Shown here: positions 1 through 64,000 of the stretch, piece by piece | Numbering within the stretch: position 1 is the first letter of the stretch | Layout of the letters: each line of letters begins with the position of its first letter | NCBI RefSeq assembly: GCF_001640025.1 | Contig: NC_031674.1 | Coordinates: 992,001-1,056,000 of the forward strand | Direction: 5' to 3' | Length of the DNA stretch: 64,000 bases | Source of the DNA: Sugiyamaella lignohabitans | Taxonomy: Eukaryota; Ascomycota; Dipodascomycetes; Dipodascales; Trichomonascaceae | Made by a program: the position numbers and the translations under genes | Notes under the pieces: generated by a model | Seen by the model: only the letters and a program-made list of their open reading frames with translations | What the model was told of the DNA's origin: nothing | Database searches by the model: none

Positions 1-229
1 TGTCCAGCTAGGAGGGCCACAGTAACCAGACTTTGTTTTTTCTTTTTTCCTAAGATTTACAGGTGTTTCAATTTTGGCGATTTGATTACTAGTGAGAAGA
101 TATGAAGCCCTAGTCAGACTCCCAGTTAGAGCAGTAACACGAGGACACATATGCAGGGTCCACACATCAGACATTTTTAAGTGAATTTTAGCCCTAAACT
201 AATTCCATATTCCACATAATCGACAGAGA
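1..229. other. Left-edge non-coding stretch
   Basis: I see no supportable gene here. It lies downstream of RPP2 and ends at a partial copy of the dispersed hairpin repeat. A short pyrimidine-rich tract occurs near positions 33-52. Confidence 0.5.
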
Positions 230-309
230 ACAGGACCGCCGAGATGCAACGACTCGAGCGAAGCGAGAGGAGCCACGGGGTCTGGGGCGGAGCCCCAGCC
301 GCCGGAGGC
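230..309 (+). repeat. Partial long hairpin repeat (right half)
   Basis: This is the right half of the ~137-bp family: the CTCGAGCGAAGCGAG hairpin, a GGGTCTGGGGCGGAGCCCCAG hairpin block and the terminal CCGCCGGAGGC. The left arm is missing. It lies about 130 bp past the stop codon of RPP2. Confidence 0.85.
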
Positions 310-440
310 AGACCCACAGCCGGTAGGACAGTTATTACAAAGTCATAATTTATTAAATACACAACTCTGGGGGTTTATTTTTTGGGGTTTAGAAAGGGAT
401 TTGGAGTTTTGTACAGGGAATGGACTGAACGTTGAGACGT

Positions 441-1055
441 TTAGTCGAAGAGACCCATACCCATGTCCTCATCGGACTCCTCCTTCTCCTCTTCCTTCTC
501 CTCCTCAGCAGCGGCCTCACCACCAGCAGCGGCAGCAGAACCAGCAGCAGGAGCAGCAGCACCGCCAGTGGGGACGGAAGCAAGCTTCTCAGAACCCTCG
601 GCAATGAGCTCGGAGATGTCCTTACCGGAGAGCTCCTTGAGGAGAGCCTCGATACGGTCATCTTCAGCCTCGATACCAACAGAGGCAAGGACGGCCTTGA
701 TGTCCTCGGCGGAAGGAGAGGTGTTACCACCGGCGTTCAACAAAAGGTAAGCGGCAAGGTACTTCACTAGAGTGTGTTAGTATTGCTGTTGTGCGAACAG
801 GCATGATGTCGAGGCCGTGAAAATGATAGTTGGAAATATGATACTCCAACTATCAAGTCCTAGGAGCCAGGATCCGAATCAAATACTGAAAATCAGGATC
901 GAGATCTTCCAACATGAGAGAAAGGACAGAATAGTGTGACATGAGAAATCACGTCCAATAGCCAAAATAAAGACCATTTGAACTGTGAGCTACAACTGTA
1001 ACAACTACTGTCTTCACTACTCAAGATCAGAAGTATCATTCATAGACCACTTACT
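441..1055 (-). CDS. RPP2: 60S acidic ribosomal protein P2
   Basis: Acidic stalk protein P2 of the large ribosomal subunit, which with P0 and P1 recruits translation GTPases. The 108-aa product starts [14 protein letters not shown], has an Ala/Gly-rich hinge and ends in the diagnostic acidic tail [13 protein letters not shown]; length and ends match the family. The main exon (766-441) opens with TG AAG TAC and has no ATG: the in-frame codon is GTG with a stop 3 codons upstream. A branch point (TACTAAC, 782-776) lies 9 nt before the CTAG acceptor at 767, and a GTAAGT donor begins at 1054 after an A. Splicing 1054-767 (288 nt) therefore builds ATG as A|TG. The coding part of exon 1 is a single base at 1055. 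It is divergent from RPS15, sharing an upstream region of about 440 bp. Identity is certain; the exact donor is inferred. Confidence 0.93.
767..1054 (-). other. Intron splitting the RPP2 start codon
   Basis: The donor GTAAGT starts at 1054, the branch sequence TACTAAC is at 782-776 and the acceptor ends at 767. The reading frame demands A|TG joining. The intron is 288 nt and no RNA gene is recognisable in it. Confidence 0.8.
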
Positions 1056-1497
1056 TTTTGATTTTTTTTTAGAATATACTGAGAATAATCAGATTAAGCT
1101 CGTGAGATGGGCGGACTATTCCTTGAAAGAAAAAGGAAAAGAAGAAGAAATAGAAGTACGAGTGGGTGAAATTTACTGATATGCGGGTTGTCCACCGTAC
1201 CTCTGCGAAGAGCCAGTGCATAAGCTGCTAAAATGGTCTGAGTCGGTGCTATTGGGAGTTTTGACAAAATAGGAAATAGGCGCTTGGCCTCAAGTTGGGA
1301 GAGTCATACCGTATTAGGCAGTTGGGAGCTGTAGATAGACTCAATACCACAGTCACAGATTTTTTGAGCGAGGTCAGCCGCGTATCAGCAGGGAAGGAAC
1401 CCACTCACACAACTTTTCGGTCTGGTATTATTCAACAGTTGAATAACTTGTATCGCGACACCTTACGACAGTTTCGACACATAAACCATACAACAAA
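1056..1497. promoter_or_regulatory. Divergent promoter RPP2 / RPS15
   Basis: A gap of about 440 bp separates the 5' ends of two ribosomal-protein genes, so both promoters must lie here. I could not assign a specific activator site with confidence. Confidence 0.5.
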
Positions 1498-2438
1498 ATG
1501 TCTGAACAAGAACAAATTGACGCTGCTGGTATGTACCTAGAGAGCTCTTGTGGATCCTAAGAGTATAATGAGAAAGTGATTTAGTTGAAATGGCGAAGAA
1601 GAGATGATTGAAGACTGTGCTCGATATCAGTAACCGACCTTCGATATATTCGAAACTTTTCAGAGAATAAATATGAGATTTTATTATTTGTCTTTCGACT
1701 TTTTGACGTAATAAAGCAATACGCAAATTCCAACAAACAAACGAACAGTCCCTATGAATTTTATGAGATAATTTTAGTGCCAACCGCTATACTTTAGCTT
1801 GATTTATCAATCACTTTCGACGATTGAGTATATCGTATTAATCGACCTATACTGGTAGATAACTGCCATTCGATATATTTGTTACGACTGATATCTGACA
1901 TCGATAATTTAACACCACAACCATGACGAGCACCTTTCGACAGACATCTCGAGCCATTTCTGCAAAACAAATCCCCTCAATCACTCGGCCAACTCAATAC
2001 TAACAATAAACAGAGCTCAAGAAGAGAAGATCCTTCAAGAAGTTCTCCTTCCGTGGAGTTGACCTCAAGGACCTCGTCGAACTCCCCATTGAGGACTTCA
2101 GTGAGCTTGTTCACGCCCGTGCCCGTAGAAGACTCAAGCACGGTCTTAAGATCAAGCCCATGAGATTCGTCAAGAAGCTCAGAGCCGCCAAGTTGGCTGC
2201 CGGCCCCAATGAGAAGCCCGCTGTCGTCAAGACCCATCTCCGTAACATGCTTGTTCTCCCTGAGATGATCGGATCTGTCATCGGTGTCTACAACGGTAAG
2301 GTCTTCAACCAAGTCGAGATCAAGCCCGAGATGGTCGGCCACTACCTCGGTGAGTTCTCCATCACCTACAGACCTGTTGCCCACAAGAGACCCGGTGCTG
2401 GTTCTACCAAGGACTCCAGATTTATTCCTTTGAAATAA
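1498..2438 (+). CDS. RPS15: 40S ribosomal protein S15 (uS19)
   Basis: Small-subunit protein of the uS19 family, located at the subunit head near the decoding region. Exon 1 (1498-1528) encodes [10 protein letters not shown]; exon 2 (2014-2438) continues [18 protein letters not shown]. The 485-nt intron has GTATGT donor, TACTAAC branch (1998-2004) and CAG acceptor 9 nt later. The 151-aa product carries the conserved uS19 blocks [47 protein letters not shown] and the C-terminal SRFIPLK. It has a slightly longer N-terminus than the baker's yeast protein. It is transcribed away from RPP2 and converges on the MTC6-like gene with a hairpin repeat in the gap. Confidence 0.96.
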
Positions 2439-2522
2439 GCGAAGTTATGAGTTTAAAATTTTTGCTAGTTTATGCGATGTAATTCAAAAAATGTATCTAC
2501 TCCTCCATTCTTTTGTCGACCT

Positions 2523-2659
2523 GCCTCCGGCGGCTGGGGCTCCGCCCCAGACCCTGGTTGCTCCTGCTTCGCAGGAGATGGCTGGGACCGTGTACGTAAC
2601 GACTCGAGCGAAGCGAGAGGAGCCGGGGGGTCTGGGGCGCAGCCCCAGCCGCCGGAGGC
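2523..2659 (+). repeat. Long hairpin repeat, full copy
   Basis: This complete ~137-bp copy has terminal inverted arms (GCCTCCGGCGGCTGGGGC / GCCCCAGCCGCCGGAGGC), a left CTCCTGCTTCGCAGGAG hairpin and a right CTCGAGCGAAGCGAG hairpin. It fills half of the tail-to-tail gap between RPS15 and the MTC6-like gene. Confidence 0.95.
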
Positions 2660-2714
2660 TCACCCCGTCCAGTGGATGAAGTAGTAATAAATAAAATATA
2701 AATACAGATAGGAG

Positions 2715-4634
2715 CTATAGAGGTACACCCTCGTACTCCTGTTCGGCGAACTTATTGATGAGCCGGCGCCAGCGGGCCTGGTTGCGACGGAGCGGGATCC
2801 GGCGGAAGTTTAGGAGGATCATGGCCATCAGAAGCACAAAAGCGACGACTGCTGCAATGGAGAGAAGTGCCACACCGTTACGGTTGGTGGTGGGAATCTG
2901 TAAGTATGGGCATGCTGAGAAGGGCCCGCCAGTGACCCAGCATTCGTCGACGGCAATAGTGTTGAAGTCGATCCAGGCGGCCGGCACGTTGATACTACCT
3001 CCAGGACTGCTGTTCGAATCGTCTGAGGAATCGGAGCTTGGTTTTGGAGCAGGAACTTCCTGCTGTAGCACAGATCTCGCTGCCAGGTTCTCTAAAGAAG
3101 TTCTAGGTACAGAGAAGTTGGTGCCTTTTGGACAGCTTTGAGGAGCGTCGAAATAGGTCGATTTGTTGCCAGTGGCAATCCAGTCGAAGTTGGAATCATT
3201 CCCTCGGCACATTACAGGGAATGGCTCGTAGCAATTGGCTACTTTCCACCCTTCTGGGGTGATCACAGCACATTGTAATGCCACAGGGTCGGTAATTGAT
3301 TTTGGTTTTGATGCATTTGTTTTGTTGGTATTAGGTTCTCCAGGTGCCCAACTCCAGAATGAATTGTTTACGACGTCTACAAGAATCTGTGGTGTCAACT
3401 GGGCTGAGTTGGACATGGGATCGGTCAAGCTGCTGCTGCTGTTTAGCATGGGTGTATAGCCACATTGTGAAATGATGCCGAGGGTCACGTCTGTGAAGGG
3501 GAAGTCGGGTGTGTCAAAGACTGCTCGAAAAGGGATCATCGATGTCTCGTTTATATGGTTAATTAGATCTTGTTGAGATGGTTGGTCGCCATTATTAGCG
3601 CATGTGTTGACCAGGTCGTTGGTAAGAGTCAGTGATTGCTCTTCTTGAAATGTGATGTTAGAATTGACGAATAACACCTGATAATCGCCATTAATATTCT
3701 GTGAAAATGACGGAGTCGGCGTGGAAGTAGTAGTTGTGGTAGTGGTGGTGCTACTACTAGTTCCTGTATGTTTCCCACTACCAGTAGTAGATATGCTAGT
3801 GGCAGTACTGGATGAACTAGAAGTACTAGACATGCCCGTGGAAATCGACTGTATAAGTTGACTATCATCAGCCAGGACCAATATTCGTTTGTTTATGGAT
3901 AGAAGGAAATAGTGTAGTGGGGGAAAGTTATTACCTTCGTCAATATTACTGACTACGCCGTTTTTCCTATCATTCTCCAAGTCAAGTGGTGTATACACTC
4001 TGGGCCCAAAAATAGATGAGATATTAGTTGATAACACATAATCTCCACGGACGTTATTTTCCACATCGATACTTTGATTTAACTGGTTTAAATTGAGCCT
4101 TAGCGTTAGTAAATTGGTGGCTATAGCGCTCGTTTCTGTCTGTTGAATATAAGTAGCTATGACAGAATATACCGAGTCGAGAGTTACATTATCTTGACAT
4201 TTTATGCCATCATCTAAAGCATATATTTGACCGCTTGTAGATACACCTTGAGGAAATGGCTGGGGACATAACTGCCATTGACTATTAGTATTACTCCAAA
4301 AAGCGTCTAATGAGAACGAGCTCATTCCGACATCAAGAGCTGTTTGTAATGTTGTTAATGAACTGGTAGTGTACCCTTCTTCCAGAAAAACTGAACTGAG
4401 ATCAAGTCCTACACTATTGACCTGATCAATAGAGATATTAAGTGCTACATCTCTTTGCGAGAGTTTACCAACTGAAAGAAACGAAGGAATCAGACCACAA
4501 AGTTCAGGACCCGAAAATTCGCATTCGTAGTGAATGAAGAGAGAGCATTCTACCAGTGTTACAGCATCAAAAACCAATAATAAAAATAGCCAGAGGCATG
4601 AATACCAGCCCTGGATTCTTCTTGTTGCAAACAT
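2715..4634 (-). CDS. MTC6: Secretory-pathway membrane protein, MTC6-like
   Basis: The 639-aa product (ATG at 4634) has an N-terminal hydrophobic signal segment (about residues 10-28) and one C-terminal transmembrane helix (AAVVAFVLLMAMILL, near residue 600) followed by a short basic cytosolic tail, so it is a type I membrane protein. Many NxS/T sequons and a Ser/Thr stretch in the middle fit a glycosylated lumenal domain. The N-terminal blocks SQRDVALNISIDQV, VGLDLSSV, DAFWSN and WQLCPQPFPQG match what I know of the fungal MTC6 family (maintenance of telomere capping 6, function poorly known). A TTG-initiated extension to 4679 is not used as the start. Identification is by motif memory. Confidence 0.7.
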   Translation of the reverse strand: MFATRRIQGWYSCLWLFLLLVFDAVTLVECSLFIHYECEFSGPELCGLIPSFLSVGKLSQRDVALNISIDQVNSVGLDLSSVFLEEGYTTSSLTTLQTALDVGMSSFSLDAFWSNTNSQWQLCPQPFPQGVSTSGQIYALDDGIKCQDNVTLDSVYSVIATYIQQTETSAIATNLLTLRLNLNQLNQSIDVENNVRGDYVLSTNISSIFGPRVYTPLDLENDRKNGVVSNIDEGNNFPPLHYFLLSINKRILVLADDSQLIQSISTGMSSTSSSSSTATSISTTGSGKHTGTSSSTTTTTTTTSTPTPSFSQNINGDYQVLFVNSNITFQEEQSLTLTNDLVNTCANNGDQPSQQDLINHINETSMIPFRAVFDTPDFPFTDVTLGIISQCGYTPMLNSSSSLTDPMSNSAQLTPQILVDVVNNSFWSWAPGEPNTNKTNASKPKSITDPVALQCAVITPEGWKVANCYEPFPVMCRGNDSNFDWIATGNKSTYFDAPQSCPKGTNFSVPRTSLENLAARSVLQQEVPAPKPSSDSSDDSNSSPGGSINVPAAWIDFNTIAVDECWVTGGPFSACPYLQIPTTNRNGVALLSIAAVVAFVLLMAMILLNFRRIPLRRNQARWRRLINKFAEQEYEGVPL

Positions 4635-5829
4635 ATTAAGTTTTACTGAGTAACATGGATGGCAGAAACAAGATGACAAAGTCGTCTATAAATTTCCGAT
4701 ATATCAGAGAGCCAACATGGAAACCAAGTTATTATTAGATTGGTGAATAAAATACGCTCAAAGCGGTTTCGAAGGTGACTAAAATCAAGAGATTCGAAGT
4801 CTAAAGCAGAAACAAGATTTTAATTATTCAGGAAAATTGGCTCCTGATAATACCACACCTGGTTTTTACACAGACCAGGGAGCAGATCAATAATGCAAAA
4901 CAACGCGGACAGTATCAAGATGATGTTCCAGATAAAGAGAGGTCGTGCAGCGAGCGATGCGATCAGCTTCATGCTCATTACCCCAGTCCTTTTATGACAT
5001 TTATGCATGAAGTACGCTGTCAACCTATAGCGGCCACAGTAGAGCTCCAATCCATTTTAAACTATATATTCTTACCAGTGGTAACGACTCAAATGTAATA
5101 ATAATAATAAGGTATCAAAGAGTTTCGAGACTTCGTTCGAGACTCTGGAGTAGAACAGTCATACGGTCTTCAATTGCTGCTTGCCAACGAAAAGCTCAGC
5201 TTATCAAATTATATTGTAATAATTCCCATTGGGAATATCTGATCGTGAAGAATTAACAGCCGAGGCAAATGTGGTTGTAATGAACGATAGATTAGTTTGT
5301 CTTCAACACACCAAAACTGTTTATCAGATTTAATTGCATAAAGACGTTGAGGCGATCGACCCAACCGTTGGACCTAACTTTAAACGTCGACCCTGCACAT
5401 ACGCGACCGAAATGGATTGATAGAGAGATTCTTCAGGCTAGCTTCTGGTTCTGTAGTTTTGGATTTCATTCATCTTTAAAAAGGATTAACGAGGCAATAG
5501 TACTAATGTTTTCAGAAGAAGAGTGGAGCTAACGAAATTTTAATTGGACTCACTTAATTCTGGTTATTCTATCCTATAATTTATTAAGAAGTAAAGAGAC
5601 AGGTCAAGAAAGATAACTTAGTTACTGATTCAATTGGCTAATATATAGAGATATAAAGCTCAGGATATACCATCTTCATAGTGTCGAAGAGTGAAGCCGC
5701 GGGGGCGGGATGCAGTCCCATGAAACTCGTGAACCGACATCGCGGCCTCACTGTGAACTTTGAGTATATCCACAGCCTAGACTACCAGGCAAAAATCTTT
5801 CATCTTTTGATCTAACAGGCACTTTCATA
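4635..5829. other. Intergenic region upstream of MTC6-like and PAC10
   Basis: This AT-rich gap of 1.2 kb separates divergent genes. Apart from one small candidate membrane ORF (4820-4978, minus) I see no gene, tRNA or repeat copy. Confidence 0.4.
4820..4978 (-). CDS. Small hypothetical single-TM protein
   Basis: This is a 52-aa ORF starting MSMKLIASLAARP, with one strongly hydrophobic segment (about residues 14-32, FIWNIILILSALFCIIDLL) and a hydrophilic tail ending in a TAA stop. A positively charged N-terminus followed by one helix is plausible for a small organelle membrane subunit, but I do not recognise a family. The surrounding region has no other gene and the ORF could be fortuitous. 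Confidence 0.25.
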   Translation of the reverse strand: MSMKLIASLAARPLFIWNIILILSALFCIIDLLPGLCKNQVWYYQEPIFLNN

Positions 5830-6859
5830 ATGGCCAGTTTGTACGTATGCAGAACTTGTTCCATACTCCAATGACAAAATCTCCTGGGCAATGTCACCAC
5901 CATTGCTCGTGGTCCACCGACAACCAAGATCAATTCACTAACAACTGCCAGATCAGAGCCCACCTACGTCAATCCCAGGGGTATTCCCCAGGCCCCGTTC
6001 GTGGAAAAGGTAGAAGACTATGTCAAATCGCGCGACCAGGTCGAATCAATTCTCAAATCATTCCAAGAGATGATCCAGTAAGTACCCATCTCCACGCTCC
6101 AACGGTGTGTGAACTCCATCTGAACATGCCTGAACTCTACTAACCGGTTACAGAAAATATAAATACATGGTACGTGTGAGCACTCCAGCAGGCCCTCAAT
6201 TCCACAACCAGCAAACTTCTTAAGTTGCAAATGACCCCAGTATACTTGGAATCAATTTCTAACAATAGAACAGGAAGTGAGCACAGCGGGGCGGATCCAG
6301 GGTCTCAAAGAAAAGATCCCCGACATGACTAAAGCTCTAGACATGGTCAAATTCCTAGACGCCAAAAAGACATCCGGAGAAGACTTCGACACCAACTACG
6401 AGCTCAACGACACATTATACGCGCGGGCGAAGGTCACCCCAACGAACAAAGTCCTTCTATGGCTGGGTGTAAGTGTTCACGGTGGGCCAATGCCTCTGGC
6501 GGCTGGGGCTCTGCCCCAAACCCCGTAGCTCCTGCTTCGCAGGAATTTTCTGGGACCGTCGACGAAACGACTCGAGCGAAGCGAGAGGAGCCAGGGGGTC
6601 TGGGGCGCAGCCCCAGCCGCCGGAGGCATCCACAGTTCACAGAACTAACAGACAGGCCAATGTCATGCTAGAATATACTATTGAAGAGGCCATTGAGCTG
6701 CTGACAGGCAAGCTCGAGGCTGCACAGAAATCGCTCGAGGTGTGCGAGTCGGACCTTGAGTTCCTGCGAGAGAATATCACCACCATGGAAGTAAACACTG
6801 CTCGTGTGTACAACTGGGACGTCCAAAAACGCCGTGAGGAGAAGGAACAGGCTAAGTAG
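5830..6859 (+). CDS. PAC10: Prefoldin subunit 3
   Basis: Alpha-type subunit of the hexameric prefoldin co-chaperone (Gim2/Pac10, VBP1), which delivers nascent actin and tubulin to the CCT chaperonin. Five exons join in frame: 5830-5840, 5952-6077, 6154-6169, 6274-6468 and 6656-6859, giving 183 aa that starts [20 protein letters not shown]. Conserved blocks are [54 protein letters not shown] and [18 protein letters not shown], with coiled-coil helices at both ends. Each intron has a CTAAC branch close to the acceptor. Exon 1 codes only 11 nt and exon 3 is a 16-nt microexon encoding KYKYM. Intron 4 (6469-6655) holds a complete hairpin repeat. Frame continuity and family motifs make the model strong. 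Confidence 0.9.
6469..6655 (+). other. PAC10 intron 4 built around a hairpin repeat
   Basis: The donor GTAAGT is at 6469, the branch AACTAAC at 6642-6648 and the ACAG acceptor at 6655. Of 187 nt, 136 are a hairpin repeat copy. Splicing joins LWLG to ANVMLEY exactly as in the family. Confidence 0.88.
6492..6627 (+). repeat. Long hairpin repeat inside PAC10 intron 4
   Basis: Complete copy in the same orientation as the gene. The left end reads GCCTCTGGCGG (one change) and the first hairpin loop is TCT rather than TCC. Confidence 0.95.
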
Positions 6860-6911
6860 CACCTTTTTTCTTGATACATTGTATATATCACCAACCACCG
6901 GGACGGGGTAT

Positions 6912-7047
6912 GCCTCCGGCGGCTGGGGCTGCGCCCCAGACCCCCTGGCTCCTCTCGCTTCGCTCGAGTCGTTTCGTCGACAGTCCCAGCAAACTCCTGC
7001 GAAGCAGGAGCCACGGGGTCTGGGGCAGAGCCCCAGCCGCCGGAGGC
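6912..7047 (-). repeat. Long hairpin repeat, full copy (inverted)
   Basis: Complete 136-bp copy with the internal hairpins in the opposite order (CTCGCTTCGCTCGAG first). It starts about 50 bp after the PAC10 stop and lies between PAC10 and PHB2. Confidence 0.95.
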
Positions 7048-7245
7048 AGACCCCACCCCCTGAAAAGGGACCCTGGATCACGTGCCCAGGTGGGGTCAGG
7101 GTTACCCGGCCCGTGAATTGCGAGAAGTTGAATGGAGAAGGCAATCTGATGTTGCGACATTCCGTTATTCAAGTGAGTTGGTTGATTGTCGTGGTTCCAT
7201 TGACAATAATTGACACAGATTCATAGCAGAAAAAGGGTCAGCAGA

Positions 7246-8166
7246 ATGAGCGGTCAAAGAGAGGCTTGGGAGAAGTTTGCCAAGGCAGTCCAGCAGCAGG
7301 CTCGTAAGGGAGCCGGGGGAGGGGCCGGCGGTGGCGTGCCTCCTAAGGGAGTGTTTGCCGGTGTCACTGGTATTTTTCTACTTGGAGTGGGTGCTCTTGC
7401 TATCAATGCATCTCTGTTCAATGTCGATGGTGGTCACAGGGCCATTATCTACTCGAGATTCGGCGGTATTCAACCTCAGATCTACCAGGAAGGAACCCAT
7501 TTCGCGATCCCCTGGTTCCAGAAACCCATTATTTATAACGTTCGAGCCAGACCTAGAAACGTCGCTTCGTTGACTGGTACTAAAGATTTGCAGATGGTCA
7601 ATATCACATGTCGTGTTTTGTCAAGACCACGGGTCGAGTCTCTAGCTACTATTTTCCGTACTCTTGGTACCGATTATGACGAGCGAGTATTGCCATCCAT
7701 TGTCAATGAGGTTCTTAAGAGTGTGGTAGCACAATTCAATGCCTCGCAATTGATCACTCAACGTGAAAAGGTGTCGAGAATGGTCCGTGACAATCTTGTC
7801 AAGAGAGCATCCAAATTCAACATTCTACTTGACGATGTCTCATTAACGTACATGACATTCAGTCCCGAGTTCACTGCTGCCGTTGAGGCCAAACAAATTG
7901 CCCAACAAGAGGCGCAAAGAGCTGCTTTCATTGTTGACAGAGCCAAACAGGAGAAACAAGGAACCATTGTCAAGGCCCAGGGTGAGGCAAGATCGGCTGA
8001 ACTCATTGGTGAGGCCATTAAAAAGAGCGGTGACTACGTCGAACTAAAAAGACTGGACACTGCCCGTGAAATCGCCGAGATCCTCAGCAAATCCGGCAAC
8101 CGCGTCATGCTCGACAACAACTCGCTCCTGCTCAACGTGGCCAGCGACTACAGAACTAAGAAATAA
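7246..8166 (+). CDS. PHB2: Prohibitin 2
   Basis: Subunit of the ring-shaped PHB1/PHB2 complex of the mitochondrial inner membrane, a scaffold that stabilises newly made membrane proteins and modulates m-AAA protease. The 306-aa product has an N-terminal basic segment, a Gly-rich stretch and a transmembrane anchor (about residues 36-58), then the SPFH/prohibitin domain with the near-invariant blocks NVDGGHRAI, EGTHFAIPW, RPRNVASLTGTKDLQMVNIT, YDERVLPSIVNEVLK and a C-terminal coiled coil (EAKQIAQQEAQRAAF). ATG at 7246 is chosen because the upstream in-frame extension lacks ATG and the family begins near here. A hairpin repeat follows about 100 bp downstream. Confidence 0.97.
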   Translation: MSGQREAWEKFAKAVQQQARKGAGGGAGGGVPPKGVFAGVTGIFLLGVGALAINASLFNVDGGHRAIIYSRFGGIQPQIYQEGTHFAIPWFQKPIIYNVRARPRNVASLTGTKDLQMVNITCRVLSRPRVESLATIFRTLGTDYDERVLPSIVNEVLKSVVAQFNASQLITQREKVSRMVRDNLVKRASKFNILLDDVSLTYMTFSPEFTAAVEAKQIAQQEAQRAAFIVDRAKQEKQGTIVKAQGEARSAELIGEAIKKSGDYVELKRLDTAREIAEILSKSGNRVMLDNNSLLLNVASDYRTKK

Positions 8167-8222
8167 CCTCCCCCGCAAATGTAAATATATAGCTAACTTA
8201 TTATTGTGACTCTCTTAGCCCG

Positions 8223-8250
8223 TGCCTTCGGCGGCTGGGACACCTGCTTC
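8223..8250 (+). repeat. Decayed left-end fragment of the hairpin repeat
   Basis: GTGCCTTCGGCGGCTGGGA followed by CCTGCTTCG resembles the left arm and first hairpin with most of the middle lost. It sits 19 bp before a full copy. Confidence 0.5.
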
Positions 8251-8268
8251 GTTCACGGACTGGATCCT

Positions 8269-8404
8269 GCCTCCGGCGGCTGGGGCTCTGCCCCAGAACC
8301 CGTGGCTCCTGCTTCGCAGGAGTTGGCTGGGACCGTGGGGGGAACGACTCGAGCGGAGCGAGAGGAGCAGGGGGGTCTGGGGCGCAGCCCCAGCCGCCGG
8401 AGGC
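8269..8404 (+). repeat. Long hairpin repeat, full copy
   Basis: Complete copy just downstream of PHB2; the right internal hairpin is CTCGAGCGGAGCGAG (one change). Confidence 0.95.
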
Positions 8405-8957
8405 ACCAGGGGACACAGCGGCCTGTGGACAGTCGGTTATAGGGTTCTGCATGTGAGCTTATCTTACTTTTACGGTCGCCGATCTTTATAGTTAAAATGT
8501 TTGACGGGTGCTTCCATGCAGATCGCTCATCCGGCGGCGGGGGTTTTGGGAGGCGCTAGGGGAGGAAGGTATGCTTGTTTCGGAGCTGAAAGAATGTGAT
8601 AAGTGCGGGATTAATGTTTTCAAGTCATCTAGAACGGTCTTTCCACGGTTTGGTTTACTAGGACTCTTACTAAAGTACTGACTACGCTCCCAGCCAGTGT
8701 CCGATGCGGCTGGGAGATGCAGGGTCTTCAGCGCTCGGACCAGCTAGTAGCCGCGATCGCGGATAATGGGTTGAGTGTGAGTCGCATTGTTAATTTATAT
8801 TACCTAAATAGGAAATATGACAGTCACCGGCGAATTTTCCAACGCACAGTGCAGACGCTGCCTGGTCAGTCGGTTCACGAACCACTCAGACACCGGTTTT
8901 TCATAATACCTCTTGAATCTTGTGCTAACCATTCCGACATTACACAACTAAATCAAA
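8405..8957. other. Intergenic region upstream of RPS19
   Basis: No gene recognised. This must contain the RPS19 promoter; no repeat copy is present. Confidence 0.4.
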
Positions 8958-9945
8958 ATGCCTGGTGTTTCCGTTAGGTAAGTGGGACCGCAATACTAGT
9001 TCGAGACGATGATATTGAAAGATTGATTATAGAATGATTTGATGGCTCTGTGACGACGCTGTCTCGACTTCTACGAAGCAAACCCGACACGGTAGTTCGA
9101 GAGAGAACTAGTGAATCTATGTGGATCTGACTAGACAACGGAACTGTGAACACAGTTTGATTTCGATACTCTTGACTCGACATGCTAGTTATTAAGAATT
9201 TGTAAAGAATTTGCTAGTTCTTGGATCGACTTAAGATTTTTAGAGCTCTGAGTTGTAAGACCATGTTCGACTGATCAATATTCGAAATAGCATACCGTCA
9301 TACTCAGCATCTGAAGGGTCCAAATATCTGTTTATTTCGGATACGATATAATCATTTCATTCGACTGTTTTTCAACTTAAATTCTCGATCTCTAAAATGC
9401 GACAGACTCTAGTTTTTAGCTACTTTTATTCGGTTGTAATTGTCACAGTTCCATTCATTTCATAACATCATATCATCTGTTTAGCACATCAAATCCGTTC
9501 AGTTAACTAACACCTTTACAGAGACGTCCCTGCTCAACAATTCATTGACGCTTACGCTTCCTTCCTTCAACGTCAAGGTAAGCTCGACGTCCCCGGTTAC
9601 GTCGAGCTCGTCAAGACCTCTGCTGGTAACGAGCTCCCTCCCCAAGACGCCGAGGGTTGGTTCTACAAGAGATCCGCCTCTGTCGCCCGTCACATCTACT
9701 TGAGAAAGGACATTGGTGTCGGCCGTCTTAACAAGCTTTACGGAAACACAGTCAACCGTGGTTCCAGACCATCCCACCACAAGGACGCCTCTGGCTCCAT
9801 CAACAGAAAGGTTCTCCAAGCCCTTGAAAAGCTCGGAGTTCTTGAGCAATCTGGTAACGGTGGCCGTAGAATCTCTGAGAACGGCCAAAGAGATTTGGAT
9901 CGTATTGCCGCCCAAACTCTTGAGAACGAGGAGGATGACGAGTAA
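8958..9945 (+). CDS. RPS19: 40S ribosomal protein S19 (eS19)
   Basis: Small-subunit head protein eS19, needed for 18S rRNA maturation. Exon 1 (8958-8977) encodes MPGVSVR up to a split Arg codon; exon 2 (9522-9945) continues DVPAQQFIDAYASFLQRQGK. The 544-nt intron has GTAAGT donor at 8978, AACTAAC branch (9505-9511) and acceptor at 9521. The 147-aa product shows the family blocks VPGYVELVKTS, PPQDAEGWFYKRSASVARHIY, GVGRLNKLYG, DASGSINRKVLQALEKLG and GGRRISENGQRDLDRIAAQ. An intron immediately after the first few codons is typical of yeast ribosomal-protein genes. It converges on a Spo12-like gene across a repeat. Confidence 0.96.
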
Positions 9946-10074
9946 ATGTAGCTCATATATTTGCTTGAAAATAAAACGAAAATAAAATTATCTATCTTTA
10001 AAGAGCATGTTATTTTGGAGAAGGTGAATAATGTATTAATAAACTCATTAAACATACACATACTATCCAGGGCC

Positions 10075-10095
10075 TGCCTCCGGCGGCCGAGGGCT
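10075..10095 (+). repeat. Left-end fragment of the hairpin repeat
   Basis: GCCTCCGGCGGCCGAGGGCTC matches only the terminal arm of the family and is then interrupted. It lies 40 bp before a complete copy. Confidence 0.6.
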
Positions 10096-10134
10096 CTGTT
10101 ACCTCGTGGTTCAACATTACGGGGAGCTGACTCT

Positions 10135-10270
10135 GCCTCCGGCGGCTGGGGCTCCGCCCCAGACCCCGTTGCTCCTGCGAAGCAGGAGATTGCTGGGACC
10201 AAAGACGGAACGACTCGAGCGTAGCGAGAGGAGCCACGGGGTCTGGGGCAGAGCCCCAGCCGCCGGAGGC
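10135..10270 (+). repeat. Long hairpin repeat, full copy
   Basis: Complete copy in the tail-to-tail gap between RPS19 and the Spo12-family gene. The left internal hairpin is in its loop-inverted version (CTCCTGCGAAGCAGGAG). Confidence 0.95.
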
Positions 10271-10357
10271 AGGTATTATCCTGGGGTTGAGAAAATCAGT
10301 TTTATTCAGTAGTAATGCGATAGTGGGTATTTATACAGTGTGTGTGAAAGTGGAAAG

Positions 10358-10738
10358 TTACAAAGAGCGGTCAGAGTTGCTCAGGGAGGAGCTAGGAGCA
10401 GTGCCGCTGGAGGGTCTCTTGAGCTGGGGCAGGTTGGAGAAGGACAAGGTGGTGGGCTTAGCTCTGATTGTGAGGTTAGTACGGGGACTCTTTAGAAGAG
10501 TTTGGATGTAAAAGAAAACAGAGATGGTGAAAAGAAGAAGAAGGGATGTTGGAGGAGGGGGATCGGGAACTTACTTGGCGAGGTATTTGCCTTTGTGGGC
10601 CTGGAGTTTGGCGCTGCAGGGGGACATGAGGTTGTCGGTGGGAGATGCAAAGTTCTGGAGCTGAGTGGCTCGCGACATTAGCATTGTCTTCTTGAGTTGT
10701 TGGTGGTGGAGAGGCTCGATGTTGGCTTGGTCGGACAT
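10358..10738 (-). CDS. SPO12: Spo12-family mitotic-exit protein
   Basis: Small 89-aa protein in two exons (10738-10575 and 10463-10358). The 111-nt intron has a GTAAGT donor at 10574, TACTAAC branch (10481-10475) and acceptor at 10464; splicing restores AA|A for Lys55. Residues 32-45 read [14 protein letters not shown], the hallmark of the Spo12 family, whose yeast members are nucleolar/nuclear proteins acting in the FEAR step that releases Cdc14 phosphatase in anaphase. The serines followed by proline are candidate Cdk sites. It is shorter than Spo12 of baker's yeast. The family call rests on this motif; the rest of the protein is low-complexity and Ser-rich. Confidence 0.78.
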
Positions 10739-11011
10739 TGTAGTTTTATGAGTTCTTGAAAGGTTTGAAGTGTTTGAGTGTGTTTTGCGTGTATTACTGT
10801 GTGATACAGTAGGCTGTTTTTATCGTATCAATGAGTAGACTCGAATGATGAAGTTGTAATAACTGAAAGAAAGTGAGATAGAAGAAGAAAGAAAGAGAAC
10901 AAGAGCAAGCCACATCTGTACGATGTTGATATTTTCGTTCCATGTTGATAAACTGCCTGTTCAGGCACTTTCCACGCCGATCAGTGGCATGTTGACGACA
11001 TACACAGTCGA

Positions 11012-11098
11012 GCCTCAGCGGCTGGCACCGTCGACGCACGACTCGAGCGAAGCGAGAGGAGCCAGGGGGTCTGGGGCGCAGCCCCAGCCGCCGGAGGC
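11012..11098 (+). repeat. Internally deleted hairpin repeat
   Basis: The left terminal arm is reduced (GCCTCAGCGGCTGG) and joined directly to the central ACCGTCGACG and the complete right half. It lies about 75 bp past the ALT1 stop codon, between ALT1 and the Spo12-like gene promoter. Confidence 0.85.
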
Positions 11099-11175
11099 AT
11101 GACCCAATAAAACGAAAACAGAGTTTTTATTAGACTTATATATAACAATCAGGCCAGTAAGTATAGACAGACCCA

Positions 11176-12927
11176 TTAACGGTACTCGTCCATGAACCAC
11201 TTGTGGAATTGCACGAAGCGGTTGGCATATTCGGTGCCGGGAGCGAGGAAGGTGGTTCGGAAGTGCCAGGTGCCGGGTTCTTGGCCGAATCCGGAGCCGG
11301 GAATGACACAAATACCGGTCTTTTCAAGCAATAATGTACAATAGTATTCGTCAGCCATGGAGTAACCAGCTTTGTTGGCGGCTTCAATGGCCTTATCGGG
11401 AATGGTGATGCGAGGGAAGAGGTACATGGCGCCTTCGGGTGGGTTACAAGTGACGCCCTCCATTTGTTTGAATGCTTCGTAGAGTGCAGTGGATCGGTCT
11501 TTAAGGGTGTTGTAGATGGAGTTAAACTCTTGTGAGTACTCTTCATAACTAGGGTCACCAGCTCGAGGTGGGTTCACCATGAGCTCAGTAAGAACTTGAC
11601 CAGTGACTGGTGGACATAAACTGATGGAAGCTAATTTATAAATAGTCTCTTCAACATCAGGATGGAATCCTACCAACTCCATATATCCTCCACGTTGACC
11701 ACACTCACCAACCATACCTTTAGAAGTAGAGTGTAAAGAGGCAAGCTCGACATGGTTATACTTTTGAGGGTCTTTTTGTTGCATCTTACGAAGCACCTTC
11801 TTGAACGAGATGAACTCGCCTTTATACACATTGGTTTGGTACACCTCATCAGCAATAATGACAATATGGTCTTTAGCAGCGATATCAATGATCTCCTCAA
11901 TATTTTGCTCGGTCAGAACACTACCGGTAGGATTACCAGGATTAATGACGACCATGGCCTTCAGATCAAGGCCCTCTCTCTTGGCCTCTTCAATGATATC
12001 TCTCATTTTATTAGCATCAGTACCCCAATCTTTTGACTCATCCAGATAGTATTGTACAGCATTGGAGTTGACAAGAGTCAAAGTAGCAGAATACAGAGGG
12101 TATTGAGGAATAGGAATCAGAAAAGCAGAATTCTCGCTGTGAGAAAGAATATGCAGTAATCGCTCTACACCTGCAGATGCACCAGTAGTCAAATAAATAC
12201 TCTCGGGGTCAGCAGGGAACCCGTCTCTCCGTTCGATAGATTCAGCAATGCTCTTACGGATATAGGGAACACCCTTGGAATGTGAATACGAACCCACACT
12301 GCCGATTTCCTTGAGCAGCACCATGGCTCTTTCAATGACATCGCGAGGAAATAGTTTGGCACATGATTCATGTTTGATCAGTTGGGGATACTGTACAAGA
12401 GCCAAAACCTGTCTGAAAAAGGTTAATGGCTGCTGGTCCAGCTGTTGGGGATTACCAATATTGGCGTTGATGACCTCAGTAAATGGTAGAGATTTGGGGT
12501 TGGTCTTGAGTTGGTTGCGGAGCTCCTCGGCTCGCAAAGCCAGTCGGCCTCGAACAGCGTATTTTGCGTCTACCACATGGGCATTTAGCTTGTCAAGAGT
12601 CAATGGCATCTTAGGGGAAGTTGTAGTTGTGAAGTTGCGGCTGTTGGCGATATTTCGAGCGCGATATGAACGAGTCGAACGAGACGAAGCAGAAAACAGA
12701 GCTGAAGTAGTAGCAGTATTAGAACTAGCAATAACAGAAGTCGAAGGAGAAGTTGAAGTAAAACCAGAGGTCGAAGCAGAAGAAGTAGAATAAAAAGAAA
12801 CTAGTGAATTATTAGAAACAAAAGATAAGCAAGATAAACGAGATCGAATAACCGAGTCGACCCTGGAGCATTTGAGCCCATATTTAAGGCCCCCACCTTG
12901 ACGACTAATAACAGCTGCGATAGTCAT
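11176..12927 (-). CDS. ALT1: Alanine transaminase
   Basis: PLP-dependent alanine:2-oxoglutarate aminotransferase of fold type I. The 583-aa product has a long Ser/Thr/Arg-rich, acid-poor leader (residues 1-106), then MPLTLDKLNAHVVDAKYAVRG, the usual start of the catalytic part. Recognisable elements include VINANIGNPQQL, TTGASAGVERLL, INPGNPTGSVL, ADEVYQTNVY and the PLP lysine K403 in HSTSKGMVGECGQRGGYMEL. The leader looks like a mitochondrial presequence, and the in-frame Met107 could give a cytosolic form from the same gene; that dual use is inference. Length matches the mitochondrial enzyme of baker's yeast (about 590 aa). Confidence 0.95.
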   Translation of the reverse strand: MTIAAVISRQGGGLKYGLKCSRVDSVIRSRLSCLSFVSNNSLVSFYSTSSASTSGFTSTSPSTSVIASSNTATTSALFSASSRSTRSYRARNIANSRNFTTTTSPKMPLTLDKLNAHVVDAKYAVRGRLALRAEELRNQLKTNPKSLPFTEVINANIGNPQQLDQQPLTFFRQVLALVQYPQLIKHESCAKLFPRDVIERAMVLLKEIGSVGSYSHSKGVPYIRKSIAESIERRDGFPADPESIYLTTGASAGVERLLHILSHSENSAFLIPIPQYPLYSATLTLVNSNAVQYYLDESKDWGTDANKMRDIIEEAKREGLDLKAMVVINPGNPTGSVLTEQNIEEIIDIAAKDHIVIIADEVYQTNVYKGEFISFKKVLRKMQQKDPQKYNHVELASLHSTSKGMVGECGQRGGYMELVGFHPDVEETIYKLASISLCPPVTGQVLTELMVNPPRAGDPSYEEYSQEFNSIYNTLKDRSTALYEAFKQMEGVTCNPPEGAMYLFPRITIPDKAIEAANKAGYSMADEYYCTLLLEKTGICVIPGSGFGQEPGTWHFRTTFLAPGTEYANRFVQFHKWFMDEYR

Positions 12928-13292
12928 GTCTTATTCCTGTTTCGTAAAAAAAAGCCAAAAAGCTAATCCGTGTATTATCGCCGGCCTATTATCGCAAGAT
13001 AAGTTTTGACGTGCACTATCTGCTCTCCGAAAGATAAACCAGCCAGCCAGCACCCCGCGCTCATAATCAGAAAGAAAATGTTTCGCAGCAATGCATGTGG
13101 GGGTCAGTCACGCCCTATCGAGGCATGTACGATGATGCTTTGACTCTTACCGTTTCAGGCAGGCAGCCACGCGCAGCCCGGCGCTAGCATGCCCCGGGTC
13201 GGATGAGGCGTAGCCTGCTTGGGGGCGTAGCCCGAGGCCTGGCCTCCTCCGGCCGGGTGTGGTCTAGCGTAGACTTGCGGGAACGGGGAATG

Positions 13293-13423
13293 TGCCTCCG
13301 GCGGCTGGGGCTCCGCCCCAGACCCCGTGGCTCCTGCTTCGCAGGAGGTTGCTGGGACCGTCGCCGAAAACGACTCGAGCGCAGCGAGAGGAGCGGCGGG
13401 GCAGAGCCCCAGCCGCCGAAGGC
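13293..13423 (+). repeat. Long hairpin repeat, slightly shortened
   Basis: Near-complete copy with a few losses in the right half (GGAGCGGCGGGGCAGAGCC) and CCGCCGAAGGC at the right end. It is upstream of ALT1. Confidence 0.92.
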
Positions 13424-14089
13424 AGAACCCGGGTCCAGGAGTGAGTGGCATGACCCCCGGTAATGTGGGGAGCAAAGCCTACCCCAGTTGGGGGATTTTC
13501 CCACGTTTAACCTTAATTTTTTTGCATTTGACGGGGTAACGAAAAAGAGTCGATTGGGGCCGGGAGCTCGTGTGAGATCCGATCCAGTCGCCGCAGCTCG
13601 GATTTTTTGGTTTTTTTTTTTTTTTTGACTCTGGGGGGAACTGAGTCCGGGGTTTGTGGTATGAAATCAACGAATGGCCATCTCCCGTGAAATCCCGGCT
13701 CAAATAATTACCGTATCTGAAAAACCATGAACCGGGGAGGGTGACCAGACAGAGTAGGAAAATGGTACCCAGTTGCTCTTGTGAGAAATAAAGGTTGAAC
13801 TGGTGTTGAAACCGGGGAATCTGTGTAAAAATTGACCTGGATACAGCCGATACAGAGGTGTGTATAGTTTGAGCGCGACAAGTGCCTGGTTGCGAGCTAT
13901 TCACTCGACACAGGTTTCAGGGACCCATGTATACGAATCTATAATTGCATGCATATATTCAATCTACACCGTTATCTGTCTCACGCAGGGGGATGCATAG
14001 AACACTACAACAGAATCTCGGAAAAAAGCTTTTCTGTTTCTTCAAACTCTTCCAAATCCCCAAACAGACCACTCCCGGCGTACCTAGTT

Positions 14090-14142
14090 GCTCGCGAAGC
14101 GAGCACAACGGGGTCTGGGGCAGCGCCCCAGCCGCCGGAGGC
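14090..14142 (-). repeat. Short-form hairpin repeat
   Basis: 53 bp: a GCTCGCGAAGCGAGC hairpin, an ACAACGGGGTCTG spacer, a GGGGCAGCGCCCC hairpin and CAGCCGCCGGAGGC. Same arm as the long form but a different, single internal hairpin. Confidence 0.88.
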
Positions 14143-14521
14143 AAAAAGACCCCACCCGACGGACACTTCCGGCCCCCTTTTCCGATCCGCAAACAGCCCC
14201 GAACGAGCTAAGCCAGCGATCAGTTGACTCTGCTCAACCTGGTCGACGACCCGGATCATCGCGCTTACCAGATAAGATTTAGCTCGTCCAGAGCCGGCGC
14301 TAAACTTTCCCTACCCCGCAAACCTGCACTCAAAATCTGAGACATGCCCCCCTAACACGAAATGCCTCACTAACCACCAAACCGACCACAATCTCAACTC
14401 CAGCAACCACTACCTCCTTCATCGCGATCGGCGCACGATCTACACAGGCCTCATCGCCGGTCCCCCTGCCACGCAAATCGGTCACGTGCACACACCAAAC
14501 AGACCCCTCTGCCCCTCGCTC

Positions 14522-14574
14522 GCTCGCGAAGCGAGCACCACGGGGTCTGGGGCGGAGCCCCAGCCGCCGGAGGC
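14522..14574 (-). repeat. Short-form hairpin repeat
   Basis: 53 bp, same architecture as the copy at 14090 with GGGGCGGAGCCCC as the second hairpin. A half copy of the long form starts 20 bp further on. Confidence 0.88.
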
Positions 14575-14594
14575 ACAGTGGGACACCGGGGACG

Positions 14595-14656
14595 TGCCTC
14601 CGGCGGCTGGGGCTGCGCCCCAGACCCTGCGGCTCCTCTCGCTGCGCCCGAGTCGG
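14595..14656 (-). repeat. Half copy of the long hairpin repeat
   Basis: Left arm, GGGGCTGCGCCCC hairpin and the CTCCTCTCGCTGCGCCCGAG hairpin, then the match stops. Confidence 0.8.
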
Positions 14657-15174
14657 GCGTGGGGTGTCCAGTGGCGAGGGGGTGGGTGGATTTGTAGGGG
14701 TTTAGGTCGGATTGGAGGGGTTTTGACGAGGTGGAGAGCGGGTGAGAGGAGGTGAATGGGTGGTTGGGCTAGGGTACTGGCGAGATGAGACCGTGCATAT
14801 GCGCTTATCTTATCTTATCAGTAGGGGTGGTCTGGCAGGCAAGTTGAAAACTAGAACGCCAAGGAAGTGTGACAAATGTTGAAGTTGTTTCGGGAGGAGA
14901 GTGACGATGGGTTTTATAGAGCGAGGATCTGGTTTTATACGAAAAATTAGCGAGATTGAAGGTACGAGGTTTGGCGAAGAATCTCGTACGTTCTAGAAGC
15001 CCTCAGATAAGATGGTAGCGCCGCACAGTGAAATATTTATAAAATCAGACTAATACATGTAATCTATAAATATATGTAGAACAGCACTTTCTGGTAGACA
15101 TTTACAGTAGTTGAATCGGGACGACAAATTCCAAAATTCCAAACTGAAATATCTGATACAAGGTCACAGCAAAT

Positions 15175-16038
15175 ATGGAGAAACTTTTGAAGTGGTCGAT
15201 CGAGTCAGCTTCTTATGATCCCAACTCTGGTAAAGAGGCTCCTGCCAAACCCGATCCAGAGCTGCTGGCCCAGCTGTTTGGAGCTAAAGACGAGCCTACT
15301 CTTATGAAAGAAGCTATCCAGGTCGCTATAAATAAGGAGAATTCTCTCGAGGATAGAGAAACTGCTCTGGATAACTTCGAAATGCTCATTGAAAATCTCG
15401 ATAACGCTAATAATATTGAGAACATTGGTCTATGGCCCCCTATCTTGCAGCTGGTAGCAGACTCGGAGCCGACTATCCGAAAAATGGCATGTTGGATTAT
15501 TGGAACCGCTACTCAAAACAATCCCAAGACCCAGGAGGCATTTGTTGCTAAAGACGGTTCTCTCAAGCAATTGCTGGATCTGGTCACTGTGTCTTCACCT
15601 GCTGGTGAAGAGCTCGAAGTTGTGTATAAAGCTATCTACGCTCTATCCAGTGTTTTGGGACACTGTCCACAAGCATACGAAAAGTTCGAACAAGCCGATG
15701 GATGGTCGATTCTCGCGAAACTACTTTCCGAGGAGAACCACAATTCGAAGCTGCAGTTCCGCTCTCTGTCATTAGTCCACTCTGTGTCTCACATCGAACC
15801 TGTTGGTGACAAGTTCGTACAACTACGCAAGACCGGCACCATCACCAGCTTGATAGAGATCCTCAAACAATCGACCCAAAACGTGCAATCACAAGAAAAA
15901 GTGCTCCACATCCTGGGCACGCTCCAAACTGCATCTTTTGACTTCACCCCCGAAGAGAAGTCGCAAATCGTGGCTGTCCGCAAATCCCTAATAGCCAGCG
16001 AAGTCATTCAGCCCGACGAGTACCACTTCTCCGCCTGA
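15175..16038 (+). CDS. FES1: Hsp70 nucleotide exchange factor Fes1
   Basis: Cytosolic armadillo-type exchange factor (HspBP1 family) that releases ADP from Hsp70 and promotes degradation of misfolded proteins. The 287-aa product starts MEKLLKWSIESASYD, as Fes1 proteins do, and contains the conserved stretches ETALDNFEMLIENLDNANN, LWPPIL and ACWIIGTATQNNPK, followed by helical repeats to about residue 260. The length equals the family norm (about 290 aa). Single exon. A hairpin repeat begins about 55 bp after the stop codon. Confidence 0.95.
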   Translation: MEKLLKWSIESASYDPNSGKEAPAKPDPELLAQLFGAKDEPTLMKEAIQVAINKENSLEDRETALDNFEMLIENLDNANNIENIGLWPPILQLVADSEPTIRKMACWIIGTATQNNPKTQEAFVAKDGSLKQLLDLVTVSSPAGEELEVVYKAIYALSSVLGHCPQAYEKFEQADGWSILAKLLSEENHNSKLQFRSLSLVHSVSHIEPVGDKFVQLRKTGTITSLIEILKQSTQNVQSQEKVLHILGTLQTASFDFTPEEKSQIVAVRKSLIASEVIQPDEYHFSA

Positions 16039-16094
16039 TTTATTTAATGCTTATTTAATCTGATGTTTAATGGACAAATTTTTCCCCTGGCATG

Positions 16095-16231
16095 TGCCTC
16101 CGGCGGCTGGGGCTCCGCCCCAGACCCCGTAGCTCCTGCTTCGCAGGAGACTGCTGGGACCGTAGACGGAACGACTCGAGCGAAGCGAGAGGAGCCACGG
16201 GGTCTGGGGCGGAGCCCCAGCCGCCGGAGGC
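16095..16231 (+). repeat. Long hairpin repeat, full copy (reference-like)
   Basis: A clean 137-bp copy with both terminal arms matching perfectly over about 35 bp as inverted repeats. It lies between FES1 and the next co-directional gene. Confidence 0.96.
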
Positions 16232-16386
16232 AGGTCCCCGTTCGTAGCAAAGTGTATGCCCTTAACAGACTGTGCTTAGATGTGTATATATACTTCGTGA
16301 TGAGATCGGCAATACAGCAACATTTATATTTTGGATCAAACAGAACTCTCTGGAGTTGCAATTGAGGGTGAACAATTGAGAAAATA

Positions 16387-17376
16387 ATGTCGGAACAGAA
16401 TCCGGGTCAGCCGTCGGCAGAGCTTCAGAGAGCGTATGAGGCGAATATCAGGCTGTCGACCCAGTTTTATAATGCAGACAGCCAATTGTCAGGTGACGAC
16501 CGGGCCAAGTTGGCAAATACGTTTTGGAACCAGTCGGTGTGGCTTCCTCTGGGGTCAATTCCATTTCTGATTGCTGGAATTCAGGGCCCGAGGATCGCGG
16601 CAAGAATGGGATATCTCGGGAAAGGGAAAAATGCCGGACGGGGATTATCTGTATTCACAGGACTGTTCGGTCTCATACTGGGATCAAGAATATCTCAGGG
16701 TGTAGTATACAACTATGGACAGAGCTCATTATCACAATCTCCCAACGCTCAAACTGCGTTCACTATATTAGGACAGTATCCTCCACAAATAGGACTTGCA
16801 TACTATCGAAGAACAGCACGAGATGCGTCACTGGCAATGCCAGATCCAAGCACCATTGACTGGCGAAAGAACCCCTCGTTTCCTCTTAATCTAGCAGTCC
16901 ACAGATCTGAGCTTCCAAATGCCTCATCTCGTACCCCTGGTCGTCCAGGACGACCTAATGAAGTGCAGACTTCGTATCCCTCAATACAGAGTCCCAAACA
17001 AACAGACAATGAGACTTCAGACAGTTCACCCTTCGACAGCGAAGATAATAAAGAAAACTCCGAGGCTGGTCGTGGCGGTCAAATGTCTTCCTGGGATCGC
17101 ATTCGAGCTGCTAATGGAAATGCCAGTCGCAGTGACGGTACTAATGGAGGCGGATGGGACGCCATTCGAAGAGGAGATCGACCAGCACCCAATCGAGTTA
17201 ATTCTGACAGAGGCACCTTCAATGACGAGCCGCGAATTATCCCTCCTCCCGTGTCGCGAATCCACCCCGAAAGCGAGCTCGAGTCGCAACAAGAGTTCGA
17301 TCTCGAAGTCGAGCGAGAACGGCTCGGCCAGGGCGTGGCCGACGACTTCTCCGAGTCCGAAAAGAAGTGGCAGTGA
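16387..17376 (+). CDS. Two-TM protein, OCIA-like N-terminus
   Basis: The 329-aa product has two hydrophobic segments (about residues 50-72, SVWLPLGSIPFLIAG, and 86-108, LSVFTGLFGLILGSRIS) preceded by a short helix with TFWNQS, then a long hydrophilic low-complexity half. The arrangement FW..S + helix + G-rich helix ending near a Ser resembles the OCIA domain of mitochondrial/endosomal proteins, but the match is only by eye. The C-terminal half carries two W-D-x-I-R motifs (SSWDRIRAAN and GGWDAIRRG), perhaps a docking or degron-like element. Function unknown; a mitochondrial membrane location is a guess. Confidence 0.6.
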   Translation: MSEQNPGQPSAELQRAYEANIRLSTQFYNADSQLSGDDRAKLANTFWNQSVWLPLGSIPFLIAGIQGPRIAARMGYLGKGKNAGRGLSVFTGLFGLILGSRISQGVVYNYGQSSLSQSPNAQTAFTILGQYPPQIGLAYYRRTARDASLAMPDPSTIDWRKNPSFPLNLAVHRSELPNASSRTPGRPGRPNEVQTSYPSIQSPKQTDNETSDSSPFDSEDNKENSEAGRGGQMSSWDRIRAANGNASRSDGTNGGGWDAIRRGDRPAPNRVNSDRGTFNDEPRIIPPPVSRIHPESELESQQEFDLEVERERLGQGVADDFSESEKKWQ

Positions 17377-17445
17377 CCACACCACTATTTATGAGCCCCG
17401 GCTCTCTGTTTATACATGTACACATTCACACCACGGACGGGTCGT

Positions 17446-17581
17446 GCCTCCGGCGGCTGGGGCTCCGCCCCAGACCCCGTAGCTCCTGCTTCGCAGGAGA
17501 GTGCTGGGACCGTCGACGGAACGACTCGAGCGCAGCGAGAGGAGCCACGGGGTCTGGGGCGGAGCCCCAGCCGCCGGAGGC
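17446..17581 (+). repeat. Long hairpin repeat, full copy
   Basis: Complete copy in the tail-to-tail gap between the OCIA-like gene and the acyltransferase gene. Confidence 0.96.
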
Positions 17582-17630
17582 AGGTTCCGAGTTCTAGGAA
17601 TCGGTGGTATTAATGTTACCTGGGGTATTA

Positions 17631-18773
17631 TCAGCGATCGATGTCGGAGAGGTCGAAGTCTTGGGATTCTAGTTCATAGACGTCGAGCTCGTCGTATGAG
17701 GGCTGGTTCAGGTTCCAGTGGTAAGTGAGCCAGGTGCCGATGCCAATTATCATGTTGGCAATGTAGTGGGACACCCATCTGTCGAATTTGGAAAAGAGTC
17801 TTTGTCGTGCTAAGTCGATACCGCCACAGATAAGGTAGACCAATGCTGGCGACAGCAATGCAATAATGTAGAAGTCCCATTCATGGTAGTGGTCGGGGCC
17901 GCGAACCAAGCGTTTCCAGAGGAAATCTCTCACAAACATGTTGTCATGGATAAGGTAGACGCCAAAAGAGACGCTGGCGAGCTCGTTCACAAGCCGACTT
18001 GAAAATTCTAAACGGCCAATCGTCAGGAACATGATCACACTTATAAACACTGCAAGCGGGCTGTAGGTATAAACAACTAAAAATCTTGGACCTCCGTAGT
18101 GCTTGACCCAGTCAGACTGTCGAGTGGTAAAAAAATAAATAATGCCGGCATTGATGGCCAACAACAGGAGAAGAATGAAAACGTATGTCCTAGTCTTGAA
18201 CTTGGAATAGTAATCTTCGTACTTCTTTAAGTATGACCCTAAAAGATATACAAACATAAACCAAAATGAGTGGCTATAGGCATAGTCGTAAAGATAGTGG
18301 ATAATTGACATGCTGCCAAACATCACAGCAAGTGCACCCAGATACTCGGCATGGGTCATATTAGCAGACATTTTAGCAATGGCTGGCGACAACAGTACAA
18401 CCACAATATACGCCGAAACAAACCAGTAACCAAAACAGGTAACTGGAAATATGCCCATTAGTATATCATTTTTGGACATTTTTTTGAAAGGATATGCGAT
18501 GAGAAATATGATCCACGAGTACTCGATTACTTGAACCCATGTGCGAATAACTGAAACTACTTTTGCCGGTCTTCCGGAAAGAAAGTATCCCGTCAACATG
18601 ACAAATAGGTTGACGCCCACCTTGCCACCTGTAGATATGAGATCTACTGTTTGCCTTCTCATGGATGAATCCGAGTCTTCGAAGGACCAGCCAGAATGCA
18701 TTGCAAAGTGGTGATAAACCACTAGTATAATACTCAGAAGCCTCACTAGTTCATAGTTGGAAAGTCGGCTCAT
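17631..18773 (-). CDS. Acyltransferase-3 family membrane protein, bacterial type
   Basis: The 380-aa polytopic protein has about ten hydrophobic helices and the acyltransferase-3 signature at the N-terminus: SNYELVRLLSIILVVYHHF, with the HH pair in helix 1, then GGKVGVNLFVMLTGYFLSG. Family members O-acylate cell-surface sugars in bacteria. The opening and the GGKxGVNxFVxxTGYF block are the forms I associate with Firmicute/Lactobacillales O-acetyltransferases rather than the usual fungal members. A short acidic tail (LDVYELESQDFDLSDIDR) is extra. Substrate unknown. Bacterial origin is inference from motif style; the gene has no intron. Confidence 0.8.
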   Translation of the reverse strand: MSRLSNYELVRLLSIILVVYHHFAMHSGWSFEDSDSSMRRQTVDLISTGGKVGVNLFVMLTGYFLSGRPAKVVSVIRTWVQVIEYSWIIFLIAYPFKKMSKNDILMGIFPVTCFGYWFVSAYIVVVLLSPAIAKMSANMTHAEYLGALAVMFGSMSIIHYLYDYAYSHSFWFMFVYLLGSYLKKYEDYYSKFKTRTYVFILLLLLAINAGIIYFFTTRQSDWVKHYGGPRFLVVYTYSPLAVFISVIMFLTIGRLEFSSRLVNELASVSFGVYLIHDNMFVRDFLWKRLVRGPDHYHEWDFYIIALLSPALVYLICGGIDLARQRLFSKFDRWVSHYIANMIIGIGTWLTYHWNLNQPSYDELDVYELESQDFDLSDIDR

Positions 18774-19869
18774 TTTCCAGTCAAATTAATTGACAAAAGT
18801 CAGGAGTGAACCTGATAAACGCCATATTTAAACGGTCATAGCATCATTTTCTCAAGGGGCTTCCACGGTGTCAACACTGAATGTAAAATAAAGAATAGCC
18901 AAGCAAATTTGTCCCAGACAGTGAATTCTCAAACTTTAATTTGAATCTCAAATATTATATATCCAAATTTTTTTGTTTTAACCTTCCTGTGACATAATTG
19001 TACAGGTATAGCCACTTTAGTATAGCATCTTTAAATGTGTGGTCGTATTACAATTGAGTTCTCCTCAAAACGGATAAACTCCAAATGGAGCAACTCTATA
19101 GATAAGCTAGACATTTCCTCTTGTTTGAGTTTGGTTGAGATGGAATACCAGTAGAAAATCTGCTAGTTATTAGATGAAGCGGACTGTTTGTTTACCTTTT
19201 GCCTATCTCCGTTATTAGCCATGGATCTATGAAATAAAAGAGATCTTGACACTCTTATCCTAAATGGTCAAGTGGTACCTGCATTCACCCTGCACCGTTA
19301 AGGAGTATAGAGATCGTATCACGAGATCCTATCACCGGATACTCAATCGCCTTTATAACAGTGCCGTCAACCACTTCAACCACTTACGAGGAAGTTCAAG
19401 ATTAAAGCAATACACCAGATTCCAATGGTATAAGAAAAACCGTTTACACTTATTCTGGTTCTGAGACTCACTGATCGCATTCACTTATTTTTAGCAGTCC
19501 ATGCATCCACCCGCATCAAGAGCCAAGAAGTATTAACGACTCGCAACAATGTTAGATAACAATGATTTTTAGAGCCTTCTAGAGTCATATTCTTTCGTAT
19601 CAAACTAGTCATCGAAATTCAATGACTCTGTACAACCAATAATGTACAACCAATAACCGACTCTCGTAAGACGAGACATAATTGGCCCCTACTGGCTGAC
19701 GTAATAATGTTATCATACCTAGATAACTGACGCGAGACTCACATGCAGGGGTGCCTCGCGCGGCAAACGCTATCAGATACACCCTTTCTCCGACGGACAT
19801 ATCTATATAAAGTGGGGGGTCGCTCTCGTATGAGGTTCGAATAATTAATTGTTATTAATCACAGGGAAA
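18774..19869. other. Intergenic region upstream of two divergent genes
   Basis: 1.1-kb AT-rich gap; no gene recognised. It must hold promoters for the acyltransferase (minus) and the aldo-keto reductase (plus). A TAACTGACGC motif at 19724-19733 also occurs in the permease/regulator promoter at 22758-22767. Confidence 0.4.
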
Positions 19870-20748
19870 ATGACTAGTGCTGCTGCTTTGAAGACGTTTA
19901 CACTTTCCAATGGAATCAAAATCCCATCCATTGCTGCTGGGTTCGGCACTAAATGGGCCAGTAGGCATAGACCCGAACAGAAAGAAGACGAACTTGACCC
20001 TGGTGTGATCCAAGGAGTCAAAGATGCAATTGCAGCTGGAATCTATCATATTGATGGAGCTGAAGTTTATGGCACAGAAGGAGAAATTGGTGTGGCAATT
20101 TCTGAGTCTGGTGTTAAAAGAGAGGATCTTTATATCACCACTAAGATCATGAAGAATGTGACCGACCCCATTGCAGCTTTAAAGACGTCACTGACTAAAC
20201 TGAAAACTGACTATGTTGACTTGTACTTGATCCATGCACCCTTTTTTTTTGACAATCTTGAAGAAGTCTGGAAGGGTCTTGAAACTCTTCATAAAGAGGG
20301 AAAGGCAAAGTCAATTGGAGTTTCTAATTTCAAAGTGGAGCACCTCGAGAGAATCTTGAAAGTGGCTGAGATCAAGCCTGTTATCAATCAAATTGAATTC
20401 CATCCTTATCTACAAAACCAATCACCAGGAATTGTCGAGTTTTCTCAGAAACATGGTGTGCTCATTGAAGCATACTCACCTCTTGGACCAATTAAGGAAA
20501 AGGGTCCTTTAGATCCCATTCTTGAGGACTTGTCTAAGAAGTATTCAAAGACCCCTGCCCAAATTATCATCAGATGGACATTACAACGTAATGTTCTTCC
20601 AGTTACTGCTTCTGCCAAGCCTGACAGACTGAAGGAAGCAAATGAGGTATTCGACTTTACCCTCACCGAAGAAGAGGTATCAAAGATCACTGAAGTGGGC
20701 AATAGTCATGAAAAGAGATTTTTCTGGACTGATGGCAAATACTTTTAG
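19870..20748 (+). CDS. Aldo-keto reductase, YDL124W-like
   Basis: NADPH-dependent reductase of the AKR superfamily, 292 aa. The catalytic tetrad is visible: D62 and Y67 in HIDGAEVYG, K92 in TTKIM and H122 in YLIHAP. The stretches AKSIGVSNFKVEHLERILKVAE, PVINQIEFHPYLQNQSPGI and IEAYSPLGP closely resemble yeast YDL124W, an alpha-keto amide/ester reductase. ATG at 19870 is the first ATG; upstream in-frame codons lack one. It is convergent with the permease gene, with stops 90 bp apart and no repeat in between. Substrate in this yeast is not deducible. Confidence 0.88.
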   Translation: MTSAAALKTFTLSNGIKIPSIAAGFGTKWASRHRPEQKEDELDPGVIQGVKDAIAAGIYHIDGAEVYGTEGEIGVAISESGVKREDLYITTKIMKNVTDPIAALKTSLTKLKTDYVDLYLIHAPFFFDNLEEVWKGLETLHKEGKAKSIGVSNFKVEHLERILKVAEIKPVINQIEFHPYLQNQSPGIVEFSQKHGVLIEAYSPLGPIKEKGPLDPILEDLSKKYSKTPAQIIIRWTLQRNVLPVTASAKPDRLKEANEVFDFTLTEEEVSKITEVGNSHEKRFFWTDGKYF

Positions 20749-20838
20749 AGGAGCCTGAACTATTTCTACAACCTTTTCTTTAATAGAAGCTCATAACCAC
20801 AATAAACATTTATTAAATAAAAGCAACATAAATAATAT

Positions 20839-22503
20839 CTAAACCTTTTCCTGGGTATTCGTAACATAGCTGACCTTCTCAACAGTGTCTTCTTCAGAGT
20901 CATGGGAAGGATCTACTCCATAAATTATGCCATCAGCCAACATTGGTGCTGGGATAACAGTTTCCTTAGCAGGCCAGAAATAGCTGAGCAGGAAGTAAAC
21001 CAATGCAGTTGTATAGAAACCATAAAAGTAGTTGATGTCATAAACATGGAGAATACCACCGCTTATGTTAAGACCAGGACTAACAGCTTTTGCGAGCCCA
21101 GGAAGATTTGGTCCAAGTCCAATGAGGAATGATACCAAAGCTCTCCAATTCATACCATGCCAGTATTTATAAATTCCATCAGGATCATAGAGGGCAGCGA
21201 CATCAATGCACTTTCTCTTGACGAGCCAGAAATCTGTAGCCAACATAGCAGCAATTGGAGCAAGAAACACCGCCAATCCAGACATAAAAGTCAATAAAGA
21301 TTGAGCAGAGCTTATAATCTTCCAAGGTTGCATAATCCAACCTCCTATGACGGTAACGATGATAGCACCTCTTCTGATATTAATGTATTTGGGACACAGA
21401 CTGCTCAAGTCATTCGCAGCTGTAATGACATTGGCCGTAAGATTGGTACCTATTTGAGCAATAGCCCAAGAGAGACCAACGAAAAACATACCCGCTCTTC
21501 CACCAGGTCCAGTCCACTTCAATGGCAATTGAGTGGGATCCCAAATATATGTTCGGAAAATGACTCCACTGGCACTTGTGGCTAGAATTGCCATTGCTGC
21601 CAAGAAAAGACTGATCACTGGTAAGAACAATCCTTGCCACCACTGTCCTCTAGTGCCTCGCATGTATCTCGTGAAATCAGGGATATTAGTAGCCATAGTA
21701 GCCCAGCCTCCCGCACTAGACATCATACAATTTAGAATCAACCATGCCTTCTTCGAACCATGAACTTTAGGTTCTTGATGGAAAATGGCACCGGTATCTC
21801 CAGCAATTGAACACATTGCAGCTGCCACTCCAATGCAACAAAAGGTTACCATTATAGCTTTAAGAATGAAAAACCATTTGATTTTATGAGGTGAAATGAG
21901 CAGAATTGGAAGTTGGATAGACCAAAACAGGAACTGACATACCATTTGTTGAGTGGTGATGCCTACAGACTCGGGAATATGATTTGGAACATTCAGGAAT
22001 GAAGGCCAAATAGCAATAATACAGAGCATAAATGCCAAAGATCCCGAGTAAGTTTGAATAGAATGCCAAAAGAGTGCTGTAACCATTCTGACAATAACGG
22101 CGAATTTACCGAATCTATAACCAAATGCCGATCGAACTGCAATGGGGAAAGGAACATGAAGAAATGAACCAATAGCACCATTGAGCGTTAATGGGACAAC
22201 AATAATTAGCATACCAAAAGCATTACAAATCAAGGCTTCTCTCCAAGTCAAGCCCACAGCGATTACACTGGACGGTGATTCCCAACCTTGAATATTTAAT
22301 CCATCAGAGAACCAAAAACCTAGAACAGTCCAAGTAGTCCATGTACGTCTACTCAACGGAGTAACATCATTATCAATATTTGTCCATACTTTCTCAGGGG
22401 CCAGAGAAGAGGTTTGCTTTTCGAGCGCCCACTTTTTCTTACTAGTGGCATACTCTTTGACAGTACTGGCTGCCTTCGAAACTCTATTCCGTAGACCAGA
22501 CAT
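20839..22503 (-). CDS. NCS1-family nucleobase/allantoin permease
   Basis: The 554-aa polytopic plasma-membrane symporter has about 12 helices. Family features: an N-terminal cytosolic tail with NIDNDVTPLSRRTWTTWT, first helix WFSDGLNIQGW, then GAIGSFLHVPFPIAVRSAFGYRFG, and NIPDFTRYMRG after the middle helices. This is the Fur4/Dal4/Fui1-type NCS1 layout (uracil, allantoin, uridine and related compounds). The exact substrate cannot be read; the neighbouring nitrogen-catabolism genes favour a nitrogen source. Head-to-head with the zinc-cluster regulator across about 415 bp containing clustered GATAAG motifs. Confidence 0.88.
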   Translation of the reverse strand: MSGLRNRVSKAASTVKEYATSKKKWALEKQTSSLAPEKVWTNIDNDVTPLSRRTWTTWTVLGFWFSDGLNIQGWESPSSVIAVGLTWREALICNAFGMLIIVVPLTLNGAIGSFLHVPFPIAVRSAFGYRFGKFAVIVRMVTALFWHSIQTYSGSLAFMLCIIAIWPSFLNVPNHIPESVGITTQQMVCQFLFWSIQLPILLISPHKIKWFFILKAIMVTFCCIGVAAAMCSIAGDTGAIFHQEPKVHGSKKAWLILNCMMSSAGGWATMATNIPDFTRYMRGTRGQWWQGLFLPVISLFLAAMAILATSASGVIFRTYIWDPTQLPLKWTGPGGRAGMFFVGLSWAIAQIGTNLTANVITAANDLSSLCPKYINIRRGAIIVTVIGGWIMQPWKIISSAQSLLTFMSGLAVFLAPIAAMLATDFWLVKRKCIDVAALYDPDGIYKYWHGMNWRALVSFLIGLGPNLPGLAKAVSPGLNISGGILHVYDINYFYGFYTTALVYFLLSYFWPAKETVIPAPMLADGIIYGVDPSHDSEEDTVEKVSYVTNTQEKV

Positions 22504-22682
22504 TGCTAGTTATAATACTAATAGCGTTGAACAAAAACTTGATGCTTTTCTAAAAACCAGATCTACCGTTACAGAATCATCTTTATATATTTCTCTATCC
22601 AGATCTTCAGGTTCTAAAACCACAAGTTCTGTTTCTTCGCGTTATGTTGACTCGATACGATATGCATAGATATGCTGATCTT

Positions 22683-22756
22683 CTTATCGCTTATCTACTG
22701 GTTGTCGATCGTCGACATTTGATTGACCTGGAGATTGTTCTCCGCCGTACGATAAG
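22683..22756. promoter_or_regulatory. Cluster of three GATAAG sites
   Basis: CTTATC occurs at 22683-22688 and 22690-22695 and GATAAG at 22751-22756, in the divergent promoter of the NCS1 permease and the zinc-cluster regulator. GATAAG is the binding core of fungal GATA nitrogen-catabolite regulators. Occupancy is inference. Confidence 0.55.
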
Positions 22757-22765
22757 GTAACTGAC

Positions 22766-22800
22766 GCAACCGGGTTGCCTGAATAGGCAATCAGAACCCG
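22766..22800. promoter_or_regulatory. Nested inverted repeats (candidate operator)
   Basis: Three dyads overlap: GCAACC-G-GGTTGC (22766-22778), TTGCCT-GAAT-AGGCAA (22775-22790) and CGGGTT...AACCCG (22771-22800). Such nesting in a divergent promoter beside a zinc-cluster regulator suggests a binding site, possibly for that regulator. Confidence 0.4.
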
Positions 22801-22918
22801 TCTGATCGGAGCTGTCCGACGGATACATAAATACTCTATTTCCTGGGACATGCCCAGGAAACACTAATTCCCCAGAATTATTGCTCCTTTCAGTCAATCT
22901 AGAGTTATCTTGATTATA

Positions 22919-25123
22919 ATGATATCTGATCGCGGGTTCAGGCCGAAACGGGCTTGCGAGATTTGCAAGAAACGGAAAGTTCGATGCTTCTTATCAGACG
23001 CTAACGCTTCAATATGTCGGCTTTGCGAGTTATATGGCCGTAATTGTACTTTTGTTCAAAATAATTCCGCGGAGAGCAAAGTCGTTAAAGGTCGTATCCG
23101 TCAAAGTAAGACTAGCTCTATTCCTGGCTCTTCTATCTTATCATTAGGCGGAGTGACGAATGGCAAGGTTAATAATGTCATTGCCGAGGGCAAGATTGAT
23201 AGACAAGATGATTTCCAGGAATCAGATATCCAACCAGAGTCCAAGCCTGATGATGAACTACAAGCAATGCCTGTGGCAGTGGATTTATCAGCTGAGGCCA
23301 ATGTAGAGCCCATACCGGACAGTCCTCTTGACATTTTTCAAGGGTGGTTCATGAATAACTCAAATCCGTTTCCTGTTGGCCCTCTTGAGCATGTTCATGA
23401 TAGCCCTTACGACCTCAACGATGACCGTGAAACCGTGACCCTTCCAGATTATGATTGCCTCACCGAGTCTCAACTACATAAAACGTTGGGTTTACAGTGT
23501 AACAGATATATCTCTTATATTGGTTCTACCAGCCAGTTGGATTCCCTTCTACTTTCATTCTATGAGTACAACACCAATAACACTGCTAATTTTATTGAGG
23601 GGAGCACTAGGGTTCGTACAATTCGTAAAGTTCAACGCCTGTCAGAACCCACTCAAGAAAATTCCACTACTAAACTGCTTTTGGGAGAATGTGAAGCTTT
23701 CGTTCTGATTGAAGATCCTCGTCAGGAAGATATCACTGGGTCAGGATCCCCCAATTCGCGCTCTGGATGGGTTGCAATGTCTCCACGACGGACAGCAGAA
23801 GTAAAGCAAGTTCTTGAAATGACTGGAAATTTGGGACCCAAGTTGATGAGCTTATTCGTTAGGCATGTCCTGCCATGTTACCCAGTTATGCATAAAACAA
23901 CCTTGCTGGATAAGTACAACAGGAGCGTTTATGAGTTGTCGTCATCTATCTTGGGTGCTATATTCTATTTATCCATCAATTGGCTAGCTTATGACAGTGA
24001 GGTCTCATCGGATGTCCTACCACCGGGAGACAGAATGGACGAGGTGACCAAAGAGCATTATGCCAAAGAACTCCCAACTCCAACCATATCGACAGTTCAG
24101 GCTGGTCTCCTTTTTTTACAGCATGATATATATGCAAATGAGAAACCAGGTCAAGAGACCCCCTCATGGCATATTCTATCCCAGGTAGTTGGTGCTGCTT
24201 ATGAAGTCGGATTGCATCTTGATAGTACGAATTGGGATATCCCGTACTGGGAGAAAATTCTTCGAAAACGTCTTGGATGGGCAGTTTATGTTCAAGACAA
24301 GTGGACCGCTTTAATATCAGGACGGCCGTCTATGATCAATGAGGAAAACTGGACAGTTCCTGATATTGTAGCAGAGCGAGAGTTTACAGACTTATTTGTG
24401 GCAGAGGAAAATGAGGACGAAGCTTATGAACTGTCACAAATAACTGTCAATGTGACAAATAGTATTTTGCTCTTTTGCGAAATGGTAAAGTTATCAAAAA
24501 TTTTGTCTGACATGCTAAAAAATCTTTTTTCTTCTAAGCATTGGGCACAAACATACGATGAATCTAATATCGATCAAAAGATATTAAATGATTTGGAGTT
24601 AGTCAAAGGCTACCACCTTCAGCTACGAGAATGGTATAAGTCGATACCACAAAGACTAACCAATAGTCAGCTGCAGGATGGTGAACTATCTCCAGATGGA
24701 AATTTGCATATTGCTTTCTATGCAGCGGAATTGTCTCTATTTCGTCATCTTCTCAAGCTACTTGCCAGATCGAATTCTTCTGATTTGGTCACTCTTCGCC
24801 AATACGTTCACCAAGCATCTTGCGATCTTTGGATGGCAGCTATTGATACCGTAATCAATCTAAAATCTCAGCATCTCCAAACGTTTTGGTATTCATTTTC
24901 AAAATACAATTTGTCACAGTTTGTTACTTTTGGTTTTCTGCTGTTTGCTGTTTTAGAAGACATCAACGAAAAAAAGATGATTCTGAAAAAGATGGAAATT
25001 TATAGGTGGTCACTGGTACTATTTTCAAAGTCCGCCTCTTTCATGAAGCATGCGGTCTTCTGGATTGACCATTATTCGACAAGGCTGAAATCAGAAATCT
25101 CTAGGGTCAAGCAACCAAACTAA
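22919..25123 (+). CDS. Zn2Cys6 transcription factor, Dal81/TamA-like
   Basis: 734-aa regulator. The binuclear zinc cluster is at the extreme N-terminus with C13, C16, C23, C33, C36 and C43 (RACEICKKRKVRC...CRLCELYGRNC). A fungal_trans middle domain spans about residues 300-560, and its block RKRLGWAVYVQDKWTALISGRPSMI followed by WTVPD matches the Dal81/UGA35-TamA group, co-activators of allantoin, urea and GABA catabolic genes. ATG at 22919 is the first ATG. Head-to-head with the NCS1 permease; its stop is only 22 bp from the stop of the convergent hydrolase fusion gene. A role as local nitrogen regulator is inferred from family and neighbours. Confidence 0.85.
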   Translation: MISDRGFRPKRACEICKKRKVRCFLSDANASICRLCELYGRNCTFVQNNSAESKVVKGRIRQSKTSSIPGSSILSLGGVTNGKVNNVIAEGKIDRQDDFQESDIQPESKPDDELQAMPVAVDLSAEANVEPIPDSPLDIFQGWFMNNSNPFPVGPLEHVHDSPYDLNDDRETVTLPDYDCLTESQLHKTLGLQCNRYISYIGSTSQLDSLLLSFYEYNTNNTANFIEGSTRVRTIRKVQRLSEPTQENSTTKLLLGECEAFVLIEDPRQEDITGSGSPNSRSGWVAMSPRRTAEVKQVLEMTGNLGPKLMSLFVRHVLPCYPVMHKTTLLDKYNRSVYELSSSILGAIFYLSINWLAYDSEVSSDVLPPGDRMDEVTKEHYAKELPTPTISTVQAGLLFLQHDIYANEKPGQETPSWHILSQVVGAAYEVGLHLDSTNWDIPYWEKILRKRLGWAVYVQDKWTALISGRPSMINEENWTVPDIVAEREFTDLFVAEENEDEAYELSQITVNVTNSILLFCEMVKLSKILSDMLKNLFSSKHWAQTYDESNIDQKILNDLELVKGYHLQLREWYKSIPQRLTNSQLQDGELSPDGNLHIAFYAAELSLFRHLLKLLARSNSSDLVTLRQYVHQASCDLWMAAIDTVINLKSQHLQTFWYSFSKYNLSQFVTFGFLLFAVLEDINEKKMILKKMEIYRWSLVLFSKSASFMKHAVFWIDHYSTRLKSEISRVKQPN

Positions 25124-25145
25124 TTGTAATATATCTATTTATCTT

Positions 25146-27029
25146 CTATACCGATCTATCTTTAACAAGATATTGAACGAAATCTAGCATTTCCCAATCC
25201 ATCCCTGGTCGGGCTGCAACCGTGATAGACAGCTGTCCAAAGGCGGACAAGGTAATAGTAGGCAGGTTTAACGAGTTGAATGCAAAAACATTCCTTTTGG
25301 TAGAGATAGCCTCTTTTACTGACATGTTACCCGAACAGTTCCTATTGAATCCACTAGGAAGAGTTGAAGCTAGGAGAAAATGAGCCTTGTTCGGACCGAG
25401 GCTGTCTCTAAACCGTGTCTCTAGTAGTTGAGCCATGGAAACATTTGCAGAGACCTCCCACCCCGGGATTTCAAAGTCTTTAAGATAAGTTATTTCAAGC
25501 TCCGCGAAGGAGGCTTGTCCAACATGCATTTTTGACAGTTTTTCTTGGTTATGAAGTAATTCGATAGTAGAGACATACTTGTCCCATTTATCGAATCCAA
25601 TTTCAACTAGTGGGGATGAAGTCAACAGGCAAATTTCCTGAGCTAGCTCTTGAAAGTCGCTATGAAGCTCACCATCTGTCAATAGACCAATATTTATACC
25701 TCTGTCCGCAATGTGCCTGTAGTCAATTGGAGGTGTAGGGTAGTTGCCCATAGTGTCTAAACACACTAGGCGTACCCACAACTGGCGGATTATCGATAAA
25801 TCACAACTGATAATTGACAAATGAGAAGTACTCTGCTTGGACTGAAGCACTCCTCTGGGGGATGGTACAAATGAGTATACGCTCTTGTTATTGTAGCTAC
25901 TCGCCATTATATGGCTGCTTCCATCATAGTCAGTTGATATCACGAAAGAACACAGATCATGATCAAATACACTATCCAAGTTATTGTTGAATCCCGTTAC
26001 AGGATTGGACTCAGGAAGAGAGCCAATATGAATTGCACCAAGGTCAACAGCATGTTGGATTATCAATGAACTGACATCTCCCGTTGTGATGAATGGTACT
26101 CCATAGAGGGCTGGAGGATCGTCTTCCAACTTTTCTAGAGCATTTAGTTGTTGATTTATGTCCAAGTAAGAATTCAAAAGTAATCCGAGAGCATCATGGC
26201 TTTCCGATTTTTCTAAAATACTCCGAATGAAATCAGCCGGTTTAGTTTCGGTCTGGTAAGTTTGACTGAGCTTGGCATACGACAGTGGTCCAACATAATC
26301 TGGAATTGGCCTGTTGTAGAGCTCTAAGCTATCAATAAAATCGGTACTATTGGAGAGGTACCCGAACAAACCATCATAAGCACAGAAACCCTCTAGTGTC
26401 CACTTTTCAATATTAGGATCAAATCCACCAGTACAGTCTGCTAGTACGCAGCACTCGAACCCTCGGTCATTGGCCTCCCGAAACGTAGTGGCGACACAGC
26501 ACTCGGTTGTGACACCGGTTAATACTATGTGACTAATACCGGAAGCAGTTAAGATTTCATAAAAGTTTGTATTACAAAACGATCCTTTGGCAGGTTTATC
26601 GAGAACAATTTCATTCCGCAGTGGTTTCAAGTCGTCTATGATATCATGACCATATTCTCCTCGAACAAGTAAACGGCCCATAGGACCATTATCACCGATA
26701 CAGAGAGTGTGTTGAGAGGGGTTGCTTTCTTTCTGGCGTAGAAGTTTGGATGGTGGGCAATCTGGCAAGTCAGCTTCATGACCTTCTCTCGTGTGGATCA
26801 CCGTCACGCCAGATTTCCTTGACATTTCCAAGACAGATTTCAAAGGCCCAATAGACTCAGATACTTTTGCAAATATTTCCTTTGACGCACATTGGTAAGA
26901 TCCATATCCGCCCTGCTGGACAAAGTCCCGTTGCATATCAATAATTACCAGAGCCACTCTGCCCGAAGGGAGGAGAAATGGCTTAGGTCTGGCATTTATT
27001 ATGCTCGCTTCAGCTACAGTCGGAGTCAT
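25146..27029 (-). CDS. Isochorismatase-like hydrolase fused to degenerate amidase
   Basis: The 627-aa fusion has two parts. Residues 20-245 form an isochorismatase-like cysteine hydrolase with D31 (VIIDMQRDF), a Lys in LDKPAKGSF (K145 or K148) and nucleophile C178 in TGVTTECCVATTFREAND; the segments HTREGHEADLPDCPP and GPMGRLLVRGEYGHDI are of the biuret/triuret-hydrolase and RutB-like kind. Residues about 255-627 resemble an amidase-signature domain (YGVPFITTGDVSS; IHIGSLPESNP; C-terminal LNLPTITLSAFG) but the catalytic Lys of GVPxxxKD and the GSSGG block are missing, so this half is probably inactive or regulatory. Divergent from the amidase gene. A biuret/ureide substrate is inference. Confidence 0.8.
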   Translation of the reverse strand: MTPTVAEASIINARPKPFLLPSGRVALVIIDMQRDFVQQGGYGSYQCASKEIFAKVSESIGPLKSVLEMSRKSGVTVIHTREGHEADLPDCPPSKLLRQKESNPSQHTLCIGDNGPMGRLLVRGEYGHDIIDDLKPLRNEIVLDKPAKGSFCNTNFYEILTASGISHIVLTGVTTECCVATTFREANDRGFECCVLADCTGGFDPNIEKWTLEGFCAYDGLFGYLSNSTDFIDSLELYNRPIPDYVGPLSYAKLSQTYQTETKPADFIRSILEKSESHDALGLLLNSYLDINQQLNALEKLEDDPPALYGVPFITTGDVSSLIIQHAVDLGAIHIGSLPESNPVTGFNNNLDSVFDHDLCSFVISTDYDGSSHIMASSYNNKSVYSFVPSPRGVLQSKQSTSHLSIISCDLSIIRQLWVRLVCLDTMGNYPTPPIDYRHIADRGINIGLLTDGELHSDFQELAQEICLLTSSPLVEIGFDKWDKYVSTIELLHNQEKLSKMHVGQASFAELEITYLKDFEIPGWEVSANVSMAQLLETRFRDSLGPNKAHFLLASTLPSGFNRNCSGNMSVKEAISTKRNVFAFNSLNLPTITLSAFGQLSITVAARPGMDWEMLDFVQYLVKDRSV

Positions 27030-27160
27030 TTGTAGAAATATAGGTGCCCAGCAACTGTACCATAGACATCGATCAATATATATGTATAACAGAGTATTAT
27101 CATGTAAAAGAGTACTCAGCTGTCTAACTTTGGTCTTACTCCAGGTATTTCAATCGTGGG

Positions 27161-27174
27161 TTCCTAATTAGGAA
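27161..27174. promoter_or_regulatory. Perfect 14-bp palindrome TTCCTAATTAGGAA
   Basis: Located in the 358-bp divergent promoter between the hydrolase fusion and the amidase. Its CCT-N4-AGG core recurs in the dyad at 22775-22790 of the permease/regulator promoter. A GATAAG core (CTTATC, 27226-27231) lies nearby. Confidence 0.4.
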
Positions 27175-27387
27175 GTTAGCGGCCCGTCAAGATGATGCCC
27201 GTCGGAAAGGATCGCCAAATTTCATCTTATCAGAGCGACGATAAAGCAGTCCACTTCAAAAGGATGTCAGATTGTAGATCCGTAAAATCATGCATATGTG
27301 CTCAATCATATGAACTAGTGATTCATCATAAATAAAAGGTGAAAGACGGAACAGAACCATCCAATATACAAGAGTGTTACTGGAGAA

Positions 27388-29156
27388 ATGGTCGGCGATT
27401 ATAAATCAATCTCACAGCGTAAGATCCAGGAAAGGGATGCTAAAATCCCCGATGCTTGGAAACTGTCAAAGGTCCCAACTGGTGACAATTTGCTTCAAGT
27501 GCCGGAGACATGTGGTATTCTCACCCCACGAGAAATAGAAATAACTGGCACCTATGACTCGGTAGATTTACTCAAAAAGATTCATAGCGGTGAATTCACT
27601 GCGGAAGAAGTGACTATTGCCTTTTGTAAAAGAGCTAGCATAGCACAGCAGTTATTGAACTGTTTGACAGAAATACTCTTCGAAGAAGCCATAGCAGTCG
27701 CACAAAAGCAGGATGAATATTTCAAGAGAACAGGAGAAGTTGTTGGTCCTCTACATGGCCTCCCAATCAGTTTAAAAGATAGCATGAATATCAAAGGTGT
27801 TGATTCAAGTATTTCTATAACAGCTTTGGCCTTCCAACCTGAGAAAGAAGATTCAGGAGTAACAACAGCTTTGCTCAAAGCGGGTGCTATTATCTTTTGC
27901 AAAACGAATGTACCTCAGTCAATGATGGTTCTTGATACAGACAATTTCACGTTTGGCCGGTGTCGAAATCCACACTCGGAATTCATCACAGCAGCGGGAT
28001 CTTCTGGTGGAGCTGGTAAGTCAAATGTATTATAGAGCTATCTGTCAACATGACATACTAACTAGCTAGGTGCAATTGTGGCCATCAGGGGATCTTTGGT
28101 AGCCATGGCTACTGATATTGGTGGGTCCATTAGATTTCCAGCTTATGCAAATGGAGTATACGGATTCAAGCCATCTTCAGGGCGAGTACCTTATTACAAC
28201 ATTAAAGGCTACTGGCCTCCAGGTGAAGAATACAATGGGGTTTTGTGCGTGGCAGGGCCAATAGCTGTGTCTATGAGGGATTGTGAGTTGATTATCAAGG
28301 CAATTGCTGAAACTGAACCTTGGAAGTATGATCCCACCTGCATTTATTCACCGTGGCCCAAACAGAAGACGTTAGCCGCGGATGACAAAAGACCACTTTC
28401 AATTGGAGTTGTTCGAGGTCCGACAGCCGAACCTATTACTAGTATTTTGGCAGAAGCCTGTAAAAAGATTACAGATGCTGGACATGAACTTGTCGAGATG
28501 GAGATAATCAACGGCCCTGAAATGCTTGACCTGACCACTAAAATCTTCCAAGTAGATGGAGGGAAGTTCCTTGTAGATCTATGTTCGACCACGAACGAAC
28601 CATTGACAAAGACGGTCATAGACAATGGCTTGTATCCATGTGAACCAGCAGATTTGAGCCAATTCTTTGCATACTCACATAGGAGGATAGAACTTCAGAA
28701 GGCATGGGCAGAGTATTGGGAACAGAGTGCTGGAACTACAGCAAGTGGTAAGCCAGTCGATATTCTACTGATGCCAATTTCGCCATTTGTGCCTAGAGTC
28801 CGAGAGTTTCTATCTAGTCCATTTATCAATGTGTGGAACTTGTTAGACTATCCAGCTCTGACCTTCACTGCCGATAAAATAAACTTGTCAAAACACAAAG
28901 TTGAAATTCCACCTCCAAGCAACATTGGCGAAACAAATTCGGAGCAATACTGTAAGTATGATTCATCTTCCAACAAAAAAGAAATCTCACATTGAGTGAT
29001 TTCAGCATTCTAACAGCTTTACTAGATCCCAGCGATAGGAACAAGAACTACTATGAAGGATTCCCAATCGGACTGCAATTGGTTGGTAAACGATTACAGG
29101 AAGCAGATTTGTTTGAAGCTTGGCACAGATTAGCCGACACTCTTGGAGCATCTTAA
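27388..29156 (+). CDS. Amidase (acetamidase type)
   Basis: Amidase-signature hydrolase of 546 aa in three exons: 27388-28015, 28070-28951 and 29026-29156. Both introns have GTAAGT donors and CTAAC branch points, and each junction is phase 1. The catalytic triad region is intact: Lys in GLPISLKDSMNIKG, the Ser pair in AAGSSGGAGGAI (rebuilt by splicing intron 1) and TDIGGSIRFPAYANGVYGFKPS. The C-terminus YYEGFPIGLQLVGKRLQEADLF is typical of fungal AmdS/AMD2 enzymes, which release ammonia from carboxamides. The N-terminal RDAKIPDAWKL also fits that group. It is divergent from the hydrolase fusion. Exact substrate unknown. Confidence 0.92.
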
Positions 29157-29832
29157 TATATAAATATGTGAAAGATATATAAAGTGGTATAACCACATAA
29201 CTGAAATGATACAAATTGATTGATTATTGTATATCTGCCGCTTGTTGCTTGTTGCCTGAACTAGAACTATCTCGCCGAAATGCGGAGTACAAGTGCATTA
29301 TAGCTTGGAGATAATGCATACCGACCGACTATCGGCAACCATGCGAAGAAGGGTAAATTTCAGTGTGTTTCAAAACACACCCAACTTTTAAACAGATAAA
29401 GCCAGAATTGATAATAAATCAGTTATAAATATAAATCAGTCAGTCCTTATCACTAACCCAGGACCCCATTCAAGACCCAATTCAGGCGGTCATACGGCTC
29501 AATGACTCAGTTTGATGATCGTCAATATGCTGCAATGCAAGATATTTAAGTCTGGTATATAGTAAAAGCGAGATCGGACTTGCTTGATTGTGAACTTAAT
29601 TCGTGCTAACAATCAGCTGCTCCTTTGAAACTCTAACTATTAGTCAAACAGTTGAAGAAAAAAAGTGGTCGACTGAGACCTAGTACAATAAGCAGCTAAC
29701 TTACCGAATATTTGATTTTTGGAAAGAAAATTACACTATCTCTGGGCTTGAAATCAAGTCAAATCAAATCACATCAAATCTACAGTATCATTATCAGGAG
29801 GTGAAGAGTGAAGATATTGTCTCACCCTCAAA
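29157..29832. other. Intergenic region upstream of PKP2-like gene
   Basis: 676-bp AT-rich gap; no gene or hairpin repeat. A run of CAAAT/CAAATC units occurs at about 29758-29780. Confidence 0.4.
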
Positions 29833-31350
29833 ATGCATCGACAAAACGTCAGAAGAGGATTGAGACTGAATATTAGACCAAGGTCTAGCACGACAAGCTG
29901 GACGACAGTAACAACACCATTATTATCTCGAAATCAAAGTCATGTTGCACGCATCAACCTGTTAAATAGCAGTGCTGTTGATTCCGAGGGCAACTCAGCT
30001 TCACGAAGCTATACATATCCTAAGAACTCAACAGTGATTAATGAACGACATTTCTATCAGAATACAGTGCTTATGGACTGGGTCAATAAAGCGCCTCGGC
30101 CGGTATCATTACGGCAACTGGCATTTTTTGGCAGGAAACTGACGCCAGAAAAGATCATTTCCTCGGCCAATTTCGTCCAGGTTGAACTGCCAGTCAGACT
30201 GGCACACAGAGTACGAGACATGCAACAGTTACCATTTGCAGTGGTATCGAATACGCATATTTCACCTGTTTATGAACAGTACTACAAAGCATTTGACAAG
30301 TTCCGCAAGTTTCCTTTAATCACGACCCTGGAACAGAATGACGAGTTCTGTAACCTTCTGACCGAGCTCTTAGATGAGCACCTATCAATCATCCCAAAGT
30401 TGGTGATGGGTGCTATTGAATGTTCAATGGCAGATTGCATTGACAGCGACAGGCTAGATAGCTTCATGTCGACGATGTTATGCTCGAGAATAAGCCGTCG
30501 AGTCATTGCTGAACAGCACTTGTCACTGAGTAAAACGTTTCGAGCCAACCAAGGCCAGACAGAACTACCGCATGATCCTAATTTCATAGGTGCTGTATTT
30601 TTACAGTGCTCGGCACGAAAGTCGGTTTCCCAATGTGCCAAACACGCCACAGCATTGATCCAAGAACTATATCCCGACCTGGAGATGCCCAAGATCGAGG
30701 TCGAGGTGCAACAACAGTCTAAGGACGACATCACTTTCCCATATATCAAGTCACATTTAGATTACATAATTGGTGAGCTGCTGCGGAACAGCATTGAAGC
30801 CACAGTACTCTTCTGGCAGAAAAAGCACGCCAAAGACCCTGCCATGCATCCACACCCACCTCCTATCACTGTATCTATATCCAACACCCCTCAGAACGTG
30901 TTTATCCGCATCTCCGACCTTGGCGGCGGAGTTCCACAAGACGTACTTCCCCATATATGGTCGTTTGCCAAAGGCCCACGGTCGCTGTATCGACTTCAGA
31001 ACTTCAAACAAGTACCAACACTTGCAGGATTATCAGACGAAGTCGGTACCGGTATCGAGAGATCACGAATTGCATCAGCTTTTGAGGCCTCGGATACGTT
31101 TCTACGCACGGGCCGTAGCGATATCGATCCCGAAGAAGACCCCAGCGGCATTAAAAACTCGCTGGCCTCGCTGACCTCGCGATCGTCACATCTCAAACTC
31201 GGCATGGGCCTGCCACTCAGCCGAGTCTACGCCGAATACTGGGACGGAGCACTCGATCTCCACTCCCTCGAAGGCTACGGATGCGACGTGTTCCTCAAAA
31301 TCTCGCGCCTCGGCAACCAAATGGAGCGCCTGTCTCTCGACAGAGTATAA
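29833..31350 (+). CDS. PKP2: Mitochondrial PDH/BCKDH kinase family protein, PKP2-like
   Basis: 505-aa mitochondrial protein kinase of the PDK/BCKDK family, which phosphorylates the E1 alpha subunit of pyruvate or branched-chain 2-oxoacid dehydrogenase. The N-terminus is basic and Ser/Arg-rich (presequence-like). The four-helix regulatory domain starts PRPVSLRQLAFFGR and includes LPVRLAHRVRDMQQLP. The GHKL ATPase domain shows the N box (IGELLRNSIEATV), G1 (RISDLGGGVPQDVLPHIWSF) and G2 (LGMGLPLSRVYAEYWDGAL). Length and an acidic insert near residues 430-450 favour Pkp2 over the shorter Pkp1. Convergent with DUG1 across a hairpin repeat. Confidence 0.88.
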   Translation: MHRQNVRRGLRLNIRPRSSTTSWTTVTTPLLSRNQSHVARINLLNSSAVDSEGNSASRSYTYPKNSTVINERHFYQNTVLMDWVNKAPRPVSLRQLAFFGRKLTPEKIISSANFVQVELPVRLAHRVRDMQQLPFAVVSNTHISPVYEQYYKAFDKFRKFPLITTLEQNDEFCNLLTELLDEHLSIIPKLVMGAIECSMADCIDSDRLDSFMSTMLCSRISRRVIAEQHLSLSKTFRANQGQTELPHDPNFIGAVFLQCSARKSVSQCAKHATALIQELYPDLEMPKIEVEVQQQSKDDITFPYIKSHLDYIIGELLRNSIEATVLFWQKKHAKDPAMHPHPPPITVSISNTPQNVFIRISDLGGGVPQDVLPHIWSFAKGPRSLYRLQNFKQVPTLAGLSDEVGTGIERSRIASAFEASDTFLRTGRSDIDPEEDPSGIKNSLASLTSRSSHLKLGMGLPLSRVYAEYWDGALDLHSLEGYGCDVFLKISRLGNQMERLSLDRV

Positions 31351-31382
31351 AATACACGAACATGAACCACACCGGGGAGCGT

Positions 31383-31519
31383 GCCTCCGGCGGCTGGGGC
31401 TCCGCCCCAGACCCTGGTTGCTCCTCTCGCTTCGCTCGAGTCGTTGCGTCGACGGTCCTCGCAATCTCCTGCGAAGCAGGAGCCACGGGGTCTGGGGCGG
31501 AGCCCCAGCCGCCGGAGGC
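31383..31519 (-). repeat. Long hairpin repeat, full copy (inverted)
   Basis: Complete 137-bp copy, 32 bp after the PKP2-like stop and 40 bp before the DUG1 stop, filling the tail-to-tail gap. Confidence 0.96.
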
Positions 31520-31559
31520 AGCACGGGCATCAAAAGTAGAATAATATTAGCTTAGGAGA

Positions 31560-33209
31560 TTAGGCGTCCTTCTCTTCCTCGGCAATGAAGTGGAGGTACG
31601 AGCCGAGGGTCTTGGTGCCCTCGATGTAGTTGGACACGTTGATCTTCTCGTTGGTGGAGTGGGCGCCGTCGTCACCACGGCCCATGGGGAGCAGGATGAC
31701 CGAGGTGTTGAGGTTGTTCTGGAAACTGAGGGTGATGGGGATAGATCCTCCTTCACGGGTGAGATCGGGCTCAACGCCCCAGACGGCCTTGGTGGCCTTG
31801 CGAGCAGCGCGGAAAGACCAGTTGTGGGGGTCAGATACCCAGTAGTCACCGTCGTGCACAAGCTCGACCTTGAGGGTGTTCTTGGACTTGAGAGAGGCAA
31901 ATACTTCGTTGACGTACTTGAAAACAACCTCGTCAAGCTTGCGGGGCTCGATGTTGGGGACAGTACGGATCGAGAACTTACCAACAACCTTGGCTGGGAT
32001 AACAGTCTTGGCACCAGGGTTGTAGAAAGCACCCTCGACACCGTGGATGGACAAAGAGGGGTATCTCCATCTGGCTTGAAGAGCGTCCTTGACATTATCG
32101 TGGAGAACAGTCTTAGAACCGATGTTTTGCTCGAAACCCTCGAGATCGAAGTTGATAGTATCGTAAAGCTTGTCCTCTTCAGGAGTGAGAGGAGCAACCA
32201 TCTCCTTGATTCCAGGAATCAAGATCTTACCTTGAGGATCAGTCAACTTGGCAAAGATGTGAGACAAATCGATCATGGGCTCGTGAACAACACCTCCAAA
32301 CAAACCAGAGTGCAAATCAGCAGCAGGTCCTGAAATAGTGATCGAGTAGTAAGAACATCCACGAACACCATAAGTCAAAACAGGATGAGTGGTTCCTAAC
32401 CAGTAGTTATCAGAAATACACACAGCATCGACTCCCTTGAAATACTTGTCCTTCTCAGCAATAATCAAGTCATCAAGACCCAAAGAACCGCTCTCTTCCA
32501 TACCCTCGAAACAGAAAACAAGATTGACAGGAAGCTCCAACTTCAATTCATTGTGAGCTTGAAGGATGTTCAACCAAGAAATAACTGGTCCCTTATCATC
32601 AGTAGCACCACGGCCATACAAACAATCGCCCTGTTCAACCAATTCAAAGGGTTCAGTGTTCCAACCATCTTCCTTCAAAGCAGGTTGGACATCGTAGTGT
32701 CCGTAAATAAGAATATTCTTCTTATTGGCATCAGTGCCGAATCTAGCCAACACTACAGGAGGAAGTGCCAAATCCTTAGTATGTTCCTGGATTCCAAGAT
32801 CCTTCAACTGAATATCAGTAGCACCGAGTTTAGTCAATTGACTCTTCAACCAATGGGCCATTTCAACCACCTTAGGACGGTGTTCAGCATCAGCCGACAC
32901 CGAAGGAATGGCGACAGCCTCACCCAAACGACCGATGAATTGGGTCTTGAGCTCGTCAATTCTGCGATGTTAGATCCAGAGTCAATGAAAGGGGGTGGTC
33001 AGATATGCCTCCGGCGGCTGGGGCTCTGCCCCAGACCCCGTAGCTCCTGCTTCGCAGGAGATTGCGATGACCATCGACAAAACGACTCGAGCGAAGCGAG
33101 AGGAGCCACCAGGGTCTGGGGCGGAGCCCCAGCCGCCGGAGGCATGTCCCCCGCCCCGGAAAAAAGATACTTACTTGGCAAATAATTGCTTGATGGATTG
33201 GTCAGACAT
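31560..33209 (-). CDS. DUG1: Cys-Gly metallodipeptidase Dug1
   Basis: M20-family dinuclear zinc dipeptidase that cleaves Cys-Gly in cytosolic glutathione degradation. Exon 1 (33209-33175) encodes MSDQSIKQLFA and exon 2 (32961-31560) continues KIDELKTQFIGRLGEAVAIPSVS; the product is 478 aa, close to yeast Dug1 (481). Metal-site motifs are visible: YGHYDVQPA (H100), GATDDKGP, CFEGMEESGS, and a late TREGGSIPITLSF. The 213-nt intron (33174-32962) has a GTAAGT donor, TCTAAC branch near the acceptor and contains a complete hairpin repeat. The start codon is fixed by the spliced frame, since exon 2 alone lacks a suitable ATG. Confidence 0.95.
32962..33174 (-). other. DUG1 intron built around a hairpin repeat
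   Basis: 213 nt with donor GTAAGTATC, branch CTAAC about 8 nt from the acceptor; 137 nt are a hairpin repeat copy. The joined codon AA|A is Lys. Confidence 0.88.
33007..33143 (+). repeat. Long hairpin repeat inside the DUG1 intron
   Basis: Complete copy, antisense to the host gene. Right part reads CCACCAGGGTCTGG instead of CCACGGGGTCTGG. Confidence 0.95.
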
Positions 33210-33704
33210 TGTAGTTTGTGGAGTACCCGATCTGCTATTATTCAAGCTGGACAATGAAGAAGATAAGAGTAGAGAACCAGCCGGGGTCAAGCGTCGGATG
33301 CCTCTTATGAGACGCGGCGCCAGAAAATTTCCCCACCCCCTTACCCATTGCGAACCGTCGGGGTCCGCCAGTAGCCGGTTGCGAAGAGCCGCCAGGGGCA
33401 GTTGTTTGGCGGGTTTCAGCGAGCGTGAGATGAGCATGGGGTACGGACGGAGCGAGCCAGTCGGATGCAGTGCAATGTAATCTGGAAAGGCTGTTGTCAG
33501 CCAACTCGGTTCGTGTGATCTGTGAGACCGGCGGAAAAAATGTGTTTGCAGCTTCTCCAGCATCAGACCCTCGCATCTGAATTTTTCTAACCCCGTTACA
33601 CGCACATCCGCTAAATAAATTCGAACAGCCCAGTGCTACTGGTTCGTGAACTGGAATCTGACTGTGGATTCGGGTGGTGATGGGGTTTTGACTGGAGGTA
33701 GGCG

Positions 33705-33756
33705 TGCCTCCGGCGGCCGGGCTCCGCCCGGACCTGGTTGTGCTCGCTTCGCGAGC
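33705..33756 (+). repeat. Short-form hairpin repeat
   Basis: 52 bp: GCCTCCGGCGGC, a CCGGGCTCCGCCCGG hairpin, then ACCTGGTTGT and a GCTCGCTTCGCGAGC hairpin. Both the stem (CCGGGC rather than CTGGGGC) and its partner strand are changed together. Confidence 0.88.
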
Positions 33757-35141
33757 GGCGAGGACCCTGGTGTGTTCGGTAGACCTGGTTTGGTCCAGTT
33801 GTGTATTTTATATTTACGGAGTAGAATAGTCGTGAAGTTTTATTGCAGCTGACTGGTGAAAAGCCGTTTTTCAGGGTCCATTTGACGGCATCGCTGCACA
33901 GCCGTATATTGTAGCTGATGCCACTAGCACAGCAGTTCTATCTTCAATTTATAATTTTATGACCATGATCAGTTGACAACATTGATCCCGGTCGGTGAAT
34001 ATGTCCAACTGGACTTGCTTACTGGTGCCCAGGAAATTCACGGTAAAACGATTTCAATTGTATCGTTGCTTCAAGAAGTAGAGAGTGAAAGGTGAAAACA
34101 AAATGATCCATGTCGAAGCTATAGAAGATAGTCCACAAACCCACTTTAAAATTCTCTCTCTATCGATTGTGTGTAATCAAGACTTTTGTTCTCGTAGTAG
34201 ACAGGAATTTACTGAAAAGAACCCAACAGTTGAGTATTCTCAGGGAACCGATTACATGGATCTTCATGACGATCCCCCTGAATTACCCCTCGATATTATT
34301 GTAACGATGATCTAGATATCATTTGATCCAATTTTCATTTCCGAATCTTTAAAAAGTCGAAATTCTATCAATTGTCTCATCAATAATATGTCTCATCTGA
34401 GAGTACCTGGTTCAGCAAGGCTTTTCATAATGGAAGAAATATACCGCTGGTAGGAGGACTGGTGTATTCTATCGTCTCGGATGGCCATTGTTGCAAGCAT
34501 TCATTTTATTGTGAATAGATTCCATATCTTTTTCATGGAGAAACACTTAATTTTTTCATTTTCTGGACTTGACATTCTCCATTGCAAGACTTCATTTTTG
34601 TACTCCAACATGTCATGTCCTGTACCAACATTGGATATTCCAGCACTTCATCTTGGGTTCATTTTCTGAGCTTAACACTAATTCATTATGGGCTATTTGG
34701 ATTCAGTATCATTTCAAATAAAAGACTGTCCTAAGTTGTTATTTATCGAAATTATCTGTACTATGTACTATGAAGTTCATGTTACCACCACCTGAACTTG
34801 GTAATTTGAGTCCGAGTCTTTTTCTACCATTAACATCTTATTCTGTGACTGAAGAGAGGACTAGAACGAACATTCAACCTCGGATAATCATTTCCTGAGA
34901 AAGCAAAAAATTTGGGTGATTTTTCACATCAATTGGAAGGAACACTCACTGCTCATTTCAGATGCCGACGTCTAAACGCTATCAAACTCTTGTATATAAT
35001 AAGCACCCGAAGAAGCGAATGATCAATTATGAAGCCACCGAACAGCCATGCCTCTCATTTTTGGCATATAGCCGGTTTTTCCAAATAAAGTTTCAGCCTA
35101 TGATCGACCGTATCCATGCAGGGACCTGCAAGGGTCCACCT

Positions 35142-35278
35142 GCCTCCGGCGGCTGGGGCTCCGCCCCAGACCCCGTAGCTCCTGCTTCGCAGGAGATTGC
35201 TGGGACCGTGGACGAATCGACTCGAGCGAAGCGAGAGGAGCAACCAGGGTCTGGGGCGGAGCCCCAGCCGCCGGAGGC
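35142..35278 (+). repeat. Long hairpin repeat, full copy
   Basis: Complete 137-bp copy about 200 bp upstream of the eIF4E2 start; one of the few long copies not beside a gene 3' end. Confidence 0.95.
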
Positions 35279-35484
35279 AGAGCCTGGTTTGGCGAATGTC
35301 ATGTGGTTATCAGGGACCGGGTAAGAGGCCGCGAACGGTCTGAAAAATTGGTGGACATCGGATCCTAATGAATCTGAGAGTTGATAGTGAACATTAACAG
35401 TACTTTTGAATATATTTTTTGACACAGACAGATTTAACGAGTGAGAAGCCAAACAGAAACGAACAGAAATAAACTTAGTGTGCA

Positions 35485-37173
35485 ATGTCAGAAGGGTCGA
35501 ATTCCATTTGGAGCCGCCGAACGAAGTAAGTCAAAACCCAGGGCTGTCGAACGAGTCCATCCACGTTGCTGGCACCACAGAATCAGCTGCCAGAATCCCC
35601 ACGCCCGACTCGAGCGAAGCGAGAGGAGCCGAGGGGTCTGGGGCGGAGTCACAGTCGCCGGAGGCAGCACCCCCAGACCTAAGTAACTAACCCCGACAGC
35701 GAGAAATCCACATACCTGGCGGCAGCCGGAGTCAAGAAACAAGGTGCGAACGAGTCGCTACTCTTACAGGGCAATGATTCCAGTTTGAGCAGAGAAGGAG
35801 ATGAGACCGAGTCTAACGGCAGTGGCAATAGTCACAGAAACTCGGGTCAGGTGTACGGACTAGGTCAGGGACATATTCACAGCCATGGCAATGGTCACGG
35901 ACCTAATCATGGACATAATAACAGTAATGGCCATAGCAGCAGCAATGGAGGTCACAATCACAATAATCATCATAGTCAGAACCAGAGTCTTTCAGACGAG
36001 CTGCCAGTTGACGACGAGATTAACGAAGAAGGATTGAGGGTGGTGAAACCTCGACTGGGATCACATATCCTGCCAGCATCATGGACATTCTGGTTTCTGC
36101 ATCGAGGACCAGGCCAGAATTTCTCGAATTATCTGGATGCTACAAGACAAATTGGTAGTTTCGACACGGTCGAGGAGTTCTGGGATATATACAGCCATCT
36201 GCGACGAATTGACAAACTGCCATTCACCAGTGAATACCAGCTTTTCCGTAAAGGCGTCAAGCCCCTGTGGGAGGACGAGGTCAATGTCAATGGTGGTAAA
36301 TGGGTCATCAGACTCGAGAGACCCAAAGAACGACGAAGAGACGATGGTGCTGCTGCTGGCGAGGGTTCAGTCGCATCTGCTGGCGTGATAGGATCAGGTC
36401 CGACTGGCACTACAGCTTCTGCTAGTGGTACTGGTGTGGCTCCTATCGGAGCTCCTTCTTCCAGTGGAGCTGATAGTACCCAGAATAGTGTAGCTGCTAC
36501 ACGTGCTTTCGTCCACAAACAAGTTCAAGCACGACACAAGGCGGCGTTGAGCTGGGAGAACCTGATTCTGGCCATTGTAGGAAACACAATTGGATCAGTG
36601 GACGATAAAAAAGCAGCAGATAATGATCAGAAGCGTGAAACAACAAATGAGGACGAAGAAGTCGATGATAATGAGGACCTGTCGGAACTGCTTGGTGACG
36701 AGATTGTAGGTGCCGTTGTCAGTGTGCGTCGTGATGAGGATATTCTGTCTGTATGGAACCGGTCTGGAAACGACAAGAAAGTAGTCAACAAGATCAAAGT
36801 GGCCCTCCAACGCACATTAAACCTTTCCGACGATGTCTATCTCGAATACAAAGTGCACACCAAAAGCATCAAAGAGGGAGCCAAGAAACAGGCCACTTAC
36901 GACCAGCTCAAACAACAACAGCACCAGCAACAAACACCCACTGGCGGGTCCCCCAGCCACTACCCAAACAAAAACGGTCACCACGAGCACCGACACTTCA
37001 ACAACAACAACAACAACAACAACAATAACAACAGCAATTACCACCAGTCTCACAACGGCAACTACCACCACAACCACAGCCACCACAACAACCACTCCAC
37101 GGGCTTCCACGGCCCGGTCGGCAAAACTGTCGACTCCTCAGCCTCGGCGTCCACAACTTCAGTTGATCTGTAA
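35485..37173 (+). CDS. Class II eIF4E (4EHP/eIF4E2) homologue
   Basis: Cap-binding protein of the 4EHP class, usually a translational repressor that does not bind eIF4G well. Exon 1 (35485-35525) encodes MSEGSNSIWSRRT, exon 2 (35700-37173) continues NEKSTYLAAAG; total 504 aa. The core matches the class: WTFWFLHRGPGQNFSNYLDATRQIG, FDTVEEFWDIYSHL, FRKGVKPLWEDEVNVNGGKWVIRL, WENLILAIVG, VSVRRDEDILSVWNRSG and LEYKVHTKSIKEG. A His/Asn/Gly/Ser-rich insertion precedes the core, an Ala/Gly/Ser insert splits it after RLERPKERR, and a Gln-, His- and poly-Asn tail follows, more than doubling the usual size. The 174-nt intron contains a half hairpin repeat. Baker's yeast lacks this class. Confidence 0.88.
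35526..35699 (+). other. eIF4E2 intron with a decayed hairpin repeat
   Basis: Donor GTAAGT at 35526, branch AACTAAC near 35685, acceptor GACAG at 35699. Joining gives AA|C (Asn) and the protein start SIWSRRTNEKSTYLA. Confidence 0.82.
35603..35665 (+). repeat. Half, decayed long hairpin repeat inside the eIF4E2 intron
   Basis: Right half only, with GGAGTCACAGTCGCCGGAGGC showing three substitutions; the left half is no longer recognisable. Confidence 0.85.
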
Positions 37174-37221
37174 TATAAACGAAACACGTTCTTCTCCTGT
37201 AAACATCCTGGGGTGGCCCGT

Positions 37222-37378
37222 GCCTCCGGCGGCTGGGGCTCCGCCCCAGACCCTGGTTGCTCCTGCTTCGCAGGAGATGGCTGGGACCGTCGGGGAGCAG
37301 TCAGGGGCCCCCACGCAACGACTCGAGCGCAGCAAGAGGAGCAGCGGTGTCTGGGGCGCAGCCCCAGCCGTCGGAGGC
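37222..37378 (+). repeat. Long hairpin repeat with a central insertion
   Basis: 157 bp: both arms present, with about 20 extra bases (GGAGCAGTCAGGGGCCCCCA) in the centre. It starts 48 bp after the eIF4E2 stop. Confidence 0.93.
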
Positions 37379-38693
37379 AGGGTCCACGACCCCCTGCAGC
37401 GATCGGCGATGTATGCACGTCTATCTGGATTAAGGTCGCTCGATAGGGCCCGTGACAAATTCGGTATGAACAGGTCGGCGTCCGCTGGATGGGGGGTGGA
37501 AATGTTGTATCGCGTGTGTGAGTAATAGGGGGTCTGAATGTGAATGGGATAAGTACGAGTGTTGGTAATGGGCGGGTGACAGGTGGCATTGTGTGGAGCT
37601 GCGGCAGGGTCTAGACCTGGATGGCAGAGCGTTACTGTCATGTGAAAGTCCCAAAAAGATCGAGAATACGAGGAGAAGGGGTTTTCAGGAAGATCAGAGA
37701 ACATTGTAGGTTATTGTTTGATGAGTGATGCCGTTTGGTTTATGGGCTCATTGCCGTGTGATTAACGTCGTAGTCGGCGGACAGACGGATATCGGGGACA
37801 AAAAAATAAAGTTTAGTATCTAATCTAACTTAGACAATGCACGAAAATGCAATTTTAAATGTAATAACCACCCTAGTGGCTCGAGAAATGCATTGATAAG
37901 TACCGATGGGTAGTATTAGGTACAGATCAGTCCACTCAAAGGATCCGCTTATGTCAGCAACAGCGACGCTGGGTGTGCATATGTTCCTAAAGGGCCGATG
38001 TTAATTTCGGATACAACATGCGAAACATTACGCACCTTAAATCGACATTATCACACGGCTTTTAGTAAGATAGGACGGTGCATCTTAGACACACGCACCA
38101 GCTTGACAGAAGATCGTCTTGCACGTCAATCAATCTCCTATATTAGGTAGATCTTAACAGGACCAGGAGTCGAATATTTACGAACTCGACAACCTCTGGG
38201 TCTGGATTTTTTCGTATCTGAGGTTCGAATCTTTGTGACTTGATCTTTATTCATTAGATCTGGTCGTTTTTATTGCTGCTCTTCTGCAAATTCATTTGTC
38301 AAGGGCAGATATTTTGGATCTTACTTCTCTCATTTCACCGACTGAACGAACTGGTATTGGTAGCTGGTTTATTAGTTGTGGTTTTATTAGAGGTTGTTTG
38401 ATAATTGGTGTTTTGAAGAATACTACTTCTGGAGTTTCATAACTGGTATTTTCAGATTGTAAAGGTGGGACTCATCTTGTTCTTATTGCTATTAGCGAGC
38501 GAGACAGAAGAGGATTTAGGACTGGCACGAACTGGCACGAACTTGCAGGGACTGGGTTGAACTGGCACGAATTGACTGTTGGTGTATTTGAGTCTGGCTA
38601 AAGTTGGTTGCTGGTTCTTCGATACAAACTATTATTTCCCGTGATATCTAGTGAAAAGTTAGAGTTTGGTTTTTTGGACGGTACCAATTTAAG
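37379..38693. other. 1.3-kb region upstream of the NirA-like regulator
   Basis: No convincing gene; minus-strand ORFs to 37704 run through the repeat and look fortuitous. A short direct repeat lies at 38521-38571. Confidence 0.45.
38521..38571 (+). repeat. Short direct repeat ACTGGCACGA
   Basis: Three exact copies of ACTGGCACGA at 38521, 38531 and 38561, with degenerate copies between, about 120 bp upstream of the zinc-cluster gene start. Confidence 0.8.
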
Positions 38694-41006
38694 ATGGATC
38701 CGATATCGAGATTCACTCCGGCGTTGTCGGCAGCTCAGATGATACCAGGAACAGGACCTATTATTCCGACTGGAAGAAGTTCGACTACTGTTACTCCACC
38801 AGCAGACACAAGTTCAGATACTGCGACAGCTCCTAAAAAGAGATCAGTGATTTCCTTGGCTTGTAGTACTTGTCGTAAAAGAAAAACGAAATGTGATGGC
38901 AGGAAACCGGCTTGTAGCCAGTGTTTGAATACAGGACGACCTAATGAATGTGTTTATGATGTCAACGCCGATAGAAGGAGGTCGTGGCATTCTCGTCAGA
39001 ATAAAGTGCTCATGGAAAAGCTATCAGCAGCTGAAGCCTTGATAAAGAGGATCAGAAATGGTGGTAAGGACTGTGAAGACGCTATTCGCGAGATCCAGTC
39101 TGGATCGGCTGCTGGTCTTACTAATGGCATTAGTATTGATGTTTCTGTGAAAACTGAAAGTATATCAGGAGCCGATACTACATATGGCAAAGCATCAAGT
39201 ATTGCAAATACTAGCGAGTCTAATGACGGTCCCGACAATAATTGGAAAGAAGACAACGACCTAACGCTAGATGAGGAGGGACAGGTTCATTTCTTTGGAG
39301 GAACATCTAATCTGCCAGAAATCAAACAGTCTCTAACAGTTTCGGGACGAACGCATTATAAAAAGTCGGCTCTTCAGAGTTTATTGAACGAAGAAGAGCC
39401 GAGGCAGTTTCAAGATCAACGGCTCTTACAATACAAAAATGGACCAACTGATAGCCAGAGTCAGGGAATGTCTTTATCGGCAACATCACCTGTCATGTCA
39501 ACCTCACCTACTGCTCAGAGTGGCACTAATTTATCCAATACCCCATCATCTACCTCGAGCGACAATAACTACCATTCATTGCCACCTTTGTCTGGTCCTT
39601 TTTATACTGCACACAATGTAGATATTCCAACGCCGATAGTACACCATCTTTTGGACCTGTATTTCTGCTGGCAGCATTCCTATTATAATATTTTTAACGC
39701 CGAGCTCTTTTTGCGCGACTTACAAACTGGAGGGAAATTCTACTCCAAGTTCCTTCTTAACGCGGTACTGGCTCATGCTTCACAACTCAGCAATGTGCAA
39801 CTACTAAGATCAGATCCATCAGATCCCAGTACTGCTGGATATATGTTTTTCAACGAAGCCAGGTCACAGATTGAACAAGAGCTGCTCAAGCGGTCTGTCA
39901 CCACGATACAAGGGCTCTTATTACTAGCCAGTCGCGAAGCAGGCATAGGACGAGACACTGTAGGATGGGTGTATTCAGGTATGGCATTCCGAATGGCAGT
40001 GGACTTGGGCCTGCATCTGGATTGCAAGAGTCTCTGTGAATGTGGGTTCCTAACTCATGACGATTATATAGTACGGAACGCTACATTCTGGGGCTGTTAT
40101 TTATTTGACCAGGGATGGAGTACGTACATGGGTCGTCCCTCGGTTATCCACTTGTCTGATGTGACGGTCAGTCGGCCAGAATTTATAGTCAACGAGCAAC
40201 CCACTGAATGGCGACCAGTCTTCAACAGTCCCACAAACCTTCCGATAGGTAGAAGAATTGTTGGCTCGCCCGTACCGTTCTACCCTCAAAACACACTGAC
40301 CAGTATTTTACGGCTTTCTGAGGTGATTGAAGATATACAAAAGAGTCTATACTCGCCAAAACGCAGTCTCAAACGGGATGGGTCATTCAAGATCGAAGAA
40401 AAAGTCAAGGAAATATTTCACAAACTTGCCAGCTGGGAAGAAAACCTTCCAATTGAGATGAAGCGGGGTCCAGGTTCTGAACATCCAAGTGTATTACTGG
40501 TATACACATTATATTACGCTACCAAAATCTTCCTGTTCCGACCATTTGTGCAAGTAAAAGAGTCTCAATCTGCACCTGGCCCGAACCATGGAGCAGCTCT
40601 TGAGCAGTGTCTCGACGCTGCTGCCAATATAGTAGCACGACTCAAACAGTTTAAAGCTCGATACACACTACGACTGGCGACCAACATGTCAGTATACATC
40701 AGCTTCACGGCGGCCACGATATCGCTGTCCAAACCGGGCGACGATGCGCTGGCGATACAGCTCAACGAGTGTCTCGAATTCCTCAAAGAAATCGGCGAAT
40801 CCTGGACCTCTGCCAATACTGTAGGCGAGGGAATCAAAGCCCGTCTCACAGCAACCTCACAACAGGCCGGCCACCAGACCGACGCCACGGACCAACTGCT
40901 GTTCCCCACCTTCGCCATCGGCACGCCCAACTTCCTCGAGGCCGTCGACCTCCTCAACTACGACAACGTTCCCGAATTCGAGTTCCTCATGAGCAATAAT
41001 GTATAA
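38694..41006 (+). CDS. Zn2Cys6 transcription factor, NirA-like
   Basis: 770-aa nuclear regulator. The zinc cluster is C57, C60, C67, C74, C77, C86 (ACSTCRKRKTKCDGRKPACSQC...ECVYD), directly followed by NADRRRSWHSRQNKVLMEKL, an arrangement I associate with the NirA group of nitrogen regulators. A fungal_trans domain covers about residues 310-580 with GWVYSGMAFRMAVDLGLHLDCKSL and FWGCYLFDQGWSTYMGRPSVI. The middle is Ser/Thr-rich. Single exon; its long leader carries a short direct repeat. Target genes cannot be deduced; subgroup assignment is tentative. Convergent with the UNC93-like gene across a repeat. Confidence 0.85.
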   Translation: MDPISRFTPALSAAQMIPGTGPIIPTGRSSTTVTPPADTSSDTATAPKKRSVISLACSTCRKRKTKCDGRKPACSQCLNTGRPNECVYDVNADRRRSWHSRQNKVLMEKLSAAEALIKRIRNGGKDCEDAIREIQSGSAAGLTNGISIDVSVKTESISGADTTYGKASSIANTSESNDGPDNNWKEDNDLTLDEEGQVHFFGGTSNLPEIKQSLTVSGRTHYKKSALQSLLNEEEPRQFQDQRLLQYKNGPTDSQSQGMSLSATSPVMSTSPTAQSGTNLSNTPSSTSSDNNYHSLPPLSGPFYTAHNVDIPTPIVHHLLDLYFCWQHSYYNIFNAELFLRDLQTGGKFYSKFLLNAVLAHASQLSNVQLLRSDPSDPSTAGYMFFNEARSQIEQELLKRSVTTIQGLLLLASREAGIGRDTVGWVYSGMAFRMAVDLGLHLDCKSLCECGFLTHDDYIVRNATFWGCYLFDQGWSTYMGRPSVIHLSDVTVSRPEFIVNEQPTEWRPVFNSPTNLPIGRRIVGSPVPFYPQNTLTSILRLSEVIEDIQKSLYSPKRSLKRDGSFKIEEKVKEIFHKLASWEENLPIEMKRGPGSEHPSVLLVYTLYYATKIFLFRPFVQVKESQSAPGPNHGAALEQCLDAAANIVARLKQFKARYTLRLATNMSVYISFTAATISLSKPGDDALAIQLNECLEFLKEIGESWTSANTVGEGIKARLTATSQQAGHQTDATDQLLFPTFAIGTPNFLEAVDLLNYDNVPEFEFLMSNNV

Positions 41007-41038
41007 TAGACTAATCACGCACTACTATCTGTCGGTCT

Positions 41039-41197
41039 GCCTCCGGCGGCTGGGGCTCCGCCCCAGACCCCGCTGCTCCTCTCGCTTCGCTCGAGTCGTT
41101 AAGTTGGGACCACAGCAGTTCAGGGACCGTGCACGCCCGACTCGAGCGAAGAGAGAGGAGCAGTGGGGTCTGGGGCGGAGCCCCAGCCGCCGGAGGC
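41039..41197. repeat. Symmetrical hybrid long hairpin repeat
   Basis: 159 bp with CTCTCGCTTCGCTCGAG on the left and CTCGAGCGAAGAGAGAGGAG on the right, so both halves are of the CTCGAG type and the element is nearly a perfect palindrome. It occupies a tail-to-tail gap. Confidence 0.93.
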
Positions 41198-41237
41198 AGA
41201 GTGGCCACGAATGCAAATAAATAAATAAATTAAATAA

Positions 41238-42650
41238 TTAGACCTTCTGAGGATGGTGTGTTGACACCTGGTCGACGTCGTCTGAGCCTTCGTCGCAGTT
41301 GGTGACGGGGAGAGGTGCTGTGGGGTCGAAGATTTCGGATTCGAGGCCGTAGTTGGTCTCGACAGTTTGACAAGCCACGTATGCCATGAGAGGGATGCTG
41401 CAGCCCATGAGGATGAAGTTCGCGACGACCTCGTTCATGAACGGAGTGCCAGCAGCGTCGATGCCGAATGAGATGGCTGATCCGGCGGATTGGATGCCTT
41501 TGTAGAAACCAGCGTATCGGGCCAGTCTGAAGGTCTCATTGGTGAGCGAGCCCATGATCCAGTAGCACCACGACTGCCACATGGCATCCGACATGCCATA
41601 CATGAAGTAGAGTACAAAAGGACCACCAAATTTCGAGCTTGTCCAGTCGACATTTGGAGGTGGGTCCGTTTTACGGGTGAATGTCACTTGAAAAGCCACT
41701 CCTCCTGCCCATGTACCAAGCACAAATATTGAGACAATGGCCAGTCCAAGCAGTCCCCGTTTCCTTCGACCCATTCGATGATTGTCGAGAACAGCACCGA
41801 TAAAAAATGTGCCTATTACCTGGGTCAGCCAGTATATTAATGAGTTCAGAGACCGCGTTCGCAGTGAGAAATAAAATGCATTCATACCGAACTGGTATGA
41901 GTAGAAAAAGTTACTGGCGAAAAAGGCTGGCAGCAGCATCATGATCTTCTTATCAGTGACAAGCTTAAAAACTCCGATAATTTCAGTACGGAAATCCGTT
42001 TGTTTAAAATCCTCCAATGGCAGACCCGACTTTCTTCGTACTGCTTTTGGATCACAGAGTGTCAAAGAGACACATACACCTACTAACATGACAATTAAGA
42101 AACCAAGATATGTGCCAGTGTTTACACCTGAATCGTCGGGTCGATGTAAGTTCTGCAACAACGGTATTAAACCGCCGAGAGTGGCTCCTATGGACAGCAA
42201 AGACCAGGTAATTGCAAACCCTTTTGCTTTGTCTTTTTCTTCGGGATATGCCATAGTGATCATTCCGTGCACACTCCATAGTAGACCAGCTGAGATACCG
42301 CACAGAACTCCTCCTGCTACCACAAATCCACGATTACCATTGCGGTCAAGACTCCACAGAGATCCTATATATATCGTATACCCAAGAGTGCCAAGGAAAA
42401 AGGTGTATCGTGGGCCTAATGTATTTACAATGGATCCTCCAAAGAATCCTACAACAGCAAAACACGCATACAACGCAGCATTTGCTTCGTCAGTCAGCGA
42501 GACACTTGCTGCTCTTTGACCACCAGCACCAAGTCCTGATAGAGCATCAAACATGCCGGGTTGGGCAAACAGAACCGCTCCCACGATCAGAATCTGAGTC
42601 AGCGGTCTGGTCCATATCGTATATATGAAAGACCGTCTTTCTTTCGACAT
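41238..42650 (-). CDS. UNC93-like major facilitator protein
   Basis: 470-aa membrane protein with about 11-12 helices. The opening TRPLTQILIVGAVLFAQPGMFDALSGLGAGGQ is characteristic of fungal UNC93-like (DUF895) members of the major facilitator superfamily, as are FFGGSIVNTLGPRYTFFLGTLGY and a late MYGMSDAMWQSWCYWIMGSLTNE. Transported substrate is not known for the fungal group. Cytosolic acidic C-terminal tail (NCDEGSDDVDQV). Single exon. Confidence 0.88.
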   Translation of the reverse strand: MSKERRSFIYTIWTRPLTQILIVGAVLFAQPGMFDALSGLGAGGQRAASVSLTDEANAALYACFAVVGFFGGSIVNTLGPRYTFFLGTLGYTIYIGSLWSLDRNGNRGFVVAGGVLCGISAGLLWSVHGMITMAYPEEKDKAKGFAITWSLLSIGATLGGLIPLLQNLHRPDDSGVNTGTYLGFLIVMLVGVCVSLTLCDPKAVRRKSGLPLEDFKQTDFRTEIIGVFKLVTDKKIMMLLPAFFASNFFYSYQFGMNAFYFSLRTRSLNSLIYWLTQVIGTFFIGAVLDNHRMGRRKRGLLGLAIVSIFVLGTWAGGVAFQVTFTRKTDPPPNVDWTSSKFGGPFVLYFMYGMSDAMWQSWCYWIMGSLTNETFRLARYAGFYKGIQSAGSAISFGIDAAGTPFMNEVVANFILMGCSIPLMAYVACQTVETNYGLESEIFDPTAPLPVTNCDEGSDDVDQVSTHHPQKV

Positions 42651-43839
42651 CGTAAATGTTCAAAAAAGGCAGATTTTTAACAGTGTTGGTAAGAGTTTAG
42701 AGGTGTTTTGGCTGGATCATGAAGTTGGTGCAAAATACGAGTGCCGTAGCTTAATCAACTGACAAAACCAGTAATACAGCAAGCAGAGAGGCTGTGTTAG
42801 CAAAGGCCAAGAATATTGACCAATTTAAAACTCAACTAGTAAATTATTCTCGTCTTCTAAGTCCAACAGATTGAATGTCCAATAATGGAATCAGTATAAC
42901 CAATGTTTCTGATAGTATATAATTAGTATGAAACCAGTTGCAAGACAAGTGCAATAAAAAACCACCAGAGGCTATGATTGTAGAGTACAAGTTAGACACT
43001 CAAGTTTCACCAAGAGACCAATGATTCAAGAGAAATTGGAAAATGAACAGATTATCAAGTGCCGTTAGGTTTTCGCCAAGTGATTTATATGCGTTCAGGC
43101 CTTATTAAGGCCGCTACTGCTGTTTGGCCAAAATACGCTATCAAGTAAATCCTAGCGGTTCCTGGTATCATGACAAGAATCGCTTCCTCGTCTTGGAAAT
43201 AAAATGGGCAGATCAAATCGTTTGTCGACTATATAGGCAAAAAATGGGCTAGAACTCAACTGGGGAATCGGTTTGAAGTTGGTGAAATTAACAAAGCCTA
43301 ATAGTCCAGCGCCGTATTTTGACATGCGTTTGTAGTCACATAGCATATACATAAACTAGTACTGGGCCATTTTTTTATGCGGACCAAAAAAAAATGCAGG
43401 ATGAGCTGATAAACAAAAACAAAATAAAAAGAACAAATTCACGTCACTGATGGGAATTTCCACCTCATCTACATCTGAGACATCTCTAATCACACTTGAC
43501 AATCAGAATCTAAGGCGCCAAACCGCCACGGTAAATCATTTGGCCGGTCGGAAATGATTGCTGGCCATTTTTCGTTTTCAAGGTGTATTTAAATCAATCT
43601 TGCAAACTCTATTCACTAGTTAGTCTACAATTGACTCTGCCGCTGTCCTTCTTTGGAGCTACTGGCATACGAGTAAGATTGATATCTGCATTTGGGCACT
43701 TCTGCACTTGTTCCTCCCGAAGACAATCGTTACCGATAACGGGCAGCGTTCTATGGCGGACGGCCCTCTTTCGATGCATATGTCCCGTTACACAATGTAA
43801 CTTGCCAGTTATCGGCTCCCTTGTCGATGCATCTGATTG

Positions 43840-43886
43840 CTGGGGCCCTGCCCCAAACCCCTTGGCTCCTGCTTTGCAGGAGATTA
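43840..43886 (+). repeat. Decayed left-half fragment of the hairpin repeat
   Basis: A GCTGGGGCCCTGCCCCAAACC segment followed by a CTCCTGCTTTGCAGGAG hairpin; terminal arm and right half are gone. Confidence 0.8.
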
Positions 43887-44267
43887 CTCGTGTTTTGAGC
43901 TGGTAAAAATGATTCTTGAAACGAGTATCGTCTCGTATCGTATCACTGAGGAGGAGCTATGAGTAGATTCTGGCAAATGTGAATTTTACATGGCAGTCAG
44001 TTTGTTCGACAGTTAATTGTTGCACGGAACGGAACCATAAATTACCGAAATCAGCTGTAGCATCGAATAAACTTGAACTTGGTTGAGGGGTATGTGATAT
44101 GTGTAATAATATGCATTGAAAGACAGCTTGGGCTGTGATATGCCCACTATTGGCGAAGCATGAAATGTGCTGTGATATGTAGAAAATCAAGTATAATTTC
44201 GTCTGTAACGCTAGGTAATAACGACAGGGGATGTACCATGTGCTGACGTTACACTGGAGACAGTATG

Positions 44268-44327
44268 TGGGATTTGGGGTTTAGACAATGCCCATAGACT
44301 CTGCGTGGGATTTGGGGTTTAGACAAT
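44268..44327 (+). repeat. 22-bp G/T-rich direct repeat
   Basis: The unit TGGGATTTGGGGTTTAGACA(AT) occurs at 44268-44289 and 44306-44327, with a truncated third TGGGATTTTTGGGGG just after. Confidence 0.85.
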
Positions 44328-46141
44328 CGTGGGATTTTTGGGGGTCGTAATAACACCTTAACGGTTCCCCATAAGTGTGTAGCATGTGTTACAACGTTTA
44401 AAACATGCTGCTAGTTCCCCACTACATAGAGACTGGAATTTCAAATCGCGCCGTGCATTGAACAGAAGAGGAGCAGCTAGGGGTAACGTGCGTCGGTCTC
44501 GAGCCTACTAGCGATACTACCCGAGAGAGGCAGTTATAGACCCCCACTCAACTCTGGTAGCCACTCTTGCGTTATCGAGTGATGGTTGAAAATAATTCTA
44601 GGTTCGACTTATAATGATTCGAATGAAAAACATGACTGGTACTGATCAATTGGTATTTGTCTCAGATGACAATGTCTCCCACCACAATGTGATTTACTAC
44701 AACGTGAAGTAAACCTGTTAGCAATGGGAAGCTTAGCTCTCACTATTTTAGTGTAGTTCCTTCCGCACAACATATCACCAGTTGTTTTGAGGCCCAATTG
44801 CCCGGATTATAAAACTAAACTCAAGTTTTTGAAATTGACACTGTTCCGGCTCCAGCAATTTTCAGAAATGGTATTTTCAGGGTCGTAACGGTATTCGAAG
44901 ACATTCAAGGGTATTTAAGGGGTGAATGGGAAGATTGTATATATTTCAAGGCTGTGCTGGTATATTGTTATATTTGTCATGGTTCTGTCTGTTCGAAGCG
45001 TTGTCCAGTTCCGTATCCACTTCCAGCTATGACCTATGACTTTCCAATTATTATTCGACTTTCATTGGTGACCGTCTAGATCCAATCCCCTGAGACAGGA
45101 CCATCATCTAATATCGGATTTGGGATCATTCATATAATTTCGAAAAACACTCTTTATCAGACCAGTCGGAAAACCAACTCGCTCTTCTCGTACCGCCTAG
45201 TTCTAACTAAATGCCCTCACTTTGTGTATCGCATGTTTTGTGTGGACTCACGGAGACTATCTCCGAAACTCTAATTTACGTGCAGCCAGTAAAAACCCTG
45301 CACTGTCAACAGTACCACAGTCGTCATGGACGGAATACCGAGCAAAATATGGTATTATCTCAGCTAATTATTGAAATCTAAGGTATGAGAGAAACATCAA
45401 AACCAGTCAATATTTGGACGGTTTTATTCCATCTCTGTTTAGATGAGACATGTCGATCTGCCGTGGAAATAGTGAAAAGCGGGGCGCAGTGCCATTCAGG
45501 GATATATTTACGTCACTTGTGAAGTAAACGAGAAGCTCAGCGGAAGTACCCATTATAACGGAAATCCGAGTAACTGTTGACGCAGGGACCGTCACCAGTG
45601 GACCCTTTCTAACGGCCATCATATTCTTAACCAGGTATAATACCCTTACATCTAACTCCTAACGGGCATTTATTACATGCAAGCTGGAGATATATCTCCG
45701 CGCATAATACTGTGGTTGATTTAAAAGGGTGTCGTCTTCACAAAACTAGCTATTGATATTTGATCTTAGGGATTAAACCTGACTGTTGGATAATACTTCT
45801 GTTTATTTATACAAATTGGAAGGCAAAACCACATGAATATTCTGCGATCTGCCCAATCTCGACTCTTGCTTTTGACAGTTGACAGGCTGCATTGATTGAC
45901 ATTACACCACGTAGTGATATTAGCGACACTTCGATTGTACTTACTTCATGATACCTCTCCTTTGATTTCGTTAAAAAACTTTTATTTATTTTTGTTTTTC
46001 CTTCAGGCTCTTTCTTTAGCCTAGGTATTTCTAATCTCACTTGTACAACTGTAGATAGACCGCTCATTCAGATCGCGTTTCACTCATTATCTCATTATAC
46101 TCTCTTGCGACAGTTTACTCACTATTCACTCACTCACTATT

Positions 46142-47449
46142 ATGACCATTAGTTTACCTGAAAATATGGCAAACCCTCTGAACTTGTCAGTTATTGGACT
46201 CAACTCCGGCACTAGCATGGACTCGGTTGATATTGTTCTGTGTCGATTTAAACAAGATGATCCGGCGTCACCGCTCCATTTACAACTGGTTTTGTACGAT
46301 GAGATGCCCATGCCAGTCGATTTGAAGAACCGTGTTCTTCGATTAATTCGTGATAACGAATCTTCTCCTGAGGAGTTGTCACAGGTGAATGTACAACTCG
46401 GCATTACATTTGCTGATGCTACTACTGCTTTCTGCAAGAAGCATGACATCAACTTGAAGTCAGAAATTGATCTGGTGGCTTCGCATGGTCAAACCATTTG
46501 GTATGTGTCAAATCCAGGTCCAGATCAAACTAAATCGGTTCTCACCATGGCAGAAGGAGCATATATTGCACAAAAACTCTCAAAGACAGTGGTGAGCGAT
46601 TTCCGTATCTCGGAGCAAAGTGTCGGTCGACAGGGTGCACCTATGATTGCATTTTTTGACGGCCTGTTACTTGCACATCCCACTAAAATGAGAATTTGTC
46701 AGAATATTGGCGGTATTGCCAATTCTTGCTTCATCCCTCCCGAATCAGCTGGTGGTTTGGACAAAATTTTCGATTTTGACAATGGCCCTGGTAACATTTT
46801 CATTGATGCCGCTATGAGACACTTTACAGACGGTCAAATGGAGTATGATGTTGATGGTGAATGGGGCAAAAAGGGCACGGCAGACGAGGAAATGGTCGCT
46901 AACTTTCTTGAAAATGAATCATATTTTAAAAGAGCCCTGCCTAAAACCACCGGTCGAGAGCTGTTCGGGGACGGTGTTTCTATTGGTCTCATTGAAGAAG
47001 GCCTGCGTAGAGGGTTGTCTAAATATGACATTATAGCCACTATAACCAGAATTACTGCACAGGCTATTGTCAATGACTATAATCGGTTTGGAGCTGGCTT
47101 GCCACCAATCGACGAGCTCTACCTCTGTGGAGGAGGTGCTCATAACCCAAACATTGTAAACTATATCCAGCAGTCGTTTCCCAACTTGAAAATCCTCCCC
47201 CTCTCTATCACTGGTATTCCTGGCGGCGCCAAAGAAGCTGTAACATTTGCATTCCAAGGTTTGGAAGCCATCTTAGGTCGTCCATTAATCATCCCTGACC
47301 GAGTGGAAAACAAAGTTCCCGTCGTTGTGGGCAAAGTGACCCCTGGGCCCAATTACCGTAAACTCCAGGCCGTATCCTCCAACTACGGCATCAACTACGA
47401 AGACGACTACTTGCCACCAGTTCGAAAACTTATTATTGATAAAGAATGA
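46142..47449 (+). CDS. AnmK-family sugar kinase, levoglucosan kinase-like
   Basis: 435-aa kinase of the anhydro-N-acetylmuramic acid kinase family (ASKHA fold). Signature elements: GLNSGTSMDSVD (residues 19-30, phosphate 1 loop), ASHGQTIW, VVSDFR, RQGAPMIAFFDGLL, NIGGIANS, FDFDNGPGNIFIDA (211-223) and LYLCGGGAHNPNIV. Bacterial AnmK recycles cell-wall anhydro-sugar; a yeast has no murein, and the close fungal relative known biochemically is levoglucosan kinase of Lipomyces, which hydrolyses and phosphorylates 1,6-anhydroglucose to glucose 6-phosphate. A role in using anhydro-sugars from heated or degraded biomass is therefore plausible but inferred. Single exon; a repeat follows. Confidence 0.9.
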   Translation: MTISLPENMANPLNLSVIGLNSGTSMDSVDIVLCRFKQDDPASPLHLQLVLYDEMPMPVDLKNRVLRLIRDNESSPEELSQVNVQLGITFADATTAFCKKHDINLKSEIDLVASHGQTIWYVSNPGPDQTKSVLTMAEGAYIAQKLSKTVVSDFRISEQSVGRQGAPMIAFFDGLLLAHPTKMRICQNIGGIANSCFIPPESAGGLDKIFDFDNGPGNIFIDAAMRHFTDGQMEYDVDGEWGKKGTADEEMVANFLENESYFKRALPKTTGRELFGDGVSIGLIEEGLRRGLSKYDIIATITRITAQAIVNDYNRFGAGLPPIDELYLCGGGAHNPNIVNYIQQSFPNLKILPLSITGIPGGAKEAVTFAFQGLEAILGRPLIIPDRVENKVPVVVGKVTPGPNYRKLQAVSSNYGINYEDDYLPPVRKLIIDKE

Positions 47450-47534
47450 TCACATCTCTAAAATGGCATTTCCTATATTAGCATTTATATATACAAGAGA
47501 TCATTCGACGCCTGTCACCAGACACGTCAGGGTC

Positions 47535-47672
47535 TGCCTCCGGCGGCTGGGGCGCTGCCCCAGACCCCGCTGCTCCTCTCGCTCCGCTCGAGTCGGTCCG
47601 TCGACGGTCCCAATCAAACTCCTGCGAAGCAGGAGCTACGGGGTCTGGGGCAGCGCCCCAGCCGCCGGAGGC
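47535..47672 (-). repeat. Long hairpin repeat, full copy (inverted)
   Basis: 138-bp copy 85 bp after the AnmK-like stop. Both arm hairpins carry the GGGGCGCTGCCCC / GGGGCAGCGCCCC version, i.e. matched changes on the two arms. Confidence 0.95.
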
Positions 47673-47884
47673 GCACACCCACCGATTCAGGATTTCCCCA
47701 CACTCCGCAGCATCCTCACCTCGGACCAGTGAAACGTGATCGGCAACCCTAATATTCCGGTGATATCAACTTGTGCCACCGACCGAAACCGAAGTCAAGT
47801 CCCGAGTTTATCTAACGACTGAACTGAATATTCAAATTGAAGATGGGGTTTATAGGGTATGAATATGGGTTGGTAGGATATAGA

Positions 47885-50800
47885 ATGAGTGCTAACAGAG
47901 TCAGATTGAACCGCAGCTCAATTCGAGCCCAGGCTCTGGAGAAGTTGGCTGGTTACGCCGCCAAATCGGACGATACAGAAGCGATTGAACGACTCTCAGG
48001 TGCTCTTGGCTCTCATGAGTTGTCAAATGACCATTCAAATCTGCCTATGGTAAGTAGAGGAAGTGTCTTTTATTTATGTAAAGAGATCAGAAAACCTTGG
48101 GGTTGGAAAGTCGGCCCCTGATATGAGAACGACGCAAAGAGCATGTGCGAGTCGAGTTGTTCGATGTGAAGACGAAGATAGAGAACTAACAGTATCAGTC
48201 GGGCCAGGAATTTGAAGGTTTGATTGCACTTTCAAAGTCTGCTTCGGAGATCAAGAACTGTGAACAGGCCGAGTTGTTATTGAGACAGCTGGGCTCGTAT
48301 CTTCTCGAGGCTCCAAGCCAGAAGTACAGTAATTCTCCTATCGTGAGAAAAATCGAACCTTCTCCGTGGCAATTGGCGACTAAGTTGTTGACTATTGCTG
48401 TCATTGATCTTGGAAAGGCTATTGGCTACTCTGCTTCTGCCGATGAGTTACTCATCCAGTACATTGATAAATTGGGGGGTCTGTGGTCAGTTATCAATGG
48501 AGACGTATCTTCGTCAACCACTGCTACTGAGAACTATGGCAGTTTATTTGCGTTGGCATTCTCGTTCCAGGGATTCTTGGAAGGATTGATTAGTCGTAGT
48601 GGCCAGCTTTCGGCATCATTTGTTGAGACTGGCATTCTTAAGAAGGTTGTGCCCTTTGTTGACAGCTCGTTCTTGCTCAAAGTTGAGACGGCTGTTTCGT
48701 CGGTCGCAGCTAAAGAAGACGGACTAGCTGTTCTTTCGTCACGCACGTCGCCCTTGTGGCTACGGAGTTTCTTTCTCTACAGCCAAACTGGTGAAAATGT
48801 AAGCGCCATGCTTGTCAACTGGTATCTTAGCTCGCTGATGGAAGAGATTTCTAGGGCTATCTTGATCACTCATTTAAATGAGAGTTCATCGACAACTGTT
48901 GGAAAGAAATCAGAAGTGCTGGATATTTTGTTAGACCGTGCTGAGAAGAATGCTTCTCCCAAAGACTTTCAGAATACCAACGGAGTCAATGGAAATGGTG
49001 GCTCATATTCTAACTCATCTGTTGGATCTTTGGTCTTGGATGACAGTAACAGAAGCATCTTGTCAGAAATCAGTAACTTTTCTGTTGCTCAAGTGCAGTC
49101 GCTTGATGACGGCGCAGACTATATTGAACTTGCTTCTCCTGAAAAGGTGGCTCTGGCATTTTCAGTCAAGTCACTAGCACTGCGTTCCATTGGAGTTGCA
49201 AATTACTTTGGTATTATTCCTGCTGCTAGAGTATCCGACTTTTTGGAGTCTTCTATTCATTACGAGCGTCTGTTGTTGAACCACCCTCTTTATACTGACA
49301 TTTACAAACTGGGTGCATATCTGTGCTACCAATTGGAATCTGTTGGTTCTTATCTCTCTAACAGTCTACCTGACTTTATATCGAACCCTTCAATGACATC
49401 CGACGTTGCTTGGAACCTAGCTGAGACTCTCACCAAGGGTCTAAGACCGCTGTCTCAAGATAATGTTGTCAGCGTCATTTATACCTTGATCAACCTCCTT
49501 ACACCAGACTCTGAACTCTCCGCTTTTGGAACTCTTAAACGCTCTGGCACTTATAGTACTCTTGCTCAAACATCGTCTGATGCCCGAGGATCTACTAGTC
49601 ATGGCCAGGCTTCCGATGGTTTGCAGACACTTTCTACAAGAAATATTATAACTGCTGCTGTCGCTATTGGTGCTACTTATGGAGATAGCCAGATTGCCAC
49701 CCTGACTTCCACTGTTCTCAGTCAGAAATATGCTACTGTTAACAGCTCTGTAGACTCCGAAGTCATTCGAGGACTCGCTCTTCTGGCACCCCACGTCAAT
49801 GAAAAGGAGTTCAAGGTAATTCTCCGAGCATTTTCAACTGCCGAAAGCTTGGCATTCCGTAACAACAATTCTAACATCGTGGAAGCCATTTCTGAGTCGA
49901 GAAGTAGACTTGCCAAGTCTTTGACTCGAAAGCATCCTCTCTTCGAAAAGTATCTGGCTGATCTTTTGGCCTCGATTGTCAGCAAGGGTGACTCAACTGC
50001 TGATGAGCACCATCGCTCGCATAGTGAGATTTCTGCCACCGCCAAGGAGATTGCAGCTTTATTACCACCTCTTGCTACTTTATTGCCCAAGTCACATGAA
50101 CCCGCCTATGAAACAAATAATTGGGAAATGATTTCACTTTTCAGAAACGCCTGGTTTAACATGGTTGTTCATGGCTTTTCGAAAAAGTCTAGTTGGACGG
50201 CCCAGCACAAGTCTGATTTAGAGATCATTGCCAGAAGTACACCTCCTTTAGTGTCTGAAGCATCTTCGAATATGGTAGAAAGTGAACTTGAATTGAACAC
50301 TGTTCTCAGACGAGGCTCTTCTCACCACAATGTCAACGATCAGAAGGACACTATGCAGAGTTTGTTCTCGCTGCATACTTTTGAAGTCAGATCCATGTCG
50401 TATCCCAAGTTGATGTTTTTGTCGGCTGCAGTGCTTCTCGAGTCCATCCGTGCCGATACTGGTGATTGTTCAAAGGTACTTCATTATTTCGGTGACCCTG
50501 ATTTTAGATCCGGTGATACTGGCAAATACATGTCTACTATTGCTACTGATAGTACAAAAATTTACATCACTAATATTATCAAGGGTGGTAAAATGGAGTT
50601 TACTGCTGACCATGTTGCTGAGCAATTGAAGAAGGTTTTGATTCTCTGTTGTCATCGAGTTTCTGCTGTTCAAAATAATGCGTTTGCTTCTGCTGAGCTC
50701 ATTATTAGGTCTATACCATCTGCCCTTTGTAAGCCCCAGAGTTTATTTGCCCTTTTAGATTTGATGACTTTGCTTTGGACGAGTTGCTTGGATGCTGAGA

Positions 50801-53800
50801 CTGATGAGTACGAACCTAGAACAAGCTTTACTTCGCCTGGAACAAACATCACTCTAGAATTATCTGATTCCTATGAACATCGTCAGCAGAGTCTTCAGAG
50901 GTTATTGAAGAGTGCACACCAGTGGATAGATATTGTCCTCCCGTCTATGAGCTTTGATTTGAAGAGTTTGCTTACTAGTTATCTTACGGAGATGGGTGAT
51001 TATAGACCGTTTAATCATGTTGCTCTTGGCTGTACCTTTGCTTTAGAAGTTGGTGGAACGATTTCTCGCGGTGATGGCGAACTTGTTACCATTGCTAAAT
51101 TCGATAGTCAAGGAGTTTTTACCGATACTGCGTCTGGATTCTTGTCGCAATATATTTGGAGAACTGAGTATAAGCCTAAGGGTCAATACCTTTCTGCTAA
51201 AGATATTGAAGAAGTTCAGAGCTCTATGGAGGGTCTTTTGTCAAGTCAACACCCTCATGTATCGTTATCGGAGATGCGTGATCTTTTGTTTAAAGCTGCA
51301 ACTATTCTTCGTGGAACCAAGCCCAATCCATACATTGCTCAACTTGCCGTTAAGATCCCCTTCCGATTCTTCACTGAAAAACATATTGAAATGGGAATTT
51401 CGCTTTGGCTCTGGATTATGAATGAAGTGCCTTCTTTGAGAATGCCCATTATTGCTCAAGTTGGGCAGGAGTGGGAGAAGACTGTCAAGGAAGGTAAGGG
51501 ATTGTTCAATCGCAAGTATGATATCACTCGTCCTGATTTCTCTCGTATGGAGTATGCCCCATCCAACAGAGCGGAAATTGACCATGATGCCAACCTTGCG
51601 CAGAGATCTCTTTCGGTTCATATGATTCTTGTGAGATTCCTGTCAAGTGTATTCCAGGCCTCAACTTATGAGAGTCGTCACCTTCTCCGTATCTTCAGTC
51701 GACTGCTGACCGTTGGATTGGCTGGCTTTTCAAAGGCGAGTCTTCATCCTTTTGCAAGATCCATTAGATTTGAGTTGACAAAATTCGCCTTGGAAGTATT
51801 GGACGTGCATTCTAGATTTTCAGCTAGAATCTCTGAGCATCTCAAGGATCTCATTATCACTTCGGCTTTAACATGGTTTTCGCAGCCCATACAATGGCCA
51901 TTTGGTGGTAATAAGCTTAAATTACGAGCTGATATTGTACTGCTCAAAGATGTTACACTCAAGGTAGCAAATCTTGCTGTACCAAAGTCTTTTGCCGCAC
52001 TATCCAAGAAGCGCAAATTGCTTTTGATGTTCTTGAATGATGAGCTTACTAAGATGTCTGCTTGGTTGGATCCACTGCAGGTTGGTACTAGCTTCAGAGA
52101 GAGTTTTGGAAAACAAGTGATCAAGAATGCTTCGATTTCGGATAGTGATGTTTTTGATGCTTGGAGTATTGACCCTGTTTTGGCTGTCTATCTTGTCGAA
52201 AGATATAAAGAGTCGTCAAATGTCCTTGTCTTAGAGAAACTGGTTGGTGAAGACCCTGCCAAGGTTATATCAGTTCCTGAGGCTTTGAGCTACTTTTTGG
52301 GTAAGAGCCCTCTGTCTGCCGATGTTAGAAGACACATTTTATACTGGACTCCCGTTAGTCCTATTGAATCTATCAACCTCTTCCTACCTGCCAAGGGAGC
52401 TGATTCATACATGCTCCAGTATGCTATGAGATCCTTAGAAAGTCATGATGTGAATTTGACGTTTTTCTACGTCCCTCAGATTGTGCAATCTCTGCGTTAC
52501 GATACTGGTGGCTATATCGAGGCTTATATTTTGGAGACTGCAAAGATCAGTCAACTGTTTGCCCATCAAATCATTTGGAACATTCTTGCCAACTCCTACA
52601 AGGATGAAGATTCGGAAGTACCTGATGATATGAAGCCTACATTGGATAGAGTGGTTCAGAAGATGACTGATTCATTTAATGCCGAAGAGAAGAGTTTTTA
52701 CGAGAGGGAATTCAATTTCTTCAACGAGGTTACATCCATCTCTGGTAAGCTCAAGCCTTACATCAAGAAGTCAAAAGCCGAGAAGAAGGCCAAGATTGAT
52801 GAAGAAATGGCTAAGATTAAGCTTGATGTTGGTGTATATCTACCTTCCAATCCTGATGGTGTGGTAGTTGCGATTGACCGTAAGTCAGGACGACCTCTTC
52901 AGAGTCATGCCAAAGCACCATTCTTGGCCAAGTTCAAGATCAAGAAAGAACTTGTCGATCTAAACGAGGACAACTCAGAGGCTGAGTCAGACACAGCTAG
53001 CGAAGTGACAAGAAAGGAACCCAACTATATCGAAGTGTGGCAAGGTGCTATTTTCAAGGTTGGTGATGACTGTCGTCAAGACGTATTGGCTCTTCAAATT
53101 ATCAGTGTATTTAGAACAATCTTTAAGGCTTCTGGATTGGATTTGTACGTTTTCCCATATCGTGTCACTGCTACTGCTCCTGGATGTGGTGTAATTGATG
53201 TTCTTCCCAACTCCATTTCAAGAGATATGCTTGGTAGAGAGGCTGTTAATGGATTGTACGAGTACTTCACCAGTAAGCATGGTGGTGAAGATTCCATTGA
53301 TTTCCAGAGAGCAAGAAACAACTTTGTCAAGAGTTTGGCCGCTTACTCTGTTATCTCGTACTTGATCCAATTCAAGGACCGTCACAACGGAAATCTTATG
53401 TATGACAGTGATGGCCACATTTTACATATTGATTTTGGTTTCTGTTTCGATATTGTTCCAGGTGGTGTAAAGTTTGAGGCTGCTCCATTTAAGCTGACTG
53501 CCGAAATGATGGCTGTCATGGGAGGAAATACAAACACTCAGGCTTATAGATGGTTTGAGGAATTGACTATCAAGGCATTTTTGGCCTGTCGTCCATATGC
53601 CGAAACTATTATTCAGGTTGTACTTCCTATGTTGGATAGTGGATTGCCGTGTTTCAAGGGCGAGGCTACTATTAGAAGGCTTCGTGCTCGTTTCGCCTTG
53701 GAAAAGTCAGAACGTGAAGCTGCACTACATTTCAAGCACTTGATTAAGAAGAGTTTGGAGAGTATGTACACTAAGGGTTACGACGAGTTCCAGAGAATCA

Positions 53801-53820
53801 CCAATGGTATTCCATATTAG
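47885..53820 (+). CDS. STT4: Phosphatidylinositol 4-kinase III alpha
   Basis: Plasma-membrane PI 4-kinase that makes the PI4P pool used for PI(4,5)P2, actin and cell-wall signalling. Exon 1 (47885-48049) and exon 2 (48199-53820) give 1928 aa, close to yeast Stt4 (1900). The kinase domain is at the C-terminus: WQGAIFKVGDDCRQDVLALQ, FPYRVTATAPGCGVIDVLPNSISRD, FKDRHNGNLM and HIDFGFCFDIVPGG, with PI4K lipid-kinase-unique and armadillo-like helices before it. I chose ATG at 47885 (MSANRVRLNRSSIRAQALEKL) because it aligns in length with the Stt4 N-terminus; an in-frame ATG at 47843 would add 14 aa. The intron has two in-frame acceptors (48192, 48198); the first is only 3 nt from the branch A, so the second is used here. 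Confidence 0.95.
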
Positions 53821-54113
53821 TTAGTTTATAAGAAATATATGTTATTGTCTAATTTCGAGTGGATCTGTCTCACAGTGGAAAGGGTCTAGCCAGACCTCTC
53901 TTTAGATCTAAGGTTCCCGCACTCACAGCCAGGGGCTAGGTGCTAATTGTGAACACGTTTTAAAATAACTGTATTACTAAAGAACTAGCCTCTTCAATAA
54001 ATTAAACCTATCAAAATTACAGAGACAAATAAATAACCCAAAACATTAACAGTCAGAAAGGACCGACATAAAAATACAAATGCAGCAGCGCTAGAGCCCT
54101 AGACAGGTAAGTA
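53821..54113. other. STT4-ACE2 tail-to-tail gap
   Basis: 293-bp gap, one of three convergent gaps without a hairpin repeat. Nothing else recognised. Confidence 0.4.
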
Positions 54114-55631
54114 CTACCTACTCCAAATAATTTCGTCCTTGACAGCAATTGCTTCAGAGCCATGATCAATATATTCCAGACCCTGATCGCTAAAAGGACT
54201 TCCCATACCATCGTCAGCATCAGAGTCTTCTGAACTGTTTGATGGGCGCATTTGCATCATCGACTGTACTTTGCGTGGTCTACCTCTCTTTCCTGGAGGC
54301 TTCTTGGGCTTTCCCGGAATCTCGATACCACCAACACAAATCATTCGTATCCTATGACGTTGCAAGGCATCATGTCTAGTGAATCCTTTTCCACAAGGGC
54401 ACTTGTATGGACGTTCATCTTGATGGCACTTTTCATGACGCCGTAGATCATGTGGACGAACAAAACAAGCTCCACAGGAATCACATGAATAAGGACGGTC
54501 ACACAAGTGAGTCTGAATATGCGATCTGACGTTATACCTTCTGCGGAAGAGTTTTCCACAGTTGGGGAATAAGCACTCAAAGAGGCCCTCTGGATTAGGA
54601 CCAGCCATGTATGAGTCCACCTTGCCAGGCGGTAGACAAGATTTTCTGTTAGACTGTTTACCGGAGGATTGTTGCATTTTGATGATTTCTTGAGAGATTT
54701 CGTTCTTGGGAGCAGTGATGACGGGTTGCCAAGCTATTGAGCCTGAAGTGTCTACTGGACCCATATCAATAGAAGAGAAAATGTTCATGCTAGCAAGACC
54801 CGGAGTTGCACCAGTATAAAACTGGTCACCAGAGGCCATCTCAGGACTTGTATCGATATTTGGAGATTGAGAGTGTTCGGAAGAGGAAAAGTAAGCCTCA
54901 GAATCGCTTTCGCCCAAAGCAGAGGGGCGTCTCTTCATAGGAGAAGAATGAAACCCGTTTGGATCGAGATAAGAGTCCGAGGCCACTGTAAAATTGCTAT
55001 TACTGGCATTTCCCTTCTGATAGTAAGAAGAACTCAATGAAGAGGCTGATAGAGAAGCGGAGGATGAAGTATAAACCATTGGTCCGGGTCCTGGCGAAGA
55101 GGCAGAAGCCAGCGGTAGAGAAGGAGGAGACCCATTATTAGAAGCAGGTTCATGGAGATATACTTCAGAGTTGGCACCAAGGTTTTTCATGGCAGAAACA
55201 ACTTGGGGGTTTAATTGGTTGGCATACGCCTGTAGAGCAGAGGCATTTTCGGATGATAAAGCAGCAGGAGTGATTGCAATATTGTTATAATTCATCATCT
55301 TCGAATACCTTGCGAGAGAAGATGGTTTAATAGAGACTTGATGACGAGCTCTTTGGGGTGACTGAAGTTGAGAGGGATGCACAGGAGGAGATGACGGTGG
55401 CAGAGGATATCCGGACCCAAGTCCTTCCATGCTATAGGCGGGAGCACCCGACGGGATGGCTAGGTCGTGAACAGTCGATGCTAGTGACTCGTCTAATACA
55501 GAATCGTACTCTGCGTATTGTGAAAAATAGGGTTCAAAATCTTCGTGAGGAAGTGGAATTGGACGTTCTTGATAACCTTCCGATAAGTTTCGATTGTTGG
55601 TTACCCAGCGTGAATCTAATGAAGGTTCCAT
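54114..55631 (-). CDS. ACE2: C2H2 zinc-finger regulator, Ace2/Swi5 type
   Basis: 505-aa transcription factor. Three C2H2-like fingers lie at about residues 350-432: CLFPNCGKLFRRRYNVRSHIQTH, CDSCGACFVRPHDLRRHEKCH and the atypical CPCGKGFTRHDALQRHRIRMIC, followed by a basic GKRGRPRK stretch. This order, including the short third finger with CPCGK and the RMIC ending, is specific to Swi5/Ace2, which switch on daughter-cell septum-degrading and G1 genes after mitosis. The N-terminal half is Ser/Pro-rich with candidate Cdk sites near the basic region. ATG at 55631 (MEPSLDSRW) is the first ATG. Ace2 versus Swi5 cannot be separated here. Confidence 0.88.
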   Translation of the reverse strand: MEPSLDSRWVTNNRNLSEGYQERPIPLPHEDFEPYFSQYAEYDSVLDESLASTVHDLAIPSGAPAYSMEGLGSGYPLPPSSPPVHPSQLQSPQRARHQVSIKPSSLARYSKMMNYNNIAITPAALSSENASALQAYANQLNPQVVSAMKNLGANSEVYLHEPASNNGSPPSLPLASASSPGPGPMVYTSSSASLSASSLSSSYYQKGNASNSNFTVASDSYLDPNGFHSSPMKRRPSALGESDSEAYFSSSEHSQSPNIDTSPEMASGDQFYTGATPGLASMNIFSSIDMGPVDTSGSIAWQPVITAPKNEISQEIIKMQQSSGKQSNRKSCLPPGKVDSYMAGPNPEGLFECLFPNCGKLFRRRYNVRSHIQTHLCDRPYSCDSCGACFVRPHDLRRHEKCHQDERPYKCPCGKGFTRHDALQRHRIRMICVGGIEIPGKPKKPPGKRGRPRKVQSMMQMRPSNSSEDSDADDGMGSPFSDQGLEYIDHGSEAIAVKDEIIWSR

Positions 55632-57243
55632 GAAGAAATTATTATTTAATACCGGCCAGCGGATTGAGGGGTTTAAGAAAGAATAGTAGCAAAATAAGAA
55701 CAAAAAAAAAAGTTACACTTCGACTTCAAACCAAACCAAACCAAACCAAGAAATTAGCAGTAGGATATGATTCAAAACCAGAAATGTTACCTAGTGACCA
55801 GCACTAAATTTTTTTTTTGTTTATTTGAAATTGAAGATTGAAAAAATCTGTTCAATACACTCACCAGGAGGAAAGAACAAGACAAAGAATTGAAATTAAG
55901 AGAGTTTGAGCTTGACCAGCAAGTCGAAGTGAATTGAAAATCACCAAAAAATTGGTTTTCGTTACAGTAGAAACAGCACTTGTAAAAGGTGTTGGTATGT
56001 AATGTGAAGAGAAAAGAAGAAGAAGATGCAAAAAAGTGGCTGATGAGAACAATAAAAAGGCTAGCTAATCGTACATTGGCACAATAGCAAAAACAAAACA
56101 AACCACCATAAGAGGTACATGCATGAGGCACACTTCTTAGCTTGAAAAGTTAAAGTCGGTGGTAGACAAGCAAAAAAATAATATCAACTGCTAGTTCAGG
56201 AAAGAATGAAAGCAATCATGGCTCAATTGGAGAGGAAAGGATGACAATCAGACTCGGTTTTACAATCTATAGATGGGTTGTTGCAATAGTCTGCAAGCGA
56301 ATTGCTTTTGTTATCGGCACATCTAAGCGGTAAAAAGGCAAATAGCCTTGGGCGTGGGAAACTAACGCCTTTGTTTTCCGGCGACATGATCATGTGTAAA
56401 AAAATATAGTGGTAACAAGATCGGCCTGTTTAGGGGATATGTAAACAGATCGGCGGGTGGGTGTTTACAGTATACCGCATTAGGCAATGATGTGTATCGC
56501 CAGAGCGGTATATGCAAGGAGATTGACGAGGTACTAGAAGTTAAAAGTAGTTTTGTTAGGAACAAAACGGAGGATCGGGGGACCAGAATACGTGGGAAAG
56601 ATTTATTCCAAGCGAGGTAAGATAGTTGGGTTCGGCAGGTTCAAACGCATTAGATAATGTAGCCAAGATCAGTGATAAGACGGTGAAGTAAGGGCATTTG
56701 GTGTGTAATGCCGATGTCTGCTACAGAAAATAGACCGGTTGTCTGGGCATTTGTGCATATGGGGAAAAGTTCGGGTCCTTGGCTAGGTTTGATGTGAGGC
56801 TAGCATAGTTTTGGTTAGTAAAGGATATTATTTGCAAAGTGAACCAAATGAATCATATGGCACGGGTTGATTCACATCATATACTAGGTTGTATAATAAC
56901 GGTATAGTGTAAACAAGAAAAAGTATTGCAAACTGTCAGTTGTAAAATCGGTTGGGTTTTGTTTTAAATAATTATTTAAATAATTATTTGGCACCAGGTC
57001 TATGTTTGAGATGTTAGGGCGTATGAGACCACTAGTGTTCACACCACCAGAACTGCCAGGTGCCAATAGTTTAGCACTTACTAACTGGTACTAGCAGGTA
57101 TCAACAGGTGTTAGAGGTTCTAACAGCGACTAAAAGTAACTAACAGGAAGATATAACTCTCGCAACACCAAAACTAAATTCATCTACTATCATTAACTAC
57201 CGTCAGCAGATAAGTTCATACTTGCTAAACAAAAGCAGAATCA
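55632..57243. promoter_or_regulatory. 1.6-kb upstream region of the Ace2/Swi5-like gene
   Basis: Long AT-rich gap with no gene; such long upstream regions are usual for cell-cycle regulators. It contains an (ACCAA)n stretch (about 55727-55749) close to the start codon and an AT palindrome near 56969-56990. Confidence 0.4.
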
Positions 57244-58112
57244 CTAATCTCTATGCTTTAAGTTTAGAATGTGGACATCTCTGCCAATACGTAATTTCAC
57301 CTCGTCCAGATGTATCACCAAGGACGAAACTGGTTTGCTAACATGACGAGGGAGCAAGTGATGATCCGATGAGCCATCGACGATAGTCGCAGTCGTATTT
57401 TCGATCGGGCCGTCTATTGATGCAATCGATATATGTGGAGTGTCGGTAGCTATCAGACCGGTCTGGCAGAACGAATATGCAATAGTGTCGATATCTTTGG
57501 TCCATTTCGCGAGATTCTCGGCTCTGTCCTTGGCCTGCAGAGACAGAAACCGGCGAGTTCTAGTTTTGTTATGTAACACCTTCACACTGGGATCGAGGGT
57601 GACGTCTATCGCACTCTTGTTCTCAAAGTACTCTGTAACTGCCTTCAGAAACGGGTCTTTTTGAGCCGTATCCAGCATTAATGTCTCGGACAGGCTGATG
57701 TGGAGCGGTAGCTTCACTCCGAGGTCCGTCTCCAGCAGCGATACTATATCCCCACCATTACTATTCTCACTACTGGTGAGATACTCCACTACATCCTTCA
57801 AAACAGTAAATTGACTGTGATCCGGGATCCATTCTAAGTACACGTGAGACGGCCATTTGCCGGGAACATGTTCGTAAGTTCTGGTACGACCGCCATGAAA
57901 ACTCGGATCACTTGACATTTTTGGGGCTGTTATATAATGATCGTAGAACGAGTCAGGCAATGGTGGTAGCTTAACCACATTCCCCCCGGGTGGCCGTCCT
58001 GATCCTTCACTCTCACCCTCTTCCGAGGCCTTTTAGCCTCCTTCTCTACCCCACCCACCGTCTCATCACTCTCCTCCTCACTCTCAGACGAGTAGTCCAC
58101 CAGACCCTTCAT
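57244..58112 (-). pseudogene. USB1: U6 snRNA phosphodiesterase Usb1 with apparent frameshift
   Basis: 2H-family 3'-5' exonuclease that trims and caps the U6 snRNA oligo(U) tail with a 2',3'-cyclic phosphate. The main frame (57978-57244) has both catalytic motifs, PLHISLSET and TPHISIASI, and the N-terminal LPPLPDSFYDHY. The expected acidic/basic leader (MKGLVDYSSESEEESDETVGG...KRPRKRVRVKD, ATG at 58110-58112) is in another frame, and the switch occurs at a run of six C (six G on the coding strand) around 57982-57987. One extra G would join the frames. The three explanations are a sequencing error in the homopolymer, a real inactivating indel, or initiation at an internal Met (SSDPSFHGG) near 57919. 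I call it broken as given; function may be intact. Confidence 0.7.
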
Positions 58113-58207
58113 CCTCCATATTTACCGTTCGTACTCGAACGAGCAACTCTGATCCCTTAACCATCCTCACATCCATTTAGTGACATATATGCGGCTAGAC
58201 GGGGTCT

Positions 58208-58344
58208 GCCTCCGGCGGCTGGGGCTCCGCCCCAGACCCTGGTTGCTCCTCTCGCTACGCTCGAGTCGTTGCGGCGACGGTCCCAGCAACCTCCTGCGAA
58301 GCAGGAGCCACGGGGTCTGGGGCGGAGCCCCAGCCGCCGGAGGC
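58208..58344 (-). repeat. Long hairpin repeat, full copy (inverted)
   Basis: Complete 137-bp copy about 95 bp upstream of the USB1 start. Confidence 0.95.
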
Positions 58345-58740
58345 ACACCCTCGGTCCCCCATGTTACATTTTGATACATATGAGGACGCCAGCAGCCGGC
58401 ACCGCTACTGTGTTATATTACATATGGTTACTTCCGCAAGTCATCGCATGGGATGGGATGCGCGAGGTTAGGGGGAAAGCGGCTAGCAGCCAATGAGATA
58501 CGCGGTTTGTAGCGGTTTTCGGGCCCTTTATCCGCAGCGGCGGTGCAGGTGCCTGGAACCAGACGCACCGAAGATTCTTCGCAAGGACCCTGAACCCGCC
58601 GATCCCACCCCGCCAACTCCGCGGCCCAACCACCAACGCACCCATCCACCCGTTTTGCCATCCCACAACCCCAGTCAGGTGCCCCCTCCCCCCACCCCCT
58701 ACCCCCACTAATCGCACCACGCGACCAGACCGACTTAAAA

Positions 58741-58796
58741 GCTCCGCGAAGCGGAGCACCACGGGGTCTGGGGCAGCGCCCCAGCCCGCCGGAGGC
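58741..58796 (-). repeat. Short-form hairpin repeat
   Basis: 56 bp; the internal hairpin is GCTCCGCGAAGCGGAGC, so both stem strands differ in step from the usual GCTCGCGAAGCGAGC. Confidence 0.88.
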
Positions 58797-59068
58797 ACGC
58801 CGGACCCACATGGACCATGCCCGACTCGGTCTAAGCAAGCACCAGACACAGATGGCATGTGCGTAGTCGATCCAAGAGGGGAGGTTTACCCTGCCGACGG
58901 AGCAAAAAGAAGTGAGGAACGGCTGGCGGGTTCACCAGTTTTCAGGGCCAATCCCAAGCCATTTAATAATAGGCCATATCCGATAATCAGACACAGGACA
59001 AAAGCAGCGACGCAATTTTTTGGACATCCCGGTCTAAAAACGCACTTTACACACAATCCAAGCCGAAA

Positions 59069-60642
59069 ATGCTGAAAAATTCCGCCAAATTGAGCTCCAC
59101 CCTGCGATTGACGTCGCAAAAAGCACTCCGTTCCGTGGCCACCGCTGCCGTGGCTCGTGGTTCAGCCCGTGCCATGACCACCTCGTCATTGGTCCAAACC
59201 CGTCACATCGCAGCCAAACGACCCGTGCTGCGCTCAGTCTCACTTTTACAAACCAGAGGTTATGGTAAGTGGTTAATGGGGGTGTGCCTCCGGCGGCTGG
59301 GGCTCTGCCCCAGACCCCGTAGCTCCTGCTTCGCAGGAGATTGCTCGGACCGTCGACGCAACGACTCGAGCGAAGCGAGAGGAGCAACCAGGGTCTGGGG
59401 CGGAGCCCCAGCCGCCGGAGGCGGTGTGGACCAAATTGCTAACAGTTCGGTGCAGCTGAGATCGTGAAAGTGCCTGATATGGCTGAATCCATTACTGAAG
59501 GTACTTTGAAGGGGTTTGAGAAGGAGATTGGTGATTTCGTGGAGCAGGATGAGGAGGTCGCTACTATTGAGACTGATAAGATCGATGTCAGCGTCAATGC
59601 CCCGTTTGCCGGTACTTTGACCGAGTTCTTGGCTAATGCTGATGATACTGTGGTTGTTGGCCAGCCCTTGTTTAAGATTGAGCCTGGTGAGGGCGGTGGT
59701 GCTAAATCCGAGTCCAAGTCCGAGTCCAAGTCCGAGTCCAAGTCCGAGTCCGAGTCCAAGTCTGAGTCCAAGTCCGAGTCTAAACCCGCTGAATCCAAGT
59801 CGGAAGAGTCGAAACCCTCTGAACCAGCTGCCGAGTCGAAACCTGCTGAATCGAAGCCTGCTGAACCCGCTAAGAAGCCTGCTGCTAAGACCCCAGCTGC
59901 TGAAGAGGCCAAGCCTGCCAGTGCTGGACTTCGTGAGGAACGCAGAGTCAAGATGAACAGAATGAGATTGAGAATTGCTGAGCGTCTTAAGGAGTCTCAA
60001 AACACCGCTGCTTCGTTGACTACTTTTAACGAGGTCGATATGTCGGCTCTTATGGAAATGAGAAAGCTGTATAAGGACGAGGTTCTCAAGAGCACCGGTA
60101 TCAAGTTCGGATTCATGGGTGCTTTTGCCAAGGCTTCCGTTCTTGCTATGAAGGACATTCCTGCTGTCAATGCTGCTATTGAAGGTCCTAATGGCGGTGA
60201 TACTATTGTATACAAGGACTATGTGGACATTTCGGTTGCTGTTGCTACACCCAAGGGTCTTGTTACCCCTGTAGTTAGAAACGCCGAGCAACTTTCTGTT
60301 CTTGGAATTGAGAAGGAGATTGCTGCACTCGGAGTCAAGGCCCGTGACGGTAAACTGACTCTGGAAGACATGGCCGGCGGTACCTTCACCATTTCCAACG
60401 GAGGTGTATTCGGTTCTTTGTACGGAACTCCCATCATCAACATGCCACAATCGGCTGTTCTGGGACTTCACGGAATCAAGGAGCGTGCTGTCGTTGTCAA
60501 TGGCCAAGTGGTTGCCCGTCCCATGATGTACCTCGCCCTTACATACGACCACCGACTCCTCGACGGCAGAGAGGCCGTCACCTTCCTCAAGACCGTCAAA
60601 GAGCTCATCGAGGACCCCAGAAAGATGCTCCTCGTGCAATAA
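59069..60642 (+). CDS. KGD2: 2-oxoglutarate dehydrogenase E2 (dihydrolipoyl succinyltransferase)
   Basis: E2 core of the mitochondrial 2-oxoglutarate dehydrogenase complex. Exon 1 (59069-59264) encodes a basic mitochondrial presequence ([20 protein letters not shown]...); exon 2 (59456-60642) starts [16 protein letters not shown]. The 460-aa product has a lipoyl domain with the lipoylated Lys in ETDKIDVSV, a linker made of repeated KSES/PAES units (about residues 147-210), and the catalytic domain from [19 protein letters not shown] to [16 protein letters not shown] with the active-site His and Asp. No peripheral-subunit-binding domain is present, as usual for this E2. The 191-nt intron (59265-59455) contains a complete hairpin repeat. 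Confidence 0.96.
59265..59455 (+). other. KGD2 intron built around a hairpin repeat
   Basis: Donor GTAAGT at 59265, branch TGCTAAC at 59437-59443, acceptor TGCAG at 59455; 137 of 191 nt are the repeat. Joining gives G|CT (Ala) and links the presequence to the lipoyl domain. Confidence 0.9.
59286..59422 (+). repeat. Long hairpin repeat inside the KGD2 intron
   Basis: Complete copy in gene orientation. It is flanked by GGTGT on both sides (59281-59285 and 59423-59427), a possible 5-bp target duplication. Confidence 0.95.
59705..59785 (+). repeat. 12-bp coding repeat in the KGD2 linker
   Basis: Units of AAGTCCGAGTCC, encoding KSES, run through the linker between the lipoyl and catalytic domains. 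Confidence 0.85.
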
Positions 60643-60688
60643 TCACCACATATCCAACTAAATAAAGCATTGATATACTTCGCACGCT

Positions 60689-60827
60689 GCCTCCGGCGGC
60701 TGGGGCTCCGCCCCAGACCCCGTTGCTCCTGCTTCGCAGGAGTTTGCCTGGACCGTCGACGTACCCCGACTCGAGCGGAGCAAGAGGAGCAGCCAGGGTG
60801 TGGGGCGGAGCCCCAGCCGCCGGAGGC
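60689..60827 (+). repeat. Long hairpin repeat, full copy
   Basis: Near-complete copy 46 bp after the KGD2 stop, followed directly by a half copy; together they fill the KGD2-CKI1 tail-to-tail gap. Confidence 0.94.
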
Positions 60828-60845
60828 TTCTGAATCCCCAGAGAA

Positions 60846-60901
60846 ACTCCTGCGAAGCAGGAGCAACCAGGGTCTGGGGCGGAGCCCCAGCCGCCGGAGG
60901 C
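60846..60901 (-). repeat. Half copy of the long hairpin repeat
   Basis: CTCCTGCGAAGCAGGAG hairpin, AACCAGGGTCTGG, GGGGCGGAGCCCC hairpin and terminal CCGCCGGAGGC. It ends 55 bp from the CKI1 stop. Confidence 0.9.
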
Positions 60902-60955
60902 ATCTGGACCCCTGAGAAGAAAAAAATACACAGTTCGTTTCGTCGTCATTACATG

Positions 60956-62485
60956 TTATTCTAGGAGTGGCATGGGTTTGAGGGTGCCTTTGTATTCGGA
61001 GGCAGGGAGGAGGCCGAGATTGATCATGTCGGTCCAGAAGAGTTGGGCCTTTTCGGTCGAGTATGCAATGTAGTCGAAGACGGCGTCTTCTTCTTCTTCG
61101 ACCTCCATGTCGAGAGATGGCGAGTCGGTGGTGCTGTCGCCGGTCTGGAATTTGTACGAGCCGTTGGCAATGTCTTTCTGTTCTCGCAGATGAAGATCCT
61201 CGTCGGTGTCGATGACTGCTTGAACTATTCCCCAGATACACCAGTAAGCACTGACGGCCGGACGCCAGTCAATAGTCTCTTGTAACAGCTGTTTGGCCTC
61301 TTTTTCCATCTGGTCTTCGTGGTCAAAGTCGTCGTAGCCATGCTCGACATAGCTATCAATCAGGTTCATGCGTTCTTTCAGCGTCGGGTACTTGTCATGA
61401 TGTATATGATACGGTCTCTCGGGATCGTGGAAATCAGACATCCATTCACAGAAATGGTTGCTAATATCGAATCCTCGCGGGTTGCCGCTCGAATACTCGA
61501 AATCAATTACAACCAATTGTCGATGCTCGTTTCGTGGCATCAGCAGCGGTGAACCTTTAGGAGGCTCGATTCGAAGAATATTGCCGTATTGAGTGTCGTT
61601 ATGTGCAAATACAAGCTCCTTGATAATCTGGTCTTTACCGTACTTCTCAGTGATCCACTCTTTATATTTCCGGACCATGGTCAGGAACTCTGTCCAGTCG
61701 GCACATTGTAATAACTTTTGAGCGGCTCCTGGCTGACTGGCTTCCAACTCTTTCAACTTCTCTCCCGCACGAACCATCCATTTATCAATCGAAAGCCATA
61801 CTCCAGGCCCCTTTGCTCGCTCGTCTTCTAATAATTCTACATTATCATGCAATTCTCTCATTCGTTTAGCAATCTGTACACTAACGTCAGGGTCTCGAAT
61901 ATCGTTCTTGGTCAGTGGTTTGGCATGCAAAAACTGTTCAAATCGGCCATTTTGAAACGTTCCCAGCAATCTTGGTCCGATATTTCTCGCCGAAAGTCTT
62001 GCAACTGTTGTCAGTTCCTGCTCTCTATCAATGATATGTGCCACTTGGGGTCCATATACTCTTAATAGAATCCGCTGTGGAACTTTGGTATGATAAGTTC
62101 GGTTGGTGCCATCGCTCTTATAACTCTTCTTGATCTGATCTTTGAGATAAGGAGGTGGGTCGACTGAGTAAACTGCGTTGGTTAATGCTCCTGAGATTCT
62201 CGATACTATAATATCATTAGCCATGGCCAGTTCGACACGTTTCCATCTGGAAATACGCAGACCATGTGCTAATTTGACAATATCCTGTTTAAAGTACTCG
62301 ACTGGCAGCCGATTGTCGAGAAAAAAGTTGACATGGGGCGTTTCGTCGTCGTTATTGGTCGATTCTAAACCTGACACTCCTGTCAACGAGTCATTACTGC
62401 CCTGATGCGAATGGCTTCGGCGGAATTTGGGTCGGGATGTCATAGGCGTGGCAGCTGCGGTCGTCGTCAATACTGGTGGACTCAT
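60956..62485 (-). CDS. CKI1: Choline/ethanolamine kinase
   Basis: First enzyme of the Kennedy pathway, phosphorylating choline (and often ethanolamine) with ATP in the cytosol. The 509-aa product has a Ser/Thr-rich N-terminal tail, then ISGALTNAVYSV (nucleotide loop), RVYGPQVAHIIDREQEL, the Brenner-type catalytic motif FAHNDTQYGNIL (about residue 296) and the choline-kinase motif VVIDFEYSSGNPRGFDISNHFCEWM. C-terminal region SAYWCIWGIVQAV is also family-typical. It is a little shorter than yeast Cki1 (582). Cki1 versus Eki1 is not decided by sequence alone. Confidence 0.92.
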   Translation of the reverse strand: MSPPVLTTTAAATPMTSRPKFRRSHSHQGSNDSLTGVSGLESTNNDDETPHVNFFLDNRLPVEYFKQDIVKLAHGLRISRWKRVELAMANDIIVSRISGALTNAVYSVDPPPYLKDQIKKSYKSDGTNRTYHTKVPQRILLRVYGPQVAHIIDREQELTTVARLSARNIGPRLLGTFQNGRFEQFLHAKPLTKNDIRDPDVSVQIAKRMRELHDNVELLEDERAKGPGVWLSIDKWMVRAGEKLKELEASQPGAAQKLLQCADWTEFLTMVRKYKEWITEKYGKDQIIKELVFAHNDTQYGNILRIEPPKGSPLLMPRNEHRQLVVIDFEYSSGNPRGFDISNHFCEWMSDFHDPERPYHIHHDKYPTLKERMNLIDSYVEHGYDDFDHEDQMEKEAKQLLQETIDWRPAVSAYWCIWGIVQAVIDTDEDLHLREQKDIANGSYKFQTGDSTTDSPSLDMEVEEEEDAVFDYIAYSTEKAQLFWTDMINLGLLPASEYKGTLKPMPLLE

Positions 62486-62652
62486 GAGAAACTCGGATCT
62501 TTTCTCCTCGATTTAGACTTTTATCGATTCAGGAAAATCTTGATATGGGTTAGGTCAAACCTGGGGTCGAACTGATAAGATTTGTTAGTGACATGGTCAA
62601 ATGAAACTGGCCTGGAACGTCGTGGTGGGTCTTGGGCTGTTTAAGAGGGTGT

Positions 62653-62703
62653 GCCTCCGGCGGCTGGGCTTCGTCCAGACCTGGTTGTGCTCGCTTCGCG
62701 AGC
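62653..62703 (+). repeat. Short-form hairpin repeat
   Basis: 51 bp with CTGGGCTTCGTCCAG as the first hairpin (both strands of the stem altered relative to CTGGGGC...GCCCCAG) and GCTCGCTTCGCGAGC as the second. About 170 bp upstream of CKI1. Confidence 0.88.
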
Positions 62704-63628
62704 TGTTTTGACGTGGGGACTGGTATTTGCGTCTGCATCACTGTAAAAATTTCTCGTTTTCACATGCCAGATTGGAGCCCATATGCTAATAGCACCTCTG
62801 AATCGGGTGAATCAAGTGAATCCAGTTTTTATATCACTGATATCCAGAATGATTTCGACTTCTTATCGAAGTTCCATAGAAGCAAAGTCTCTTTCATAAT
62901 TTCTACAATTATTTTGACTTCAGCTGATCCAGTTCAAAAGTGCCCGCTATAGCATCTGATTAAGTCCTGGCAGTGAGTTTCCCTTGAGTTCTGCTATAAC
63001 AGCCAATCCATGGCCAACTCTAGCTTGCTATACCTTCCATCACTTCTTATTTTTACTTACGAATATAAAATGAATTCGAAAAAATGATGCAAAATATGTC
63101 GATCTACTGAAAAGTCAGGAGGGAAACAGGAGCGGGCGATGCCCGTTATTTAAATGATAAGGCTATCTCTGACCATCTGTCTTGTGATCAGTAACCCTTA
63201 TTGGGCGATAGGCAGCATTTCGGATGTTAGGGTAATGCTATCAGCCGATGGAGGTAGATTACATTAACTCTCCAAATTAGATTAATTTCGATGCTAAATG
63301 CTATTATAAATGGCCATAGATAGAAAATAGTCAAATATATTCAGCTCCTGACGTGCAAGTGTAATTTCAAGTACGGGATTCGGCTGACTGATTCCTGCAA
63401 AGTATCCAGGTGGTCATGTTTTTCCTGTGAAATAGCACTATCTCCGGATAGAGCAACGAGGAGACCATTATTAACACTTTGCAAGGAAAAAGGGGACCTT
63501 TTTTCCGTCGGAAGAGCCGTTATCGCACTTGGCAGCATGCAGATCCAGCCAAAAGATAACGCATGTTAAGCGAGCCGATCGGTCCCCATGAGGCAATTGA
63601 TCGCCAAACGGCGACGCAGGGTCCACCT

Positions 63629-63764
63629 GCCTCTCTCGGCTGGGGCGATGCCCCAGGCCCCGTAACTCCTGCTTGGCAGGGGACAGCTGGAACCGTCGAC
63701 GCAACGACTCGAGCGCAGCGAGAGGAGCCGGGGGGTCTGGGGCGCAGCCCCAGCCGCTGGAGGC
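63629..63764 (+). repeat. Long hairpin repeat, diverged copy
   Basis: 136 bp. The left arm reads GCCTCTCTCGGCTGG, the first hairpin GGGGCGATGCCCC, the second CTCCTGCTTGGCAGGGG; right arm CCGCTGGAGGC. It lies 33 bp from the stop codon of the right-edge gene. Confidence 0.92.
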
Positions 63765-63797
63765 ATAGGGGCACCACGGAGGAGCCAATAAATTAGA

Positions 63798-64000
63798 TTA
63801 TACGATGTTGGAGAAGGTATGGCGCATTTCGTTGCGTTTGGTGTAGCGGTTGCGGGGAACGACGTGGTCGAGACTGGGTGTGATTTTAGTGCCGTTGCTG
63901 GCGGGGGAGGGTTGTGGTTGGGAGAACGATTGCGACTCGGCGGCAATGTCAGGAGGACTGCTGTGGATGTTTTTTGCGGTATTGTTGTTGTTAGAGGTTT
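63798..64000 (-). CDS. 3' end of an unidentified gene
   Basis: An open frame enters from the right edge and stops with TAA at 63800-63798. The visible C-terminus is Asn/Ser/Pro-rich and ends NRYTKRNEMRHTFSNIV. Placement of a hairpin repeat just after the stop matches the pattern at other genes here. The fragment is too short to name a family. Confidence 0.55.
   Translation of the reverse strand, partial: TSNNNNTAKNIHSSPPDIAAESQSFSQPQPSPASNGTKITPSLDHVVPRNRYTKRNEMRHTFSNIV

Follow-up and report, generated by a model that had tools for sequence, protein, structure and literature searches.

A family of GC-rich palindromes in the nuclear genome of Sugiyamaella lignohabitans, associated with local peaks of synonymous-site GC

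The GC-rich hairpin repeats in a 64,000-nucleotide stretch of Sugiyamaella lignohabitans DNA (referred to as the window) belong to a nuclear, non-coding palindrome family that amplifies within the genome. The GC content of synonymous sites (GC3) in adjacent genes is highest near the elements and falls over approximately 400 bp. We propose, at a probability of roughly 0.45, that the elements are nuclear counterparts of the mobile mitochondrial GC clusters in yeast, and that they induce breaks, are repaired with a bias toward GC, and spread through that repair.

Element design and genome-wide copy number

The initial annotation, made from the sequence of the window, described a dispersed GC-rich multi-hairpin family of about 18 near-complete copies plus halves, with inverted arms and two unlike inner hairpins. 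Our analysis confirmed this description. BLAST with the copy at 16095-16231 recovered 18 near-complete and 10 partial copies, and an additional partial copy (33701-33756) belongs to repeat family D13. The near-complete copies are 132-161 bp long, with a GC content of 71.7% compared with 44.8% for window DNA outside elements, bearing out the claim that they are far more GC-rich than their surroundings. The family is modular, with hairpin units A, B, and C occurring singly or in pairs; the commonest form (~138 bp) places unit A opposite unit B (37 of 45 pairs). The copies in the window, listed mainly from the BLAST search (33701..33756 comes from family D13), and the candidate introns holding them are as follows:

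233..311 (-), partial copy, unit B and part of the core
2522..2660 (+), full element, A then inverted B
6491..6628 (+), full element flanked by GTAAGT and CTAACAG, a possible intron
6911..7048 (-), full element
8268..8405 (+), full element, ~100 bp 3' of the stop of ORF 7210-8166
10134..10271 (+), full element, inner loop A reversed (GAA)
11021..11099 (-), partial copy, unit B
13293..13424 (+), full element, right arm shortened
14094..14143 (-), solo unit C
14526..14575 (-), solo unit C
14595..14652 (+), solo unit B
16095..16232 (+), full element, the reference copy, 57 bp 3' of the stop of ORF 15175-16038
17445..17582 (+), full element, convergent ORFs either side
31382..31520 (-), full element, convergent ORFs either side
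32962..33174 (-), candidate intron, 213 bp, in a dipeptidase gene (presumably Dug1-like), holding full element 33006-33144
33006..33144 (+), full element within candidate intron 32962-33174
33701..33756 (+), solo unit, C-like, stem changed yet paired (CCGGGC/GCCCGG)
35141..35279 (+), full element
35526..35699 (+), candidate intron, 174 bp, holding solo unit B 35606-35666
35606..35666 (-), solo unit B within candidate intron 35526-35699
37221..37379 (+), full element, core longer
41038..41198 (+), paired element, B facing B, longer core, convergent ORFs either side
43828..43888 (+), degenerate unit A
47535..47673 (-), full element, 3' of the stop of ORF 46142-47449
58207..58345 (-), full element
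58746..58797 (-), solo unit, C-like
59265..59455 (+), candidate intron, 191 bp, in a 2-oxoglutarate dehydrogenase E2 gene (which we take to be KGD2-like), holding element 59285-59423
59285..59423 (+), full element within candidate intron 59265-59455
60688..60828 (+), full element
60846..60902 (-), solo unit A
62652..62703 (+), solo unit C, stem changed
63628..63765 (+), full element, left arm diverged

Each full copy carries terminal inverted repeats and is a near-perfect long palindrome, its two facing units forming an imperfect palindrome of ~138 bp. The reference copy (16095-16232) has a predicted folding energy of -125 kcal/mol as RNA (z = -14.9) and -73 kcal/mol as DNA (z = -14.1), and none of 200 shuffled sequences folded as well in either case; the initial annotation had proposed this comparison. 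The string of short hairpins that it pictured is possible on paper, but the predicted optimum is a single long hairpin. The core GGGACCGTCGACG, which it regarded as part of the shared design, is frequent in the window and variable elsewhere. Unit C consists of the arm plus a GCTCGC-TTC-GCGAGC hairpin. The hairpins are GC-rich, and their loops vary more than their stems, which are constrained: in unit B, the middle loop base varies in 44% of copies, whereas the other 23 positions vary in ≤5% (n = 105), and the outer-hairpin loop is variable at 10-26% versus ≤5.5% in the rest of the arm. The loop is TNC in 102 of 105 B units, TTC in 68 of 75 A units, and TNC in 148 of 199 outer hairpins, counts that are biased because loci L003-L020 were picked by similarity to a window copy. 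A general rule that every loop reads GNA on the complementary strand holds only in part, fitting unit B but not every outer hairpin.

The linker ACCCCGTA, which places GTAG ahead of the inner hairpin, is not conserved (19 of 191 linkers, the 12 commonest being listed). The ~14 nt outside each arm are G-rich and strand-asymmetric. Complementarity between the two flanks of an element (4.76, against 4.31 for shuffled pairs) is within the shuffle range, no greater than composition would give. We found no target-site duplication: at k = 2-9 and offsets from -3 to +3, matches between the flanks of 45 pairs did not consistently outnumber those between re-paired flanks.

A genome-wide search, as suggested by the initial annotation, yielded 2,675 + 2,667 exact matches to the arm TGCCTCCGGCGGCTGGGGC in the 15.93-Mb, four-contig genome and 0/0 for the reversed control. 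By extrapolation, the genome holds ~4,500 elements, or 2.9% of its length. Copies were found on all four contigs; the outcome named beforehand as refuting the family, restriction to one contig, was thus not observed. The four contigs searched include no mitochondrial contig, and the copies sit on megabase contigs amid nuclear protein genes. The detailed sample comprised 264 kb plus 18 short loci (L003-L020). With up to seven mismatches allowed, the window contains 44 arms (20 +, 24 -) and the 264 kb contain 139, of which 76 are identical to the consensus. The density of about one per 3 kb reported for repeat-bearing parts conceals an uneven distribution, with between 0 and 18 arm cores in each 10 kb. 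Rfam gave no matches in the window at the gathering threshold, and no published description of the element was found in open-access PMC texts. The statement that no similar nuclear yeast element is known holds to that extent, although the arm also occurs in bacteria (see below).

The local GC3 peak

GC3 is 0.64-0.67 at 50-150 bp from an element, 0.51 at 300-400 bp, 0.40 at 1-1.5 kb, and 0.37-0.38 beyond 2 kb. The fitted decay length is 401 bp (bootstrap 316-508), with similar decay whether an element faces the 3' or the 5' end of a gene. GC1 declines only a little with distance (~0.55 to 0.50), and GC2 is 0.38-0.46 past 50 bp. Across 83 ORFs, GC3 rose with the count of elements lying no more than 1 kb away (rho = 0.71, p = 7e-14). 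Where an element lay no more than 400 bp from the 3' end of a gene, 25 of 32 ends exceeded mid-gene GC3 by >0.15, compared with 3 of 47 ends >1.5 kb from any element (Fisher, 3e-11), and 18 genes located in element-rich areas with no element near the 3' end had an excess of +0.001. The peak was replicated at 18 loci on contigs C1-C4, which were chosen by similarity to a window copy. The excess was smaller at 5' ends near an element (+0.067, n = 19, versus +0.011, n = 49; p = 0.04), and at 3' ends within 400 bp it was independent of distance (rho = 0.01). The GC12 of the last 150 bp was also higher near elements (0.498 versus 0.447, p = 0.0016).

Paired elements showed a larger GC excess than solo units in both noncoding DNA (0.036 versus 0.006, p = 0.007) and GC3 (0.150 versus 0.086, p = 0.033). 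These figures come from separated site classes; mixing coding and noncoding sites gave 0.066 versus 0.015, a contrast that separation weakened. The contrast is partly confounded because pairs are more often close to stop codons (17 of 38 within 150 bp, compared with 6 of 45 solos). Noncoding GC toward gene 5' ends falls from 0.54 to 0.41. Noncoding GC toward a facing stop codon is not raised: it is 0.42-0.46 over the 400 bp nearest the element and highest (0.50-0.55) at 400-600 bp, so that the two-sided decay is shown by GC3 only. With arm mismatches taken as a rough proxy for age, older copies did not have a larger local GC excess than younger ones (0.039 versus 0.039). At the three element-free GC3 peaks, a search for eroded arms gave one weak match only. 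The initial annotation mentioned neither the GC3 peak nor the intron residence and 3'-end placement of the copies.

Placement and explanations for spread

Elements lie a median of 55 bp from the facing stop codon (36 sides), and 25 of 84 are within 250 bp of a stop versus 8 within 250 bp of a start. Together with the copies in introns and the very strong predicted RNA fold, this placement would suit RNA structures recruited as 3'-end formation signals, as transcription barriers between convergent genes, or as intron-folding aids. We consider such recruitment improbable. The copies show no orientation preference (unit A is nearest the gene in 8 and unit B in 6), which argues against a strand-specific RNA role; 47 of 83 gene 3' ends lack an element within 1.5 kb, as do 15 of 22 candidate introns. 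The excess in convergent-gene regions is only a trend under the strict gene calls that we used (18 elements versus 12.9 expected, p = 0.08), a looser scan (ORFs ≥120 aa) having given a stronger excess, and between tandem genes the upstream stop is the nearer one for only 19 of 30 copies (p = 0.2). The 22 candidate introns were called by script, and a few may be false, since decoys returned 0, 4, and 1 (two of the four having an element). The element is present in the other 7 candidates. This residence, and the ungapped casein kinase I obtained when a 211-bp interval is excised, recall introner-like elements that generate introns. That origin is highly improbable, as only 7 of 89 copies in the sample are intronic and, unlike introners, the yeast element excludes the splice signals: in the four full-element introns, the donors lie 16-30 nt outside the arm, and the remainder is ~51-74 bp, an ordinary intron length.

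The main rival to our proposal reverses cause and effect, with the GC peak causing placement rather than resulting from it. A non-autonomous DNA element (MITE-like or HUH-type), mobilized by an enzyme, would insert preferentially into transcribed non-coding DNA where a recombination hot spot or GC peak already existed. We regard this as a real but minority possibility. Conserved exact ends, high copy number, and the arms identical to the consensus, indicating recent amplification or homogenization, agree with it. Full-element introns (191-213 bp, with three candidate introns >450 bp left out of the comparison) are ~140 bp longer than the commonest ordinary introns (6 of 12 at 50-62 bp), as expected from entry into existing introns, and one solo unit lies in frame within a zinc-finger ORF. 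The age proxy does not track peak size either, and the peak could thus predate the element. Like MITEs, the elements are short, non-coding, and numerous, with inverted arms; unlike MITEs, they have no target-site duplication and no known partner transposon. Y1 (RAYT) transposase was not found in the yeast (G000), G003, or G295, and was present in G001, G267, G004, and 5 of 14 control genomes; the negative results for the yeast and G003 argue against RAYT mobilization. A Helitron replicase search found no match in the yeast, yet the control genomes gave none either. Insertion into existing peaks would also require nearly saturated targets, given the rarity of element-free GC3 peaks (3 of 47 gene ends).

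In the breakage and repair model that we prefer, the palindrome would extrude hairpins or a cruciform on single-stranded or negatively supercoiled DNA, be nicked or cut by host structure-specific nucleases, and be repaired by gene conversion. A GC bias in conversion would leave the GC3 peak in adjacent codons, and break repair could also copy the element into breaks elsewhere. Such ectopic copying would account for an element that spreads with neither target-site duplication nor its own transposase. The element would be parasitic in origin, altering the base composition of neighboring genes as a side effect. GC3 variation in Saccharomyces cerevisiae genes is described as fitting conversion tracts that decay from break sites (PMC3020949). 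The GC3 peak is consistent with conversion, whereas noncoding GC toward facing stop codons shows no matching rise; this led us to lower our estimate for conversion from 0.50 to 0.45 and to raise slightly that for insertion into existing peaks. Biased conversion alone does not explain the strand-asymmetric G-rich outer flanks.

Should the elements be the cause of the peaks, fine-scale GC and codon use would be set genome-wide by a repeat family, and thousands of palindromes, with element-free gene ends as controls, would become available for tests of breakage and biased repair. If they merely mark peaks, they provide a sequence tag for recombination hot spots.

The initial annotation called mitochondrial GC clusters only a loose analogy. 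The copies are indeed nuclear, but the likeness in behavior (hairpins, loop variation, merged units) is closer than that. GC clusters such as GC42 are also GC-rich intergenic palindromes with constrained hairpins; they are described as preferential recombination sites (PMC2800124), and their units likewise merge and shuffle (PMC4478555). Unlike them, the yeast elements are nuclear, ~138-bp, and bipartite, reach the extrapolated ~4,500 copies, lack the AG target duplication, and show 3'-end and intron placement and a GC3 peak. A nuclear analogue bears on how palindromes without a transposase spread. Allomyces mitochondrial genomes contain double hairpin elements. Such mitochondrial elements, whose likeness is by description, are organellar, whereas the yeast units are paired head to head as a palindrome. 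The repetitive and double hairpin elements of sponge mitochondria likewise have at least two short hairpins per unit, with variation described as confined to loops (PMC2800124).

The same arm in bacterial repeats

Bacterial REPs and BIMEs (GTAG and CGTC super-families) are likewise high-copy extragenic palindromes, often dimers of two unlike units that fold separately or as one large hairpin. The yeast elements differ in lacking a conserved GTAG/CGTC tag, in residing in a eukaryotic nucleus, and in that no Y1 transposase was found. Palindromic repeats of Acetobacteraceae (G003) and Desulfovibrionaceae (G001 and others) have the same arm, GCCTCCGGCGG-C[stem]G-ACCCC. The exact arm GCCTCCGGCGGCTGGGGC occurs 174 + 169 times in G003 (control 0), where 31 facing pairs account for 62 of the 100 places listed. 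Here and in similar contigs, the members of a pair face each other about a variable core, as in yeast. The generic design was found in 23 of 59 Desulfovibrionaceae genomes, with at most 98 + 99 copies in a genome (3 overall for the reversed control), and one copy (L064) matches the yeast arm exactly through the TCC loop and ACCCC.

This amplification and identity would fit horizontal transfer of REP-like palindromes into yeast, or the reverse, followed by amplification, which we judge somewhat unlikely. Occurrence is patchy: among 100 genomes of the family to which G003 belongs, G003 alone has the exact arm (control 1), and among 142 genomes of its class one has the generic arm (control 3), a pattern that also fits convergence. 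The self-complementary stem holds fewer independent bases than is apparent. Yeast-type inner hairpins were not seen by eye in the bacterial copies listed, loops there have several lengths, including GAAA and GAGA, and outer flanks are A-rich/T-rich rather than the G-rich/C-rich of yeast. Broader still, and unlikely in our estimate, is a cross-domain mobile hairpin cassette, GCCTCCGGCGG-[C-stem-loop-stem-G]-ACCCC, shared by Desulfovibrionaceae, an Acetobacteraceae lineage, and the yeast nucleus, which would spread by hairpin cutting and break repair without its own transposase and form conversion hot spots that shape codon composition in yeast. Because the arm occurs in bacteria, horizontal transfer or strong convergence can be tested directly. 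A search of a plasmid collection returned a single 30-bp Streptomyces match, which we attribute to chance.

Copy number and anatomy of the repeat

Used as a BLAST query, the reference copy at window positions 16095-16231 retrieved 18 near-complete relatives and 10 partial ones within the window, and one more partial copy (33701-33756) came from window repeat family D13. The near-complete copies are 132-161 bp long with a GC content of 71.7%, compared with 44.8% for the rest of the window without elements. The genome-wide copy search proposed in the initial annotation placed the element on all four contigs (15,932,016 bp), with thousands of arms, the conserved outer ends of its units: exact matches to TGCCTCCGGCGGCTGGGGC number 2,675 and 2,667 on the two strands, and the reversed control gave 0 and 0. 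No published description of the repeat was found in open-access PMC texts, and a term search of the accessible portions of PMC12232646 and PMC13130702 returned no such repeat.

A 264-kb sample (the window, C1:1-100000 and C1:200001-300000, C1 being one of the contigs) contains 139 arms at ≤7 mismatches and 134 at ≤4, which merge into 89 elements totaling 9,171 bp. Scaling by exact arms (106 in this non-random sample) extrapolates to ~4,485 elements, or 2.9% of the genome. Density is uneven, with 8 elements in the first 100 kb of C1 and 58 in C1:200001-300000. Window stretches 18000-30000 and 42000-57000 (~40-47% GC) hold a sole full element (47535-47673) plus a degenerate unit at 43828, and adjoin element-bearing stretches near 50% GC. 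We take their ORFs to encode a reductase, a permease, a zinc-cluster factor, and an amidase/isochorismatase-like protein.

Each unit starts with ~14 variable G-rich nucleotides, followed by T-GCC-TCC-GGC-GG, an outer hairpin (C TGGGGC-NNN-GCCCCA G), a linker (ACCC(C/T)-), and an inner hairpin, which is A (GCTCCTGC-TTC-GCAGGAG), B (GCTCCTCTCGC-TNC-GCTCGAGTCG), or C (GCTCGC-TTC-GCGAGC). Among 199 arms with ≤5 mismatches from the 264-kb sample and 18 loci, 75 belong to A units, 105 to B, 11 to C, and 8 to others. Units form 45 facing pairs, 37 of which join A with B; pair length is mostly 136-146 bp with a tail up to 306, and the core separating the inner hairpins varies widely. Folding against shuffled controls, also suggested initially, gave a full copy z-scores of -14.9 (RNA) and -14.1 (DNA), the predicted fold being a single long hairpin. 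The middle loop base of unit B departs from the commonest letter in 44% of copies, compared with ≤5% at all other positions of the 24. Read on the complementary strand, these unit B loops are GNA with a C-G closing pair; d(GCGNAGC) mini-hairpins are unusually stable.

Arms identical to the consensus account for 76 of 139 in the 264-kb sample, which points to recent amplification or homogenized copies. Target-site duplications of 2-9 nt were not consistently present in element flanks. At C1:209931-210191 (end of locus L031, start of L032), unit B is tandemly repeated with an 81-bp period that includes flank, which suggests that units multiply also by slippage or unequal exchange. In L034 (C1:231722-232251), a tandem repeat of roughly 220-255 bp holds three degenerate units.

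Placement relative to genes and introns

For element sides with a gene ≤1.5 kb away and no intervening element, the facing stop is at a median distance of 55 bp (36 sides) and the facing start at 450 bp (34 sides). Among the 84 elements located outside ORFs, a stop lies no more than 250 bp away for 25 and a start for 8 (binomial P = 0.0046); the stop is nearer than the start for only 40. Fewer elements than expected lie in divergent gene regions (32 vs 40.9, P = 0.028) and slightly more in convergent regions (18 vs 12.9, P = 0.08), and in tandem-gene intervals the upstream stop is the nearer end for 19/30 elements (P = 0.2). Pairs lie ≤150 bp from a stop more often than solos, which are single units (17/38 vs 6/45, Fisher P = 0.0027). 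Units show no preferred orientation toward the gene (8 vs 6). The ORF at window 46142-47449 presumably encodes an anhydro-N-acetylmuramic acid kinase (AnmK-like), an enzyme of bacterial type present here in a yeast. One window protein has its best named relative in Trichomonascus (51% identity).

In the 264-kb sample, 7 of 22 candidate introns contain an element, in a scan whose decoys gave 0, 4, and 1 candidates. Full-element introns measure 191, 195, 208, and 213 bp, or ~51-74 bp after subtraction of the element; among the 12 other introns ≤450 bp, 6 are 50-62 bp and the remainder 90-356 bp. The spliced products are real: spliced casein kinase I aligns without gaps to a solved CK1 over residues 3-295, spliced glyoxalase II scores above the threshold of its family (204.9 vs 200.8 bits), and spliced dipeptidase matches dipeptidase models with scores under their cut-offs. 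A C2H2 zinc-finger ORF (L032:5475-6728, minus strand) contains a solo unit B in frame within a low-complexity segment, where the unit contributes a Pro/Gly/Glu-rich peptide.

The local GC peak

GC at synonymous third codon sites (GC3) correlates with how many elements lie no more than 1 kb away (rho = 0.71, P = 7e-14, 83 ORFs; 0.59-0.72 in each of three regions). GC3 is 0.64-0.67 at 50-150 bp from an element and 0.51 at 300-400 bp, falling to 0.40 by 1-1.5 kb and to 0.37-0.38 past 2 kb; at 25-50 bp it is 0.50, from just 140 sites. An exponential fit has a base of 0.376, an amplitude of 0.328, and a length of 401 bp (bootstrap over genes, 316-508). Since the decay is the same toward 3' and 5' gene ends, the GC3 peak is centered on the element. 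GC1 declines from about 0.55 to 0.50 and GC2 is trendless. At 18 loci on all four contigs, GC3 is 0.65 within 100 bp and 0.41-0.42 beyond 800 bp. Pooled noncoding GC falls from 0.60 in the first 25 bp to 0.39-0.40. Start-facing noncoding GC drops from 0.54 to 0.41; stop-facing GC is merely 0.42-0.46 in the first 400 bp, with a maximum of 0.50-0.55 at 400-600 bp, and AT-rich 3'-end signals could, as a guess, explain these low values.

A GC3 excess over mid-gene of >0.15 was found at 25/32 3' ends with an element ≤400 bp away, 2/4 at intermediate distances, and 3/47 with no element within 1.5 kb; within 400 bp, the excess is independent of distance (rho = 0.01). In 18 genes in element-rich surroundings whose 3' end has no element nearby, the excess is +0.001. 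At 5' ends it is +0.067 near an element (n = 19) vs +0.011 (n = 49; P = 0.04). Exon GC3 is 0.54 beside element-bearing introns vs 0.41 beside others (7 vs 12, one-sided P = 0.003), 9 of the 12 comparison introns coming from the first 100 kb of C1, which is GC-poor. Peaks are larger at pairs than at solos in noncoding GC (0.036 vs 0.006, P = 0.007) and GC3 (0.150 vs 0.086, P = 0.033). Arm mismatch count did not predict peak size.

The chief alternative, which we consider somewhat less likely, is that the element inserted into pre-existing GC peaks. We favor a reading in which the palindrome would promote breakage, GC-biased conversion at the breaks would raise GC3, and copying during repair may spread the element. 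This preference is based on two parallels. PMC3020949 models yeast GC3 as conversion tracts decaying from break sites, and the GC3 pattern around the element resembles this. The title of a reference cited by PMC13155455 credits a 140-bp palindrome with inducing meiotic breaks in Saccharomyces cerevisiae.

The arm and similar patterns in bacteria

The 18-mer arm has a single copy in each of three genomes of Desulfovibrionaceae. In G003, an Acetobacteraceae genome, it is found 174 + 169 times, and 62 of 100 arm places listed there make 31 facing pairs 24-118 bp apart. It was not found in 99 further genomes of that family. The pattern GCCTCCGGCGGC-N8-28-GACCCC occurs in 23/59 Desulfovibrionaceae genomes (up to 98 + 99 copies; 3 overall for the reversed control) and in 1/142 genomes of the class of G003 (reversed control, 3). 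The Desulfovibrionaceae stems vary with pairing mostly kept (CAGGGG/CCCCTG, CGGGG/CCCCG, TGGGG/CCCCA). In the fetched bacterial loci, a stem of at least 4 bp is present in 53/131 pattern matches and 38/115 loci, duplicates counted. Yeast and bacterial arms may reflect common origin, transfer, or convergence.

Outer flanks of the bacterial copies inspected are mostly A-rich on the left and T-rich on the right, reminiscent of two-way terminators. The arm pairs at L046, L048, L052, L053, L055, L058, L065, and L072-L075 have unique cores of similar length, and A-rich/T-rich tails flank most of them. In several G003 copies the loop reads GAAA or GAGA. In three Desulfovibrionaceae loci (L063, L064, and L066), the copies continue into more hairpins and then ACCCC or similar C-runs, in an array-like arrangement.
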